Of a stretch of 64,000 nt of DNA, positions 1 to 64,000 are shown piece after piece. A program made the position numbers and the translations under genes. The stretch's first letter is position 1, and every line of letters starts with the position of its first letter. A model generated the notes under the pieces. That model worked only from the letters and a program-made list of their open reading frames with translations, searched no databases and was not told the DNA's origin. The DNA comes from a bacterium (GTDB taxonomy: Bacteria > Hinthialibacterota > Hinthialibacteria > H5-UNCL2), in assembly GCA_015075175.1 (NCBI GenBank), contig JABTUV010000009.1, forward strand, positions 1-64,000, in the 5' to 3' direction.

Positions 1-146
1 CCGCGCGACCGACGACACAGGATTCTGTCCGCGCTCCGCCCACCCTCAATAAGGGAGTTGGGGGGATTCCGCCTCTTCGCCCTCCGTAATAAGGGGAAGA
101 TGGTCGCCGCACCGCCCGCAGGGCGCAGCGCGCCGCGCGACTACCG

Positions 147-2435
147 TCAGTCGCCCGCCGTCCGCGGCAGCGGTTCGCCCAGCCGCTCCTCCTCGCCCGT
201 CAACGACCAGCCGCTCTTCAGTCCCACCACAAACCATCCCAGCGCCAGAATCCCCACCGCGAAGATGGTGTCCCCGATCACGCGCAGCCAGCGCAGCGTA
301 TCCATCAGCGGCGTCTGCATGAACTCCGCGCTTCGGGCGTACCACATGCCGTGCTCCACGCTCGCCCACGTCTGCAAGAGTCCCACCGGCAATACTGAAA
401 TCAGCACCATCAGCGCCAGCCCCACGTTGACCGCCCAGAACGAGAAACAAAGAGCTCCGGTCCGCCAGACCTGGTGCGCCGCCAGGCCCTTCAGGCAGAA
501 GAGCATCAATCCGATGCCCAGCATTCCGTACACCCCGAAGAGCGCCGTGTGTCCGTGCACCGGCGTGGTGTTGAGTCCCTGCATGTAGTACAGCGCGATG
601 GGCGGATTGATGAGAAATCCGAACAGCCCCGCGCCCACCAGGTTCCAGAAGGCCACGGAGACAAAAAAGTAGATCGGCCACCGGTACGCCGACAGCCAGG
701 CGCGCGCCCGCGAGAGCGTGAGATTCTCATACGCCTCGAACCCGATCAGTACCAGCGGTACCACCTCCAGAGCGGAGAAGGTCGCGCCCAGGGCCAGTAC
801 CGGCGTCGGGGTACCCGTGAAGTACAGATGATGGAAGGTCCCGATGATGCCGCCCGACAGGAATATCACCGTGGAGAAGAGCACGGCGGCGGTCGCCGTG
901 GCGGCGCGCAACAGACCCATGCGGGTGAACAGAAACGCGATGACGACCGTCGCGAATACTTCGAAGAAGCCCTCGACCCAGAGATGGACGACCCACCAGC
1001 GCCAGTATTCGGCGATGGCCAGGTTGGTCTGGCGTCCCCACATGAGTCCCGCACCGTAAAACAGCGCAATCGCCAGCGAGGAGACGAGAAACAGCGCCAG
1101 AAGGTGCTTGTTCTCATCGGGCTTCTTGAACGCGGGCCACATGGCGCGCACCATCAGGCCCAACCACAGAAAGAGTCCCACGAAGAGAAAGATCTGCCAG
1201 AACCTGCCCAGGTCCACGTATTCGTAACCCTGATGGCCGAACCAGAAGTTGGCGACGTTGCCCAGTCTCTGCTGCACCGCCAGCCACTGTCCCGCCATCG
1301 AGCCGACCACGATGACGAGCAACGCGATGAAGAGAAAGTTGACGCCCGCGCGCTGGAACCGGGGTTCGTGGCCGGAGACGGCGGGGGCCATGAAGAGGCC
1401 GGTCGCCAGCCAGGCGGTCGCGATCCAGAAGATGCCCAGCTGTGTATGCCAGGTGCGCGCGACGGAATAGGGCAGCCAGCGGTCCAGCGGGATGCCGTAG
1501 AAGCCCGAGCCTTCCACGCCGTAGTGGGCGGTAATCGCGCCCAGTCCCACCTGCGCCACGATCAAGGCCGCCACGACCCAGAAGTACTTGAGGGTCGCCT
1601 TCATGCTGGGAGTGGGCGAAAGTCCCAGCAGCGGATCGACGCCGGGCGGCGCGTGTTCTTCCTCGCCGTTCTTTTTCTGCGCGGCGAAGAACCACGCCAG
1701 CGCCCCCACGCCCGCCAGCAGCAGGACAAAGCTGATCACGCTCCAAACCACGACGCTCCCGCTGGGGCGATTGCCGATCAATTCCTCCGCGGGCCAGTTA
1801 TTGGTGTACGTAATGGCCTGGCCGGGCCGGTTGGTCGCGCAAGCCCAGGCGGTCCAGAAGAAGAAGGCGTTTATCTCGCGCCGACGCTCGGCCGTCTTGA
1901 TGCTGTTGGCCGGTACGGCGTAGGCGTCGCGCAGCTCGGCGAACGCGGGATCCTCGCCGAACAGCGCATCGTAGTGCGCCCCCACCGCCGCGATCGCCCG
2001 CGCCCGCACCGGCGAGACCGTAATCGTCTCCGTCGCCGGATCGTAGCTGTTGGTCCGCAGCTCGGCCTTCAGGCGCTCGCGCAGCGCCGCCTGCACGGGA
2101 GCCTCCAGCTCCGCGTAAGGCTTGCCCTGCTCCGCCCGCGCCCACTCATCCAGGATGTAAACCGCCTCCCGGTGCAGCCAATCCGCCGACCAGTCCGGCG
2201 CCACGTAACTCCCGTGACCCCAGATCGAGCCGACTTCCTGGCCGCCCATCGATTGCCAGACGTTCTGGCCGTTCCTGATGTCCTCCCCGGTGAAGACGAC
2301 TGAACCGTCCGTCGTCACGACTCGCTCGGGGATGGGCGGCGCCTGCCGGTAGATTTCGCCCCCGTAATAACCGAGTACGGCAAAGGACGCCAGGATCACC
2401 AGTCCCAGCGCGATCCAATGTCTGGTGTAGCGCAT
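147..2435 (-). CDS. norB: Quinol-dependent nitric oxide reductase (qNOR), single subunit
   Basis: A 762-residue polytopic membrane protein of the haem-copper oxidase superfamily, expected to reduce 2 NO to N2O with electrons from quinol. An N-terminal membrane anchor (residues 8-27) is followed by a soluble region to about residue 220, then many hydrophobic segments. This fused layout is that of qNOR rather than cytochrome-c NorB. The active-site helix HLWVEGFFEVF (near residue 483) and the HHLYF histidine pair (near 535) are intact, giving the FeB histidines and glutamate. The start ATG is preceded by GAGGAG at good spacing. It is monocistronic, with its own promoter at 2495-2523. Role is NO detoxification or the last NO step of partial denitrification; no other denitrification gene is in the window. 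Confidence 0.93.
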   Translation of the reverse strand: MRYTRHWIALGLVILASFAVLGYYGGEIYRQAPPIPERVVTTDGSVVFTGEDIRNGQNVWQSMGGQEVGSIWGHGSYVAPDWSADWLHREAVYILDEWARAEQGKPYAELEAPVQAALRERLKAELRTNSYDPATETITVSPVRARAIAAVGAHYDALFGEDPAFAELRDAYAVPANSIKTAERRREINAFFFWTAWACATNRPGQAITYTNNWPAEELIGNRPSGSVVVWSVISFVLLLAGVGALAWFFAAQKKNGEEEHAPPGVDPLLGLSPTPSMKATLKYFWVVAALIVAQVGLGAITAHYGVEGSGFYGIPLDRWLPYSVARTWHTQLGIFWIATAWLATGLFMAPAVSGHEPRFQRAGVNFLFIALLVIVVGSMAGQWLAVQQRLGNVANFWFGHQGYEYVDLGRFWQIFLFVGLFLWLGLMVRAMWPAFKKPDENKHLLALFLVSSLAIALFYGAGLMWGRQTNLAIAEYWRWWVVHLWVEGFFEVFATVVIAFLFTRMGLLRAATATAAVLFSTVIFLSGGIIGTFHHLYFTGTPTPVLALGATFSALEVVPLVLIGFEAYENLTLSRARAWLSAYRWPIYFFVSVAFWNLVGAGLFGFLINPPIALYYMQGLNTTPVHGHTALFGVYGMLGIGLMLFCLKGLAAHQVWRTGALCFSFWAVNVGLALMVLISVLPVGLLQTWASVEHGMWYARSAEFMQTPLMDTLRWLRVIGDTIFAVGILALGWFVVGLKSGWSLTGEEERLGEPLPRTAGD

Positions 2436-2494
2436 GATGCACTCGCTCCTCGTAATAGTTGGGAATCACGAGCGTGACCCCACTGACAATTGCT

Positions 2495-2523
2495 CATATA
2501 GCACGAGCAAAACAGGATATCAA
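2495..2523 (-). promoter_or_regulatory. Sigma-70-like promoter of the NO reductase gene
   Basis: Reading the minus strand, -35 TTGATA (complement of 2518-2523), a 17-nt spacer and -10 TATATG (complement of 2495-2500) lie about 60 nt before the norB start codon. The -35 matches the consensus at 5 of 6 positions and the -10 at 4 of 6. Seen directly; function inferred. Confidence 0.55.
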
Positions 2524-2536
2524 TACCTGATTATCC
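2515..2536. promoter_or_regulatory. Imperfect dyad over the norB -35 box (possible operator)
   Basis: A 22-nt imperfect palindrome with outer arms GGATA and TATCC and inner ATCA/TGAT words overlaps the -35 element of the norB promoter. The position fits a repressor or redox/NO sensor site. It does not match the FNR consensus (the half-sites are in the reverse order), and I do not assign it to a known regulator. Confidence 0.35.
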
Positions 2537-2600
2537 GATTTATGCCGAAAAGCCCGAAGAAATGACGTAAGTTACTCATAAATATTCGGTTACCACTGCC

Positions 2601-2630
2601 CCATCCCATCGGTCCCATAGGTCCCATCCC
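2601..2630. repeat. GTCCCATAGGTCCCAT-type dispersed repeat
   Basis: Words CCCATCGGTCCCATAGG and GTCCCATCCC recur in related form at 46961-46999 and, inverted, near 51113-51150. A dispersed low-complexity repeat of unknown function. Confidence 0.5.
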
Positions 2631-2634
2631 GCCG

Positions 2635-2756
2635 GCGCAGCACGCCGCGCACCTACACCGTAGGGTGCGCACCGCGCACCACTCGCGCAGCACGCCGCGC
2701 ACCTACACCGTAGGGTGCGCACCGCGCACCATCCACCCAGCACGCCGCGCAACTAC
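2635..2756. repeat. Tandem REP/BIME-like array, 50-bp period
   Basis: Two full 50-bp units start at 2638 and 2688, and a partial third at 2738 (the word CAGCACGCCGCGC recurs exactly every 50 nt). Each unit holds two back-to-back palindromes whose GTAG heads diverge (CTAC, ACC, GTAG). The plus-strand one is GTAG followed by GGTGCGC, loop ACC, GCGCACC. The minus-strand one is GTAG followed by a GCGCGGC/GCTGCGC-type hairpin. The last GTAG on the minus strand supplies the TAG stop codon of gltD. Confidence 0.8.
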
Positions 2757-4198
2757 GGGGCGGAGAGGTTGGAGGAACCCATCAGGTAGAGATCCACGGC
2801 GCGCGCGACGCGCCGGCCCTCGGCAATCGCCCAAACCACCAGCGACTGCCCCCGCCGCATGTCCCCCGCCGCGAATACCCCGGGCACGCTGGTAGCGAAA
2901 TCGCCGTCGGTCTTGACGTTGCCCCGCTCGTCCAGTTCGACGCCCAGCTCGGACAGGAGGCCCTTCTTCTCAGGCCCGAGGAACCCCATCGCCAGCAGCA
3001 CGAGCTCGGCCGCCAAGGTGAACTCGCTGCCGGGGATTTCGCGCATCCGGCGACGCCCGTGCTCGTCCGGCTCGCTCCACTCCAATCGCACGCCGTGCAG
3101 TTGTTCGACCTTGCCGTCACGCCCGGAAAAAGACTTGGTCGAGACCGCCCAGTCGCGCGCGCAGCCCTCCTCGTGCGAGCTGGAGGTACGCAGGATGAGC
3201 GGCCAATACGGCCAGGGGCAGGCCTCGGTGCGGGCGGCGGGCGGCAAGGGCAGGAGCTCCAACTGCGTGACCGATTTCGCCCCCTGCCGATTGGCCGTAC
3301 CCACGCAGTCCGAGCCGGTGTCTCCGCCGCCGATCACGATCACGTGCTTGCCCGTCGCCAGGATTTCCTCCCCCTGGACGGGAAGGCCGGCCACGCGGCG
3401 ATTCTGCTGCGTAAGATACGGCATGGCGAAGTGGATGCCCGCCAGCTCCCGTCCGGGCACAGCGAGATCGCGCGGGGCGGTCGCGCCCCCGCAGAGGCAA
3501 ATGGCGTCGAAGCCCAGGAGCCGCGAGACGGGATAGTTGACGCCCACGTTTGCACCGGTCTCCAGGACTACGCCCTCCGCCCGCATCAACTCCAGCCGCC
3601 TCTCGACGACGCGCTTGTCCAGCTTGAAATCGGGGATGCCGTAGGTCAGAAGCCCGCCGATGCGGTCGTCGCGCTCCAACACCGTCACGCTGTGGCCGGC
3701 CTGGTTGAGCTGATCCGCCGCCGCCAGGCCCGCCGGACCCGAGCCGACCACGGCAATCGTCCTGCCGGTGCGAACCGCGGGCGGCCGGGGCGCCATCCAG
3801 CCCTCGCCAAAGCCGCGCTCGATGATGGCCTCCTCGATCTGCTTGATGGCGACCGGATCGGCGTTGATGCCCAGGACGCAGGCCGTCTCGCAGGGCGCCG
3901 GGCAGACGCGGCCCGTGAACTCGGGGAAGTTGTTGGTCGAAAGCAATGTGAACAACGCGTCCTTCCAGCGGCCGCGATAGACGTGGTCGTTCCATTCGGG
4001 GATCAGGTTGGCCAGCGGGCAACCGTGGCTGGTGTGGCAGAAGGGGGTGCCGCAGTCCATGCAACGCGCGCCCTGCTGCGACAGCTTCTCCGCCGGCAGG
4101 GGTCGCGTGAACTCGCGGTAATGCCGCACCCGCTCGACCACCGGCTCATAGCCACCCGTCTCCCGCGCTATCTCCATGAATCCTGTCAACTTGCCCAT
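2753..4198 (-). CDS. gltD: Glutamate synthase small subunit
   Basis: A 481-residue protein, the normal length for the beta subunit of NADPH glutamate synthase. It takes electrons from NAD(P)H through FAD and two 4Fe-4S clusters to the large subunit. Visible: cysteine clusters CMDCGTPFC (near residue 46) and CPAPCETAC (near 97), the FAD-binding [12 protein letters not shown] (near 148), and the second dinucleotide site [11 protein letters not shown] (near 286). I start at the ATG giving [12 protein letters not shown], the usual beginning of GltD. The longer reading upstream runs into repeat DNA. It lies downstream of gltB on the same strand, separated by about 280 nt of repeats instead of being tightly coupled. 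The stop codon lies in a REP-like element. Confidence 0.95.
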
Positions 4199-4251
4199 CG
4201 TCTTTGTTTTTACCACGCCTTTCTCGAAACCGGACGCCTCCGACGCCGTTC

Positions 4252-4281
4252 TCTCGATACGCGGAGTACCGCTACTCGAGA
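4252..4281. repeat. Swappable-stem hairpin, copy 1
   Basis: Nested hairpin: TCTCGA, TAC, inner stem GCGG, loop AGTA, CCGC, TAC, TCGAGA. The outer stem and both TAC spacers recur exactly at 17492-17525, but there the inner stem is GTCCGC/GCGGAC. Flanking words GCCGTTC and ACTCGGA are shared too. A partial extra copy (CTACTCGAGAACTC) follows at 4302-4315. Confidence 0.7.
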
Positions 4282-4392
4282 ACTCGGACTTGTGGTCTGC
4301 GCTACTCGAGAACTCAGGTGTTCTTAAACACGGTAACCAGAGCCGTGTCCTCGAGTAGGCCCCGCCGGCATCCCCCATCGGAGGCACGCGGT

Positions 4393-4457
4393 AACTTCGG
4401 GGCCGTCCCTCGATACGCTTCGCTATTCGGGAGAGCTATCGAGAGGCACGGCGGCTT
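4393..4457. repeat. 65-bp dispersed repeat, copy 1
   Basis: Matches 17397-17461 at 62 of 65 positions, from AACTTCGGGGCCGTC to GGCACGGCGGCTT. It contains a CTCGATA/TATCGAG inverted pair. It sits between gltD and gltB, beside the swappable-stem hairpin; the two modules are in the opposite order at 17.4 kb. Confidence 0.75.
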
Positions 4458-4474
4458 GCCGGCGCCAATCCCGC

Positions 4475-7723
<3,249 letters not shown>

Positions 7724-9056
7724 TGCCGATAGCCGGCGGGTGCTGATGCGGCGCTTCAGCCGTCATCCTCGATGATGCGCCCTGCTCGGTATCCAGAAGC
7801 AACATGCGGCTGGCTGGAACGCCCTTTCAGGCGAATCTCTTCCGCCGGGAAGTCGAGCACGCCGACTTCCGAGGCCAGGACGATGAGGCCGCCCTTGGTC
7901 ATCACGTAGCGGGCCGGGCGCAGGCCGTTGCGGTCCAGGGTCGCCCGATCTGCACCCGTTGGTGAAAACGATCGCCGCCGGCCGTCCCACGGCTCGTTCA
8001 TGCAGGCGTGGAACTCGTAAAAGGCGCGCTTGTTGGGGTCCATGCGCGTGTCGTTGCCCCACGCCTCGGGGATCAGCATCATCAGGGCGTGCGGCACGGA
8101 CCGCCCGCACAAGGTCAGCATCTCCACCACGTTGTCGATACAGGCCGAGTCGCTGCCCCCGGTTCGATCACCGGCAGGATCTTCTGATGTCTTCCCGAAT
8201 AGGTGTCGAAGAGCGCCTCGCGGGCGTGCATCCAGTTGATGTTGCCGCGGAGGGTGTTGATCTCGCCGTTGTGCGCAATGTAGCGGTACGGGTGCGCGCG
8301 GTCCCAGCTCGGGAAGGTGTTCGTGCTGAAGCGCGAGTGGACCAGGGCGATGGCCGTCTCCATCGCGGGGTCGGAGAGGTCGGGGAAGTACCGCGCGAGC
8401 TGGTCCGTGAGCAGCATGCCCTTGTAGACGAGGGTGCGGCTGGAGAGGCTGGTGACGTACCACTGCTCGGCGCCCGCCATGGTGGAGGTGCGGATCTCCG
8501 AGTAGCTGCGCTTGCGGATGAGGTAGAGCTTGCGCTCGAAGGTGACCTCATCGGTGACGTCGTCGCCGCGGCCGATGAAGATCTGGCGCATGAAGGGCTC
8601 GCAGGACTTGGCGGTCTCGCCGAGCGACGCGTTGTTGGTCGGCACGGTGCGCCAGCCGAGGAAGTGCTGGCCCTCGGACTGGATGATGCGCTCGAAGGCC
8701 TGCTCGATCTTGCGGCGGACGGTCGGATTGCGCGGGAGGAAGATGATTCCGCAGCCGTATTCGCCGGGGGACGGCAGGGTGAAGCGAGCCTTCCTGGCCG
8801 CCTCCTGCAGGAACTTGTGCGGCATCTGCAGGAGCACGCCCGCGCCGTCGCCCGTGTTGGGTTCGCTGCCGGCGGCGCCGCGATGGTCGAGGTTGGTCAG
8901 GACCTGGAGCGCCTGCTGCAGGATCTGGTTCGATTTGCGTCCGTGCATGTCCGCCACGAAGCCGACGCCGCAGGCGTCGGCCTCGAAACGCGGATCGTAC
9001 AAACCCGCCGGTCCGACCGGCAGGTCAACCCCGTCCCGGTATGCGTTCCTGGACAA
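7724..9056 (-). pseudogene. gltB: Glutamate synthase large subunit, N-terminal part, frame-shifted
   Basis: Encodes the glutaminase (Ntn hydrolase) domain and the start of the central domain. The frame from 9056 to about 8155 carries the nucleophile region ACGVGFVAD after a short propeptide, then NLDHRGAAGSEPNTGDGAG and HNGEINTLRGN. After VIEPG the frame changes: GSDSACIDNVVEMLTLCGRS to ATLDRNGLRPARY lies in another frame, with a second local slip near 7950-7990 and more near 7730-7830. I take TTG at 9056 as start because AGGAGG lies 6 nt before it; the upstream GTG at 9095 has no such site. With at least four indels it would not be translated whole unless these are sequence errors. Confidence 0.85.
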
Positions 9057-9547
9057 TCCCGTCCTCCTTTTTCCGGCGCCCCAAGGCGTCGTCACAACGG
9101 CGCGTCGCGGCGTGGGGAGACGGACGTCCGATGCCTGCCTAAAGTAACGGCGCGGAGAACGCCCCGCGCCTGCAAGCGTAAAGATACACTGGGCCGGTCC
9201 GGGGCGTCAATGACAAATAAGCCGGGAGGCGCAACCGTCAGGCTTGGCGGCGACGCACTCCCCGGCACGCGGGTCCGCCGCCCGGTTGCGCAGCACTCAC
9301 CCAGCGCCGTTGTTTCCTCCGAGAACCGTCATTTCGACCCACAACTGTCACTCCGACCCACAACTGTCATTTCGACCGAAGGGAGAAATCTCCCCCAACC
9401 TCTCTCGACCGTCCCCAACGAGCCGCGAGATTTCTCCCTTCGGTCGAAATGACAGCCGGTACGTTCCCGGCCTCTTCACCACCTTGCCGCCCGCGCTTCC
9501 GGGCGATATGATCTAACTGAGACCATTTCGCACGGACGGGACCAGGC
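9057..9547. other. Divergent intergenic region between gltB and the kinase gene
   Basis: About 490 nt without a credible gene. It must hold the promoters of gltB (minus) and the kinase (plus), but I see no clear -35/-10 pair. The part from 9317 is filled by the GTCATTTCGACC repeat family. Confidence 0.5.
9364..9455. repeat. Long inverted repeat of the GTCATTTCGACC family
   Basis: Perfect 29-nt inverted arms, CTGTCATTTCGACCGAAGG... at 9364-9392 and its complement at 9427-9455, around a 34-nt centre. Two partial direct copies of the arm start lie just upstream (9328, 9347). A related, less perfect element is at 15352-15437. This word family is widespread in environmental bacterial genomes (general knowledge). 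Confidence 0.8.
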
Positions 9548-12067
9548 GTGTTGCGGCGGATAGTCGGCTGGACAGAGAATCTCTCCCTGCGGACCAAGCT
9601 GTTGGCCTTGGTCATCCCCTTGGTCGTCGTGCCCCTCTTGGTCGTAGACGTACTGGTGCTGCGATTGATGCGGCAAAGCAACCTGGAACACGCGGAACAG
9701 CAGCTGCGCGAGGCTTATGAGGTGTTCCAGATGCACCTCTTGTACCAGAGCCGTCGACAAGTGGACCTGGCGCGGCGGCTGGCGGAGGATCCGGAGTTGC
9801 GGGCGCGGCTGGAGAGCTGGGAGGGAGGCGAGGAGGCGCCGGACCTCGTGGCGTGGCTCGACGAGCGGGCGGAACGACTCGAAGCTGAGCAGGCTATGCT
9901 GAGGGCGGAGGAAGCCTGCGCGGACCGCCTCGAGCTCCATGCCCTCCAGCCGCCGTGGCGGCTGCTGGCCCGCGCGCCCCGCTCGCTGCCCGCGCCCGCC
10001 CATGCACCCCACCTGCCTTCCGCATCCTCCGTATCCTCCTGCCTGTCCGCGCGCGAGGGACTCATGCTGACGACCTCCATCCGCGTCGCCTCGACGACCG
10101 GCCCCCCGCTGGCGCTTTCCGTGGGCCTGTCGCTGCCCCCCGAGTCTCTGCGCCGGCTGGCGTTGCGCACGGATACCTTCCTGGCCGTGATGCACGAATC
10201 CCGGGTGCTGTTGTCGGGGTCCGATCGCATCCATCCGGCGTCGTGGCCGGCGGAAGAGTTGGCCCGCGTGCTGGCGCAGTCGCGCGCAAGCGGGAAGAAA
10301 CACGATCCCTCGGAGGGGCTTGTGCGCGAGGACGATCACGCGTACAAGCTGGCCGCCTTTCCGCTGCCGTTGTGGTGGAACCCGCCCGGCGACTCCGGTT
10401 CATCTCCGGGCCTGCTCCTGGTTGGCGTGGATACCGGCCGCTTTGCGGCGCCCCTGCGCCAGCTGCAGCACGGCGTCTTTTGGGTGACTGTCTCCGCCAT
10501 GCTCGTCACGCTGCTCTTGGCCGGGGCGGTGGTGGGCCGCGGCATCCTGGCGCCCATACAGGAACTCTTGCGCTTCACCCGCCGCGTCGCCGAGGGCAAC
10601 CTGGAGCATCGCATCCCGGTGCGCGGGGCGGACGAGATCGGCCAGTTGGCGCGCTCCTTCAACGTGATGACCAGCCGCCTGCAGCAGTTCTACGGCACGC
10701 TGGAGCAGTTGGTGCACGAGCGGACGAGCGCCTTGCGGCAGTCGCTTTCGGAGGCGGAGGAGTCGCGGCGGCTGCTCATGCAGACGAGCGCGCAGAATCG
10801 CGCCTTCTCCGATTTTCTGGCCGTTCTGAACACGATTGATCCCGCAGTGGTGATCCGGCAGGGGCTTTCCATGCTGGCGCGGCAGAGCGCGTCGGAGGCG
10901 GCGATGTTGGCCTTGTGGCGGGAGGGCAAGCTGGTTCCACGCGCCAGCCTGGGGGAAGGGCCGCGTGCGCGGGCGCTGCTGGCCGGCCTCTCCGAGCCGG
11001 ACGGCTGGTTGCCGGAAGTCGAGCGCAGCGACGGCCCCGCCCATCGCTTCCCGCCCGCCGACGCCGCCGCGCCCGAAGGGGACGCTTACGTCCTCGGCTT
11101 CCCCCTGCGCTTCGGCGAGGAGCGCCTGGGGGCGCTCCTGCTGGCCCGCGCCGCTCCGTATCCCGAGGACCTCTGCGGCTTCCTCTCCCACGCCGTGCTG
11201 CAACTCTCCATCGCGCTCTCCAATGCCCTAGCGGTGGAACAGATTCGCCGCCAGTCGCGCGAGCTGGAGCGCGCCAACCGCGAACTCTTCCGCGCCGACC
11301 GCCTCAAGAGCGAGTTCGTCGCCAACATGTCGCACGAACTCCGCACCCCCATGAACGCCATCCTGGGTTTCTCGCGCATTCTCCTGGACGGCATGGTGGG
11401 ACCGCTCAACGAGGAGCAGAAGGACAAGGTCTCCCGCATCTACGAGCGCGGGCGCGACCTCCTCAACCTCATCAACTCGATCCTGGACCTGTCGCAGATC
11501 GAAGCGGGGCGCATGAAGCTGAACGTGCAGCCGGTGGACGTGGCGGAGGCGGTCCGGGGCGCGGTCTCCACCATCGAGGCGCTGGTCCAGCGCAAGGCGC
11601 TGCGGCTGGAGCTGGACATCCCCGCCGGCCTGCCCCCCATCCAGGCCGATCCCATCAAGCTCGACCAGATTCTCCTCAACCTACTCGGCAACGCCGTCAA
11701 GTTCACCCACAAGGGCGGCATCCGCGTCTCCGTGGCTATCGGCCACGTCAACGGCTTCTATTTGCCCGAAGGCTGGATCGGCGTCACCGTCGCCGACAGC
11801 GGCATCGGCATCCCCCACGAGCACCAGGACAGCATCTTCGAGAGCTTCACCCAGGTGGACGGCTCGGACACGCGCGAGTACGGGGGCACGGGGCTGGGCC
11901 TGGCCATCACCAAGAAGCTGGTGGAGTTGCACGGGGGAATGATCACGCTGCAGAGCACCCCCAACCAGGGCAGTACGTTCACCGTCGTCCTGCCGCAGTG
12001 TCCGCCGGTCCCCGAGCCTGCGGCGGCCGCCGCCCCGCGCGACGCCCGCCACATCTATTCGCATTGA
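9548..12067 (+). CDS. Membrane sensor histidine kinase (HAMP, GAF-like, HisKA, HATPase)
   Basis: An 839-residue sensor kinase from a GTG start. A first membrane helix (about residues 15-35), an extracytoplasmic sensor region of about 270 residues, a second helix (about 308-330), HAMP (about 330-385, EGNLEHRIPVRGADEIG), a coiled coil, a GAF-like stretch (about 425-560), then HisKA with phospho-acceptor SHELRTP (near 595) and the ATP-binding domain with DSGIGIP and GGTGLGLAI boxes to about residue 815. It autophosphorylates and passes phosphate to a regulator, most likely the sigma-54 activator encoded at 12910. The toxin-antitoxin pair lies between them on the other strand. The signal sensed is unknown. 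Confidence 0.92.
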   Translation: MLRRIVGWTENLSLRTKLLALVIPLVVVPLLVVDVLVLRLMRQSNLEHAEQQLREAYEVFQMHLLYQSRRQVDLARRLAEDPELRARLESWEGGEEAPDLVAWLDERAERLEAEQAMLRAEEACADRLELHALQPPWRLLARAPRSLPAPAHAPHLPSASSVSSCLSAREGLMLTTSIRVASTTGPPLALSVGLSLPPESLRRLALRTDTFLAVMHESRVLLSGSDRIHPASWPAEELARVLAQSRASGKKHDPSEGLVREDDHAYKLAAFPLPLWWNPPGDSGSSPGLLLVGVDTGRFAAPLRQLQHGVFWVTVSAMLVTLLLAGAVVGRGILAPIQELLRFTRRVAEGNLEHRIPVRGADEIGQLARSFNVMTSRLQQFYGTLEQLVHERTSALRQSLSEAEESRRLLMQTSAQNRAFSDFLAVLNTIDPAVVIRQGLSMLARQSASEAAMLALWREGKLVPRASLGEGPRARALLAGLSEPDGWLPEVERSDGPAHRFPPADAAAPEGDAYVLGFPLRFGEERLGALLLARAAPYPEDLCGFLSHAVLQLSIALSNALAVEQIRRQSRELERANRELFRADRLKSEFVANMSHELRTPMNAILGFSRILLDGMVGPLNEEQKDKVSRIYERGRDLLNLINSILDLSQIEAGRMKLNVQPVDVAEAVRGAVSTIEALVQRKALRLELDIPAGLPPIQADPIKLDQILLNLLGNAVKFTHKGGIRVSVAIGHVNGFYLPEGWIGVTVADSGIGIPHEHQDSIFESFTQVDGSDTREYGGTGLGLAITKKLVELHGGMITLQSTPNQGSTFTVVLPQCPPVPEPAAAAAPRDARHIYSH

Positions 12068-12145
12068 AGGGACACGAGTCTTCCCCGAAGCTTTGCCTCT
12101 CTTGCAAGAGAACAAGAATCCTCCCTCGCGCCGCTCATGGGGTGG

Positions 12146-12165
12146 CACGGACCTCCAGGTCCGTG
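12146..12165. repeat. 20-nt palindrome with unpaired CC centre
   Basis: CACGGACCT, CC, AGGTCCGTG: a 9-bp stem. The element at 44000-44019, read on its minus strand, has the same layout and preceding GGTGG word, with three base pairs changed on both sides of the stem. Confidence 0.7.
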
Positions 12166-12199
12166 AGGGGCGAAGAGCCCGAGGCGCCCCGCCGCATTC

Positions 12200-12595
12200 T
12201 CAGACGACATCGCTGCCTCCCTCGCAATGGTCGCGCAACCACGCGGTGAATGCCCGCAAGTCGATTTGCCCCGCGGCAACGTCAAGGATAATGCGTTCCT
12301 GCTCGTCGACCTCCGCCGCGATCCGACCCCCGTTCAAGACCAACAGTGTCTCCATGGCGGCATGTCCAACGCGCTTGTTTCCGTCCAGAAAGGGATGATT
12401 GGCGATGATGCAATACCCCAGCGCCGCCGCTTTTTCCACCAGCGTCGGATAGAGTTCCCGGCCCTGAAAAGTCATCTGCACCTGGCGCAGAGACGCCTCC
12501 AGTGCGGCGGGATTCAACAGACCGGGACGGCCTCCGGTCGTTTCCAGGATGCGGGTATGCAGCTCGAGCAACGTGCGCAGGCCGAGATGGCGCAT
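12200..12595 (-). CDS. doc: Doc-type toxin (Fic/Doc family)
   Basis: 131 residues with the Doc core HPFLDGNKR (about residues 66-74), the catalytic loop of Fic/Doc enzymes. Doc proteins phosphorylate translation factor EF-Tu and so stop protein synthesis, an activity known for phage P1 Doc. Length and the flanking NHPFLDGNKRVGHAA context match stand-alone Doc toxins, not larger Fic AMPylators. The start ATG overlaps the stop of the upstream antitoxin (TGATG), so the two are translationally coupled. The pair runs against the flanking kinase and regulator genes, as expected for an inserted module. Confidence 0.92.
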   Translation of the reverse strand: MRHLGLRTLLELHTRILETTGGRPGLLNPAALEASLRQVQMTFQGRELYPTLVEKAAALGYCIIANHPFLDGNKRVGHAAMETLLVLNGGRIAAEVDEQERIILDVAAGQIDLRAFTAWLRDHCEGGSDVV

Positions 12596-12792
12596 CAGGC
12601 GAGACGTCGGTAAAGTTCGCGGTTCTTTTCCAGTACCAACTTGACAGCGGCCGCAACGGCCTCATCCGTACCCGACAGGAGGTCCTCGATGCTGGCGCGC
12701 ACCAACTCCTCGACGCTCAGTTGGCAATTCCCTGCCAACTCCTGGAGTTGTCGCAACCGTTCTTCTGGCAAAGTCACAGTAATCTGGCTCAT
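12595..12792 (-). CDS. Antitoxin of the Doc pair
   Basis: A 65-residue protein. The start is fixed by AAGGAGG five bases before the ATG at 12792; the longer reading to 12837 has no such site. The N-terminal part (MSQITVTLPEERLRQLQELA) looks like a short beta strand plus helices of a ribbon-helix-helix DNA-binding domain; the C-terminal part is a charged helix likely to bind and block the toxin. It is not recognisably Phd. It should repress its own operon and neutralise Doc. Confidence 0.82.
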   Translation of the reverse strand: MSQITVTLPEERLRQLQELAGNCQLSVEELVRASIEDLLSGTDEAVAAAVKLVLEKNRELYRRLA

Positions 12793-12909
12793 GGCGCCCT
12801 CCTTTGGAAAGCATAACATCCGCGCAAAGTCGGACAACTGTTTTTCCCCTGTGGTAATTTCACCACACCCGTGCTAGGCTTTACGTCAAGTTGCAGGGGA
12901 GTCGCGCCG

Positions 12910-14292
<1,383 letters not shown>

Positions 14293-14295
14293 ACT

Positions 14296-14727
14296 GTGAG
14301 GGTGTTGCCGTGGCTGGTCGGCCTCTTTATCGGCGTACCCCACCTGGAGGTGTACCTGCTCTTGCAAGTTGGCGCGTTCATCGGCGTCCTGCCGACCGTG
14401 GGACTGGTGATTCTCACCGGCGTGTGCGGCGGGCTTCTGGCGCGTTATGAGGGGTTGCGGGTCCTCTGGGAGGCGCGGCGGCGCCTGGAGCGTGGCGAGA
14501 TTCCCTCCGGCGCCCTCTCCGACGGCTTGGCCGTGCTGTGCGGCGGGCTTCTCCTGCTCACACCGGGCCTCCTCACCGACCTTGCGGGTCTCTCGCTCCT
14601 CTGGCCGACCAGCCGCCGGTTGGTCAAAAAAGCCGTTGCAAAGTGGGTGCGAAACCGCTTCAATATTGTCCCCTGCGGGCCTGTCGTGATCGACGTGTCG
14701 TCCCGCGGTGCAGACGAAGGAGACTGA
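14296..14727 (+). CDS. fxsA: FxsA family membrane protein
   Basis: 143 residues starting from a GTG just after the regulator stop codon. Hydrophobic segments at about residues 5-25, 30-52 and 77-100, with the FxsA pattern of an early PHLEVYLLLQVG and a later LLLTPGLLTDLAGL. FxsA is an inner-membrane protein that relieves phage T7 exclusion by F plasmids in E. coli; its housekeeping role is unknown. The 3' end abuts the ribosome-binding site of the next gene, so the regulator, fxsA and the exported protein may share a transcript. Confidence 0.85.
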   Translation: MRVLPWLVGLFIGVPHLEVYLLLQVGAFIGVLPTVGLVILTGVCGGLLARYEGLRVLWEARRRLERGEIPSGALSDGLAVLCGGLLLLTPGLLTDLAGLSLLWPTSRRLVKKAVAKWVRNRFNIVPCGPVVIDVSSRGADEGD

Positions 14728-14734
14728 TTTCGTT

Positions 14735-15307
14735 ATGCTTCGGATCGTCTTTGCGGTCGCGCTGGCGGCTCTTTCAGGGTCGGCCTCCGCCATGACCGTG
14801 GTTCCCATGACGCTGAAGGACCTGGCCCAGAAGTCCGACGCCGCCTACGTGGTCAAGTGCCTGCGGGTGGATTCCTATGTCGTCACGTTGACGCCCGAAC
14901 GGCAGCAGATTTACACCAACTACCTCATGCAGGTTTCGGACACGCTGTCCGGCGAGGAGCGGCAGAACATCATCGTCACCGAACGCGGCGGCCAGGTCGG
15001 GCCGGTCCTGCAATGGACCCCCGGCGCGCCCAGCTACGCGACCGGCGAGGAGGCCATCGTTTTCCTGCACAAGACCGGCGACGGCTGGTCGACCAAGGGC
15101 TGGGCGCAGGGCAAGTACGCCATCACGACCGATGAGGAGACGGGCCGGAAACTGGTGCGGCGGGATCTGACAGGGCTTTCCTTCGCGGACAAGGACCTGA
15201 CTAAGTTCGTGGTTCGCCCCAAGGACCCTCCCAAGATGTACCTGGAGGACTTCTTGGCCGAGGTGCGCAAGTACGCGCGCGGCAAGAGCAAACCGCGCGG
15301 CCGGTAG
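14735..15307 (+). CDS. Small exported protein of unknown function
   Basis: 190 residues with a signal peptide (MLRIVFAVALAALSGSASA) and predicted cleavage after ASA. AAGGAGA lies upstream of the ATG, near the fxsA stop. The mature part is soluble, with a pattern of beta strands (GGQVGPVLQWTPGAPSYATGEEAIVFL) and a basic tail. I do not recognise a named family; similar exported proteins occur in environmental genomes as conserved hypotheticals. Its stop codon TAG is the TAG of a GTAG-headed hairpin. Confidence 0.75.
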   Translation: MLRIVFAVALAALSGSASAMTVVPMTLKDLAQKSDAAYVVKCLRVDSYVVTLTPERQQIYTNYLMQVSDTLSGEERQNIIVTERGGQVGPVLQWTPGAPSYATGEEAIVFLHKTGDGWSTKGWAQGKYAITTDEETGRKLVRRDLTGLSFADKDLTKFVVRPKDPPKMYLEDFLAEVRKYARGKSKPRGR

Positions 15308-15325
15308 GGTGGGTTCCACCCACCC
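15304..15325 (+). repeat. REP-like hairpin overlapping a stop codon
   Basis: GTAG (15304-15307), then GGTGGGT, TCC, ACCCACC as stem-loop-stem, extendable by one G:C pair. The TAG is the stop codon of the preceding exported protein. Confidence 0.75.
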
Positions 15326-15351
15326 TCATCGCCTGTGGCGCCGATCGGTGT

Positions 15352-15506
15352 TGTCATTTCGACCGCAGGAGAAATCTTGCGCCCAGCCTGCCGCGCCCGG
15401 CAGTGCGGGGAAGATTTCCCTAGCGGTCGAAATGACAGCTGGGGAGCGGTCGAAATGACAGCGGGGGAGCGGTCGAAAGGACAGCGGGGGAGCGGTCGAA
15501 AGGACA
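15352..15506. repeat. GTCATTTCGACC inverted repeat with 23-bp tandem tail
   Basis: Arms at 15352-15378 and 15411-15437 are inverted copies with two mismatches. Three tandem 23-bp units follow (15438, 15461, 15484; core GGGGAGCGGTCGAAAGGACA), each resembling the end of the right arm. Same family as 9364-9455. Confidence 0.8.
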
Positions 15507-15515
15507 GGTAGGCTG

Positions 15516-15573
15516 GTGGGTGAGACCCACGGAACGTATTGAAAGGCATTCGGGGGGTGGGTGGAACCCGCCC
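15516..15573. repeat. Two more short hairpins before glyQS
   Basis: GTGGGT, GAG, ACCCAC at 15516-15530, and GGGTGGGT, GGA, ACCCGCCC (one G:T-type mismatch) at 15555-15573. Both have the 6-8 bp stem and 3-nt loop of the REP-like set. They lie in the leader of glyQS. Confidence 0.6.
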
Positions 15574-15589
15574 CACGGAAAGGGCTGGC

Positions 15590-16951
15590 GTGTCAACCGT
15601 AAGTTCACGCATATCCGGCACGGCCGACTTCGAGGCGGGGCTGGGCGACATCGTCTCGCTCTGCAAGCGCCGCGGCTTCGTCTTTCCCAGCAGCGAAATC
15701 TACGGCGGGCTGGCCTCCTGCTGGGACTACGGTCCCCTGGGCGTCGAGCTCAAGCAGAACCTGCGCAACCTGTGGTGGGAGTTCATGGTCACTACTCGAG
15801 ACGACGTGGTGGGCATGGACGGCAGCATCCTCATGCATCCCGAGACCTGGGTCGCCTCCGGACACGTGGACAGTTTCCATGATCCCATGGTCGATTGCCG
15901 GGTGTGCAAGAAGCGCTTTCGCCTGGACCAGCTGGAAAACCCCGACCAGAAGAACTGCCCCGAATGCGGCGGCAAGGAGAGCCTGACGGAGCCGCGCAAC
16001 TTCAATCTCATGCTGGCCACGCAACTGGGGCCGCTGGACGAAACCGGCATGAAGGTCTACCTGCGGCCCGAAACCTGCCAGTCCATCTATCTCGACTTCA
16101 AGCAGATTCAGCAGGTGATGCGGCTGCGCGTGCCCTTCGGCATCGCCCAAGTCGGCAAGAGCTTCCGCAACGAGATCGTCACCAAGGCGTTCATCTTCCG
16201 CTCGCGCGAGTTCGAGCAGATGGAGATGCAATTCTTCATCCGCGAGGCGGAAGGGCCGAAGTGGTTCGAGTACTGGAAGGGCGAACGCTGGCGCTTTTAT
16301 ACCGAAATACTGGGGGTCTCGGCGGACAAGCTGCGCTGGCGCGCGCACGAACAACTGGCCCACTACGCGCGCGCCGCCGAGGACATCGAGTACGAGTTCC
16401 CCTTCGGCTGGAAGGAACTGGAAGGGGTGCACAACCGCGGGGATTTCGACCTGTCGCAGCACGCGGGCCATTCCGGCAAGAACTTGTCATATCGGGACGA
16501 TCTGTCCGGCGAGGTATTCGTGCCGCACGTGATCGAGACCTCGGCGGGCCTGGACAGGAGCATCCTGACGGTACTGTGCGACGCCTATGATAAAGACATC
16601 GCCGACGGGGAGGAGCGGACCGTCCTGCGCTTCCATCCGCGGGTCGCCCCGGTGCAGGTGGGAGTCTTCCCCCTGATGAAGAAGCCGCCGCTGGTCGAGG
16701 TGGCACGCAGGCTGGAGTTGGAATTGCGGCAGCGCGAGCGCATGCGCGCGTTCTACGACGAGACGGGCCAGATCGGCCGGCGCTATCGCCGCCAGGACGA
16801 GGTCGGCACGCCCTATTGCATCACCATCGACTTTGAGACGCTGGAAAAAAACGACGCCACCGTGCGCGACCGCGACACGATGTTGCAGGAGCGCGTGGGA
16901 CTGGACCGCATGGCGGAATACCTGCGCAACAAAATCTACCGGGAGACGTGA
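15590..16951 (+). CDS. glyQS: Glycyl-tRNA synthetase, single-chain class II type
   Basis: 453 residues, right for the alpha2-type bacterial/eukaryotic GlyRS that charges tRNA-Gly. Visible: GGLASCWDYGPLGVELK near the N terminus, a zinc-binding-like pair CRVCKKRF and CPECGG, class II motif 2 area (FRNEIVTKAFIFRSREFEQMEMQFF split here as FRNEI and FEQMEMQFF), and motif 3 with ETSAGLDRSILTVL. The C-terminal anticodon-binding domain follows (RVAPVQVGVFPLM). The GTG start is chosen because AAAGGG precedes it and homologues begin near here; upstream is repeat DNA. Followed with 2-nt spacing by the DUF6812 gene. Confidence 0.95.
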   Translation: MSTVSSRISGTADFEAGLGDIVSLCKRRGFVFPSSEIYGGLASCWDYGPLGVELKQNLRNLWWEFMVTTRDDVVGMDGSILMHPETWVASGHVDSFHDPMVDCRVCKKRFRLDQLENPDQKNCPECGGKESLTEPRNFNLMLATQLGPLDETGMKVYLRPETCQSIYLDFKQIQQVMRLRVPFGIAQVGKSFRNEIVTKAFIFRSREFEQMEMQFFIREAEGPKWFEYWKGERWRFYTEILGVSADKLRWRAHEQLAHYARAAEDIEYEFPFGWKELEGVHNRGDFDLSQHAGHSGKNLSYRDDLSGEVFVPHVIETSAGLDRSILTVLCDAYDKDIADGEERTVLRFHPRVAPVQVGVFPLMKKPPLVEVARRLELELRQRERMRAFYDETGQIGRRYRRQDEVGTPYCITIDFETLEKNDATVRDRDTMLQERVGLDRMAEYLRNKIYRET

Positions 16952-16953
16952 CC

Positions 16954-17325
16954 ATGCAGAAAGAGCGCCCTGACGAGTTCGTGGTGAACCGGGTGGAAGG
17001 CCCGCGGGGGGGCGGCGGGCCGCGGCCGGTGCCGCCGCCCGACCAGACCTTCATCAAGAAGCCGCGCCGTCCCGAGCGCGTCAAGATGCGGCTGGTGGAC
17101 AACCTCGTCATCGAGGGCATTCTCCACATCCGCGACAACTTCCGCCTCTCCGACGCCATGAACGATCCGCACATCTCGTTTCTGCCGCTCACCGAAGTGC
17201 GCGTGACCGACCACTACGGGCGCGTCCTGGAGGAGGCGGGCTTCATCTCCGTCAACCGCTCGCAGATCAAGTACATCTGCTGCCACGAGGACATCCACTT
17301 CAAGGGCGAGGAGCAGCCCACGTAG
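16954..17325 (+). CDS. DUF6812-like small protein
   Basis: 123 residues. The first 40 are rich in proline, glycine and charged residues and probably disordered. The rest (RPERVKMRLVDNLVIEGILHI ... DPHISFLPLTEVRVTD) looks like a compact beta domain of the DUF6812 type. Start ATG at 16954 has GGGAG 8 nt upstream; a GTG at 16948 overlaps the glyQS stop but lies too close to that site. Probably co-transcribed with glyQS. The stop TAG belongs to a GTAG-headed hairpin. No function is known. Confidence 0.7.
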   Translation: MQKERPDEFVVNRVEGPRGGGGPRPVPPPDQTFIKKPRRPERVKMRLVDNLVIEGILHIRDNFRLSDAMNDPHISFLPLTEVRVTDHYGRVLEEAGFISVNRSQIKYICCHEDIHFKGEEQPT

Positions 17326-17342
17326 GGTGCGCACCGCGCACC
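17322..17342 (+). repeat. REP-like hairpin overlapping a stop codon
   Basis: GTAG (17322-17325) followed by GGTGCGC, loop ACC, GCGCACC: a perfect 7-3-7 hairpin, the same as the plus-strand unit in the 2635-2756 array. The TAG ends the DUF6812 gene. Confidence 0.8.
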
Positions 17343-17396
17343 GCAATCGCGTGTGAGCCGGCGCACGCCGCGCGACTCGCGTTGGAGCGGCAAGGC

Positions 17397-17461
17397 AACT
17401 TCGGGGCCGTCCCTCGATGCGCTTGGCTACTCGGGAGAGCTATCGAGAGGCACGGCGGCTT
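17397..17461. repeat. 65-bp dispersed repeat, copy 2
   Basis: 62 of 65 positions match 4393-4457. Located between two convergent genes, upstream of the swappable-stem hairpin at 17492. Confidence 0.75.
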
Positions 17462-17491
17462 ACATGCGAGAGGCCCGCGCTCATGCCGTTC

Positions 17492-17525
17492 TCTCGATAC
17501 GTCCGCTGCCGCGGACTACTCGAGA
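17492..17525. repeat. Swappable-stem hairpin, copy 2
   Basis: TCTCGA, TAC, inner stem GTCCGC, loop TGCC, GCGGAC, TAC, TCGAGA. Outer stem, spacers and flanks equal copy 1 at 4252-4281; the inner stem is different and longer but fully paired. Confidence 0.7.
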
Positions 17526-17590
17526 ACTCGGATTTTCTTTTCTTGCGGACGACTCGAGAATTCACATTCTCCTCTCCCGCATGTCCTTCC

Positions 17591-20500
17591 CTACTGGCTG
17601 CTGAGAACCCCCGTCAGGATCAGGAGGTCCTCGCCGTTGACGAGGCCGTCGTGGTTGAAGTCGGCTTTCACGGGCAGGGGCGGTTCCTCGCCCTCGTTGA
17701 GGAGAAGCAGCGCGGGAGCGGTCGAGCCCCAGGCGAGCGAAAAGGCGAAGAGGTCGTCGGTGTCGACGCTGCCGTTGCGGGAGACGTCGGCGAGCGCGGC
17801 GGGCGGCGCGGAGACGGCGGAGAGGCGCACGTCGCGGCGCGGCTGGGCGGGATCCGCGGAGGCGGCGCGGGCCGGCCCGCCCTGCGCCTTGAAGATGGGC
17901 AGCGGCTCCCCCGCCGCCTCCGGCTCGAAGACCGCCACGTTGCCCGCATGATCGAAGGCCGCGAACACCGCGGTGTAGAGCTCTTCGCGCGCGGCACGAT
18001 GCCGCCGCGGCATAGAGGTCGCTGCCGGAATCCGCCATCAGCGGAACGACCGTGTGCGCGACCTCGGGCGAGCGCAGGCCGGCGTCCGCCTCGGGTCCAT
18101 ACTCGGTCGGCGCCTCGCCCGCCACCACCAGCGCCAGCACGTCCCGGACGTCGAAGCGTCCGTCGGGATCGGAGACCTGGGCGACCAGGTTGAGCGCCTC
18201 GCCGCTGTAGACCATGCGCGACAGTTGCCCGGCGCCGAAGGCGGGCGGCACGTTGGGCAGTCCGTTGGGGTAGGAGACGATCCGGTCGGCCACACCCGGC
18301 GCGAAGTCGGCGCGTGGGGACTGGCGAAAGAGCGCGGGGATGCCCAGGAGCGTCCCGCGCGTCTCCGAAAAGGCCTTGCCCAGAGGCGCCGAACTCCGCA
18401 GCGCGGTAGCCAGTAAAGTTGAAAACGAGAGCCTGCCGCCCGCCGCCACGTAGGCCTCCTCGCCGGTATCGCAGGCGGCCAGAACCGCGCGATTGGGCCC
18501 GGCCAGCGCCGTAATCCAGCTTCCGGCATCGTTGAAGTCCAGAATGACCACGATCGGATGCGTGTTCGCAAAGGCATTGAGCATGGCGGCCAGTTGCGAG
18601 CGCCGCAGCACTTCGCCGGAGGCGGGCGTGCCCGAAAGGAGCAGTCCCGGGTCGGCGCCGGGAATCCCGTGCCCGCAGAGATGGACCAGCAGCGGATCGT
18701 CCGCCGCGCCGCCGTCACCAACGGCGGAGAGCGCGCTGTCCAGGGCGTTGACGCTGGGCGCCACCAGGACCCGGCTGTCCGCCGGATCGCCCAGCCAGTA
18801 GATATCCCCCAGTCCGAAGCGGCGATCCGAGAGCGCGCGGTAAACGGCGTCCGAGCCGGCCCGCGCCGCCTCGTTGCGCTTGTCCCCCGCCACGCTGGAT
18901 AACCCCGTCACGATCACCGCCTTCCAGTCCGCTCCACTCACCGCGCCAACCGGCAGGAGCAGCGGGTCGCTCTGGCTGGCTACGAAGTAATAGCTGCCGA
19001 CGTTGGCGCCGGTCACGCGATACCAGCCGGTCTCGTCCAGCGTGATGGGGGGAATGGGCAGGCCGGCGTTGGCAAAGGGCAGCGCCACGCCGAAGCGGCC
19101 GGCGTCGTTGGTAAGGAGCGCGGGAATCTTCACGCTCCGGCCGGACGGCGAGACGACCTCCAATTGCACCGAGGAGCGGTCGGGTTGGCGACCGATAACG
19201 CGGCCCTCCAGCGAGAGCGCGCGCCTTGCGTCCAGCGTGCCGGTCGCCGAGTCGGGCGCGTCGGTCCCCAGGAAGAGGCGGCTCACGCCCCGCTCGATGC
19301 CGTAATAGCGATAGATGGTCTGCGCCACGTAGGAGGTCTCGTCCGCCGCCATGTAGGCCTGCGCCCGATAGAAGCCGAACTGGGTCTCCGCCATCTCCTG
19401 CTGGAAGAAGCCGAGCCGGTCGGTCTGGGTCGTGTACAGCTTCCAGACGGCTTCGCTGCCGGCGGGATCGATGGTCCAGGCCTCGTTCATGTTGAAAACG
19501 AGGATGGAGTAGCGGCGGCCGTCGGTGGGAGGCGGCTCCGTGCGCCCCAATAGCACCTGTTTTTCAAAGGCGCCGACGCGGGAGCGACCCACGTCGGCCA
19601 AGAGCACGCGGAAGTCGGGCCGGTCGTCGGGGCGGACGACCAGGCAGAAGGGGGCGCGGCGATCCAGGCCGGCAAGGCCGCCGGACTCTCCGCGCAGGAT
19701 GCCGCCCAGCGCGCGCGTGGGCGCCGCGTCGCTCGCTCGCACGCGTAATCGCACCGGCGTCCCCGTGGGCGAGGCGATCACGCCCTTACCGGGCAGAATC
19801 TCCACGTCCGCCTCGCCGTTCTCCACGTAACACTCCAGATGGACGGGTTCGCTCCAGCCGCCGTAGGACTCGACCACGGCCGGATACTCGACCGTTTCGC
19901 CGCGCCCGGCCACGCGCACGAAGTCGTCGATGACGACTCTGAAGCCGGCGCTGGGAACTTCCTGCGGCGTAATGGTCGTGGTCGCCGCCGCCAACACCGG
20001 CGTGGCCAGGCCGAACCGGTCGCGCGCGACCACGGCGTAGGTATAGGGCAGGCCGTAGACCACGTGGGGATCGACGAACTCCGTCGTCGAGGCCGCCAGG
20101 CGCGAGGGATTGACGCGCACGAAGTCCGTGCTTGTAACCTCCGAGCGATAAACATCGAGTCCCACCACCTCGGGATTGTTCACCTGGTCCCAGTTGAGGA
20201 TGACGCGCTTGCCCGAGGCGCGCGCGGAGAGTCCGGCGGGCGCGGCCGGCGGGGTGCGGCCCGGATCCGTCGGGTTGGAAAGAATCGAGAGCGTGCCGCT
20301 GTTGCGGTTGCCCACGTACGCCGTGCGGCTGACGGGATTGTAGGCGAGTCGCCACGGCGACGCGCCCACGGCAATCTCGTGCTCCAGTTCCGGCGTGCCG
20401 GAAGTCGTGCGCAGCACACTGACCCGGTCGGCCAGGAAGTTGCTGAGAAAAAGGCGTTGGCCGGCGCCGTCCGCCAGCACGTCGACCGGCCCGGCGGCGA

Positions 20501-22223
20501 CCGGCACGGACCCCGTGGCGGCGCCGGTGAGCGCGTGCGCGAAGCCCAGCGTGTCCAAGTCCGAGTTGGCCCAATAGACCTGCTGCCGGTCGGCGTCCAC
20601 GGCTACGCCGATGGGGTCCGTGCCGGCGGGAATGATGAAGCCAGGGTTGTAGCTGGGAAGGTTAAACGCGATCAGCCGCCCCAACTGCCCCGGTCCCAGC
20701 GGGGAGTCGCAGACGTACAGCAAGTCTTGGGACGGATGCTTGGCCAGGCCGGTCGGTTGAAACTGCGCGGTGAACCTGTCCGAGACGTTAGTTCCCGAAT
20801 ACGTGGCGATCATGCCGCTGAGGCGGCCGCTCACGTACCACTTGTCGCCGGGCTGATTAAGCGCCAGGTCCCACGGCCCGGCCCGGCCGTTGCGCTTGGC
20901 CAGCAGCCGCCCGTCGGTGGCGCGATGGAAGGTGACGCTGTTGTCGTTCCAGTTGATGACGGCCAAGCGGTCGCGCGGACCGTCCAGCGCCAGCCCGTGC
21001 GGCGACAGCCCCACCGGTTGCCTGTAGATGAGCGAGAGATCGCTGCCGTCGATGCCCAGAATGTCGTTGCTGCCGAAAACTGAGACGTAGAGGGCGTTGC
21101 TGTCGCCGTCCATGGCCAGGTCGGTGGGATCCTGCCCGGTGAGGATGTTCTGCGCCTCGTCGGCGGCGATATCGTAAGCGATGACGAGGTCGCTGCCGCT
21201 GTTGGCGTTGTAAAGCATCCCGCGCGAAAGGTCCAAGCGCAGCCCCTGCGGTTCAACGCTGGCGGGAACCTCGCGCACGTATTGTGCGGCGACCGTGTCG
21301 AAGACCCGGATGCGATGCGTCTCCTCGACCCCGATGAACAGCCATTGCCGGTCCGGATCGTAATCCAGGCCCCAGGCGGTCGCTCCCGGCGCGGTCAGGA
21401 CGCTGGAATGCGAGCCGTCCAGCGAGTGCGACTTCACTACGCCGTCCGTATAACAGCTGACGTACAGCCGCGCGCGCGCGTCGTCGTAAGCGGCGTCCAC
21501 CGGCGTGCGGCCGGTAACCAGGGTGGCGTCGACCACGTCGCCGGCCGGATTGATCACGTGCACCGTGTTGGAACTGGCGTTGACGACGACCACGCGGTCC
21601 GGGCCGGGCAGGTAGCGGAGCGCAAAGGGATAGGCGCCGACGCGGAGAGTCGCCGGCGGCGCCGCGGACAAGAGGTCGATGACCGTGACCGTATCGTCCA
21701 GCGTATTGCCCACGTACAGCTTGCGGCGCGTGGGGTCGTAGGCCAGGCCCTGCGGCCGCCGGCCGACCGGGATGTAACCGAGCACCTCGTAGTTTCGGGT
21801 GTCGAAGAGATAGACGGCGTCGGAGAGGTTGCAGGCCACGAACGCCACTTCCGCGTCGGCGTCGAGCGCGATGCCGACGGGACGCAGGCCCACGGGAATC
21901 TTGGCGATCACGCAGTTGACGTTGGTGTCCACCACGGCGACGCAGTCCGAGAACCGGGCCGAGACGTAGAGGCGATGGCGGGCGGAGTCGATGGCCAGCT
22001 CGGCGGGTCCCAGTAGGTTGCCGGCCAGGGGGCCGAGGGGCAGCGTTGCGACCTGCCAGGGGCCGGCGGCGGCCCTCGGTGTGCGGGTCTTCAGGTCCGC
22101 CGCCGCGGCCGGATACGGCCGGTGGTACTCGCCGCGCAACGCGGCGGGCAGCTGGCCGGCATACCCGGCACACGTGAAGAACAGGCAGACTGCGAGTGTG
22201 GAACGTGTGATAACGGCAGGCAT
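17591..22223 (-). CDS. Giant secreted protein: YVTN propeller, Fn3, caspase-like domain, dockerin-like tail
   Basis: About 1,540 residues with a signal peptide (MPAVITRSTLAVCLFFTCAGYAG); AGGGGGA precedes the ATG at 22223. Residues about 60-640 are YVTN-type beta-propeller repeats (RRKLYVGNTLDDTVTVID, GRRPQGLAYD). A fibronectin type III domain follows (about 659-750), then linkers, and at about 1100-1295 a caspase/C13-like fold with HLCGHG (near 1181). At the expected catalytic cysteine the sequence is ILDFNDAGS, so the nucleophile is missing. The C-terminal part (after a frameshift near 18000) ends in two dockerin-like calcium loops (DVSRNGSVDTDDLF and DFNHDGLVNGEDLL). Probably an extracellular binding or scaffold protein. 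Confidence 0.82.
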
Positions 22224-22572
22224 GGACAATCCCCCTGGAACGCATCTGCAATTCCAGTCGCATCAGCCGTCAGGGCTGAAAGCGGCCGGCGCGCCCGAAG
22301 CAGGCAGGTCGAGGAGCTCGGGGGCGCATTGCCATACGGTAGTATATCGTAGAATCGGCAAGTGACAACAAAATCTGCAATCTCCCCCCGTAATAAGGGG
22401 GGCGGGTGCGTGGGCGCGGGCTTGAGGTCGAGGACCGCCGTCATGCAGCCGGCGGCTCCACCTCTTCAAGGCTGCGACACGCCCTTTACACCGCCTCCGG
22501 CCGGGTCTAAGCTGAACGCCGGCGGTGCACAGAGCGCCCCGCGTTCGCCCTCGCAGAAAGGGTACCTCGGCC
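22224..22572. other. Divergent intergenic region
   Basis: About 350 nt between the giant protein and the DUF255 gene. It contains CCCCCCGTAATAAGGGGGG at 22385-22403, a near-palindromic G/C block; a GTAATAAGGGG word also occurs near position 87 and, inverted, at 40396. No clear promoter or small gene. Confidence 0.4.
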
Positions 22573-24719
<2,147 letters not shown>

Positions 24720-24728
24720 CGGGTTTCC

Positions 24729-24970
24729 TCACCTGCGGCGCTCCGCGCCGACCTCTCCCCAAGGAGAGGTGCAATCCTCTCCTCCGGGGAGATGGCATCC
24801 CCTCTCCCCTCGGGGAGGGTTAGGGTGAGGGGACGCGCCTGTCCACCTCACCCGGCGCTCGCGCCGACCTCTCCCTGGCAGGAGGTGCAATCCCTCTCCG
24901 AGGGAGGGTGCAACCCCTCTCCTTCTGGGAGATATGGTCCCTCTCCTCGGGAGAGGGTTAGGGTGAGGGG
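24729..24970. repeat. CCCTCACCCTAACCCTCTCC-type repeat, two tandem units
   Basis: Two units (about 24729-24831 and 24846-24970), each starting CTCACC..GGCGC..GCGCCGACCTCTCCC and ending GAGGGTTAGGGTGAGGGG, with several small CTCTCC/GGAGAG hairpins inside. Other copies at 32616-32740 (inverted) and 63308-63372. The family is common in many bacterial genomes (general knowledge). It fills most of the 320-nt gap, in which I see no gene. Confidence 0.8.
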
Positions 24971-25038
24971 CCTGCGATGCAGGGTTTACGTTCAACCCAC
25001 CAAGCGGTAAACCATCCCCATGAGGACCCCGATTGCCC

Positions 25039-26667
25039 ATGGGCGGCGGACAGGTTGACGGCATGATCCTTACTCGACCGCCGGATGCAGCCCGCGCCCA
25101 CTTGGCCTGGAGCGCCGTCGCAGCCTGGACGGCGCTGATTTACACCACCGGCCAGTTCAACTACGCCGTCTTCTGGTGGAGCGCGCTGGTTCGCCCAAAA
25201 TGGTACAGCATCGGGACGGCGGCCTGCCTGCTCGTGGCGGCCGGATACCTGGCCAGGCGGCTTTGGGCGCGGCGGGCTTTCACCGGACGGGCGGGCCTGG
25301 CGCGGCTGGCCGCCTGGTTGCTCCTGGTGGCACTGGGCGCATGGGCGTTCAGCCACGCCCACGGCGCCGCCGCCCGCATCCACTTCATCCTCTACGGCGT
25401 GCTCTCCTGTCTTGTCCTCTTCGCGCTTCGCCGGCATTGGACGGACTGGAGCGTCCATCCCCTGGCCGCGCTTGTCGTCTTCACGCTGGGAGTGGGCGAC
25501 GAGATGCTGCAAGGCGTGCTGCCGCGGCGCATCGGCGACGTGGAGGACCTCTGGATCAACGTGGCGGCATCCCTGCTGGCCCTGGGCGGGCTGCTCCTCC
25601 TGCGCCGGGAACGTCTCCCGTGGGACGCGAGCGGCGCCCCCCGCCTCGCCGCCGGCTTCTCCATCGCCGCGCTGGCGCTCTGCGGGTTTCTCTCGCTCAA
25701 TCCCGACCGGCCCTTCGGATACCGGCACGAGACCGAGGCGGGCGTGTTCTTTTCGGTCTTTACGCTGGAAGAGTTGCACGAAGAAGACACGCGAGCCGCC
25801 GCCTTGCATCGGGACGAGCTGGCGCGGTGGTCGAGCGATTTTGAAAACGACATGCGCGCGCTGGCGGAGCGGCGCTTCACAACGCTGGGTCTCTCCGAGC
25901 GCGGAGCAGACGTCCTTCTGGCCGTATTCGAGCACGTGATCTTCCGCAACCGGCGCCTGGACGCGGGCGACCCGGAAGCCGGCTGGCGCGAGACGCTGGC
26001 CGGCGACGCCGCCTTCGCCGGACTGGTCGGCGACACGCCCCTGGCCTGGGATGAGAAGGTGCGGAGCTTATTGTCCGTCGTCGTGCCGGATGGTCCACCC
26101 CCGCCGCCTTGGATCAGCGAGTACGTGCCCGGCGTCTCGCCCCATTACACCATCACGGATGCGGGCGGCCGCTGGCGGGTGCAATCGCGCGCCCCGGAAG
26201 CGGCCCTGCGCGCGACGCTGGCGGCCCGAGCCGGCGACTATCGACGCGCCATGCAGGGCTTCTTCGAGTCGGGTTGGAAGCGCTTTTACAGCGATTATCC
26301 CACGCGCGACCGATTCCTCTGGGAGCTGCGCGCGCACCTCTTTCGGCGCTATCATGGGGCCATGGTCGGCGACTACAGGGTAGCCCTGGGCGAGGAGCGG
26401 ATTCTGGAGCGGTGGTATGGGGAGAGCCTGGCGGCGACGGGATTGGGATGGAGCGCCGCCGCCCGCGACCGCCTGGCCGCCCGCTTGCCGCGTCCCGCGA
26501 CGGCCTACGAGAGCCTCGTGGGCAAGGACTACCACGACCGCTGGAGGCTGTGGCAGGTGTGGACGGCGGCGGGGGCGTGCGTGGGGGTGGCGTGGCTGGC
26601 GGCATGGGGGATGAATCGGCGCAGGGCCTCCGAACAAGCGGCAAAGTTACTTGAACCGCTGAATTGA
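25039..26667 (+). CDS. VanZ-like membrane protein with large soluble C-terminal part
   Basis: About 540 residues. The first 230 hold several hydrophobic helices with VanZ-family features (IHFILYGVLSCLVLFALRR and a later GVGDEMLQGVLPRRIGDVED), where VanZ proteins have a conserved E..Q..R..D pattern. A further helix (near residue 215) leads to a soluble region of about 280 residues that I do not recognise, and a final membrane helix near 515 precedes a basic tail. VanZ of enterococci gives low teicoplanin resistance; most members have unknown roles. The start is uncertain: TGAGGA lies upstream of ATG 25039, and ATG 25063 is an alternative. Confidence 0.72.
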   Translation: MGGGQVDGMILTRPPDAARAHLAWSAVAAWTALIYTTGQFNYAVFWWSALVRPKWYSIGTAACLLVAAGYLARRLWARRAFTGRAGLARLAAWLLLVALGAWAFSHAHGAAARIHFILYGVLSCLVLFALRRHWTDWSVHPLAALVVFTLGVGDEMLQGVLPRRIGDVEDLWINVAASLLALGGLLLLRRERLPWDASGAPRLAAGFSIAALALCGFLSLNPDRPFGYRHETEAGVFFSVFTLEELHEEDTRAAALHRDELARWSSDFENDMRALAERRFTTLGLSERGADVLLAVFEHVIFRNRRLDAGDPEAGWRETLAGDAAFAGLVGDTPLAWDEKVRSLLSVVVPDGPPPPPWISEYVPGVSPHYTITDAGGRWRVQSRAPEAALRATLAARAGDYRRAMQGFFESGWKRFYSDYPTRDRFLWELRAHLFRRYHGAMVGDYRVALGEERILERWYGESLAATGLGWSAAARDRLAARLPRPATAYESLVGKDYHDRWRLWQVWTAAGACVGVAWLAAWGMNRRRASEQAAKLLEPLN

Positions 26668-26719
26668 AAATGTTACAAAACCAAATCTGCTGCTTGCGAT
26701 CGTGGGGCTGCCTTGGATC

Positions 26720-28873
26720 ATGAACCTGACTCAAAACCTCAAATCCCGCGTCGTACTGGGTGTCTTGGTGGTCGTGCTCGTCGCGGTGCACTGGGCCATG
26801 GCCAGCATCATGGTTCTGCCTCTGGTCTACGGCGACGAGGCCTGTTACATCGGAAACGCCCGCCTCCTGGCCGGTACAGGCGTTCCCATCAACGTCGTGA
26901 CCGGGCCGGCCCGATGGGGCCACTCCATATTCCTGACGCCGGCCTACGTTCTTTTCAGCGATCCATACACCGCCTATCGCGCCAGTCTCTTCATTGGCGG
27001 GCTGATGATCAGCCTCTGTCTCCCCATGCTGTACCACATGGCCACGCGATGGTTTGACGCGCCGCCACGCGTTGCGGCGTTGGCCAGCCTGCTGACGTGT
27101 CTTTATCCCTCGTTCCTGGTGACCTCCAATACGCTCTACACCATGACCAGCTTTGCTCCTGCTTTCCTGCTTTCCGTCATTGCCTTGGGGCGCCTGGTTG
27201 AAACCGGAAGACGCAGCGACGCCATGGCATTCGTGGTTTTCGTGGCGCTGCTATTTGCGATACACAGCCGGGCGGCCGTACTGATACCGCTGGCATTGCT
27301 GTTGTTTGTCGCGCTGTGGCGCACCGGCAGGCTGAGCACACGCATCGCATTGCAGTGTCTTCTGGCCGTTGTCATAGTTGCGCTGTTCATTGAGGCTATC
27401 GAACGCGTGTTTGACGGTGCCGCCAAGATTTATGCGGAGAAAACGGCCAAGTCTCTTTCCCGCAATCTTGGGCGCGTGCTTCCTCTGCTTTCCACAGAAC
27501 ATTTCTTTCCCTTTTTGGGTACGGTCGCGGGACACCTCTGGTATCTTTTCGCCTGTTCCTACCTCGTCTTTGCCGCAGGTCTGGTAGCCGCACTACGCCT
27601 GCTTTTCGGGGCGCCTGACGAGTCCGCGCCCCAGCATGTGCGAGTGCGGCGATGGGTGCTCGTATACATTGTGGCGTCGTTCGTTCTCATCTTGCTTACT
27701 TCGGCCACCTTCCTTCACGGAGGAGGCCGCGGCGACACGGTGTACTATGGACGCCACAGTGAGAGTGTTATTGCTCCCGTCTTGTTGCTTGGATTTCTTG
27801 CCCTCCATCCCGCGCGAGTCTTTCGCCGGTCGTGGGGACTGCTGGATACGGCCGCAGCGGTGGTCTTGGCGGCAGTTTTTGCGTTGATCTTTTTCGCCCA
27901 GTGGCGGCATTTTCTGGAATCCCGACCGTTTACGGACGTTTCGGCTACTCTCGGCATTTACGCGTTGCAGCAGTTGGCGGGTGGATTCCACGCGATTACC
28001 ACCATTTCTCTCCTTGCCTTGGCAGGAGGCCTGGTGGTGCTGCTCCCGAAGCCACGCGCACTCCAATACGCTGCGCTCGCTGCCCTGGGCGTCGTATTCC
28101 TCTCTTCGGGCGCATGGACCTTCTACAGGTATTTCGTTCCGCCATCGCGTTCTCTACTCGGCGCACGGGCTATCGACACCTGGCTGCGGGAAAATCACGC
28201 GGCGCCGGATGCCATCGCCTATGATCTGAGCGCCTTTAGTCTGCGGAAGTATTACGACTATCAACTGGCGTTACCTCGCACGATTTTCCGCAATTTTTCG
28301 TCGGCAGACGGCGAGTTGCCGGCGTCCAGGGTGGTCATTGCGGCCAGCGAGTCGGCTTTTCTGCGCGACCTTGGCGGCGAAGTCGCCATGTTGGAGAACT
28401 ACTACGACCAGGCTCTCTGGGTTCTTCCCGGCCCCTTGCAGGACGAATGGCGCGCCCGGCACTGGTTTTTCCCCCCGGCGTACACCGCCCGTCTTCCTGC
28501 CGACGCCCTGAAGTGTCGACTAGACCTGGAGCGTCCGCACAGGCGAGGGTACTTGGGCATCCGTGTGACCAATGAGGGAAATTCTCCCTGGGTGAACGTG
28601 TATGCGTTACCGAAACCATTGGGGGCCGTTCGTATTCATGTGGACTGCCGCAATGGCGGCGGTTCGGCGGTGTATCGGCGCGACCTGCCGCGCTGCCTGC
28701 ACCCTGGCGAGTCGGTCATCGTGGACATTCCTCCGCCGTGGAGTGCGTACCTGGGGCCCGATTCGACCAGCCCCGTCAAGCCGGGCGACTCGTATCGATG
28801 TTCTGTCCAACTGGTCCAGGAGGGGATTCAACCCTTTCCCGATGTCTTGACGATCGACGTACCGGGCTCGTAA
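26720..28873 (+). CDS. GT39-like polytopic membrane glycosyltransferase
   Basis: About 717 residues: many membrane helices to about residue 480, then a soluble C-terminal region of about 230 residues. The first loop has GDEACYIGNARLLAGTG, the acidic motif position used by ArnT/PMT-like (GT39) enzymes, which move sugars from polyprenyl phosphate donors outside the membrane. No strong ribosome-binding site is visible; GTG at 26702 is an alternative. Base composition differs from the surroundings: 31 of 60 G+C at 27121-27180 against 48 of 60 at 25981-26040. This suggests transfer together with the lipoprotein gene that follows. Acceptor unknown. Confidence 0.7.
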   Translation: MNLTQNLKSRVVLGVLVVVLVAVHWAMASIMVLPLVYGDEACYIGNARLLAGTGVPINVVTGPARWGHSIFLTPAYVLFSDPYTAYRASLFIGGLMISLCLPMLYHMATRWFDAPPRVAALASLLTCLYPSFLVTSNTLYTMTSFAPAFLLSVIALGRLVETGRRSDAMAFVVFVALLFAIHSRAAVLIPLALLLFVALWRTGRLSTRIALQCLLAVVIVALFIEAIERVFDGAAKIYAEKTAKSLSRNLGRVLPLLSTEHFFPFLGTVAGHLWYLFACSYLVFAAGLVAALRLLFGAPDESAPQHVRVRRWVLVYIVASFVLILLTSATFLHGGGRGDTVYYGRHSESVIAPVLLLGFLALHPARVFRRSWGLLDTAAAVVLAAVFALIFFAQWRHFLESRPFTDVSATLGIYALQQLAGGFHAITTISLLALAGGLVVLLPKPRALQYAALAALGVVFLSSGAWTFYRYFVPPSRSLLGARAIDTWLRENHAAPDAIAYDLSAFSLRKYYDYQLALPRTIFRNFSSADGELPASRVVIAASESAFLRDLGGEVAMLENYYDQALWVLPGPLQDEWRARHWFFPPAYTARLPADALKCRLDLERPHRRGYLGIRVTNEGNSPWVNVYALPKPLGAVRIHVDCRNGGGSAVYRRDLPRCLHPGESVIVDIPPPWSAYLGPDSTSPVKPGDSYRCSVQLVQEGIQPFPDVLTIDVPGS

Positions 28874-28975
28874 TGGGGAACGCCTGGAGGAACGCTGCGG
28901 ATGATGAAGCTGCGGTCGCTTCACCGGGTCAAATGAATAGCGGAAAAACAAGCCAGATCGAAGGGGGATAAAACT

Positions 28976-29569
28976 ATGAGAGCAAGTTGGATCGTACTAT
29001 TGGGTTCACTTATTTCGGTGTTATTGATTGCGCTGGCGTGTGAAAGGTCCACCGCGCCAGCGGCGCCGCCTGCGGTAGTCCGGGCGACGCCGTCGCCGGT
29101 GCCCGTGGTGGAACCTGCCGCCGCGCTGGCCGCGCCGGCCGTTGCGCGCGCCCACGCGTACAGCGTTCCGGGCCGGGTCGCCAAGGAGTTGACGGATCGT
29201 TTTTATGCTGTGCGATTCGAGGACCATGAAGTTCCTGCGCAAGTCACGGCCGGCGCGATGATCCCGGTGTCGATCAGTGTTCGCAACAACGGCGACGGCG
29301 TTTGGCGTTGGAGAGGTCCCGTGGGTCTCGCATACCACCTCTACACGCCTGAGGGCAAGCTGCTGCTTCTCAATGGAGCGCGCACGGACTTTCCGCGCGA
29401 CGTGAATCCGGGGGATGCCATTACCGTCACTGCGAAACTCGTTGCGCCGGAGAAACCCGGCCGCTACATCATATCCTGGGATTTGGTCCATCAGGGTGTG
29501 GCGTGGTTTTCCTGGCGCGGCGGCGATACGCTTGACTTGGCGGTGGAAGTAGTTCCCCTGCCGCAATAA
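28976..29569 (+). CDS. Lipoprotein with Ig-like (NBR1/NEW3-type) domain
   Basis: 197 residues. A membrane-spanning start ends in the lipobox LLIALAC, so the mature protein should be lipid-anchored at Cys22. A proline/alanine-rich spacer follows to about residue 60. The C-terminal part (VTAGAMIPVSISVRNNGDGVWRW ... PGRYIISWDLVHQGVAWFS, here split) has the pattern of Ig-like domains of the NBR1/NEW3 kind. AAGGGGG precedes the ATG. It follows the glycosyltransferase gene by about 100 nt and shares its lower G+C, so the two may be one transferred unit. Function unknown. Confidence 0.72.
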   Translation: MRASWIVLLGSLISVLLIALACERSTAPAAPPAVVRATPSPVPVVEPAAALAAPAVARAHAYSVPGRVAKELTDRFYAVRFEDHEVPAQVTAGAMIPVSISVRNNGDGVWRWRGPVGLAYHLYTPEGKLLLLNGARTDFPRDVNPGDAITVTAKLVAPEKPGRYIISWDLVHQGVAWFSWRGGDTLDLAVEVVPLPQ

Positions 29570-29666
29570 GGGACATCCTCTGCTTCCGCGTCGAAGTCGT
29601 ACCTGCGGGGCGGTAGGCGTTCGCGGCGGGCGGCGGCTGGGCCGGGTAATTCGCGTTTCCCATCAG

Positions 29667-29696
29667 GCGCGCGTTCTCTGGGACGGGAACGCGCGC
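29667..29696. terminator. Hairpin terminator between convergent genes
   Basis: A 10-bp stem GCGCGCGTTC/GAACGCGCGC with a 10-nt loop, between the lipoprotein (plus) and the RhaT-like gene (minus). Only a short T-rich run (TCTTTA) follows on the plus strand, so it may be weak. Confidence 0.55.
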
Positions 29697-29810
29697 GTGG
29701 GTCTTTACTTCCCCGCAGATACCGCGCTCCGGCGACCCTGCGCTCCAGCACGGCCGCCAGGTTCTCGAACATGAACCTCAGGTCGCTTCTCCCCGCCCTC
29801 CCGGCCGTTC

Positions 29811-30849
29811 CTACCCGCCGAGCTTGTTGCCGTAGCCGACCACGAGGGTCGAGGCGACGAGGACGGCGATGCCCGCGGCAATCCAGAGCCGGGTGCGCCG
29901 GCTGCTGCCCTTCCACCCGCCAATGCCAGCGCCACAGGTTCGAGGAAGATGATGATGAAGGCCATGTGCAGCGTCCAACTGGAGAAGTCAGGCGGCCCAT
30001 CTGCGTCGTGCCCATGCCGTAGAAGGTGGATGCAGATACCAGGTCACGCCCGCCAGCGCGCACAGGAGATAGTTTGTGAGGCGGCGTCGCCCCGTCAAGG
30101 TAGTCGCCGGCGCTGCGGTTGCGAAGGTGCAGGATGATGCACCAGACGAAGTTGGTCGTGAATCCGCCCGCCAGGATGAAGATGAACACGGTGAAGTTCT
30201 GCCGGAGGTCGGCAGTGCCCAGGCGGACGGCCGATTGCGCGATGGGCTTGCCCGCGTCGATGGCGAAGGCCATAGAGGCGCTCATCACCCCCGCGAACAC
30301 GGCGACCCAGACGCCCCGGGCGAAGTTGAACTCCCGGATTTGCGCCTGTTTTTGCGCGTGGGACAGCTCCTTCTCCTTCAACATGCCCGCGCGCCCGCAG
30401 ACGGCGATGCCGCCAAGGCAGACGCCCACGCCGGCCAGCACGATGCGTCCGCCGGTCGTCTCGACGAGTGCAGGGAAGGTCTGGTGGAAAATGGGAGGGA
30501 TCAAGGTTCCGAAGGCGGCGCAGAAGCCCAGCGCCAGCGCGTATCCCAGCGAGATGCCCAGGTAGCGCATCGACAGGCCGAAGGTAAGGCCGCCGACGCC
30601 CCACAGTAGGCCGAAAAAGTAGCTCCAGAAGATGGCGCCGGCCGGCGCGGCCGAAAGGATCTCGCCCAGCCGCGGCACGAACAGCCCGGCCAGTACCCAC
30701 GGCGCGATGATCCAGCTGAAGAAGCCGCCCGCCAGCCAGTAGCTTTCCCACTTCCAGCCGCGCACGCGCTTGTAGGGGATGTAGAAGCTGGCGGCGGCCA
30801 GGCCGCCCACGGCGTGCAGCACCACGCCGAAGTAGGGGTTGGGTTCCAT
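29811..30849 (-). pseudogene. rhaT: L-rhamnose/proton symporter (RhaT-like), 3' part frame-shifted
   Basis: The span fits 344-346 residues, the length of RhaT, a ten-helix L-rhamnose:H+ symporter. The first 260 residues are in one frame and follow RhaT closely in order: GGLAAASFYIPYKRVRGWKWES, then FSWIIAPW, GVGGLTFGLSMRYLGISLGYALALG, IVLAGVGVCLGGIAVCGRAGMLKE. After about 30060 the frame changes several times; remaining pieces include STFYGMGTTQMG, MAFIIIF and the end VASTLVVGYGNKLGG with a TAG at 29811. Next to an isomerase gene on the same strand, which supports a sugar role. Confidence 0.85.
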
Positions 30850-30863
30850 GCGAGCCTCCATCT

Positions 30864-30991
30864 GTAGCGCCGGCATCCTGCCGGCTTGCGTGGGCGGCGT
30901 CTCGCCCCCACGCTTCGCAGGCCATCCAACCGCCGACGGAAGCGTATGGACAAGATGTCCACACGCAAGCCGGCAAGATGCCGGCGTTACA
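30864..30991. repeat. Nested REP-like array of four hairpins
   Basis: Hairpins at 30869-30885 (GCCGGCA/TGCCGGC, loop TCC), 30890-30911 (GTGGGCGGCG/CGCCCCCAC with a bulge, loop TCT), 30947-30961 (TGGACA/TGTCCA, loop AGA) and 30969-30985 (GCCGGCA/TGCCGGC, loop AGA). The outer 30 nt at each end are inverted copies with two mismatches, headed by GTAGC on the plus and GTAAC on the minus strand. The minus-strand TAA is the stop codon of the isomerase gene. Confidence 0.8.
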
Positions 30992-32495
30992 TGGCTACCG
31001 CAGCGAACGGCCAGTCCAGAAGCTGCGCGACTTTCCTGAACAGCGAGGCGTTGCGCCCGACCGAGAGCGCGAAGTGGTGCGTCGGCCCCAGCGCGAACCA
31101 CTCGTCCATCAGGCGCCGCGGCGGCATCTCGAAGGCGACCGGCGTCATGGTGTTGCCGATGGCCAGGATGGGGCCGTCGGTCGAGCGGCCCTGGTTGACG
31201 ATCATGGCCAGCCGTCCGGCGCGCGTCTGCGTCACTCCCAGCGTGGTGACCGGCCCCGTCTTCACCTTGGCCTCGACCGAGACGCCCGCGCCCGCCTTGC
31301 CGTGATAGAGTCCCAACCCGCGCAGGATGGGCTTCCCCTGCGAGATGCCGACGTGGAAGGGGCCGTCGTGACCCAGGAGTATGGTCTGATCGGCGAAATC
31401 CGTCGCCACGACCTCGCAGTAGCTGCCGCCGACCCCCAGCGTGTCGCAGATTTTCATCGCCAAGGCGGTCTTCATGTCGCCTTCGCCCGAGCAGGGGACG
31501 CCGCGCGCCGTGAGCAGCGAATGGCCCAGGATGAAGGCCTCCTGCAGGCGTTCGTACTCGTTGCCGGGCGCGCCGCGATAGTAGTAGGTGAGCGCGTCCA
31601 GCCGGTACTCGCGCACCAGCCGCTCCTGTGCGACCGCCACGCGGCAGGCCGCCTCCAGCGCCTCCGGCGAGGGCCGCCGCGCCAGGGGATCGGCGGGAGA
31701 ATCCTCGCTGATGACGAAGATCTCCTCCACCTCGCGCCGCTTCTCGCGCACTTCTTCGTCCGTCACCTCCGATACCAGCCGCGCCAGGTCGCACATCTCC
31801 AGGATTTCCACGTGCATGCCGCTCTGCGCGGTAATGACGGTGAAGTCGCTGTACATGTCCAACATGCCGGGATAGGTGTGGCCGAGAAAGCCCATGCGAC
31901 CGGCGGCCAGCGTGCGCTGGACCGTGGCGGCGCGCGCCCACTCCTCGATCTCGCGCCAGGCGGCCACGGCGTCGGGATGCTCCGCCGTAACCTCGTCGGT
32001 GAGCGACACGGCGGGAGTCTCCGGCAATCCCAACAGCCCGCTGACCAGATGAAACGCAATCCCCGCGCGCGTGAAGGCGTTGGCGATCTCGGGCACAGAG
32101 CAGGCGCAGCAATGCGCCAGCCACTCGCCGGTGGTGGTTTTCGCGTAGTTCATGCGCTCGCACGGTTGCAGGTTGAGGACCAGCACGGGCCGCGGACAGA
32201 TGCGCGCGACCGGCAGATGCGAGGCGCTCATGGCGTAGGTCGCCGCGTGGCACACGAGGAGATCGACGTTCCTCTGGTTGAAACATTCGCCGGCGGCGCG
32301 GCCCTTCTCTTCGTCATCCACCATGCCGAAATTGTGCACCTCGCACCAGGCGGACAGGCGCTCCTCGATGAAACGGCCGTAGTCGAGGAGGCGGGGCAGA
32401 AGGCCGTCGAACTGGCGCCAGTAGTGGGCGTGGCCGATGCTGTAGAGGCCGACTCGCGCGCGGCGCGGAACCGACAACGGCTGCAATTGAACCAT
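30987..32495 (-). CDS. L-fucose/L-arabinose isomerase-family protein
   Basis: 502 residues, the size of L-arabinose and L-fucose isomerases, and with their layout: an N-terminal Rossmann-like half (RARVGLYSIGHAHYWRQFDG, LLVCHAATYAMSAS), a middle with LGHTYPGMLDMYSD, and a C-terminal half with metal-site acids and histidines (CSGEGDMKTALAMKI, GHDGPFHVGIS, GPTHHFALSVG). These enzymes interconvert aldoses and ketoses with Mn2+. The sequence is a divergent member, so the exact sugar is uncertain. TGAGGTG precedes the ATG at 32495. It lies upstream of the RhaT-like gene on the same strand, about 140 nt away. Confidence 0.8.
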   Translation of the reverse strand: MVQLQPLSVPRRARVGLYSIGHAHYWRQFDGLLPRLLDYGRFIEERLSAWCEVHNFGMVDDEEKGRAAGECFNQRNVDLLVCHAATYAMSASHLPVARICPRPVLVLNLQPCERMNYAKTTTGEWLAHCCACSVPEIANAFTRAGIAFHLVSGLLGLPETPAVSLTDEVTAEHPDAVAAWREIEEWARAATVQRTLAAGRMGFLGHTYPGMLDMYSDFTVITAQSGMHVEILEMCDLARLVSEVTDEEVREKRREVEEIFVISEDSPADPLARRPSPEALEAACRVAVAQERLVREYRLDALTYYYRGAPGNEYERLQEAFILGHSLLTARGVPCSGEGDMKTALAMKICDTLGVGGSYCEVVATDFADQTILLGHDGPFHVGISQGKPILRGLGLYHGKAGAGVSVEAKVKTGPVTTLGVTQTRAGRLAMIVNQGRSTDGPILAIGNTMTPVAFEMPPRRLMDEWFALGPTHHFALSVGRNASLFRKVAQLLDWPFAAVAM

Positions 32496-32615
32496 GGCGT
32501 TCACCTCAGGGTCGTTCGGATTGGAACCGGAAAACGCGGGTACTGGGCAAGATACCGAGTCGCGTCGCGCCAAGTCAAGCGGACCCGGGCGGCTGCAGCT
32601 TCGTCCTCCCCACGC

Positions 32616-32740
32616 CCCCTCACCCTAACCCTCTCCCCAAGGGAGAGGGGACCATGCCTCTCCCTTGGCAGAGGTCGGCGCAAAGCACATTCTCCACCTC
32701 TCCCTGCGGGAGAGGTCGGCGCGAAGCGCCGGGTGAGGGG
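32616..32740. repeat. CCCTCACCCTAACCCTCTCC-type repeat, inverted copy
   Basis: Starts CCCCTCACCCTAACCCTCTC and ends CGCCGGGTGAGGGGG, with GGTCGGCGCRAAGC words twice. It occupies the middle of a 426-nt gene-free gap between the isomerase and the glycosylase genes (32496-32921). Elsewhere in this gap I see no gene or clear promoter. Confidence 0.8.
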
Positions 32741-32921
32741 GACGCCGCGGTTGCCGGCGATGCGGCCATGCGGCGGCCTTTCCGCGTGATGATGTTACTC
32801 AAAACACGCGCGCTTGAAATTGCTCCCACCCGCGCGTCGAAACGACGACCGCCCGACTTCCGCGACACACACAGGGTCTCCCGGAGCTCCCTCCGGGCGA
32901 CTCGGCGCAGACGCCCGCCCT

Positions 32922-33664
32922 TCACTCCCTTCCCGGATCAAACTGCCGACTCTTGATCCCCAGCCGTCGCATGACTTCTTTCATGTCCTCCCAGACCTCC
33001 CGCTTGGCGTCCGGATTGCGCAGGAGGTAGCTGGGATGGTAGGTCGGCATGACCGGGATGCCGCGGTACTGCTGCCAGCGGCCACGCTCGCGCGTGATGG
33101 CGACCGTCCGCCCCAAGAGAGTCTCGCAGCCGAACTTGCCCAGTCCCACGACCACCTTGGGCGCGATGATCTCCAACTGCCGATGCAGGTAGGGACTGCA
33201 CAAAGCGACCTCGTCGGGATGGGGGTTGCGGTTCTCCGGCGGCCGGCACTTGAGCACGTTGCAAATGTAAACATCCCGGCGGGAAAGGCCCATGGCGGCG
33301 ATGATGCGGGTCAGGAGTTGCCCCGCCTTGCCCACGAACGGTTCCCCCTGCATGTCTTCATCGTAACCGGGCGCCTCGCCGACAAACACCAGCTCCGCAT
33401 CGGCGTCCCCCACGCCGAAAACAAAGTGGGTGCGCGTCGCGCCCAGCGGGCACTTTTGGCAGTCCTTGATGGAATGATAGAACTCCTCCAAGAGGCGCGT
33501 CTTCGCGTTTCCATCGCCGCGCAAAAGCTCGGAAGGGGGCACGAGCCGCGGCATCCGGCCCTCGGGCGCAAAAACCGCCAGCCCCAGCTGCCGGCTCTCG
33601 CGCACGTAACGCGAAGGTCGGAGACAAGGGCGCGGTAGGCCTCTTGGATCGCGGCGTCAGGCAT
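32922..33664 (-). CDS. Family-4 uracil-DNA glycosylase (Fe-S), with 5' frameshift
   Basis: The intact frame (227 residues to 33605) carries the family-4 UDG signatures: cluster cysteines CQKCPLG, active-site GEAPGYDEDMQGEPFVG, a second pair of cysteines around NVLKCRPPENRNP, and HPSYLL near the C terminus. It removes uracil from deaminated DNA. The natural N terminus (MPDAAIQEAYRALVSDLR) lies in another frame from the ATG at 33664 and joins YVRESRQLGL if two bases near 33610 are skipped. So the gene has one frameshift or sequence error at its start. It is alone on the minus strand. Confidence 0.9.
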
Positions 33665-33776
33665 GGCGCGGTCAGCCTATCGGCGCGCGCGCGCCCTGTC
33701 AATGCGCTAAGGGGGGCCGGCGCCCCTTGCTTTCGCTTGTTGCATCCGCAACCGGCTTGCCCTATCGTCCCCTGCC

Positions 33777-34919
33777 ATGAAGAGCGGACCGTCCAGACCA
33801 TCCCGCGGCGCCCGCGCTCTCCTGGCCTTGGGCACGTTTTTCGCCTGCTTCGCCCTCGTCGAGGTCGCCTGGCGCGTCTATCTCTTCCAATTCGCGCCGC
33901 CCGACCGCCTCTACAAGTGGGCGCGACTCACTGATATTCCCAAAGAGCAGCAGCTCTACACCCCGCATCCCTATCTGCCCTACGCGCTCTCCCCCGGCTA
34001 TCGCAGCACCGACGGCCGGAACCGCGTCAACGCCCTCGGCTTTCGCGGCGATGAAATCACTCGGGAGAAGCCCCCCGGCGTCTATCGCATCGCCTGTCTG
34101 GGCGGCAGCACGACCTACACCGCCGTGGACGATTACAAGCTCACGTATCCCCATCTCCTGGGGCGCTTCCTGCGTGAACGCCACGGCCATCCCGAGGTGG
34201 AAGTCATCAACGCCGGCGTGTCGGGATACACTTCGTGGGAGAATCTCGTCAACTTTCAGTTTCGCGTGCTGGACCTTGATCCCGACTTGATCGTGCTCTA
34301 CCTGGCGGTCAACGACGCCAAGGCGCGGTTGGTCGAACCGTCGGCGTACCTGTCGGACAATTCCGGCTACCGGCGGCCGCTCGATCTCCAGTACAGCGTG
34401 TGGGAGAAGAGCCTCTTTATTCACTATCTATTTGTTCAGTGGGGATGGTCGGAGACCAACTCGCTGGAGCGGAGGGCGCGGCGGCCGGGCTTTGAGGTCG
34501 AGGGCCTGCCGGTCCGCCGCAGGGACAGAACGCCGGAAGAAGAGACCGAGGCGCAGCACCGTCTCCTGCAAGTGGTCGAAGAGAACCCGCCCGTCTTCTT
34601 CGAGCGCAATCTGCGCAACCTGGTCGCCTTGGCGCGCGAGAACCACGTGGCCGTGCTCCTCACCAGCTGGACCTATCTCACGGAACTGGGCGGCGACATG
34701 GCCGAACCGTACTATCAGAAGATGGTCGCCGAGCATAACGCCGTTTCGCGGCGGCTGGCCGAGGAGATGGGAACGTTTTACTACGATTTCGCCGCCGAGA
34801 TGCCCAAGGAGTCCCGGCTCTTCAAGGACTGTATGCACGTCAACGAAGAGGGTTCGCCGGTGATGGCGGACCTCTTTGCACGCTTCATCGCGCGGGAGAT
34901 TCTACCGGCAAGTGGGTAG
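33777..34919 (+). CDS. SGNH/GDSL hydrolase, membrane-anchored
   Basis: 380 residues. A hydrophobic segment at about residues 12-30 is a signal anchor. The SGNH blocks are in order: CLGGSTT (Ser near 110), NAGVSGYTS (Gly, near 148), LAVND (Asn near 180), and DCMHVN with the Asp/His pair near 351. This family cleaves acyl esters from lipids or polysaccharides outside the cytoplasm; the substrate cannot be told. Monocistronic on the plus strand, followed by hexamer repeats. Confidence 0.85.
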   Translation: MKSGPSRPSRGARALLALGTFFACFALVEVAWRVYLFQFAPPDRLYKWARLTDIPKEQQLYTPHPYLPYALSPGYRSTDGRNRVNALGFRGDEITREKPPGVYRIACLGGSTTYTAVDDYKLTYPHLLGRFLRERHGHPEVEVINAGVSGYTSWENLVNFQFRVLDLDPDLIVLYLAVNDAKARLVEPSAYLSDNSGYRRPLDLQYSVWEKSLFIHYLFVQWGWSETNSLERRARRPGFEVEGLPVRRRDRTPEEETEAQHRLLQVVEENPPVFFERNLRNLVALARENHVAVLLTSWTYLTELGGDMAEPYYQKMVAEHNAVSRRLAEEMGTFYYDFAAEMPKESRLFKDCMHVNEEGSPVMADLFARFIAREILPASG

Positions 34920-34934
34920 CCCGCCCCGCTCTTT

Positions 34935-34970
34935 ATCTTAATCTTAATCCTAATCTTAATCGTGATCTTA
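34935..34970. repeat. ATCTTA hexamer tandem repeat
   Basis: Six hexamer units, ATCTTA twice, ATCCTA, ATCTTA, ATCGTG, ATCTTA, then GAGCACGATTACG-type sequence. Related words occur at 37950-38050. Confidence 0.7.
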
Positions 34971-35059
34971 ACCGAGCGCGAGCAGGAGCACGATTACGAA
35001 TCGAAGCCTCGCCTCCGCAGCTTTCCACGAGGCTTGACGCGCGGCAATCCTCGCGGATA

Positions 35060-36598
35060 ATGGCCTCATCTCCCATGAACGACGCCAAAACGACGGGGCG
35101 GATCGGCGTAGTGGGGCTGGTCGCCGGGCCATGCCTGGCGCTGGCGCTCTTGGTTTTCGCCGATCTCTCTCCCGGCCATCCCGAGGTCGCGTGCACCGCC
35201 GCCGTCGCACTCTGGATGGCCGTCTGGTGGATGACCGAGGCCCTCCCCCTGGAGGCGACCGCCCTCCTGCCCATGGTCCTTTTTCCCGCTCTCGGCGTGA
35301 TGGACGGCAAGCGAGTCGCCCAGGAGTACTTCAACGACATCATCTTTCTTTTCGTGGGAGGATTCTTGGTGGCGCTGGCGATGCAGCGCTGGAATCTGCA
35401 TCGCCGCATCGCGCTTCGCTTCCTTCTGGCCTTCGGCGCGCGGCCCCGGCGCATCCTGGCCGGCTTCATGGCCGCCACCGCCTTCCTCTCCATGTGGATT
35501 TCCAATACCGCCACGACCATGATGATGGTCCCCATCGCGCTGGCCATCATCCTCAACCTGGAGGAGACGCTGGGCCGGCCCAAAGTGTCGCGCTACGCGG
35601 TCGGCGCGTTTCTGGCCATCGCCTACAGCGCCTCCATCGGCGGCATCGCCACGCCCGTGGGGACTCCGCCCAACCTGGTCCTCCTGCGGATGCTGTCCGT
35701 TTACTTTCCCGCCGCGCCCGCGATCAGCTTCGCCCAGTGGACGCTTTTCGCGCTGCCGCTGTCGCTCTTGTTTCTCTTTCTGGCGTGGGTGTATCTCTCG
35801 CTCGCGTATGCGCCGCGCAAGGAGACGTTCTCGGTGGAACGCGAGGTGTTCGCGCGGCAACTGCGCCGATTGGGACCCATGAGCTGGCCGGAGAAAGTGG
35901 TCCTGGCCGACTTCACGCTGCTCGTCGTGTTGTGGTTGTCGCGCGCAGACCTGGAACTGGGCCGGTTCACGCTGCCGGGATGGTCGCGGTTCTTTTCCGC
36001 ACCGGACTATCTCAATGACGGGGTCGTGGCCGTGGCCCTGGCGCTGGTCCTCTTCGTCGTGCCTACGCGCAGCCCCGAGGCCGCGCGTATTCTGGACCGG
36101 GACGCCATCCGCCGCATGCCCTGGAACATCGTCCTCCTCTTCGGCGGCGGCTTCGCGCTGGCGCGGGGCTTCGAGACCTCCGGGCTTTCCACCTGGCTGG
36201 GCGAGCGGCTCTCCCCCCTGTCGGCCGGGCCGCCCCTGGTCACGGTCCTCGCCATCTGCCTGCTCGTGACCTTCCTGACCGAGTTGACGTCCAATACGGC
36301 GACCGCGCAGATGCTCCTGCCCATCATGGCGGGCTTGTCCATGGCCGTCGGGGTGCATCCGCTCCTATTCATGATTCCCGCCGCGCTCTCGGCGTCCTTC
36401 GCCTTCATGTTACCGGTAGCCACCCCGCCCAACGCCATCATCTTCGGGACCGAGCGCGTACGCATCGCCGACATGGCGCGCGCCGGACTGGTCCTGAATC
36501 TGCTCGGCGCCGTGCTGATCACGCTGGCCATCCACTTCTGGGGGCGGCTCGTCTTCGACATGGGCGCGGCCGGTTTGCCGGATTGGCCGGTGCGATGA
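35060..36598 (+). CDS. SLC13 (DASS) family sodium-coupled anion transporter
   Basis: 512 residues with about 11-12 hydrophobic segments. The two SNT signatures of the DASS family are present: SMWISNTATTMMMVPIA (about residues 150-166) and NTATAQMLLPIMAG (about 413-426), each followed by a proline/glycine hairpin region (ATPVGTPPNLVLL; ATPPNAIIFG). Members carry di- and tricarboxylates or sulfate with Na+. The substrate is not fixed by sequence; sulfate is possible given the sulfur genes 10 kb away, but dicarboxylates are equally likely. The stop overlaps the next start. Confidence 0.88.
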   Translation: MASSPMNDAKTTGRIGVVGLVAGPCLALALLVFADLSPGHPEVACTAAVALWMAVWWMTEALPLEATALLPMVLFPALGVMDGKRVAQEYFNDIIFLFVGGFLVALAMQRWNLHRRIALRFLLAFGARPRRILAGFMAATAFLSMWISNTATTMMMVPIALAIILNLEETLGRPKVSRYAVGAFLAIAYSASIGGIATPVGTPPNLVLLRMLSVYFPAAPAISFAQWTLFALPLSLLFLFLAWVYLSLAYAPRKETFSVEREVFARQLRRLGPMSWPEKVVLADFTLLVVLWLSRADLELGRFTLPGWSRFFSAPDYLNDGVVAVALALVLFVVPTRSPEAARILDRDAIRRMPWNIVLLFGGGFALARGFETSGLSTWLGERLSPLSAGPPLVTVLAICLLVTFLTELTSNTATAQMLLPIMAGLSMAVGVHPLLFMIPAALSASFAFMLPVATPPNAIIFGTERVRIADMARAGLVLNLLGAVLITLAIHFWGRLVFDMGAAGLPDWPVR

Positions 36599-36873
36599 TG
36601 GCGCGCTTCATCAGCGAAGAGGTCGAGGTCGAAATCGGTCCCCAGCCGGGCATTCCCGCAGGCTTCACCTGGCGCGACCGGCGCTTCGTCGTCGCCCGCG
36701 TCCTGGCCCATCAACTCCGCCTGGACCATGAGCGCCGCTGGTATCGCCGCAGGCATCGCGACTGGTTCGTGGTGCAAACCGAAACCGGCGAGTTCTTCAA
36801 GCTCTATCGCCATCGCGGGCCGGGAAGGAGCTACTGGGTACTGTATGAGGAGTTGGACGCGGAGGAAACCTAG
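36595..36873 (+). CDS. DUF6504 family protein
   Basis: 92 residues beginning MMARFISEEVEVEIGPQPGIP, then FTWRDRRFVVARVLAHQL and a basic middle (RRWYRRRHRDWFVVQT) that ends in a strand-rich tail (FFKLYRHRG, YWVLYEELDAEE). This is the DUF6504 pattern; no function is established. Start ATG overlaps the transporter stop (ATGA), so translation is probably coupled. Its stop overlaps that of the convergent MetE-like gene in the shared CTAG. Confidence 0.8.
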   Translation: MMARFISEEVEVEIGPQPGIPAGFTWRDRRFVVARVLAHQLRLDHERRWYRRRHRDWFVVQTETGEFFKLYRHRGPGRSYWVLYEELDAEET

Positions 36874-37934
36874 GCGTCGCCGGCGCGCAGCCGGCGCGCC
36901 GCCTCCGCCTGGTTGCACAATTTTTGAAACACCTCGTCAATGTCCACCCGCGCCGCCGAGCCGGGTGCGAACCCGCAGTCGGGGTTGAGGGTGATGCGCG
37001 CCGGATCGAGGTAGGCCAGCGCCTGCCGGACCCGCGCCACAATCGCCTCGGGCGAATCGATCTCGCCCGGATGCACCGAAACGCATCCCAGCCCGATCTC
37101 GAAGTCCTCCCGCAGGTGGGCGAACACCGCCGCGTCGCCCGCGCCCGGCGCGGTGAACTCCATGGTCAGATGGTGGACTCTCAGTTTGTTGAGCTGCGGC
37201 AGAATGGCATCATACCCGCCCGCGTGCCGCTCCTCACCCCGCACCCGCGCTCCCGCCCGCCGGCACAAGTGCACTGCGAACTTCACCCCCGCGATGCCCT
37301 CGACTACCGCGTTGATCATCTCCACGGCGAAGTCCGACGCGGCGGTGGGATCGTCATATTTCTTTCTTACTTCGGGATCGACGAACAGGCACAAATGCGG
37401 ATCGTCGATCTGGATGATATAAGCGCCCTCCTTCTTGATCAGCTCCACCTCGCGCCGCAGGATGGGGGCGCAGTCGCGCACGAACGATTCACGCGTGGGA
37501 TAGGCCCCGCGGGACTTTTCCGGGTCCCACATGCGTTCGCCCAGAAGCGCCGGCGAGGGCAAGGTGGCCTTGATGCGCCGCGTGGTAATGGACGACAGAA
37601 AACGAATCTCCTGCGCGATGAAGCCGGGATGCTTGGGCGATAGCTTGTCCACCACGATCGTCCAGGGTCGGCCGTCGGCGGGGTTGGTTCCGACCTGGAA
37701 GCCGTGCGCCAGCTCCGCGATCACGCCGATGTAGGACTTGCGGCGCCATTCCCCGTCGGTGAGGACATCCAGGCCCGCGTGCTCCTGCATGGCGACCACG
37801 TACCGCACCGCCGCGTCCATCCGCGCGGACAGCTCCGGGTCGGAGACAAAGTCGTCGCGCGCCACGATCTCGCGCACAAATGCCGGCCTCGGCATACTCC
37901 CGCAGACGGAGGTGGGAAATAGAGGAAGAGTCAT
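36870..37934 (-). CDS. MetE C-terminal-domain-like (cobalamin-independent methionine synthase family) protein
   Basis: 354 residues, a single TIM-barrel domain like the catalytic half of MetE. Zinc-site candidates are HLCRR (His, Cys, near residue 221) and NPDCGF (Cys near 320), with DGEWRR and the family GxxxxHPGEIDSPE region. Short, core-type MetE proteins of this kind lack the N-terminal folate domain and may take methyl groups from other donors. The neighbouring UroD-like gene (38961) encodes another TIM-barrel methyltransferase type. Single gene on the minus strand. Confidence 0.8.
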   Translation of the reverse strand: MTLPLFPTSVCGSMPRPAFVREIVARDDFVSDPELSARMDAAVRYVVAMQEHAGLDVLTDGEWRRKSYIGVIAELAHGFQVGTNPADGRPWTIVVDKLSPKHPGFIAQEIRFLSSITTRRIKATLPSPALLGERMWDPEKSRGAYPTRESFVRDCAPILRREVELIKKEGAYIIQIDDPHLCLFVDPEVRKKYDDPTAASDFAVEMINAVVEGIAGVKFAVHLCRRAGARVRGEERHAGGYDAILPQLNKLRVHHLTMEFTAPGAGDAAVFAHLREDFEIGLGCVSVHPGEIDSPEAIVARVRQALAYLDPARITLNPDCGFAPGSAARVDIDEVFQKLCNQAEAARRLRAGDA

Positions 37935-37949
37935 CGATTCTCACTCTCG

Positions 37950-38050
37950 CAATCTTAAGCTTGATCTTAATCTCAATCTTGCTCGTGCTCTTACTCGAGC
38001 ATGAGCAAGATGGGGATTAAGATGACGAACACGAGCACGCTTAAGATTCA
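37950..38050. repeat. AATCTTAAGC inverted repeat cluster
   Basis: AATCTTAAGC at the left end and GCTTAAGATT at the right, with hexamer words (ATCTTA, GATTAAGATG) and GCTCGTGCTC/GAGCATGAGC between. It is related to the tandem repeat at 34935-34970. It overlaps the 3' end of the nucleotidyltransferase gene and lies before the MetE-like gene. Confidence 0.6.
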
Positions 38051-38800
38051 TCCTCGCCAGAAGCGCTGCGCCAGTTCAAAATCCTCCTGCGTGTCCACCT
38101 CCATATACCCACCCGGCACGTCCACGTGGGCGATGTGCACGCCCGCCTCGACCATCTCCTGAAAGAGCTGAATGAGATAAGCCTTCTCAAAGAGTCCGGC
38201 CTCGCGGAAGGGTCGGCCGGCGAAGCGGGCGCGGCGGTCGTGATAAGAGCGCCGCAACTCCTCCGCCCCGCGCACGGAGAAGCGGGCCACGCCCGTGTAT
38301 TCGCCGTGCGCCTCGCCCTCGGGGATGTCCCGATGCACGCGGGTCACGCGCCCGTTTTGCACCAGTACCTTTTCCGCGTCGTCCGTGGGATGCCGACTGC
38401 GCAGCGCGTAGCGGCGCCGCCAGTGCGTATCCACCATGAGCGCAATGTCGGCCCGGCTGGAGAGCAGCGCCGCCAGCGTCTCGGCGGTGAAGAGAATATC
38501 CGAATAACAGCAGACGAACGGCTGGTCCATGGCCGACTCCGCGCAGAACAGCGAGGCTAGAATGTTGTTCCGCTCCCAGTCGGCATTGTGGTGGAAGATG
38601 AAGTGCGGATAGTCGCGCTGCACCTTGTCGATCTGATAGCCGCCGACGAAGTGGACGTCGGTGATGCCGGTGCGCGCGAAAGTTTCCAGCGTCCAGTCGA
38701 GGATGCGTCGCCCGCCGACTTCGGCGAAGCACTTGGGACTGTCCTCGGTCGTGGGCATGAGGCGACGGCCGCGCCCCGCGCCGATGATGATGGCTCGCAA
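38048..38800 (-). CDS. Sugar-phosphate / phosphocholine nucleotidyltransferase-like protein
   Basis: 250 residues of the NTP_transferase fold. The N-terminal nucleotide loop IIIGAGRGRRLMPTTEDSPKCF is split here as GAGRGRRL and PKCF, followed by GGRRILDWTLETFARTGI and a metal-site CYSDILF (near residue 96). These proteins join a nucleotide to a sugar phosphate or phosphocholine (LicC-like). The substrate is not clear. Stand-alone gene; upstream is the divergent UroD-like gene. Confidence 0.85.
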   Translation of the reverse strand: MRAIIIGAGRGRRLMPTTEDSPKCFAEVGGRRILDWTLETFARTGITDVHFVGGYQIDKVQRDYPHFIFHHNADWERNNILASLFCAESAMDQPFVCCYSDILFTAETLAALLSSRADIALMVDTHWRRRYALRSRHPTDDAEKVLVQNGRVTRVHRDIPEGEAHGEYTGVARFSVRGAEELRRSYHDRRARFAGRPFREAGLFEKAYLIQLFQEMVEAGVHIAHVDVPGGYMEVDTQEDFELAQRFWRG

Positions 38801-38960
38801 GGTCTGCCTCCCGAAATGGATGCGGTTCTTCGCCCGCTTGGGCCTGAGTCTAATGCAATGAGGCCGGTTTGTGAATCGATATGTTTCCGCGTTGACAGAA
38901 GGGGAAACAAATCATTAACTTAAACGCTGCCTGAGCGCCGGTCGCAGCAGGTGCATTTCC

Positions 38961-40187
38961 ATGACCCCTCGCGAGTCTCAATCGGCGATAATGACGCGGT
39001 CGGCCGCCGAGCGTTACGCCGAGCGGCATCGCCGCTACACGACCGCCCTGCGCAACGGCAAACCGGACCGCGTGCCGATTCGCCCCTTTGTGGCGGAGTT
39101 CACCGCCCGCCACGCCGGCGTCACCTGCCAACAGGTCACCCACGACTACCGCCTGGCCTTCGAGGCGGTGCGACGCACCGCGATGGACTACGACTGGGAC
39201 GCCGTCGTCTCCAACATGGTCTATTGCTGGACCGGATTGACCGAGGCCATCGGGCTGAAGTACTACGGGGTGCCCGGCCTTCACGTGCCCAAGGACGTGG
39301 GCTTCCAGTACCGCGAGCCTCCCGAGGAGGAGGCCTGGATGCCGCCCGAGGACTACGACGCGCTGATCGGGGACCCGACCGGGTATCTGCTCAACGTCTG
39401 GCTGCCGCGAGTCTCGCGCGACGTGGTCGCGCCCGGCGCGCCCAACACCGCCCGCAACAACCTTTCGTTTCTCTCCGGCGGCATGGCCATGATGTCGTAT
39501 TTCAACGCCTTCGGCGAGCAGAACCGGCGGCTGCGCGAGGAATGCGGCGTGGTTCCCGCCATCGCCGGCATCCTCAAGGCGCCGCTGGACATTCTCGCCG
39601 ACAAGCTGCGCGGCTACCTCGGCCTTTGCAGTGATCTCTTCGAGCGCCGCGACAAGGTGCGGGCCGCCTGCGAGGCGCTCATGCCCCATCTCTTCCACGT
39701 CGCCCTCTCCGGCGCCGATCCCAATAGAGAGGTCCCCATCGGCTTCTGGATGCATCGCAGCTGCGTGCCGCTCGTTTCCCCCGACGATTTCAACGAGTTC
39801 TTCTGGCCCACCCTCAAGCCCATCGTGCTCGAACTCTGGCGCCTCGGCCATCAAGTGCTGTTTTACGCCGAGGGCAATTGGGACGCGCACCTGGAGACCT
39901 TCGCCCAGCTGCCCGAAGGCAGCATCGTCTTTCACGTGGACCGGACCGACATCTTCCGCGCGCACCGCGTGCTGGGCCACAAGTTCTGCCTGTCGGGCGG
40001 CGTTCCCAACGCGCTCTTGAGCTACGGCAGGCCCGAGCAGATTCGCGCCCGCATCCGGCAGATCATCGACGGCGTCGCCCGCGACGGCGGCTATATCATG
40101 GACGCCTCCGCCATCATCATGAACGACGCCAAGCCCGACAACATGCGCGTCTTGACCGACTTCACTCACGAGTACGGGGTATACTGA
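38961..40187 (+). CDS. Uroporphyrinogen decarboxylase-family (corrinoid methyltransferase-like) protein
   Basis: 408 residues of the URO-D/MtaA superfamily. Typical pieces: RYTTALRNGKPDRVPIRPF near the N terminus, a central region with GFWMHRSCVPLVSPDDFNEF, HQVLFYAEGNWDAHLE (zinc/substrate area) and the C-terminal GGYIMDASAIIMNDAKPDNM. Members outside haem synthesis move methyl groups between corrinoid proteins and thiols. No corrinoid protein or activator is adjacent. A 64-residue gene follows with no gap and is probably coupled. Confidence 0.87.
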   Translation: MTPRESQSAIMTRSAAERYAERHRRYTTALRNGKPDRVPIRPFVAEFTARHAGVTCQQVTHDYRLAFEAVRRTAMDYDWDAVVSNMVYCWTGLTEAIGLKYYGVPGLHVPKDVGFQYREPPEEEAWMPPEDYDALIGDPTGYLLNVWLPRVSRDVVAPGAPNTARNNLSFLSGGMAMMSYFNAFGEQNRRLREECGVVPAIAGILKAPLDILADKLRGYLGLCSDLFERRDKVRAACEALMPHLFHVALSGADPNREVPIGFWMHRSCVPLVSPDDFNEFFWPTLKPIVLELWRLGHQVLFYAEGNWDAHLETFAQLPEGSIVFHVDRTDIFRAHRVLGHKFCLSGGVPNALLSYGRPEQIRARIRQIIDGVARDGGYIMDASAIIMNDAKPDNMRVLTDFTHEYGVY

Positions 40188-40188
40188 C

Positions 40189-40383
40189 GTGAACCGCGAG
40201 AACGAAGAACTCCTCTCGGTCTATCAAGAAGGTCCCAGGCGGCCCGGGGTGTGCCGTCCGTGGGAAGAAAAGGCCGCCGAGTTGCCCGGGATCACCGGCG
40301 ACGCTGAACTCGTGCGCCGCATCTGGGAGGAAGTGGACAGCCTGCCCTACCTGTACGCCTGGCACTGCCTGGTGTCCTTCTGA
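40189..40383 (+). CDS. Small protein following the UroD-like gene
   Basis: 64 residues from a GTG one base after the UroD-like stop. Acidic and helical in look, with a conserved-looking end RIWEEVDSLPYLYAWHCLVSF split here as WEEVDSLPYLYAWH. No family recognised. The tight spacing supports a real, translationally coupled gene that acts with the UroD-like protein. Confidence 0.5.
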   Translation: MNRENEELLSVYQEGPRRPGVCRPWEEKAAELPGITGDAELVRRIWEEVDSLPYLYAWHCLVSF

Positions 40384-40395
40384 ACCCGGCTTCTT

Positions 40396-40552
40396 CCCCC
40401 TTATTACGTCGGCCACACTTTACCCGGCATCAAGACGCCGTATTTGCGCAGCGCCTTGCCCCGAGTGGGCCGCAGGCCGTATCGAGGGGTGCTGCGTCTG
40501 CGCCCGCCATCCCAAGCCAGGTACTTTTTGGCCGGCATCGTAACAAGGGGGG
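40396..40552. repeat. CCCCCTTATTAC / GTAACAAGGGGG inverted-end element
   Basis: Ends CCCCCTTATTACGTCGGCC (40396-40414) and, inverted with a 4-nt gap, GGCCGGCATCGTAACAAGG (40530-40548). The 157-nt size and inverted ends recall a small non-coding mobile element. The same end word occurs near 87 and at 22387. Confidence 0.4.
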
Positions 40553-40652
40553 CGGGGTTCTGCATGCATCCGCCGCCCGGGAGTTGAAATTTCGCCCCGC
40601 CCGATTCATTCTGAAACCGCCTATTCCATTCCCCCCTGGCGGAGGTGACACC

Positions 40653-42160
40653 ATGTTGCGCAGACTCTCACTGCTCTTGCTGGCCGTGCTGGCGTCCATT
40701 CCCGTGGCGGCCGGTCCCTTGGACGAATTGACCCGTCCCATCGCGGGCCGGCGCATGCGCGCCTCCAGCACCGACGTGACCGGACGCAACCGCGACCACG
40801 CGGTGCTGGAGCCGGGGCAGACGGTCACTCTGGCCGAACTCTTCGGCCCGGGCGAAATCCGCCACATCTGGTTCACCGTCTCGACCAAGGGTACCGCTAC
40901 CCGGCGACCACCATCCTGCGCATCACCTGGGACGACGCTACGGAACCAGCGTGGAACGCCCTCGGCGACTTCTTCTCCGCCGGCAACGGCATGAGGGTCA
41001 ACGTCAACTCCGAGCCGGTGCAGGTCTCCGCCGAGGGCCGCGCCTACAACTGCTACTGGCGCATGCCTTTCAAACGCAAGGCCAGGATCGAAGTCGAAAA
41101 CCAATCCCAACACCGCATGACCGCGCTCTACTTCTACATCGACTGGCTGATGCTGGAGCAACCCGCGCCCGACCTGCTCTACTTTCACGCCCGCTATTAC
41201 CAGGAGCGCCCCACGATCCCGCCCGGCTATACCATCCTGGAGACCACCGGCGCCGGCCACTACGTGGGCACGGTGCTTTCCGCCAGAACAGCTCAACGGC
41301 TGGTTCGGCGGGCGACGACCGCTTCTACATCGACGGGAGAACACGCCGCGGCTGACCGGCACGGGCACGGAGGACTACTTCAACGACGCCTGGGGCTTCC
41401 GCGAGTTCTGCCATCCCTACGCGGGATGCCCGATCTTTGAGGGACGCAGCATCGACTCCGCATCACCGCCTATCGCTGACATCCCGATCCATCCCTTCAC
41501 CACGTCGCTGCCGCCACCATAAACAAGGGCTGGATCTTCAGAGAACGGCGACCATTATACCAACTTCGGCGACCGGCTGGATAATCTCTCGTCCGTAGCC
41601 CACTGGTATCAGATACCGCCGGCGACCGGCCAGCCGCCCGTCCCGCCGCGGGCCGAGCGCATGGACCCGAACTGTGGCATGATGCGAGGATCTCATCCCG
41701 GCCAGCACCGCACCACCGCGGCCGCGCGCGTCGGCTCCGACCGCATCGCCTGGTCGGGCCGCTTCGGCCGAACTCTCCGGCGCCCAGAACGGCGACTCCT
41801 CAGTTCCCCTCACCATCAACGAGCGCGGCCGCTACGGCCTCACCCTGCGCTGCATCCTCATGCCTTCCGGCGGCCTCTACCGGGTGATTCTGGACGGGCG
41901 CGTCATCGAGCCGCGCCTGGACTTCTTTAACCACACCAGTGACGGAGAACGACACCCGCGCAAGGCGGTGGAACGCAAAGCTGGGGCTCACGCTACCTGG
42001 AGCCGGGTCCGCACCAGTTGCGCTTCAGTGCATCGGGCGCCCCCTGCCAGCTACACTCCGGGCGCGGGCGAGCAGGCTACGACCTGGGTGGACGTGATCT
42101 CGCTGCGCAAGATCGCCTTCGAGGAGATGGATCGCCGTTTGCCCCGCTGCCGCCGCGGTA
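40653..42160 (+). pseudogene. DUF2961 (GH172-like) secreted glycosidase, frame-shifted
   Basis: GGAGGTG precedes the ATG; a signal peptide follows (MLRRLSLLLLAVLASIPVAAG). The start of the mature protein is in frame (SSTDVTGRNRDH, LFGPGEIRHIWFTVS), then the frame changes near 40890, 41285, 41335 and several times after. Family landmarks are still readable: YRYPATTILRITWDD, NCYWRMPFKRKARIEVEN and, in another frame, TGTGTEDYFNDAWGFRE, which holds the catalytic glutamate region of GH172. GH172 enzymes act on fructofuranosides and arabinofuranosides. It probably ends near 42160, where similarity is lost. Confidence 0.8.
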
Positions 42161-42390
42161 GCCGTGGGCGACCTGCGGCAGCATGTGGACAAAGGGGTTG
42201 AGGAGCCAAGCAGTTGCGAGCAGGGTTGCGAGCCAGGTTTCATCCGCACCGTCGCTTGTCCACCTGGTCGACGCTGGGCAAGCGGCCGAGATGCGCACAA
42301 GACGCCTGATTACGCCTGCCGGCACGCCAAATCAAGCTCGTGGATATGAAAACCTGTGAAATGAAACCCCACGCCGGTCGTGCGCAGCCC

Positions 42391-42430
42391 TAGCGCCGGC
42401 TTCCAGCCGGCTTGCGTGCGGGCATCCGGC
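42391..42430 (+). repeat. REP-like hairpin pair
   Basis: TAGC, then GCCGGCT, TCC, AGCCGGC (42395-42411), TTGCGTG, and a decayed second hairpin GTGCGGGC/GGCCCAC. The order equals the left half of the 30864-30991 array, but the first stem has a changed and still paired seventh position (T:A for A:T). Confidence 0.7.
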
Positions 42431-42507
42431 CCACATGCTTCGTGCCTCCGCCGCCCCGCGCCGCAAAGCAAACAATCCACATCTGCAGCTCTCTCTGCTG
42501 CGCACGC

Positions 42508-42549
42508 GGCGACCTGGAGGTCGCCGAGACCGGCGACTGCAAGTCGCCG
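42508..42549. repeat. Two REP-like hairpins of the GGCGAC group
   Basis: GGCGACCT, GG, AGGTCGCC at 42508-42525. Read on the minus strand, GTAAC followed by GGCGACT, TGC, AGTCGCC covers 42532-42552. The 470-nt gap 42161-42634 holds these, the pair at 42391 and the HU terminator, and no gene that I can see. Confidence 0.7.
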
Positions 42550-42571
42550 TTACGCATTCTCACGCGCGGGC

Positions 42572-42608
42572 AAAGTCAAAGCCCCGGGAGCCGCGAGGCG
42601 CCCGGGGC
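42572..42608 (-). terminator. Rho-independent terminator of the HU gene
   Basis: On the minus strand, GCCCCGGG and CCCGGGGC pair over 8 bp (with extra GCC/GGC pairing inside), followed by TTTGACTTT. It starts about 27 nt after the HU stop codon. Confidence 0.7.
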
Positions 42609-42634
42609 CCCAGGGCATCCATCGCGCGAAGAAA

Positions 42635-42946
<312 letters not shown>

Positions 42947-43120
42947 TAGACAAAACCTCCGATGATGGATGATCCGCTGCTGGAGCGGGTGTTTGCCGGG
43001 TGTTAAAGTCGTGGAACCGCTTCAGTAGTTAGCACAACGGAGCCCAAGAATCAACAGCTGTTCATCGAAAAACCGCGTTTTTTCTTTGAATTTCGACGCC
43101 TGCAGGCAAGGCGGACACGC

Positions 43121-43150
43121 AACGGCCCGCCGGAGCGCCGGCGGGCCGTT
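43121..43150. terminator. Strong bidirectional terminator-like hairpin
   Basis: A perfect 13-bp stem AACGGCCCGCCGG/CCGGCGGGCCGTT with loop AGCG, followed by TTCTT on the plus strand and preceded by an A-run for the minus strand. It lies 28 nt after the end of the minus-strand metal-binding gene. Confidence 0.8.
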
Positions 43151-43178
43151 TCTTCCAGTCCCCTGGTTCGCCCGTCTT

Positions 43179-43829
43179 TCAACCGCTTTTCTTGTCTCCC
43201 TCGGGCGGCGCTTTCTCCAAGCCCACGCCCTCCGCGGCCATTTTCTTGTCCATCGCCGCCTTCTCCGTGGTGTACTTTCCCTTGCAGCCGGGACAGCAGA
43301 AATACGTCCGCTCCCCCTCCACGTCCACGTACACCGCCTTGTCGATGCTCCCCCCCATCACCGGACAGGTGGTCTGCGCTTTCACGAGCAGGGTGGGAAC
43401 CTGACCGCCCGCCACCATCTTGTCGATCACCGCCAGCTTGTCCGCCCGGCTCATGGCGTCGAACTTCTTTTCGCAGCTGCCGCAGCAGAAGTCCACCCGC
43501 ATCCCATCCACGACTCCCAAGTTCTGGCCGCTGACCTTCCCGCCGGTCATGGGGCAGGTGGTCTGCAGCTGGCCGAGCCGTTGCGGCGTCTCGCCCAGGG
43601 CGGCCAGCCCCCGCATCGCCTTCATCGGGTCCGCCGTGGCCTTCTTCTGACAGTCCTTGCAGCAGGTGTAGAGCCGGTAGCCGTGGTAATCCAGGTAAAC
43701 TTTACCGTCTATCGGCTCCTTCATCATGGGGCAGGTCTTCTGCGTCATTTCGCCGGTCGCCCCTGCCTGCGCCCAGACGCCCGTCGTGCAAAGCATGGCC
43801 GCCGTCAACAACACTCCCAAGCGTTTCAT
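43179..43829 (-). CDS. Exported protein with three TRASH/YHS-like metal-binding repeats
   Basis: 216 residues with a signal peptide (MKRLGVLLTAAMLCTTGVWA). AAGGAGG lies 9 nt before this ATG, which decides the start over the ATG at 43838. Three copies of one module follow at about residues 31, 90 and 152: TCPMM / TCPMTGG / TCPVMGG, then 20-25 residues later YTCCKDCQKK / DFCCGSCEKKF / YFCCPGCKGKY. Each copy thus offers C...CC..C ligands, like TRASH or YHS domains that bind heavy metals. A periplasmic metal sensor, buffer or chaperone is likely; no metal transporter is adjacent. Confidence 0.85.
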   Translation of the reverse strand: MKRLGVLLTAAMLCTTGVWAQAGATGEMTQKTCPMMKEPIDGKVYLDYHGYRLYTCCKDCQKKATADPMKAMRGLAALGETPQRLGQLQTTCPMTGGKVSGQNLGVVDGMRVDFCCGSCEKKFDAMSRADKLAVIDKMVAGGQVPTLLVKAQTTCPVMGGSIDKAVYVDVEGERTYFCCPGCKGKYTTEKAAMDKKMAAEGVGLEKAPPEGDKKSG

Positions 43830-43999
43830 CTTTCTCATCCTCCTTGTGATGAAATTCGATCATGGAACATGCGAAGGAATCAAATGGCCCGGCTAACCGC
43901 CGGTTCAATACCAGGGGCCGGAACGGAGGGATGTTCCCGCGGCAACGGTATGCAGTATATAACAGAGACCCCGCCGGAATCGATGAAGAAAGTCGAGCC

Positions 44000-44019
44000 G
44001 ACGGGTCTGGAGACCCGTC
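44000..44019. repeat. 20-nt palindrome with unpaired GG centre
   Basis: GACGGGTCT, GG, AGACCCGTC. Its minus strand aligns with 12146-12165, with three paired substitutions. It lies in the 290-nt region between the metal-binding gene and rhaI; no other structure is clear there. Confidence 0.7.
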
Positions 44020-44121
44020 CCACCCGAGATTGAGCCGGCAAGCGCGCGCATGGGGGCATGGAAACCGCCGGGACCCTGTGTTACAACGGGTCTGCCACTT
44101 CCCACGCATGGAGGTCTTGTC

Positions 44122-45330
44122 ATGGTGTCGCGTCTTGAGGGGGCGGCCCTGGCGGCGCTGGACGCCTTCGCCATCGAGCTGCCCAGTTGGGGGTTTGCGG
44201 ACACCGGCACGCGCTTCGGCAAGTTCCGCCAACCCGCCGCCGCGTCCACCCTCGAGGAGAAGCTGCACGACGCCGGCGTGGTGCATTCGCTCACCGGCGC
44301 CTGCCCCAGCGTGGCGGTGCACGTCCTGTGGGACTTTCCGCCGGACGAGGACCCGCGCGCCGTCGCCCGCCTGGCGCGCCGCTACGGCGTACGCATCGGC
44401 TCCATCAACCCCAACGTCTTCCAGGATCAAGGCTACAAGTTCGGCTCCTTCTGCTCGCCCGACGAAAAGGTGCGGCGGGCGGCGCTGGCGCACACCCTGG
44501 ACTGCATTGAGATCGGCGCGGCCGTCGGCTCCCGCCTCCTCTCCCTCTGGCTCGCCGATGGGACCAACTATCCCGGCCAGGACAGCTTCTTTCGCCGCAA
44601 GGAACGGCTGGAGGAGGCGCTGGCCGTGATTTACCGGACCATGACCCGCAAGTGGCCCAGGGCGACCTTGCTCATCGAGTACAAGCGCTTCGAGCCGGCC
44701 TTTTACCATACCGACGTCGCCGACTGGGGCATGGCGTGCGCCTTCGCCCGCCATGCCGGTCCGCGCGCGCGCGTCCTCGTCGATACCGGCCACCACCTCC
44801 CCGGAGCCAACGTCGAGCATCTGGTCGCCTTTCTTCTGTCCGAGGGGATGCTGGGCGGATTTCACTTCAACGACCGGAAGTACGCCGACGACGACCTGAC
44901 GCTGGGGTCCATTGATCCCTACGCCGTCTTCCGCGTCTTCGACGTCATCGCGCAGTACGAGTGGATGTACGGCCACCGGCCCGCGATCGCGTACATGATC
45001 GACCAGTCGCACAACCTGAAACCCAAGCTGGAGGCGATGGTTCAAACCGTGTGCGAGGCGCAAAAGCTCTATCTCAAGGCGCGGCTGGTGGATCGGGAGG
45101 CGCTGGCGCGCGCGCAGGAGAAGTGCGACGTGGTGGGCGCGGAGACCCTCCTGAAGTCGGCCTACGAGCGGGACGTCTCGCCGCTCCTGGCAGCCTGGCG
45201 CAAGAAGCGCGGCCTGCCGGTCGATCCCCTGCGGGAGCTGCGGGCCAGCGGATTGATCGCGCGCCTGGGGCGGGAACGCGCCGCCGCCCGCAAGGCGCAC
45301 GGAGAGGCCCCCGACTCCAGTTACGCGTAA
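44122..45330 (+). CDS. rhaI: L-rhamnose isomerase, RhaI type
   Basis: 402 residues; GGAGG precedes the ATG at 44122 (upstream in-frame codons are in repeat sequence). TIM-barrel isomerase of the Pseudomonas stutzeri RhaI type: WGFADTGTRFGKF, GSINPNVFQDQGYKFGSF, metal-site IEYKRFEPAFYHT (Glu), LVDTGHH (Asp, His), HFNDRKYADDDL and DQSHNLKPK near the C terminus. It converts L-rhamnose to L-rhamnulose with Mn2+. The next gene, 136 nt on, is the matching kinase. Confidence 0.92.
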   Translation: MVSRLEGAALAALDAFAIELPSWGFADTGTRFGKFRQPAAASTLEEKLHDAGVVHSLTGACPSVAVHVLWDFPPDEDPRAVARLARRYGVRIGSINPNVFQDQGYKFGSFCSPDEKVRRAALAHTLDCIEIGAAVGSRLLSLWLADGTNYPGQDSFFRRKERLEEALAVIYRTMTRKWPRATLLIEYKRFEPAFYHTDVADWGMACAFARHAGPRARVLVDTGHHLPGANVEHLVAFLLSEGMLGGFHFNDRKYADDDLTLGSIDPYAVFRVFDVIAQYEWMYGHRPAIAYMIDQSHNLKPKLEAMVQTVCEAQKLYLKARLVDREALARAQEKCDVVGAETLLKSAYERDVSPLLAAWRKKRGLPVDPLRELRASGLIARLGRERAAARKAHGEAPDSSYA

Positions 45331-45344
45331 CATTCACCCACCGG

Positions 45345-45430
45345 GTGCCACCCTTTTGTACTCAAAAGGGTGCTCGGGAGAGGTAAAGTCCTGACCTCCA
45401 TGCACCCCTTTGAGTACAAAGGGGTGGCAC
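45345..45430. repeat. Paired inverted hairpins between rhaI and rhaB
   Basis: CACCCTTTTG, TACT, CAAAAGGGTG (45349-45372) and CACCCCTTTG, AGTA, CAAAGGGGTG (45403-45426). The two are inverted copies; the one base-pair difference in the stem is changed on both strands. They could stop or stabilise the transcript between the two genes. Confidence 0.8.
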
Positions 45431-45466
45431 ACCAGCGGGAACTGAAAAGACAGCAACTGAGCCATC

Positions 45467-46969
45467 ATGTCCGGCAAAGCCTTCCTCGCCTGGGACCTGG
45501 GAGCCGAATCGGGCCGCGCCATGCTCGGGGTACTGGATTCCGGCAAACTCGAGGTCTCCGAACTGCATCGCTTCCACCACGCGCCCGCCCGCTTTCCCGC
45601 CGGCTACTATTGGGACCTGCCGAGTATGTGGCGGAATGTACTTGACGGTACAGCCAAGGCGGTCGCCTGGGCCAAAACGGAGGGCGTCGAGCTGGTCTCC
45701 CTCGGGGTAGACACCTGGGGCGTGGATTTCGCCCTCCTGGACGCCCACGGTGAAGTCCTCGGCCTGCCCCTGGCCTACCGCGATCCCCGCCACCAAGCCG
45801 GCATGGACCACGTCTTGAACACACTCGGTTCAACTCGCCTCTATCAATCCACCGGCATCCAGCCGCTGCCGGTTAACACCCTCTTCCAGCTGGTAGCCTT
45901 GCGACAACGCGGCAGTCGCCTTTTGGAGCTGGCCGACCGCCTGCTCATGATGCCCGACCTGTTTCATTACCTCCTCTCCGGCGAAGAGGCCAACGAGTAC
46001 ACCATTGCGTCAACTTCGCAGATGCTTGACCCCACGACGCGCGGGTGGGCGGCGGACCTCTTGGAGAAGCTGGAGATCCCCCTGGGACCCCTGCGCGAGA
46101 TCGTGCCGCCGGGCGCGCGCCTGGGAACCCTGGCCCCCTCCGTCCGCGAGGAGACCGGAGCGGACGGCTCACTCTCGGTAGTCGCGCCGGCCAGTCACGA
46201 TACCGCCAGCGCGGTCGCCGCCGTACCCGCCGATCCGCGCGCGTCCTGGGCGTATCTCTCCAGCGGGACCTGGTCGCTTCTGGGAGTGGAGATCACTGAA
46301 CCGATTCTGACCGAGGCGGCGGCGAGCGTCGCCTTCACCCACGAGGGCGGAGTGGACGGCACGCTGCGCCTGCTCAAGAACATCGCCGGCCTCTGGCTGG
46401 TGCAGGAATGTCGCCGGCAATGGGAGCGCGCGGGCGAATCTCACGACTACGCGCAACTCACGGCCCTGGCAGAGGCCGCCGAACCGCTGCGGATGCTCGT
46501 CTGGCCCGACCATCCACGCTTCCTTCCCCCCGGCGACATGCCCGAGCGCATCGCTGCTTTTGCGCGCGAGACGGGCCAACCTGTCCCCGATACTCCCGGC
46601 CGGTTCGTACGCGCCTGCCTGGAAAGCCTGGCCCTCACCTACCGCCATCGACTTTCACAACTGGAAGACCTCCTGGGACGCCGCATCGAGGTCGTGCACG
46701 TCGTCGGTGGAGGCGGGCGCAATCGCCTGCTCAACCAGATGACCGCTGACGCGACCGGACGCAGGGTCGTCGTGGGTCCCCAGGAGGCGACCGCCATCGG
46801 CAACCTGCTCATCCAGGCCCGCGCCGCCGGCGAAGTCGGCAGCCTCGCCGACTTGCGCCAAATCGTGGCCCGCTCGACCCCTCTGGAGACCTACACGCCA
46901 CATCCCTCCCCCGCCTGGGACGACGCCTTCGCCCGCTTTCTCGCCCTCCCCCGCTCCCGCCTCCCATAG
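45467..46969 (+). CDS. rhaB: Rhamnulokinase
   Basis: 500 residues of the FGGY kinase family, phosphorylating L-rhamnulose. Visible: ATP-phosphate loop AWDLGAESGRAMLG (near residue 8), VDTWGVDFALLD (about 81-92), NTLFQL, the FGGY-type SSGTWSLLGVE (about 264-274), and GGGGRNRLLNQMTADATG near residue 423. This is the rhamnulokinase pattern rather than xylulo- or glycerol kinase. No aldolase gene (rhaD) is in the window. The stop codon lies inside a GTCCCATAGG repeat. Confidence 0.93.
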   Translation: MSGKAFLAWDLGAESGRAMLGVLDSGKLEVSELHRFHHAPARFPAGYYWDLPSMWRNVLDGTAKAVAWAKTEGVELVSLGVDTWGVDFALLDAHGEVLGLPLAYRDPRHQAGMDHVLNTLGSTRLYQSTGIQPLPVNTLFQLVALRQRGSRLLELADRLLMMPDLFHYLLSGEEANEYTIASTSQMLDPTTRGWAADLLEKLEIPLGPLREIVPPGARLGTLAPSVREETGADGSLSVVAPASHDTASAVAAVPADPRASWAYLSSGTWSLLGVEITEPILTEAAASVAFTHEGGVDGTLRLLKNIAGLWLVQECRRQWERAGESHDYAQLTALAEAAEPLRMLVWPDHPRFLPPGDMPERIAAFARETGQPVPDTPGRFVRACLESLALTYRHRLSQLEDLLGRRIEVVHVVGGGGRNRLLNQMTADATGRRVVVGPQEATAIGNLLIQARAAGEVGSLADLRQIVARSTPLETYTPHPSPAWDDAFARFLALPRSRLP

Positions 46970-46999
46970 GTCCCATACGGCCCCTAGGTCCCATTTTCC
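46961..46999. repeat. GTCCCATAGG-type repeat over the rhaB stop codon
   Basis: CTCCCATAGGTCCCATACGG followed by CCCCTAGGTCCCATTTTCCC. The TAG of the first unit is the rhaB stop. Related to 2601-2630 and 51113-51150. Confidence 0.6.
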
Positions 47000-47000
47000 C

Positions 47001-47028
47001 TTGACATACTTAAAATCCCTACTAAAAT
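47001..47028 (+). promoter_or_regulatory. Sigma-70 promoter of the sulfite reductase gene
   Basis: -35 TTGACA (47001-47006, perfect), 16-nt spacer, -10 TAAAAT (47023-47028, 5 of 6), 36 nt before the ATG. AT-rich against the GC-rich surroundings. Confidence 0.8.
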
Positions 47029-47047
47029 AATCACCTAACTAATCATT
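47028..47047 (+). promoter_or_regulatory. Possible operator shared by the sulfur promoters, copy 1
   Basis: TAATCACCTAACTAATCATT overlaps the end of the -10 and the start site. It equals the 51044-51063 word at 16 of 20 positions, and all four differences are C for G. Confidence 0.5.
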
Positions 47048-47064
47048 GCGACGAGGGATCTCGC

Positions 47065-49316
47065 ATGACGTGGAAAGAAGCGCTCGCCGGCCGTGTTCCC
47101 CCCGAGATGGCCCGCGACATCGACGACTTCGAGGCCGAGCTGGCCCGTGCCCGGCAGGGCCGGTCGGACCCCGCCGTCTTCACCGAAACCCTGCGCCGCC
47201 GCGGCGTCTATGGCCAAAGATACGACCACGGCCGCCGCCACAATGGCGTGGAGAGCCGAGCCATCCCCTATCCCCATCTCTTCAAGGGCAAGGGTATCTA
47301 CTGGGACGCGCCCGGCATGCAGCGCATCAAGCTGCCCTTCGGTGCTCTCACCTGTGGGCAGATGGAGGTCATCGCCGACCTCGCCGAGGAGTACGCCGAC
47401 GGCATCGCCCACGTCACGACCCGCCAGGACATTCAACTCCATTACGTGCACCTGGACGACACGCCGGACCTCATGCGCCGGCTGGCCGCCGTGGGCGCGA
47501 CTACCCAGGAGGCCTGCGGCAACACCGTGCGCAACGTGACCGGCTGCCCCAGGGCGGGAGTCTGTCCGGACGAAGCGTTTGACACGACGCCCCATGCCCG
47601 CGCGGTCGCGCGCTATCTTCTGGGTCATCCGGACGCCTTGGACTTCGGCCGCAAGTTCAAGATTTCGTTCTCCGGCTGCGCCGAGCATCCGTGTGCACTG
47701 GCGCGGATGCACGACATCGGCGCGGTCGCCGCGGTGCGTCAAGTCGATGGGGAGACCCGGCGGGGCTTCGCGCTCTGGGTCGGCGGCGGACTGGGCGCCG
47801 TCCCGCACCCCGCCAGCTCTTGTCCGAGCTCGTGCTCAACGGAACCCTGCCCACGATCCAGGCCATCGTGCGCGTGCACAGCAAGTACGGGGACAAGAGC
47901 GCGCGCAACAAGGCGCGCATGAAGTTCCTCGTGGCCAAGCTGGGCATCGAGGAGTTCGCGCGGCGGGTCGGCGAGGAGCGCGCGGCCCTGCCGCATGATC
48001 CGCGTTGGGATGGTTTTCTGGACGAGGCGCTGGCGCGCGCGGACGGCCCCGCCCATCCGCCCGGTAGAGACCCCGGGCCGTCGCCTTCGCCCGACTTCCT
48101 CGCCTGGCGTCGCACCAACGTGACGCCGCAAAAGCAGCCGGGCTATGCGGTCGTCGCGGTGACGCTTCCCCTCGGCGATCTCTCGGCATCGCAACTGCGC
48201 GCCCTCGCCGACGTGGCGCGGCGCTACGTGGGCGACAACGTCCGCCTGACCTCCGAGCAAAACCTCGTCCTGCGCTGGGTGCGCGAGTCGGACCTGGGCG
48301 CGCTTTACACAGACTTGTGCGCGCTGGGACTGGGTCAGCCGGGCGCGGGCACGATCGTGGACATCACCGCCTGCCCGGGCACGGATACCTGCCGGCTGGG
48401 CATCTCTTCCTCGCGCGGGCTGGCCGCCGAACTGCGGACACGGCTGCTCGCGCAAAACCTCGCCTTTGACGAAGCGGTCGGCGGCCTCTCCATCAAGATC
48501 AGCGGCTGCTTCAATTCCTGCGGGCGGCATCACGTCGCCGACCTAGGATTCTACGGCAGCAGCCGCACCCTTGGCGGCCACGTCGCACCGCATTTCATGG
48601 TCGTCCTCGGCGGGACCGAGCGCGGCAACGCCGAGTCGTTCGGCCTGCCGCTCGGCTCCATCCCGTCCAAAAACATCCCCGACGTGGTCGAGCGCATCAC
48701 GACCCGGTTTCGCCGCGAGCGTCAGAACGGCGAGAGCTTCCAGGCGTTTGCGGCCCGCCTGGGCAAGAAGGAACTGAAGGCGATGCTGGACGATCTCAAG
48801 GAGCTGCGCGACTTCGAGGTCTCCTCCGAACCTTACCGCGACTGGGGCGACGCGCGTCTCTTCAGCCTGGACGACATGATGAACACGGAGGGGCCTGGGC
48901 CGCCGGCGGTGCGACGGGCGCAGCTGGAGCTGGCCGCCGCCGACCGGCTGGCCTGGCAGGCGCAACTGGAGCTGGAGGCCGGAGCCTACGAGCAGGTCGC
49001 CACCACCGCGTATGCGGCCATGCTGGCGGGCGCGCGGGCTTTGGTCCATCTCGAGGATGGGTTGATCGAGCATCCCGACGCCATCGTCGAGCGTTTCCGC
49101 GCGCGTTTCGTGGAGACAGGGCTTTTTGCCGCCAACGGCGCGGGCCGCTTCGCGCATTATCTCCTCTCGCGCCACGCCTCGCCCCTTGCGCAACCCGACG
49201 CCGAAACGGCGCGGGAGGAAGTTCATCGCGCCCAGCTCTTCCTGGAGGCCGCCCATGCCTGCTACGGCCGCCTGGCGGCGGCGTCCAACCATCTCCAATC
49301 GGCAGGTGTGCCATGA
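47065..49316 (+). CDS. Ferredoxin-type nitrite/sulfite reductase (siroheme), one frameshift
   Basis: About 750 residues in two frames joined near 47810 (GGGLGAVPHPA to LLSELVLNG). First half: RYDHGRRHNGVESRAIPYPH, RQDIQLHYVHLDD, TVRNVTGCPRAGVC. Second half holds the siroheme/4Fe-4S ligands: CPGTDTC and GCFNSCGRHH (C-x5-C and C-x3-C). The context of cysHDN and siroheme genes argues for sulfite reduction; nitrite cannot be excluded from sequence. A C-terminal extension of about 140 residues (after EVSSEPYRDWGDARLFS) is mostly helical and not part of the usual enzyme. The next gene overlaps (ATGA). Confidence 0.9.
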
Positions 49317-49897
49317 GCATTCATCGCGTAGGCTTCAAGTTCTTCGCGGACGAGGAGAGCCGGATCGAGCTGGCCGAGTTCGTCCCCATCTTCCATCGTT
49401 GGATCGACGAAGAGGCCACGCCCGAGCCGGCCATCGATGTGGCCGACTACAAGCACGTGGTCGACGGGCCGGGCGTGATGTTGATCACGGTGGGAGGGAT
49501 GTACAGCGTGGAGCGGCAGGGCGGGCGGCTGGGGTTGCGCTACAAGCGGCTGCGCCCGGTCGAGGGCGGCTATCCGGCGGCGCTGGAGATCGCCTTCTCG
49601 GCCGTCCTGGCGGCCGCCTGGCGCCTGGAGAACGAGCCGGCGCTCCAGGGCCGCCTGGCGTTCGATCCCAGCCGCTTGGAATGCAACGTTTATGATCGCC
49701 TGGGTGGACCCGATGACTTGGAGTTGCGGCCAGCGCTGGTGCGATTGCTGGTCGGCGCCTATGCGGGCGTCCCGTTCGATCTAGAGCGCGCGATCGATCC
49801 GCGCGCGCCCTACACGCTCATGCTTCGGACGAGCGGCCCGCCGGCGCCCACGCTGGCGGCCCTGCGGGACGCTCTGCCGGCTCCAGCGGCGCGCTGA
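49313..49897 (+). CDS. Conserved small protein coupled to the sulfite reductase
   Basis: 194 residues, overlapping the reductase stop by ATGA, so co-translated. The sequence RVGFKFFADEESRIELAEFVPIFHRWI (here in part: FKFFADEES, FVPIFHRWI) and DVADYKHVVDGPGVMLIT belong to a soluble alpha/beta protein seen next to other genes as a conserved hypothetical. No catalytic motif. A role in assembling or feeding the reductase is a guess from position. Its last 80 nt overlap the 3' end of cobA on the other strand. Confidence 0.7.
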   Translation: MSIHRVGFKFFADEESRIELAEFVPIFHRWIDEEATPEPAIDVADYKHVVDGPGVMLITVGGMYSVERQGGRLGLRYKRLRPVEGGYPAALEIAFSAVLAAAWRLENEPALQGRLAFDPSRLECNVYDRLGGPDDLELRPALVRLLVGAYAGVPFDLERAIDPRAPYTLMLRTSGPPAPTLAALRDALPAPAAR

Positions 49898-50621
49898 GAG
49901 CCGGCGCTGCCAGCCGCCGCGCCGCCGCCGCGCCGATCACGAGCAGGCATGGAGACTCTACGCCTTCACACTCCACACGGCGGCTGAGATGCTCCAGTGT
50001 GGTCGTAATGCAGCGCGCCCCCGGCAGGCAGCCGCGCTCGATCATGGCGACGGGCGTCCGGGGAGGCCATCCGTCCCGCAAGAGCTGCGCCTGCACCTCA
50101 GCGACCACCGCCACACCCATGTAGATGACAAGCGAATCGGCCCGGGGATAAACCAGATTGGTCTCCCCCCCCGCCGCGCGCGCGCTCACGACGGCGAACG
50201 AGCGCGCCGCCCGCCGGTCCGTGAGCGAGAACCCCGCCTCGCCCAGCACGCTGGAAAACGCGCTCGGTCCCGGCACGACTTCCCACGCAATGCCTTCCCG
50301 CTGGAGATATTCGATCTCCTCCTGTCCGCGTCCGAAGACGAAGGGATCGCCGTTCTTCAGTCGCACCACGGTCTTGCCCGCGCGCGCGGCCTCCAACATA
50401 ACTGCGCAGACTTGCGACAGGCTGGGATGCGGATGCTCGGCGCCCAGCCAGTGCAGCTCTTTGTTGTCGGTGGAAACTCCAGCCTCGACCACAAAACTCT
50501 CCGGCAGGAGGGCGTCGTAGATGATTACCTCTGCTTTGTCCAGCAGGCGTACGGCGCGCAGCGACAGGAGGTCCGCCGCTCCCGGCCCCGCCCCGACCAG
50601 ATACACCTTGCCGCCGTTCAT
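49818..50621 (-). CDS. cobA: Uroporphyrinogen-III C-methyltransferase
   Basis: 267 residues. SUMT signatures are complete: VYLVGAGPGAADLLSLRA at the start, VRLKNGDPFVFGRGQEE (about residues 87-103), VVPGPSAFSSVLGEAG and a late PVAMIERGC. It methylates uroporphyrinogen III twice to make precorrin-2, the entry to siroheme needed by the reductase next door. GAGG lies 7 nt before the ATG; DUF2061 ends 9 nt upstream, so the two form an operon from the 50997-51025 promoter. Confidence 0.93.
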   Translation of the reverse strand: MNGGKVYLVGAGPGAADLLSLRAVRLLDKAEVIIYDALLPESFVVEAGVSTDNKELHWLGAEHPHPSLSQVCAVMLEAARAGKTVVRLKNGDPFVFGRGQEEIEYLQREGIAWEVVPGPSAFSSVLGEAGFSLTDRRAARSFAVVSARAAGGETNLVYPRADSLVIYMGVAVVAEVQAQLLRDGWPPRTPVAMIERGCLPGARCITTTLEHLSRRVECEGVESPCLLVIGAAAARRLAAPALSAPLEPAERPAGPPAWAPAGRSSEA

Positions 50622-50630
50622 CCGCCCGCC

Positions 50631-50852
50631 TCAGATATGATACTCGGGCGTCTGCACCCGCCCGTAGGAGATGCGCGCCCAGACGCGCTCGTGCACGTAG
50701 TATCCGATCACTTTCACGATCATGTCGGCCAGGCCGGTAATGCCCGCCCAGTCCCATCGCCCCGAAACGATATAGACCACGGCGACGGTCGAAAGCGAGC
50801 CGAACAGCCGGTAGCTGATCGCCTTCACCAACGCCCGACGAGGATGTTCCAT
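50631..50852 (-). CDS. DUF2061 small membrane protein
   Basis: 73 residues with two hydrophobic segments (SLSTVAVVYIVSG and the ITGLADMIVKVIGYYVHERVW region). The pattern RALVKAISYRLFGS at the start and YYVHERVW near the end are DUF2061 hallmarks. The domain is often found fused or adjacent to sulfate-activation genes, as here, but its function is unknown. First gene of the minus-strand cobA operon. Confidence 0.85.
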   Translation of the reverse strand: MEHPRRALVKAISYRLFGSLSTVAVVYIVSGRWDWAGITGLADMIVKVIGYYVHERVWARISYGRVQTPEYHI

Positions 50853-50869
50853 TCCGCCTGCCTCTCTCT

Positions 50870-50962
50870 CCCCCCTTAAGAATAAGGTGGGATGGGTGAG
50901 ATACGTCCCCGCGTGCGCCCAGCTCGCCCTTTATCCCCCCTGACCCCCCTTTTTAAGGGGGG
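50870..50962. repeat. CCCCCTTAAG / AAGGGGGG repeat pair
   Basis: CCCCCTTAAGAATAAGGTGGG at the left and ATCCCCCCTGACCCCCC plus TTTTTAAGGGGGGG at the right; a common dispersed C/G-rich repeat type. It lies in the leader of the cobA operon. Confidence 0.55.
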
Positions 50963-50996
50963 GAACCTCGCAAAGCCGAGCACTCTAATCATGGAA

Positions 50997-51025
50997 TTAA
51001 TATATTCGGAGCCGCAGGTTGTCAA
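50997..51025 (-). promoter_or_regulatory. Promoter of the DUF2061-cobA operon
   Basis: Minus strand: -35 TTGACA (complement of 51020-51025, perfect), 17-nt spacer, -10 TATTAA (complement of 50997-51002, 4 of 6). Its -35 box overlaps that of the divergent plus-strand promoter. Confidence 0.65.
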
Positions 51026-51047
51026 GAACAAAAGTAAGTATTATAAT
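51019..51047 (+). promoter_or_regulatory. Promoter of the met8-cysH-cysD-cysN genes
   Basis: -35 TTGTCA (51019-51024, 5 of 6), 17-nt spacer, -10 TATAAT (51042-51047, perfect). Confidence 0.8.
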
Positions 51048-51063
51048 CAGGTAAGTAATGATT
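51044..51063 (+). promoter_or_regulatory. Possible operator shared by the sulfur promoters, copy 2
   Basis: TAATCAGGTAAGTAATGATT begins inside the -10 box and runs over the start site, as the 47028-47047 copy does. It has AATCA/TGATT half-sites. Confidence 0.5.
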
Positions 51064-51110
51064 TTGCTTGAAGTGGTGCTGGAGTTGGTCTAACGTGCGG
51101 GCGTTGGAGG

Positions 51111-51760
51111 GTGGGAGAGTGGGACGTATGGGACCAAGGGGACCTAGGGGCGCACACGAGCGGTCTTTCCGCGGCGCTGGTGTTGGCCGGGCAGCCGTGC
51201 CTGGTGGTGGGAGGGGGCGCTGGCGACGATGCGGGTCGAGCGCTCCTGGCCGCCGAGCGCGAGCGTGGCCGGCCCGGCCTTTGAACCGCTGCAGCACTGG
51301 CCGCCGAGGGGCGCATCACGCACCATGCCCGCGCTGCCACGCCGGCGGACGTGGAGGCCGCCGCCGTCTTCTTCTGTGAAGATGATCCTCCTACGACCGT
51401 GCGCTCGTAGCTACCGCCCGGCGACTGCGGCGTCTCGTGAATGTGACCGACGTGCCCGCCGAGTGCAACTTACATGCCCGCCGTGGTGCGACGCGGCCCC
51501 GTCACCATCGGCATCAGTACCGGCGGCGCCAGTCCGTCTGGCGCGGCGCCTGCGGAGACTATCGAGGACACCGTCGGCCCTGAATATGGCCGATTGGCCG
51601 AAATGTTGGGAGGAATGCGAGAGGTCAAGGCGCAGTGCCTCGACCTGCCGGGCGCGCGGCCCTCTGGCAGGCCATGCTGGATCTGGAGGCCGCCGAACTC
51701 TTGCGCCGGGGAGAGAGCGAAGCCGCCGCCGCCGTGTTGAGAGCCACCTGCCGGAAGCGC
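51111..51760 (+). pseudogene. Precorrin-2 dehydrogenase / siroheme ferrochelatase (Met8-like), frame-shifted
   Basis: Pieces of the CysG N-terminal/Met8 family appear in order but in different frames: the NAD-binding ALVLAGQPCLVVGGGA (about 51170-51220), RRLVNVTDVPAECNLH and then MPAVVRRGPVTIGISTGGASP (51474 on, here 21 so read as RGPVTIGISTGGASP), EYGRLAEMLGGMRE, and WQAMLDLEAAELLRRGE before 51760. The enzyme oxidises precorrin-2 and inserts iron to make siroheme. At least four indels. The start is unclear because a GTCCCATAGG-type repeat (51113-51150) lies across it; GTG 51111 is one option. Confidence 0.75.
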
Positions 51761-51804
51761 AGCACGCTGCGCAACTACGCCCGCGCGGCACGCTGCGCAA
51801 CTAC
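51757..51804 (-). repeat. Two REP-like hairpins between met8 and cysH
   Basis: On the minus strand, GTAGTT followed by GCGCAGC, GT, GCTGCGC (51757-51778) and again, with GCCGCGC as last arm, at 51783-51804. The cysH ribosome-binding site GGGAGG follows directly. Confidence 0.8.
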
Positions 51805-51817
51805 GGGAGGCGCGACG

Positions 51818-52510
51818 ATGAAACCGTCCGAGGCTCAACTGCCGCCTGGCGGCGTCAACTTGAGGGCAAGCCGCCCCAGGCCATGCTGGCTTGGGCGGTC
51901 GATACCTTCCGGCCGGCTGGTCTTTGCGACCTCGCTGGGACCTGAGGACCAAGTCCTCACCCACATGCTGGCGACCGCCCATCTCCCCATCCCCATCTTC
52001 ACGCTGGACACGGGGCGGCTTTTCCGAGACTTACTCGCTGCTGGAGACGACCGAGAAGCATTACGGCAAGAGGATCGAGGTCTTCTTTCCCGACCTGACG
52101 GAAGTCGAGGCCATGGTCCACGAGCACGGCGTCAACCTGTTTAGAAAAAGCGTTGAGCTGCGCAGACATTGCTGCGGAGTGCGCAAGCTGGCGCCCCTGC
52201 GGCGCGCTGGCGGGCAAGGCCGCCTGGATCGTGGGCCTGCGCCGCGCCCAGTCGTTGACCCGCCAAGAACTCCACGTTGCAATGGGACGACGCCAACGGC
52301 CCTCGCCGGGTTTCAGTCCGCTCGCCGACTGGAGCGAGTCGGACGTGGGACTTCATCCGAAACCACCGGATTCCTTACAATCCGCTGCACGATCAGGGGT
52401 ACCCCAGCATCGGTTGCGCGTGCTGCACGCGCGCCGTCCTGCTGGGCGAAGACCCGCGCGCCGGCCGCTGGTGGTGGAGCGAGAGCACCGCGAATGCGGG
52501 TTGCACACGA
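51818..52510 (+). pseudogene. cysH: APS reductase, [4Fe-4S] assimilatory type, frame-shifted
   Basis: The ATG at 51818 has GGGAGG 7 nt upstream. Pieces of CysH in order: KPPQAMLAWAVDTFRPAGL, VFATSLGPEDQVLTHML, PIFTLDTGRLF, then [63 protein letters not shown] and the end ECGLH. The CC and C..C pairs mark the cluster-containing form that reduces APS (not PAPS) to sulfite. Frames change near 51850, 51945, 52025, 52190, 52300 and 52490. It ends where a REP-like array begins. Confidence 0.85.
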
Positions 52511-52515
52511 CGCCG

Positions 52516-52641
52516 GTAGTTGCGCAGCGTGCTGCGCCTGCACCACCACCCGTAATTGCGCAGCGTGCTGCGCGGACGCCACGCTGGCGCGGCACGCTGC
52601 GCAACGACGCACCGACGACGCGCGGCACGCTGCGCAACTAC
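52516..52641. repeat. REP/BIME-like array between cysH and cysD
   Basis: Four hairpins of the GCGCAGC/GCTGCGC group: plus strand at 52516-52537 (GTAG head) and 52552-52573 (GTAA head), minus strand at 52587-52608 (GTCG head) and 52620-52641 (GTAG head). Two forward followed by two reverse copies is the layout of a BIME. The first GTAG follows the CysH end ECGLH after 11 nt. Confidence 0.85.
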
Positions 52642-52654
52642 GGCGGGGGGGATC

Positions 52655-53529
52655 ATGAACCACCTCGACCGCCTCGAGTCCAGAGCGTGCATATCCTGCG
52701 CGAGGCCCATCGCGGTTCAAACAGCTCTGCATGTTGTGGTCCATCGGCAAGGATAGCACGGTCCTCCTGTGGTTGACGCGCAAGGCGTTCTTCGGCCACG
52801 TGCCGTTTCCGCTGGTGCACATCGACACATCCTACAAGATTCTGAGATGATCGCCTATCGCGACGAATTGGGCGCGCTGGGCTGTGGCTGATCGTGGGCC
52901 GGAACCGGGCGGCGCTGGCGGCGGGACAGAGCTACCCCCACGGCACGCTGGATCGCCTCGGATGCTGCAAGGCCCTGAAGACGGATGCCCTCCGCCACAC
53001 GCTGGCCGGCGACTGGCCCCGCCGCGTCTATGATCCCCAAACCGGCGAGTGGCGGGAGGAGATCAACGGCGCGCCGTTCACCGGCGTGATCGTGGGCGCG
53101 CGCGCCGACGAGGAAGGCAGCCGCTCGAAGGAACGCTACTTCTCCCCCCGAAACGTCCAGAGCGACTGGGAGGTGGACGACCAGCCGCCGGAAATCTGGA
53201 ATTACTACAAGACCAGCTTTGCTCCCGGCACGCACGTGCGCATCCATCCGCTCCTGGACTGGACCGAGCTCAACCTGTGGGAGTACATCCAGCGCGAGGC
53301 GATACCCGTCATTCCGCTCTACTTCAATCGCGGCGAGGGCAGGCGCTACCGCTCGCTGGGATGCTGGCCGTGCACCCAGCCGGTGGAATCGGAGGCGCGA
53401 ACGGTCGCCGAAGTGGTCGAGGAGCTGGCCTCGGGCAAGTTCGCCAACGTGGCGGAACGCTCCGGCCGCGCCCAGGACAAGGACGACGGCGGCACCCTGG
53501 AGACGCTGCGCCGCGAAGGGTACATGTGA
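52655..53529 (+). CDS. cysD: Sulfate adenylyltransferase subunit 2, 5' part frame-shifted
   Basis: CysD, the PP-loop ATP sulfurylase subunit that makes APS with CysN. The start MNHLDRLES is typical; the next pieces ([30 protein letters not shown] holding the PP-loop, here [13 protein letters not shown], and [15 protein letters not shown]) lie in changing frames up to about 52890. From 52894 one frame runs to the end: [63 protein letters not shown] and [16 protein letters not shown]. About four indels. GGGGGGG precedes the ATG. The last residues GYM are standard. Confidence 0.92.
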
Positions 53530-53556
53530 TGGCCAGCCGCGCGCGTCCGCAGCACC

Positions 53557-53640
53557 CGCCGGAGTACAAACTTCAGTTTGCGCGCGGGCAAGCTAAGGCT
53601 TCTACTCCGGAGAACGCGCCGGAGTACAAACTTCAGTTTG
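53557..53640. repeat. Direct repeat of the GTACAAACTTCAGTTTG hairpin
   Basis: CGCCGGAGTACAAACTTCAG plus TTTG occurs at 53557-53580 and 53617-53640, period 60. Each holds CAAACT, TC, AGTTTG. The same hairpin is at 58030-58043 inverted. It lies between cysD and cysN. Confidence 0.8.
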
Positions 53641-53683
53641 CTGTCAGCGTCATCATTCCGCCTGAAAGGAGCCTGAAGAAGTA

Positions 53684-55498
53684 ATGGCAACGGGCGTTCA
53701 CCAGCGCCAGCAGCTGGACGTGGTCGTGGTCGGTCACGAGGACCACGGCAAGAGCACGGTCATCGGGCGCCTTCTGGCCGATACGGGGTCCCTGCCGGAA
53801 GGCAAGCTGGAGGAAGTGCGCGCGCGCTGCGCCCGCTCCGCCCGCCCCTTCGAGTACGCCTTCCTCCTGGACGCGCTCAAGCACGAGCAGGCCCAGGGCA
53901 TCACCATCGACACCGCCCGCTGCTTCTTTCGCACCGCGCGCCGCAACTATATCGTCCACGACGCGCCCGGACATATCGAGTTTCTCAAGAACATGGCGAC
54001 CGGCGCGGCCCGCGCCGACTGCGCCCTCCTCGTCATCGACACCCTGGAGGGCGTGCAGGAAAACAGCAAGCGCCACGGCTACATCCTCGGCATGTTGGGC
54101 GTGCGCCAGTTGGCCGTGCTCATCAACAAGATGGACCGCGTCGATTATCGCTTCGAGGTCTACGACGCCATCCGGCGGCAGTACGGCCAGTTCCTGGCGC
54201 ATCTTTCGGTGTTTCCACTGGCCTATATTCCCATCAGCGCGCGCGAGGGCGTCAACCTGGCGCGGCGCGGCGGCCAGACGCCCTGGTACGACGGGCCGAC
54301 CGTGCTGGAGCAACTGGAGAGCTTCTCCCGCTCCGGCGAGGCGCTGGACAAGCCCTTTCGCATGCCCGTGCAGGACATCTACAAGTTCACCGAAGACGAC
54401 GACGACCGCCGCATCATTGCCGGCACGGTCGAGAGCGGCCTGGTGCGAGTCGATGACACGGTGGTGTTTTATCCCTCCGGCAAGCGCTCTGCCGTCAAGA
54501 GCATCGAGGCCTTTTCCGCGCCGGCGCGCCGGGAAGTAGGCGCGGGATACGCGGCAGGCTTGACGCTTTCGACCCAGGTTTACGTGCGGCCGGGCGAACT
54601 CCTGTGCAAGGCCGGCGAACCGCCGCCGGTCGTGGGCAGCCGCTTTCGCGCCAGCCTGTTCTGGATGGGCCGCGCGCCGCTGGTGCGGGACCGAACCTAT
54701 CGCCTGCGGGTGGGCGCCGCCGCCGTCGGGGTGCGCCTGGCCGAGGTCCGGCACGTGTTGGATACGACCGAGCTCTCCAGCCTCCTGCACAAGCAGGAAG
54801 TGGAACGCCACGACGTGGCCGAATGCGTGCTGGAGACGGTGCGGCCGGTCGCCTTCGACCCGCATGGCGAGCTCTTTGCGACCGGCCGGTTCGTGATCGT
54901 GGACGGCTACGAAATCGCCGGCTGCGGGGTGATTCTCGCCCCGGAGGAGGCGCGTGAGTCGCTCTTCGCCGCCGACCTACGACGCCGCGAGCACGTCTGG
55001 CAGCGTGGCCACGTTTCCTCCGAACAACGCGCCGCCCGCTATGGGCATACCGGCAAGTTCATCGTCTTCACCGGACTGCCCGACGCCGGCAAGGAAGCGC
55101 TGGCCAAGGAACTGGAACGCCGCCTCTTCGACCGTGGCTGCGCGACCTACTTTCTGGGCGTGGGCCATCTCTACGCCGAACTGGCCGAGGGCGAGCACGA
55201 CAAGAGCCTGGCCCGCGACGACGAGATCACCCATCTAGGTCAGTTGGCGCGCGTCCTAGCGGATACGGGCCTCCTTTTCATTACCACCCTGGCGGAGGCC
55301 GACGATTTCGAGATCGAGCGCCTGCGGCGGCTGGTCGCGCCGCACGAGCTCTTCGTCGTCCACGTGGGCGAGGCCGTCTTCGCGCGCGTGCAACCCGACG
55401 TGACTCTGCCGTCACGACCCGACCACGCGTCGGCCCTGGCGGAGATCGAAGCCTCCCTCTCCCGGCACAACGTCTTGCGCTGGGACTACAGCATCTGA
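53684..55498 (+). CDS. cysN: Sulfate adenylyltransferase large subunit fused to a degenerate APS kinase (CysNC)
   Basis: 604 residues. Residues 1-440 are CysN, the GTPase that drives APS synthesis by CysD: P-loop GHEDHGKST (17-25), [12 protein letters not shown] (near 93), NKMD (148-151), then two beta-barrel domains. From about 458 an APS-kinase fold begins ([21 protein letters not shown]). Its P-loop reads GLPDAGKE, with Glu where kinases need Ser/Thr, and later motifs are weak, so the kinase is probably inactive. That agrees with the APS-reducing type of CysH here, which needs no PAPS. Last gene of the plus-strand sulfur operon. Confidence 0.92.
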
Positions 55499-55505
55499 GC
55501 ATATC

Positions 55506-55660
55506 GTAGCGGCGACATCTTGTCGCCGATGACCGTAACGGCGACATCTTGTCGCCGGTCTCGGGGACGTCTCGTCCCCGATGGTGGGCTGCGTGTGTCG
55601 GCAGGATGCCGACACGACCGGCGACCTGGAGGTCGCCGCTAGGGGGCGACATCTCGCCGC
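55506..55660. repeat. REP-like array of six hairpins with four different stems
   Basis: Starting 8 nt after the cysN stop: GTAGC + GGCGACA/TGTCGCC (55511-55527); GTAAC + the same (55540-55556); CGGGGACG/CGTCCCCG (55562-55580); GTGTCGGCA/TGCCGACAC (55595-55615); CGGCGACCT/AGGTCGCCG (55619-55638, CTAGC on its minus strand); and a decayed GGCGACA copy (about 55646-55660). Loops are TCT, TCT, TCT, GGA, GG. Confidence 0.85.
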
Positions 55661-55881
55661 CGCGGCTCCCCGCTGGCAACTCCGCCTTTCCGCGCTATAA
55701 ACCCAGGTAGGCTCAGCAGTTAAAAAAAGCGCCGGGTTCGCGCAAAAGGGTTGCGATTTGGCTTAAATTCCGGTAGAAACCAGTCGAAACCTCTTTAGAA
55801 CGATAAAGTTACTGACAACAGGCTCCAGGTGATTCTCAGAAAGGCCGGGCTTCATTCGACCCCCAGTAGGACAGTCCTGTA
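55661..55881. other. Leader of the LysM/M23 gene
   Basis: About 220 nt with no gene. A lower-GC stretch (55710-55830) probably carries the promoter; I could not pick one convincing -35/-10 pair. Confidence 0.35.
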
Positions 55882-57417
55882 ATGGCGATGCGTACCCATA
55901 AGCCTCGATTCCCGGCCGCCGTGCTGGCCGCTGCATGGTTTATCGGGTGGTTCTGCGCCTGTCCCCCGGTCCACGCCGCATCCTCCCAGCTGCGTACCCT
56001 GGACCGCTACCACGTGGTCGCCCCGGGCGAGAATCTCTACCGCATCGCGCTGGCTTACGGAGTCGATCTGAAAGACCTGTGCGAACTCAACGGCATCACC
56101 GATCCGGGGTCCATCGAAAAAGGGCAACGCTTGCGCATTCCGCGCAAGAAACAGACGCGCGTGGGCATCTATCACGTGGTGGAGGAAGGGGAGACCCTGT
56201 CCGCGATCGCGGCGGCGTATCACTTTACCGAGCGCAGTCTGGCCAGCGTGAACCGGATTCGCACCAACACGCCGCTGCGGCGCGGCCAGTTGATCTGGAT
56301 TCCCGGGGCGGGTGAGCGGCAAGCCGTGGCCCAATCCCCTGCATCGCGGCCCACAACGGTTGCGCGGAGTCCGTCGCAGTCCGCCGACTTCCAGCCGGCG
56401 GAACGGCCCGGCAGCCGCCGCGCCGTCAAGGCCGCCGAGGAGGCGGCCGAGGAATGGCGCGGCTCGCGTCCCGCCGTCCCGCTGCGCAACCTCGCCGGTC
56501 CGCCCGCAACGACCGCCGCACCCGCCCCCCGGGTAGCGCAGAAGACCGGCCACTACCACGTGGTGGCGCGCGGCGAGAACCTGCGCCGCATCGGCGAGAA
56601 GTACGGCATCTACAACTGGCACTGGCTGGCCCAGGTCAACCATCTGGTCGATCCCAACGCGTTGGAGCTGGGCCAGCGAATCTACATCCCGTCGCTGGCC
56701 GAGCGGCCCGCGCTGGCCGCCCTCGAGCCGTCCGCGCCCGATGCCGTGACCGGAGCCTCGGTCGATCTTCTGGCATCCGCGCCGTTCAAGCTGGAGCGCG
56801 AGCCGTTGGACGGCTTGGACGGAGGTCTGTCCACGCGCGTCGCCGACTTGGTCCCACCGCTGCCGGACAACGGCGACGGGACGGTCGATCCGGCCCCGCC
56901 GATTCCCTTGGAAGATGCACCGGCCCCGCCGTCGATCCCCGTGCGCATGACGGCCGTGCCGCTCGACTTCGCCTGGCCGCTGCCGGTTCGCGCGGTGCGA
57001 ACCGTCCCCTTCGGCGTGCAGCGCGGCAAGACCTTCCACCGCGGCGTCGACCTGGCCGCCGCTGAAAACACCCCCATCCTGGCGGTCGCCGACGGAGTTG
57101 TCGAAGTGGTTGGCTCGGAGGGCGATTCCTGGGGCAAGTTCTTCGGCAACTACGTCTTCATCAAGCACGGCGAGTACAAGAACAAGACCTGCCGCACCAT
57201 TTACATGCATGCCTCCAAGATCCTGGTCAAGGCGGGCCAGCCGGTCAAGAAGGGGCAAGTGATTGCGCGCGTGGGCAATACCGGCCGCACCCACGGGCCG
57301 GACGGCGGATACCACCTGCACCTCGAGCTTTGGTACGGCGACGACTGCGTGGATCCCTGGCCCGTGCTTGAGCCTAAGCGCCCTCCCCGCGACGAGAACA
57401 TGGCATCGGCGGAGTAG
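55882..57417 (+). CDS. Exported LysM / M23 metallopeptidase
   Basis: 511 residues with a signal peptide (to about residue 34, VHAAS). Three LysM peptidoglycan-binding modules at about residues 43-87, 96-142 and 225-270 (YHVVAPGENLYRIALAYGVD, YHVVEEGETLSAIAAAYHF, YHVVARGENLRRIGEKYGIY), the last two separated by a proline/alanine-rich linker. The C-terminal M23 domain has the zinc ligands HRGVDLA (near 386) and HLHLEL (near 480) and YMHAS between. Complete motifs indicate an active peptidase (not the EnvC/NlpD inactive type). Cell-wall remodelling at the envelope. Confidence 0.92.
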   Translation: MAMRTHKPRFPAAVLAAAWFIGWFCACPPVHAASSQLRTLDRYHVVAPGENLYRIALAYGVDLKDLCELNGITDPGSIEKGQRLRIPRKKQTRVGIYHVVEEGETLSAIAAAYHFTERSLASVNRIRTNTPLRRGQLIWIPGAGERQAVAQSPASRPTTVARSPSQSADFQPAERPGSRRAVKAAEEAAEEWRGSRPAVPLRNLAGPPATTAAPAPRVAQKTGHYHVVARGENLRRIGEKYGIYNWHWLAQVNHLVDPNALELGQRIYIPSLAERPALAALEPSAPDAVTGASVDLLASAPFKLEREPLDGLDGGLSTRVADLVPPLPDNGDGTVDPAPPIPLEDAPAPPSIPVRMTAVPLDFAWPLPVRAVRTVPFGVQRGKTFHRGVDLAAAENTPILAVADGVVEVVGSEGDSWGKFFGNYVFIKHGEYKNKTCRTIYMHASKILVKAGQPVKKGQVIARVGNTGRTHGPDGGYHLHLELWYGDDCVDPWPVLEPKRPPRDENMASAE

Positions 57418-57540
57418 TCCCGGCCCCGGCGCCGACCTTTGCGCTTCCCAGCGAGCTCTTCCCGACGTAAACCATTGGACACCTCCAGCCCGCGCGCGCT
57501 ATAACCGTGCGTTCCCCAATCCCTTGCCGAGGGTGCGCTG

Positions 57541-57975
57541 ATGAAGTGGGTGACCCGTTCGCACGTGCACGTGGACCGCGTGGCCTGCCCCTGGCTGATC
57601 ACGCGCTTCATCGACTCGGAGGCCGAGTTCATCTTCGTCCCCCGCCAAGACGTGGCGCGGGTAGTTGCGGAGTGCGGAGCGATTCCCTTCGACGTGCCCG
57701 GCTGCGAACTGGGGCATCACGCAGGGCGATGCAGCTTCGAGGCCATCATCCGCAAGTATGAACTGAAGGATCGCGCGCTTCTGCGCATGGCCAAGGTCAT
57801 CAACGCCGCCGACACCGATCAGCTGGACAGAGACCCGCTGGCGCCCGGCCTGGAGGCCATCGCCGCCGGCTTCTCACTGCGTTTTCCCGACGACAAGGAG
57901 AACATCCAGCGCCAGTTCCCCCTCTACGACGCTCTCTACACCTGGTGCAGGATGCACGTGCGACGATCCCGCTGA
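57541..57975 (+). CDS. ChrB C-terminal-domain-like (chromate resistance) protein
   Basis: 144 residues, equal to the C-terminal domain of ChrB alone: MKWVTRSHVHVDRVACPWLI, RFIDSEAEFIFVP, CELGHHAGRCSFEAI and ADTDQLDRDPLAPGLEAIA. GAGGG lies before the ATG. In proteobacteria ChrB regulates chromate resistance, but stand-alone domains are common and may have other roles. No chrA transporter is near. Confidence 0.87.
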   Translation: MKWVTRSHVHVDRVACPWLITRFIDSEAEFIFVPRQDVARVVAECGAIPFDVPGCELGHHAGRCSFEAIIRKYELKDRALLRMAKVINAADTDQLDRDPLAPGLEAIAAGFSLRFPDDKENIQRQFPLYDALYTWCRMHVRRSR

Positions 57976-58007
57976 TTGCCCATTCGCGCCGAGCGCGCAT
58001 GAGAGCC

Positions 58008-58049
58008 CAGGCTTCAGCCTGCCTGTATGCAAACTGAAGTTTGTACTCC
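58008..58049. repeat. Two hairpins: CAGGCT/AGCCTG and CAAACT/AGTTTG
   Basis: CAGGCT, TC, AGCCTG at 58008-58021 and CAAACT, GA, AGTTTG at 58030-58043, followed by GTACTCCGG. The second is the inverse of the 53557 hairpin. Both have TC/GA centres. Confidence 0.75.
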
Positions 58050-58072
58050 GGGTTTCCTCCGGATGCGCCCTC

Positions 58073-60737
58073 CTAAGGAGTCGCGCGCATGTAGGGAATC
58101 AGCGAGACCGGCCCCAGGAGGCCGGAAGGTCGCGGCGGCCAGTCGGCGGCGTCGAAGGGACGATAGTTGATATTGACGAAGAAGAACTTGCGCCAGGCCA
58201 CGCCCGCACGGTCCATGGCGGCGATGCGGTTGGCCAGGAGGTTGGCGACTTCGATGGTCAAGCGATTCTCGCCCGGACGCAAGTGCGGCGACAGTTCGAT
58301 GCGGAACGGCTTGCACCACAGGTCGCCCACGCGCTGACCATTCAGGTAGACGCGCGCCGAGTCGCAGACCTCGCCCAGGTCCAGCATCCAGCCGTCCGCG
58401 GGCGTCGCGGGCGCGACGAACGCGGTCTCGTAACGCGCCGTGCCCGAGAAGTCGCGCATGGCAGCGTCCGACCCCTCCGTCCACGACTTCAACTCAAGCG
58501 TGGTCCAGTCGGGCGGAAGCGCAGGTCCGCCGGTCGTGAACTGCACGCGCCAACCGGCGGTTTGCAGTGGCATCGGCCCGCCCAGGCGGCAGTAGACCCA
58601 GGCCGCGCCCGCCACGCGCCGGGGCAGCACGCGCGCGATGATGGACTGCTCCGCCGGCAACTGCAGTCGCACCTCCAGGCGACCGTCGGCGTCCTTGCGA
58701 GTCGTGGCCAACCCCGCCGCTTCGTGCAAGGGATCAAAGAGGATCGCCGCTTCGCCGGTACAGGCCAGCGGCAGCCAGTCGTCGAACGACTGCTCGGTGC
58801 GATTGGCCAGATAGTAAATGACGCTGTCGCCGTCGCGCCGGCGCGCGAACTCCAACCCCGTGTCGCGGAGCGCCTCGCGCGGCACGCCGGAGTACGACAG
58901 CAACGTCGTAAGGTCCTCGCCCACCAGCACGCCGCCCGCTCCCACGCGCGCGCGCCGGATGCCGGCCTGCCCCTCGTAGGCCGTCCAGGAAAGCTCCTCC
59001 AGCCGCGCGGACAACTTCCGCTCCCGAGCCTGCCAATCTTTCCAGCCCGGCGCGGTGCGCGGGGGACGATCCACGAAAAGCACGTTCATCCCCGCCCGCG
59101 CCAGCGCCAAGAGCGCCTCCAGCGTCGCCGGCGGCATGCGCTCGCAGCCCGCGACCACGATGGCGCGATAACGCGCGGCAGGTCGCCCCTTCGCCATCTC
59201 AACCAGCGCGCGGTCGGACACGTAATCGAAACCGAAACCTTCGTCCCAGAGACGTCGCGACGCCGCATAGGTGGGCGCCAGGTTGGTCTTCAGCCAGTGG
59301 TCGGCGTTGTGGACCGTGGCGAATTGCAGGAGATCGGAGCTGCCGCGGTCGACCGCCCACAGGTCGTAGATGGGCAGATAGAGCAGAACGGGATTGTCCG
59401 GCTCGCCCGCCTGCAGGAACGACTGGCAGCGGGCGATGAAGCGATGCAGGTTGGGAAGATGCTCGGCGAAGCTGTTGCTCTCGCCGAAGTGCGTGGAGGC
59501 ATAGAAGAGCCAACCGGGAAAGGGCGCCTCGGCGGGCGAGTAGGGAATCCCGTGATAGAACACGTGGTTGACGCCGGAGAGAAAGTAGTTCTCCAGCGCG
59601 ACGCGCACGCGCGAGAGCGAAACCTGGAAGTGCTCGTCCAGCCAGGTGAAACACTCGAGTGCGACCAGCTTTCTTCCCGCAGCGCGCCGCGGAGTGAGGC
59701 CAGTTTGCAGAGAAAGACGTCCCGCCGCCGCGCCCGAAGCCTTCCGTCTGGAATGTCCGCCGCGCCGTAGAGATCCATGGGTTGCCGGGCGAGCCGTGCG
59801 CCTGGTTGCGCACCAGCGTCCCCCGCTCATGGCACCAGGCGACCCAAGGCAGGGTGAACCGTTCGTGCAGCAGCTCGTCGACGGTCTCGCGGTAGTCGCT
59901 CCGGACGCGCGAAATCTCTTCCGGCTCGCTCTCCCCGCCAGCGCCGGCAGATGCTGCCGCAGGTCGAGCTCGCGCGCCTGGACTCTCCCAGAGTCAGGGC
60001 GTCCAGTTGGCGCCGTAGACCTCGTAAGAGTCGTTATAGAAGCCCGCACCTGCGGCCCGAGGAGATAGGCGTCGGCTGAAGGGCACGAGGTACTCGATCC
60101 AGCGCGGCGCGGAGAAGAGTCCATCCGCGCCCTCCCGCCGGGGCGCGCTTTACCTGCTGCACGGTCCAGCCGTCCAAAGCCGCGTAAAGCGTCCACGACC
60201 TCCGGCGGCGTCCAATCGAGCCGACCGTCGGCGAACGCGCGCGTACAGGTCAACCGCCGGCCATCGTCGGCGACGGCCACGAGCGCCTCGCAGGGCGCTC
60301 TCTGGCTGGCGCGCACTTCACCGAGATGGGCGCGCCGGTAGCGGGGATGACTTCCAGAAAGAGATGCCGCGCGGCGTAGTCCGGTTTCGACCCACGGGCC
60401 GCCGTAGGGCCAGCCCGTCCCCAGCGTCATGTCGATGCCCAGGCCCAATCCTCCGCCTCGCGTGGTGTGCTCCAGCATCTCCATCCACTGCCGCGAAAGA
60501 AACGGAATGCACCGATCTTCACCCTTGCATCGCCGTAGATGGGCACGATGTGCAACCCGCCCATGCCGGCCTCCGGTGGTACTCTGAGCCGCGTCAGCCT
60601 CCCGCGTCACGGCGCTCCCGGCCACCAATAGGACCATGGGCGGCACCCTTCTGTGATCGGCGGCCAATCGGTGCTGGAAGCGTTCGGAGCCGGTTCAATA
60701 AAGAAAACAGCAACCCGGCAAGAAGTCCGCGCAGCAT
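58073..60737 (-). pseudogene. GH106-like alpha-L-rhamnosidase, 5' half frame-shifted
   Basis: About 890 residues if whole. AAGGA precedes the ATG at 60737; MLRGLLAGLLFSLLNRL is a signal sequence. The N-terminal catalytic region is scattered over three frames (RPWSYWWPG, IPFLSRQWMEMLEHTTR, LGLGIDMTLGTGWPYGGPWV). From about 59690 one frame runs to the end: ALECFTWLDEHFQVSLSRV, NHVFYHGIPYSPAEAPFPGW, LFYASTHFGESNSF, CQSFLQAGEPDNPVLLYLPI, and a C-terminal beta-sandwich (DLGEVCDSARVYLNGQRVG, NRLTIEVANLLANRI). Order and motifs fit GH106-type rhamnosidases. With rhaT, rhaI and rhaB this gives a rhamnose-release step. Confidence 0.8.
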
Positions 60738-61082
60738 GGGATTTCCTTTCACGCATGGAGGGTGCACGTCCCGCGTCGCCCTCTCCGGGTGGACGAAAGG
60801 CTATCGTAGCCGCCTCGCCGGCAACACCGGCGTCCCCTCCTCCGCGGGGAGTCACGCCGCCCGGACGGTCGAGGTGACCCGGGCCATGATTCTCGTGGAC
60901 GCTCTGGGTCGTAATTGCGCCGCGCCTGGGTTCGTCGGCAGGTTGGAGTATTGCGCTCTCATCGAATCAGTTATTCCTGGAATTGCGGCCGTTCAGCCGG
61001 CACCAGTAGCGCATGGACCGCAAGAACCGCCCCTTTCCGTGCTTGCCGCCCCAGGGACACGCTGGTACCATGGCGGCCAGCC
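60738..61082. other. Divergent intergenic region between the rhamnosidase and priA
   Basis: 345 nt with no supported gene. Short frames here lack family features. Promoters for both genes should lie here, but none stands out. Confidence 0.4.
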
Positions 61083-63307
61083 ATGACTGACCCCTCTATG
61101 CCGGCGACGTCGTTCTGACCGCGCCGTGCGGCGGCGTTCACCTACCGCCTGCTGGAGGACTGCGCTGCTTTCGCCCGGCCCGGCTGCCGCGTGGTCGCCC
61201 CTTGCTGCGCCGACCCACCTGCGTTTCCTGTCCACAAGGTCAAGCATGAGACGGACTTGCCTCCGGAAAAGGTCCAACCCATCAGGCAGCTGGTGGACGT
61301 CGAGCCTGTCCTCATCCCGCAGGTACTGAGCGTGCGAGTGGATCGCAGACTATTACTTGCGCCTTGGGGAGGCGTACTCTGCCGCATACCCTTTCAGCCC
61401 CGAGCTGCGGCCGCGGGTGGCGACTGCACTCGTGCGGTGCACCGCCGCGGAGCTGCGCGCGTTGGTCCGGGAGTTGGAGCAGGGGAGGGCGCGGGCGCAG
61501 GCGGCGGTACTCGCATCCGTTCTCGCCGAAGACTATGAACCGTGCGGCGTGGGAGAGCTGGCGGAGCGCGCCGGCGTCTCGGAGTCCGCCGTGCGCGCGC
61601 TCCAGGCGCGCGGCATCCTCGCGGCCCGCGAACGCGAATTGATCCGGCGTCCCGAGCCGGGCGAGCCGCTCTTCGCCTACGCCGCTCCCACCCTCAACGC
61701 CGCGCAGGAGCGGGTCCTCTCCGCCGTCACGCGCGCGCAAGGCGAGCACCGCTTTGCGCCCTTTCTCCTCTGCGGCGTCACCGGCTCCGGCAAGACCGAA
61801 GTCTACATCCGCGCGATAGAACGGGCTCTGGCTGCGGGGCGAACCGCGCTCGTGCTCGTGCCCGAAATCAGCCTGACCCCGCAGGCCATGGAGCGCTATC
61901 GGCATCGCCTCGGCGACCGGGTGGGCATTCTGCACAGCGGGCTGTCGGGGGGGGAACGCTTCGACGCCTGGCGCCGCGCGCGCTCGGGCGAGCTCTCCGT
62001 CATCATCGGCACGCGCTCCGCCGTCTTCGCGCCGCTTTCCAAGCTGGGACTGATCGTGGTCGATGAAGAACATGACGGCAGCTACAAGCAGGATGATCCC
62101 GCTCCCCGCTATCACGGCCGCGACGTGGCCATGATGCGCGCGCGCTTGGCGGCCTGCCCCATCCTCCTGGGCAGCGCCACTCCCGCGCTGGAGTCCTACA
62201 CCAACGCGCTGGAAAAGAAATACACGCTGCTCTCCCTGCCGCGCCGCGCCGTCGAGCACGACCTGCCCGACGTGGAACTGGTCGACATGCGCGGCCATGA
62301 TCCCGACAAGGGTCCGCTCTCCGACGAACTGGCTGAGGCGCTGGACGAGTGCCTCGCCGCGGGCGGGCAGGCCATCCTCTTTCTCAACCGCCGCGGCTTC
62401 TCGCCCCAGGTCCTCTGCGCCCGCTGCGGCCACATCGTGCAATGCCCCAGTTGCAGCGTCGCCCTCGTCCAGCACAAACAGCCGCCGGGACTCCTCTGTC
62501 ATCACTGTGAGCACCGCCAGCCGGAGCCGCGCATCTGTCCCGCTTGCCACGGCGAATGGATGCGCTATCGCGGCGTGGGAACCGAGCAACTGGCGCAATG
62601 GGTCGAGGAGAACTACGCAGGCGCGCGCATCGCGCGCCTGGACCTGGACACCACTCGCAAGCGGGACGCGCACACGCGCCTCCTCTCAGCCTTCCGCCGC
62701 CGCGAGACCGACGTGCTGGTCGGCACGCAGATGATCTCCAAGGGCCTGGACATGCCCGGCGTCACGCTGGTGGGCGTGATCGACGCCGACATCGGCCTGG
62801 CGATGCCGGATTTCCGCAGCGCCGAGCGCACCTTCATGCTCTTGACGCAGGTGGCGGGGCGCGCGGGGCGCGGCGAGCATCCCGGACGCGTGTTCATCCA
62901 GTCGCATTGCCCCAATCCCTACGCCGTCCTAGCGGCGATTTCGCAGAATTATGAGGCCTTATAGCGGGAGGCGCGCTATCGCAAGGCGGTGCACTTTCCG
63001 CCCTTCTGCTGGATGGTGCTGGTGCGAGGGACTGCGGAGGACGAGGGGACGAAGCGATTGTGCCGGCGGCTGGCCGAGGCGGCGCGCAGCTATCGTTTGG
63101 CCAGTCCGACGCCGTTGCGCGTCCTGCCGCCGGCGGAAGCGCCCATCCCGCGTCAAGAACCGCTACCGCTGGCAGCTCGCGGTTCTGCATCCGTCGTATC
63201 GCGCCATCGCCGGACTATTGCACGATCCCGGCCTGTCGCCCTGTGCACGAGCGAGCCGAGCTTGGAGCAAGAGTCAGCGTGGACGTGGACCCGCCTCCGT
63301 GTTGTGA
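61083..63307 (+). pseudogene. priA: Primosomal protein N' (PriA helicase), with frameshifts and an in-frame TAG
   Basis: Restart helicase of about 740 residues. The N-terminal DNA-binding part is broken (FTYRLLEDCAAFARPGCRVV, LPPEKVQPIRQL). From 61357 to 62961 one frame holds the helicase: GVTGSGKTEVYIRAIE (Walker A), VVDEEHDGSYKQDD, GSATPALESY, the zinc cysteines CARCGHIVQCPSC and CHHCEHRQPEPRICPAC, GTQMISKGLDMPGV and QVAGRAGRG. An amber codon at 62962-62964 then interrupts the same frame, which continues REARYRKAVHFPPFCWMVL; a further slip occurs near 63150 (NRYRWQLAVLHPS). The natural end is TGA at 63305. Confidence 0.9.
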
Positions 63308-63372
63308 TTCCTCTCCTCGGGAGAGGGTTAGGTGAGAAGTCCTCTCCTCGGGGAGGGTTAGGTGAGGGGAGC
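63308..63372. repeat. CCTCTCCTCGGGAGAGGGTTAG-type repeat
   Basis: Two short tandem units, each CCTCTCCTCGG, then GAGGGTTAGGTGAG. A shortened copy of the 24729-24970 family, starting at the priA stop. Confidence 0.75.
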
Positions 63373-63396
63373 GTCATCTCCCACCGGCTGCTCCGC

Positions 63397-64000
63397 TCAA
63401 CCGGCGGCCTCCGACGTGTACGTAATCAGCCTCTCGGGATCGAAGCGCAGGAAGGCTTGCCCTCGCGCGCCAGCACCGCGTTGAAGGCCTCCACCGTGGC
63501 GCGGTCGAAATGTTGGCCGGCGCGTTTGCCAGATACTGGCGGCGCGCCCAGCGACCAGGCTGGCTTGTAGGCGCGCTCCGTCACCAGCGCGTCGAACACC
63601 TCGCATACGATGAGGAGATGCGCCTCGCGCGCGATCCCCTCGCCCGTGACGCCTGAGGGATAGCCCTTGCCGTCCATGCGCTCGTGATGCTGGAAAATCC
63701 AGCGCCGCACCTCCGACAGCGACCTCGATGGGAGAGAGAATCTTGTCGCCGATGGCCGGATGCCGGCGCATCTCCGCCCACTCCACCTCGGTGAGCGGAG
63801 CGGGCTTGCGCAAAATCGAGTCGGGAATGCCGATCTTGCCGATGTCGTGCAGAATGCCGGCCACCCCCAGCTTCTCCAGCGTGACGCGGTCGAAGCCGAG
63901 CATCTCGCCCACCGATTCGCAGTAATGCACCACGCGGTCGGAGTGGCCGCGCGTGTAGGGGTCCTTGGCCTCGACCGCGTAGGAAAGGGCGCGGATCACG
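63397..64000 (-). CDS. HD-GYP domain phosphodiesterase, partial and frame-shifted
   Basis: The gene runs in from beyond the right edge of the window. Visible HD-GYP pieces: DPYTRGHSDRVVHYCE, GVAGILHDIGKIGIPD (metal-binding HD pair), KPAPLTEVEWAEMRRHPAIG, then after a slip near 63715 HHERMDGKGYPSGVTGEGI (with the GYP motif) and VCEVFDALVTERAYKP. Two more slips near 63525 and 63455 precede the end. HD-GYP proteins hydrolyse cyclic di-GMP; the sensory part, if any, is outside the window. Confidence 0.88.
   Translation of the reverse strand, partial: VIRALSYAVEAKDPYTRGHSDRVVHYCESVGEMLGFDRVTLEKLGVAGILHDIGKIGIPDSILRKPAPLTEVEWAEMRRHPAIGDKILSPIEVAVGGAALDFPASRAHGRQGLSLRRHGRGDRARGASPHRMRGVRRAGDGARLQASLVAGRAASIWQTRRPTFRPRHGGGLQRGAGARGQAFLRFDPERLITYTSEAAG

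What the first reader, a model, noticed from the sequence alone, without database searches (positions are those of the whole stretch)
2635..58049. A family of REP-like hairpins with constant architecture and freely changing stems
At least 20 short palindromes in gene-free DNA share one plan: often a GTAG or GTAA head, a 6-9 bp stem and a 2-4 nt centre, very often TCC/TCT or its complement. The stem sequence differs between sites but is always self-complementary: GGTGCGC, GGTGGGT, GCCGGCA, GCCGGCT, GGCGACA, GGCGACT, GGGGACG, GTGTCGGCA, GCGCAGC, CAAACT. Known REP elements mobilised by RAYT (Y1) transposases have a GTAG head and a hairpin, but one genome usually has a few stem families with related sequences. 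Here many unrelated stems sit side by side (six hairpins, four stems, in 55506-55660). That suggests either several RAYTs or a process that rewrites palindromes as units.
Basis: partly seen in the sequence, partly recalled or inferred. Interest (0 to 1): 0.85.

Follow-up and report, generated by a model that had tools for sequence, protein, structure and literature searches.

The report
Four-hairpin REPIN repeats with mismatched ends
The many different little hairpins are real, and most belong to two families of small mobile repeats built like known bacterial REPINs, each end carrying one fixed hairpin and one variable one, probably copied by an enzyme (RAYT) that reads the flanking tag and hairpin tip rather than the stem.

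Summary
In 864 kb of this genome GTAG is the commonest head before a 7+ bp stem (88 vs 6 in shuffled DNA), and TCC/TCT loops are 10-fold enriched. The stems are not unrelated, however. Most TCY-loop hairpins are parts of two REPIN families (about 107 and 70 arms genome-wide). Each complete element is HP1-HP2-interior-HP2'-HP1' with GTAR heads outward. HP1 is fixed per family; HP2 varies by compensatory changes and comes as an 'A' (..CATCYTG..) or 'G' (..CGTCYCG..) kind. In family I, 23 of 25 scored elements carry one of each, as do most of family II. Family I interiors are about 22 bp and differ in nearly every copy. Two copies on different contigs share arms and interior but not flanks, so the whole unit moves. 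No RAYT linked to these families was found in this 84%-complete genome, but 57 of 80 relatives of one RAYT clade, across many phyla, are flanked mainly by TCY-tipped hairpins with other stems. This is a new variant of known RAYT/REPIN elements; heterodimers and spacer hairpins have published precedents. No process that rewrites palindromes is shown.

The parts
30864..30990 (.). Complete family I REPIN, 127 bp: GTAG + HP1 (30869-30885) + HP2 of the G kind, bulged (30888-30913) + unique interior (about 30917-30938) + HP2' of the A kind (30942-30966) + HP1' (30969-30985) + head GTAA on the minus strand; just upstream of a rhaT-like gene
   Evidence: single-strand fold z = -8.9 (plus strand) and -10.9 (minus strand); RhaT domain placement
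55535..55642 (.). Complete family II REPIN, 108 bp: GTAA + HP1 (55539-55557) + GTC linker + HP2 of the G kind (55561-55581) + interior + HP2' of the A kind (55595-55615) + HP1' (55619-55638) + CTAG.
   Evidence: fold z = -8.3
55506..55528 (+). Solo family II HP1 with GTAG head, 8 bp after the stop codon of a CysN/APS-kinase-like gene (53684-55498)
55644..55662 (+). Decayed GGCGAC..TC hairpin remnant next to the family II element
   Evidence: sequence
42390..42441 (+). Degenerate family I arm, A kind (head CTAG, HP1 with TTCCA tip)
42507..42553 (-). Family II arm: GTAA, HP1 GGCGACTTGCAGTCGCC, HP2 GGCGACCTCCAGGTCGCC
2660..2680 (+). GTAG GGTGCGC-ACC-GCGCACC hairpin, inside a 50-bp unit present twice in tandem (2635-2734)
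2710..2730 (+). Second GTAG GGTGCGC hairpin of the tandem
17322..17342 (+). GTAG GGTGCGC-ACC-GCGCACC hairpin
15304..15326 (+). GTAG GGTGGGT-TCC-ACCCACC hairpin
51757..51778 (-). GTAGTT GCGCAGC-GT-GCTGCGC hairpin
52516..52537 (+). GTAGTT GCGCAGC-GT-GCTGCGC hairpin
52552..52573 (+). GTAATT GCGCAGC-GT-GCTGCGC hairpin
53561..53581 (+). GGAGTAC AAACTTCAGTTTGC hairpin (family flanking RAYT L002)
53621..53641 (+). GGAGTAC AAACTTCAGTTTGC hairpin
58029..58049 (-). GGAGTAC AAACTTCAGTTTGC hairpin
12141..12165 (+). GGTGG-headed hairpin CACGGACCT-CC-AGGTCCGTG, same head as hairpins beside the broken RAYT at C1:968820-969280
   Evidence: weak, since the GGTGG head alone is not enriched over control heads
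44000..44024 (-). GGTGG-headed hairpin GACGGGTCT-CC-AGACCCGTC
   Evidence: weak, same caveat

Best explanation
The TCY-loop hairpins are the two ends of miniature mobile elements (REPINs) moved in trans by a RAYT, a Y1-type single-strand DNA transposase. Shown here: each element is two outward-facing arms; an arm is GTAR + HP1 + short linker + HP2; the two arms of an element usually carry different HP2 kinds (A-TCY-T and G-TCY-C); HP2 stems change by compensatory pairs; one element was found at two sites with different flanks, so the unit GTAR...YTAC is what moves; relatives of one RAYT clade are flanked by hairpins of the same tip and head grammar with many stems. Inferred: the RAYT reads the head and the R-TCY-Y tip and needs only helical pairing from most of the stem, so stems can drift if both sides change; the two unlike ends either act as left and right ends, as in IS200/IS605 elements, or keep the element from forming one long perfect hairpin that SbcCD would destroy. 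The responsible RAYT is missing from this assembly or lost. The other stems in the list (GCGCAGC, GGTGCGC, GGTGGGT, CAAACT) are separate REP families.
For: GTAG 88 vs 6 shuffled and TCY loops 62 vs 6. About 107 family I and 70 family II arms genome-wide, 0 for the reversed control patterns. Outward-facing dimers, mostly 104-133 bp. Unlike-end rule: 23 of 25 scored family I dimers versus 12.7 expected; only 3 of 100,000 shuffles reached 23. In family II most dimers pair a GTCGTG-linked TCGGCA hairpin with a GTCTCG- or GTCGCG-linked GGGGACG or GGCGGCG hairpin (read by eye). Covariation in HP2, with arms chosen on HP1 alone: 33 double changes versus 10.2 expected if the two sides were independent; HP1 tip pair A-T 56 and G-C 34 with 6 broken. 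Mobility: C8:81312 and C12:182121 are 90% identical over about 133 bp including the interior, with flanks at 31% and 24%. RAYT link: TCY hairpins 1.77 per kb near versus 0.18 per kb far; TCY dominant at 57 of 80 loci in many phyla. L159, L165 and L191 form a supported clade with GTAA heads and A plus G ends, like this genome. Published biochemistry: TnpA-REP of S. maltophilia needs specific loop bases and a perfect stem, while complement swaps in the stem have modest effects (PMC8266576).
Against: No RAYT next to family I or II in this genome or in G011. Interiors of family I are unrelated between nearly all copies although arms are about 82% alike, which simple recent copying does not predict. 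By tip base alone the unlike-end rule is not significant in family II (7 of 10); it appears only when linker and stem class are used, by eye. Stem type also clusters on the RAYT tree (24 changes versus 29.4 shuffled), so the stem is not wholly free.
Confidence: 0.8

Rival explanations
1. Stems are rewritten as units: imperfect hairpins are corrected to perfect ones by template switching at the replication fork, or arms are converted from other copies, so stems change in pairs without selection by a transposase.
For: Double changes exceed independent change about threefold. Arms stay alike while interiors are unrelated in most copies, which shared-arm conversion would produce.
Against: In the one clear sibling pair, interior (3 of 28) and arms (about 10 of 105) differ at the same rate. 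RAYT-linked hairpins in other phyla show the same grammar. Heads and loops, which template switching would not protect, are also conserved.
Confidence: 0.12
2. The repeats are host RNA elements (terminators, mRNA stabilisers or binding sites) kept at each site by selection on structure, and mobility is incidental.
For: Very stable folds (z = -8.3 to -10.9); compensatory changes; in the window one lies right after a stop codon and one just upstream of a gene.
Against: No Rfam match in the window. The unlike-end rule and GTAR head have no evident RNA reason. One unit sits in two unrelated flanks. RAYT genes of relatives are flanked by such hairpins.
Confidence: 0.08
3. Each stem family has its own RAYT and the many stems simply mean many past or present RAYTs.
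For: RAYT L002 sits in CAAACT hairpins and a broken third RAYT sits beside CACAGGC hairpins. Stem type clusters on the RAYT tree.
Against: Within one planctomycete RAYT locus several stems with one head and tip coexist (GCAGACA, GCAGGCA, GCAGGCG; L165), and HP2 variants within family I share one arm design.
Confidence: 0.3

Closest known systems
REPINs of Pseudomonas fluorescens and their RAYTs (Bertels and Rainey 2011, PMC3116915)
   Same: Two inverted REPs with conserved ends and a less conserved spacer; fold as a long hairpin or clover; probably a mobile unit served by a RAYT in trans
   Different: Here each arm has two hairpins and the inner ones differ between arms; the interior is essentially unique per copy in family I; no RAYT for it found in the genome
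GTAG-tagged REP superfamily (Di Nocera et al. 2013, PMC3733652)
   Same: GTAG head, 6-13 bp stems, short loops, outward (HH) dimers, several families per genome; heterodimers were noted; some spacers differ in sequence but not length; some CGTC-3 spacers of A. tumefaciens carry two stem-loops 20-23 bp apart
   Different: Here the GTAG families combine the two-hairpin arm with a near-strict A-kind/G-kind end rule; TCY tip grammar tied to one RAYT clade
E. coli and S. maltophilia TnpA-REP systems (PMC8266576)
   Same: Single-strand hairpin recognised by GTAG head plus loop or bulge; perfect stem needed in S. maltophilia
   Different: The loop here is TCY, not GCT; no biochemistry for this clade in the papers read
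TIR-flanked RAYT-like genes (TIRYT, PMC3733652)
   Same: Gene L001 in this genome lies between long inverted repeats GAAAATTAGGGTCAGCGCCTAATTTT
   Different: Unrelated to the GTAG hairpins; a related MITE-like copy sits at window 5330-5420

Membership tests
GTAG-tagged REP superfamily | Unpaired GTAG-like tag at the foot of a short hairpin, in excess of chance | tested here: met
   GTAG 88 vs 6 in shuffles, top of all tetranucleotides
GTAG-tagged REP superfamily | Stem 5-13 bp, short loop, many copies per genome | tested here: met
   About 107 and 70 arms in two families; others repeated too
GTAG-tagged REP superfamily | Mostly intergenic | tested here: inconclusive
   Checked only at a few window sites with Pfam-supported neighbours
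REPIN | Two inverted REPs, heads outward, at a set distance | tested here: met
   59 pair records between families I and II, most 104-133 bp long
REPIN | Whole dimer is the mobile unit | tested here: met
   One pair of sibling copies with unrelated flanks; only one clear pair
RAYT-mobilised element (REPtron) | RAYT gene flanked by the same REPs in the same genome | tested here: not met
   Not met for families I and II in this 84% complete genome or in G011; met for the CAAACT family
RAYT-mobilised element (REPtron) | Same head and tip grammar beside a RAYT clade elsewhere | tested here: met
   57 of 80 loci TCY-dominant; GTAA-head A/G-end clade L159, L165, L191
RAYT-mobilised element (REPtron) | Cleavage of the hairpin by the RAYT | not testable with these tools
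   Needs biochemistry

The most novel reading that the evidence does not exclude
A clade of RAYTs reads only the GTAR or GGAR head and an R-TCY-Y tip, treats the stem as any perfect helix, and requires two chemically distinct ends (A and G); the elements then persist by arm renewal while their interiors turn over, so that one enzyme supports an open-ended set of stem sequences.
Probability: 0.2. Interest if true: 0.7.

Novelty: new variant of a known kind. Interest (0 to 1): 0.45.

Why it matters
How RAYTs recognise REPs is known biochemically for a few cases, and why dimers prefer unlike partners was called unexplained in 2013 (PMC3733652). The TCY-tip clade, spread over many phyla with one tip and many stems, and the near-strict A/G end rule give a natural test set for both questions: stem-swapped hairpins for recognition, and A/A, A/G and G/G dimers for the end rule.

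Tried and rejected
Chance hairpins in GC-rich DNA: rejected. Rfam families: no match in the window. A RAYT of the TCY clade in this genome: not found; only a 35% match to L001 and a frame-shifted third RAYT with other hairpins. Head base (GTAG or GTAA) marking the A or G end in family I: no association. Tip base of HP1 pairing A with G across arms: no pattern. A general GGTGG-headed family as strong as GTAG: not supported, control heads give similar counts. An early count of all hairpins near RAYTs was inflated by masked N runs; the corrected count is. Automatic classing of family II ends was poor, so those were read by eye.
Full report
What was claimed and what is there. All of this is present. 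In the window, stems of 9 bp or more are 15 against about 2 expected. In 864 kb of the same genome, 22 palindrome cores recur three or more times against none in shuffled DNA. Of all tetranucleotides, GTAG is the one most often found at the foot of a 7+ bp hairpin (88 against 6), and TCT and TCC loops are 32 and 30 against 3 each.

The genome and its RAYTs. The window is part of contig 49 of a 4.98-Mb, 84% complete genome from a small phylum with 14 held genomes. One class member, G012, matches a record named Candidatus Omnitrophota JPNA_maxbin.304. A Pfam search finds two Y1 transposases, both matching NCBIfam's REP-associated tyrosine transposase, slightly under its cut-off. L002 lies between arrays of GGAGTACAAACTTCAGTTTG hairpins, the family also seen at window 53561-53641 and 58029-58049. 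L001 lies between long inverted repeats unrelated to GTAG hairpins. A third RAYT at C1:968820-969280 is frame-shifted and has GGTGG-headed CACAGGC hairpins on both sides.

The two main families. Patterns anchored on the first hairpin and its head find 107 family I arms (GTARC GCCGGC R TCY Y GCCGGC) and 70 family II arms (GTAR CGGCGAC..GTCGCCG), with none for the reversed control pattern. Most form outward-facing dimers of 104-133 bp. Each arm carries two hairpins: HP1, constant within the family, then a linker, then HP2. In family I, HP2 is GCGTG-variable-CACGC. One kind (A) has a perfect stem around CATCYTG; the other (G) surrounds CGTCYCG and usually has a single bulged base (the bulge is my reading of the sequences). 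Of 25 dimers in which both HP2s could be scored automatically, 23 have one of each kind, against 12.7 expected, a number reached by 3 of 100,000 shuffles. In family II automatic scoring by tip base was poor (7 of 10, not significant). By linker and stem class, read by eye from the listed sequences, most pair a GTCGTG-TCGGCA arm with a GTCTCG- or GTCGCG-GGGGACG or GGCGGCG arm; L130 and L138 (9435) do not fit clearly.

The window elements. 30864-30990 is a complete family I element and 55535-55642 a complete family II element. The 'six hairpins, four stems' of 55506-55660 are the four hairpins of the latter, a solo HP1 in front and a remnant behind. Both elements fold far better as single strands than shuffled sequence (z -8.3 to -10.9). 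In the family I fold the outer hairpins of the two arms pair with each other while the unlike inner hairpins fold on their own.

Stem change is compensatory. With arms chosen on HP1 only, the A-kind HP2 shows 33 double changes against 10.2 if the sides were independent. The most variable pair is G-C 34, C-G 11, A-T 2. HP1 itself alternates A-T (56) and G-C (34) at the tip pair, with 6 broken. This is what a structure-reading enzyme, or a palindrome-correcting process, would leave.

Interiors and mobility. Family I interiors cluster at 18-28 bp (mode 22), and their mutual similarity (0.57) is close to shuffled (0.54), whereas arms are about 82% alike. One exception is informative: copies at C8:81312 and C12:182121 share the interior (25 of 28) and 90% of the whole element but not the flanks (31% and 24%), so the complete GTAR...YTAC unit was copied. 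In that pair arms and interior have diverged about equally, so it gives no sign of arm repair. Why most other copies keep good arms with unrelated interiors is not settled: long-lived lineages under selection for mobility, conversion of arms, or selection at each site all fit.

RAYT link outside this genome. In G012 a RAYT (L067) is flanked by GGGAGC-GCGGGCGTCCCGCCCGC on both sides. A scan with it returned 80 relatives from many phyla. Within 500 bp of these genes, TCY-loop hairpins occur at 1.77 per kb against 0.18 per kb further off, and at 57 of 80 loci they are the dominant kind. The head is GGAG, GGAC or GTAA and the stem varies. On a tree, head (15 changes, 20.2 shuffled) and six-base stem (24, 29.4 shuffled) both cluster with the RAYT, so the stem is not completely free. 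Three planctomycete RAYTs (L159, L165, L191) form a supported clade with GTAA or GTAC heads, A-kind hairpins on one strand and mostly G-kind on the other. G011, of the same class as the window genome, has about 58-bp elements with a GCCGGCATCC hairpin at one end and GCCGCCGTCT at the other. The A/G design is therefore probably older than the families seen here.

Comparison with the literature. GTAG REPs, outward dimers, several families per genome, unlike partners, spacers of equal length but different sequence, and even two stem-loops 20-23 bp apart inside a dimer are on record (PMC3733652). That paper calls the preference for unlike partners unexplained and suggests protection from SbcCD. 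REPINs as mobile dimers with a less conserved spacer are known (PMC3116915). Loop and head recognition with tolerance of stem swaps is shown for S. maltophilia TnpA-REP (PMC8266576). What seems new is the combination: two-hairpin arms, a near-strict A/G end rule in family I, and a TCY-tip grammar tied to a RAYT clade across phyla. Only open-licence papers could be searched.

Verdict. A real feature, explained as RAYT-type REPINs with a new arm design: a new variant of a known kind. Shown: architecture, excess, covariation, one transposed unit, RAYT-clade grammar. Inferred: that a RAYT moved these two families, that it reads head and tip, and the reason for unlike ends.

Noticed in passing
window 5330-5420; L001 1110-1210 and 1885-1975: Inverted-repeat MITE-like unit (AAATTGGGGTCAGCGCCCAATTT type) resembling the terminal inverted repeats of the RAYT-like gene L001.
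   Followed up: partly
window 24719-24970 and 32616-32748, 63310: CCCTCTCCC..GGGAGAGGG palindromes within longer CCTCACCCTAACCCTCTCCC repeats, a separate repeat family.
   Followed up: no
window 45345-45430: Two facing 10-bp hairpins CACCCTTTTG-TACT-CAAAAGGGTG and relatives, repeated elsewhere in the genome sample.
   Followed up: no
window 9353-9455 and 15352-15507: CTGTCATTTCGACCG inverted repeats with a 23-bp tandem array AGCGGTCGAAATGACAGCTGGGG.
   Followed up: no
G000 C1:87020-87461: Tandem array of GTAG GGTGCGC hairpins at 39-bp spacing.
   Followed up: no
G000 C1:968640-971100: Frame-shifted RAYT with GGTGG-headed hairpins whose stems differ slightly (ATCAGGCG, CACAGGCG, CACAGGCC, CTCAGGCC).
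   Followed up: partly
L172, L182: RAYT loci with near-identical proteins in records of different phyla and long arrays of TCY hairpins: recent transfer or binning error.
   Followed up: no
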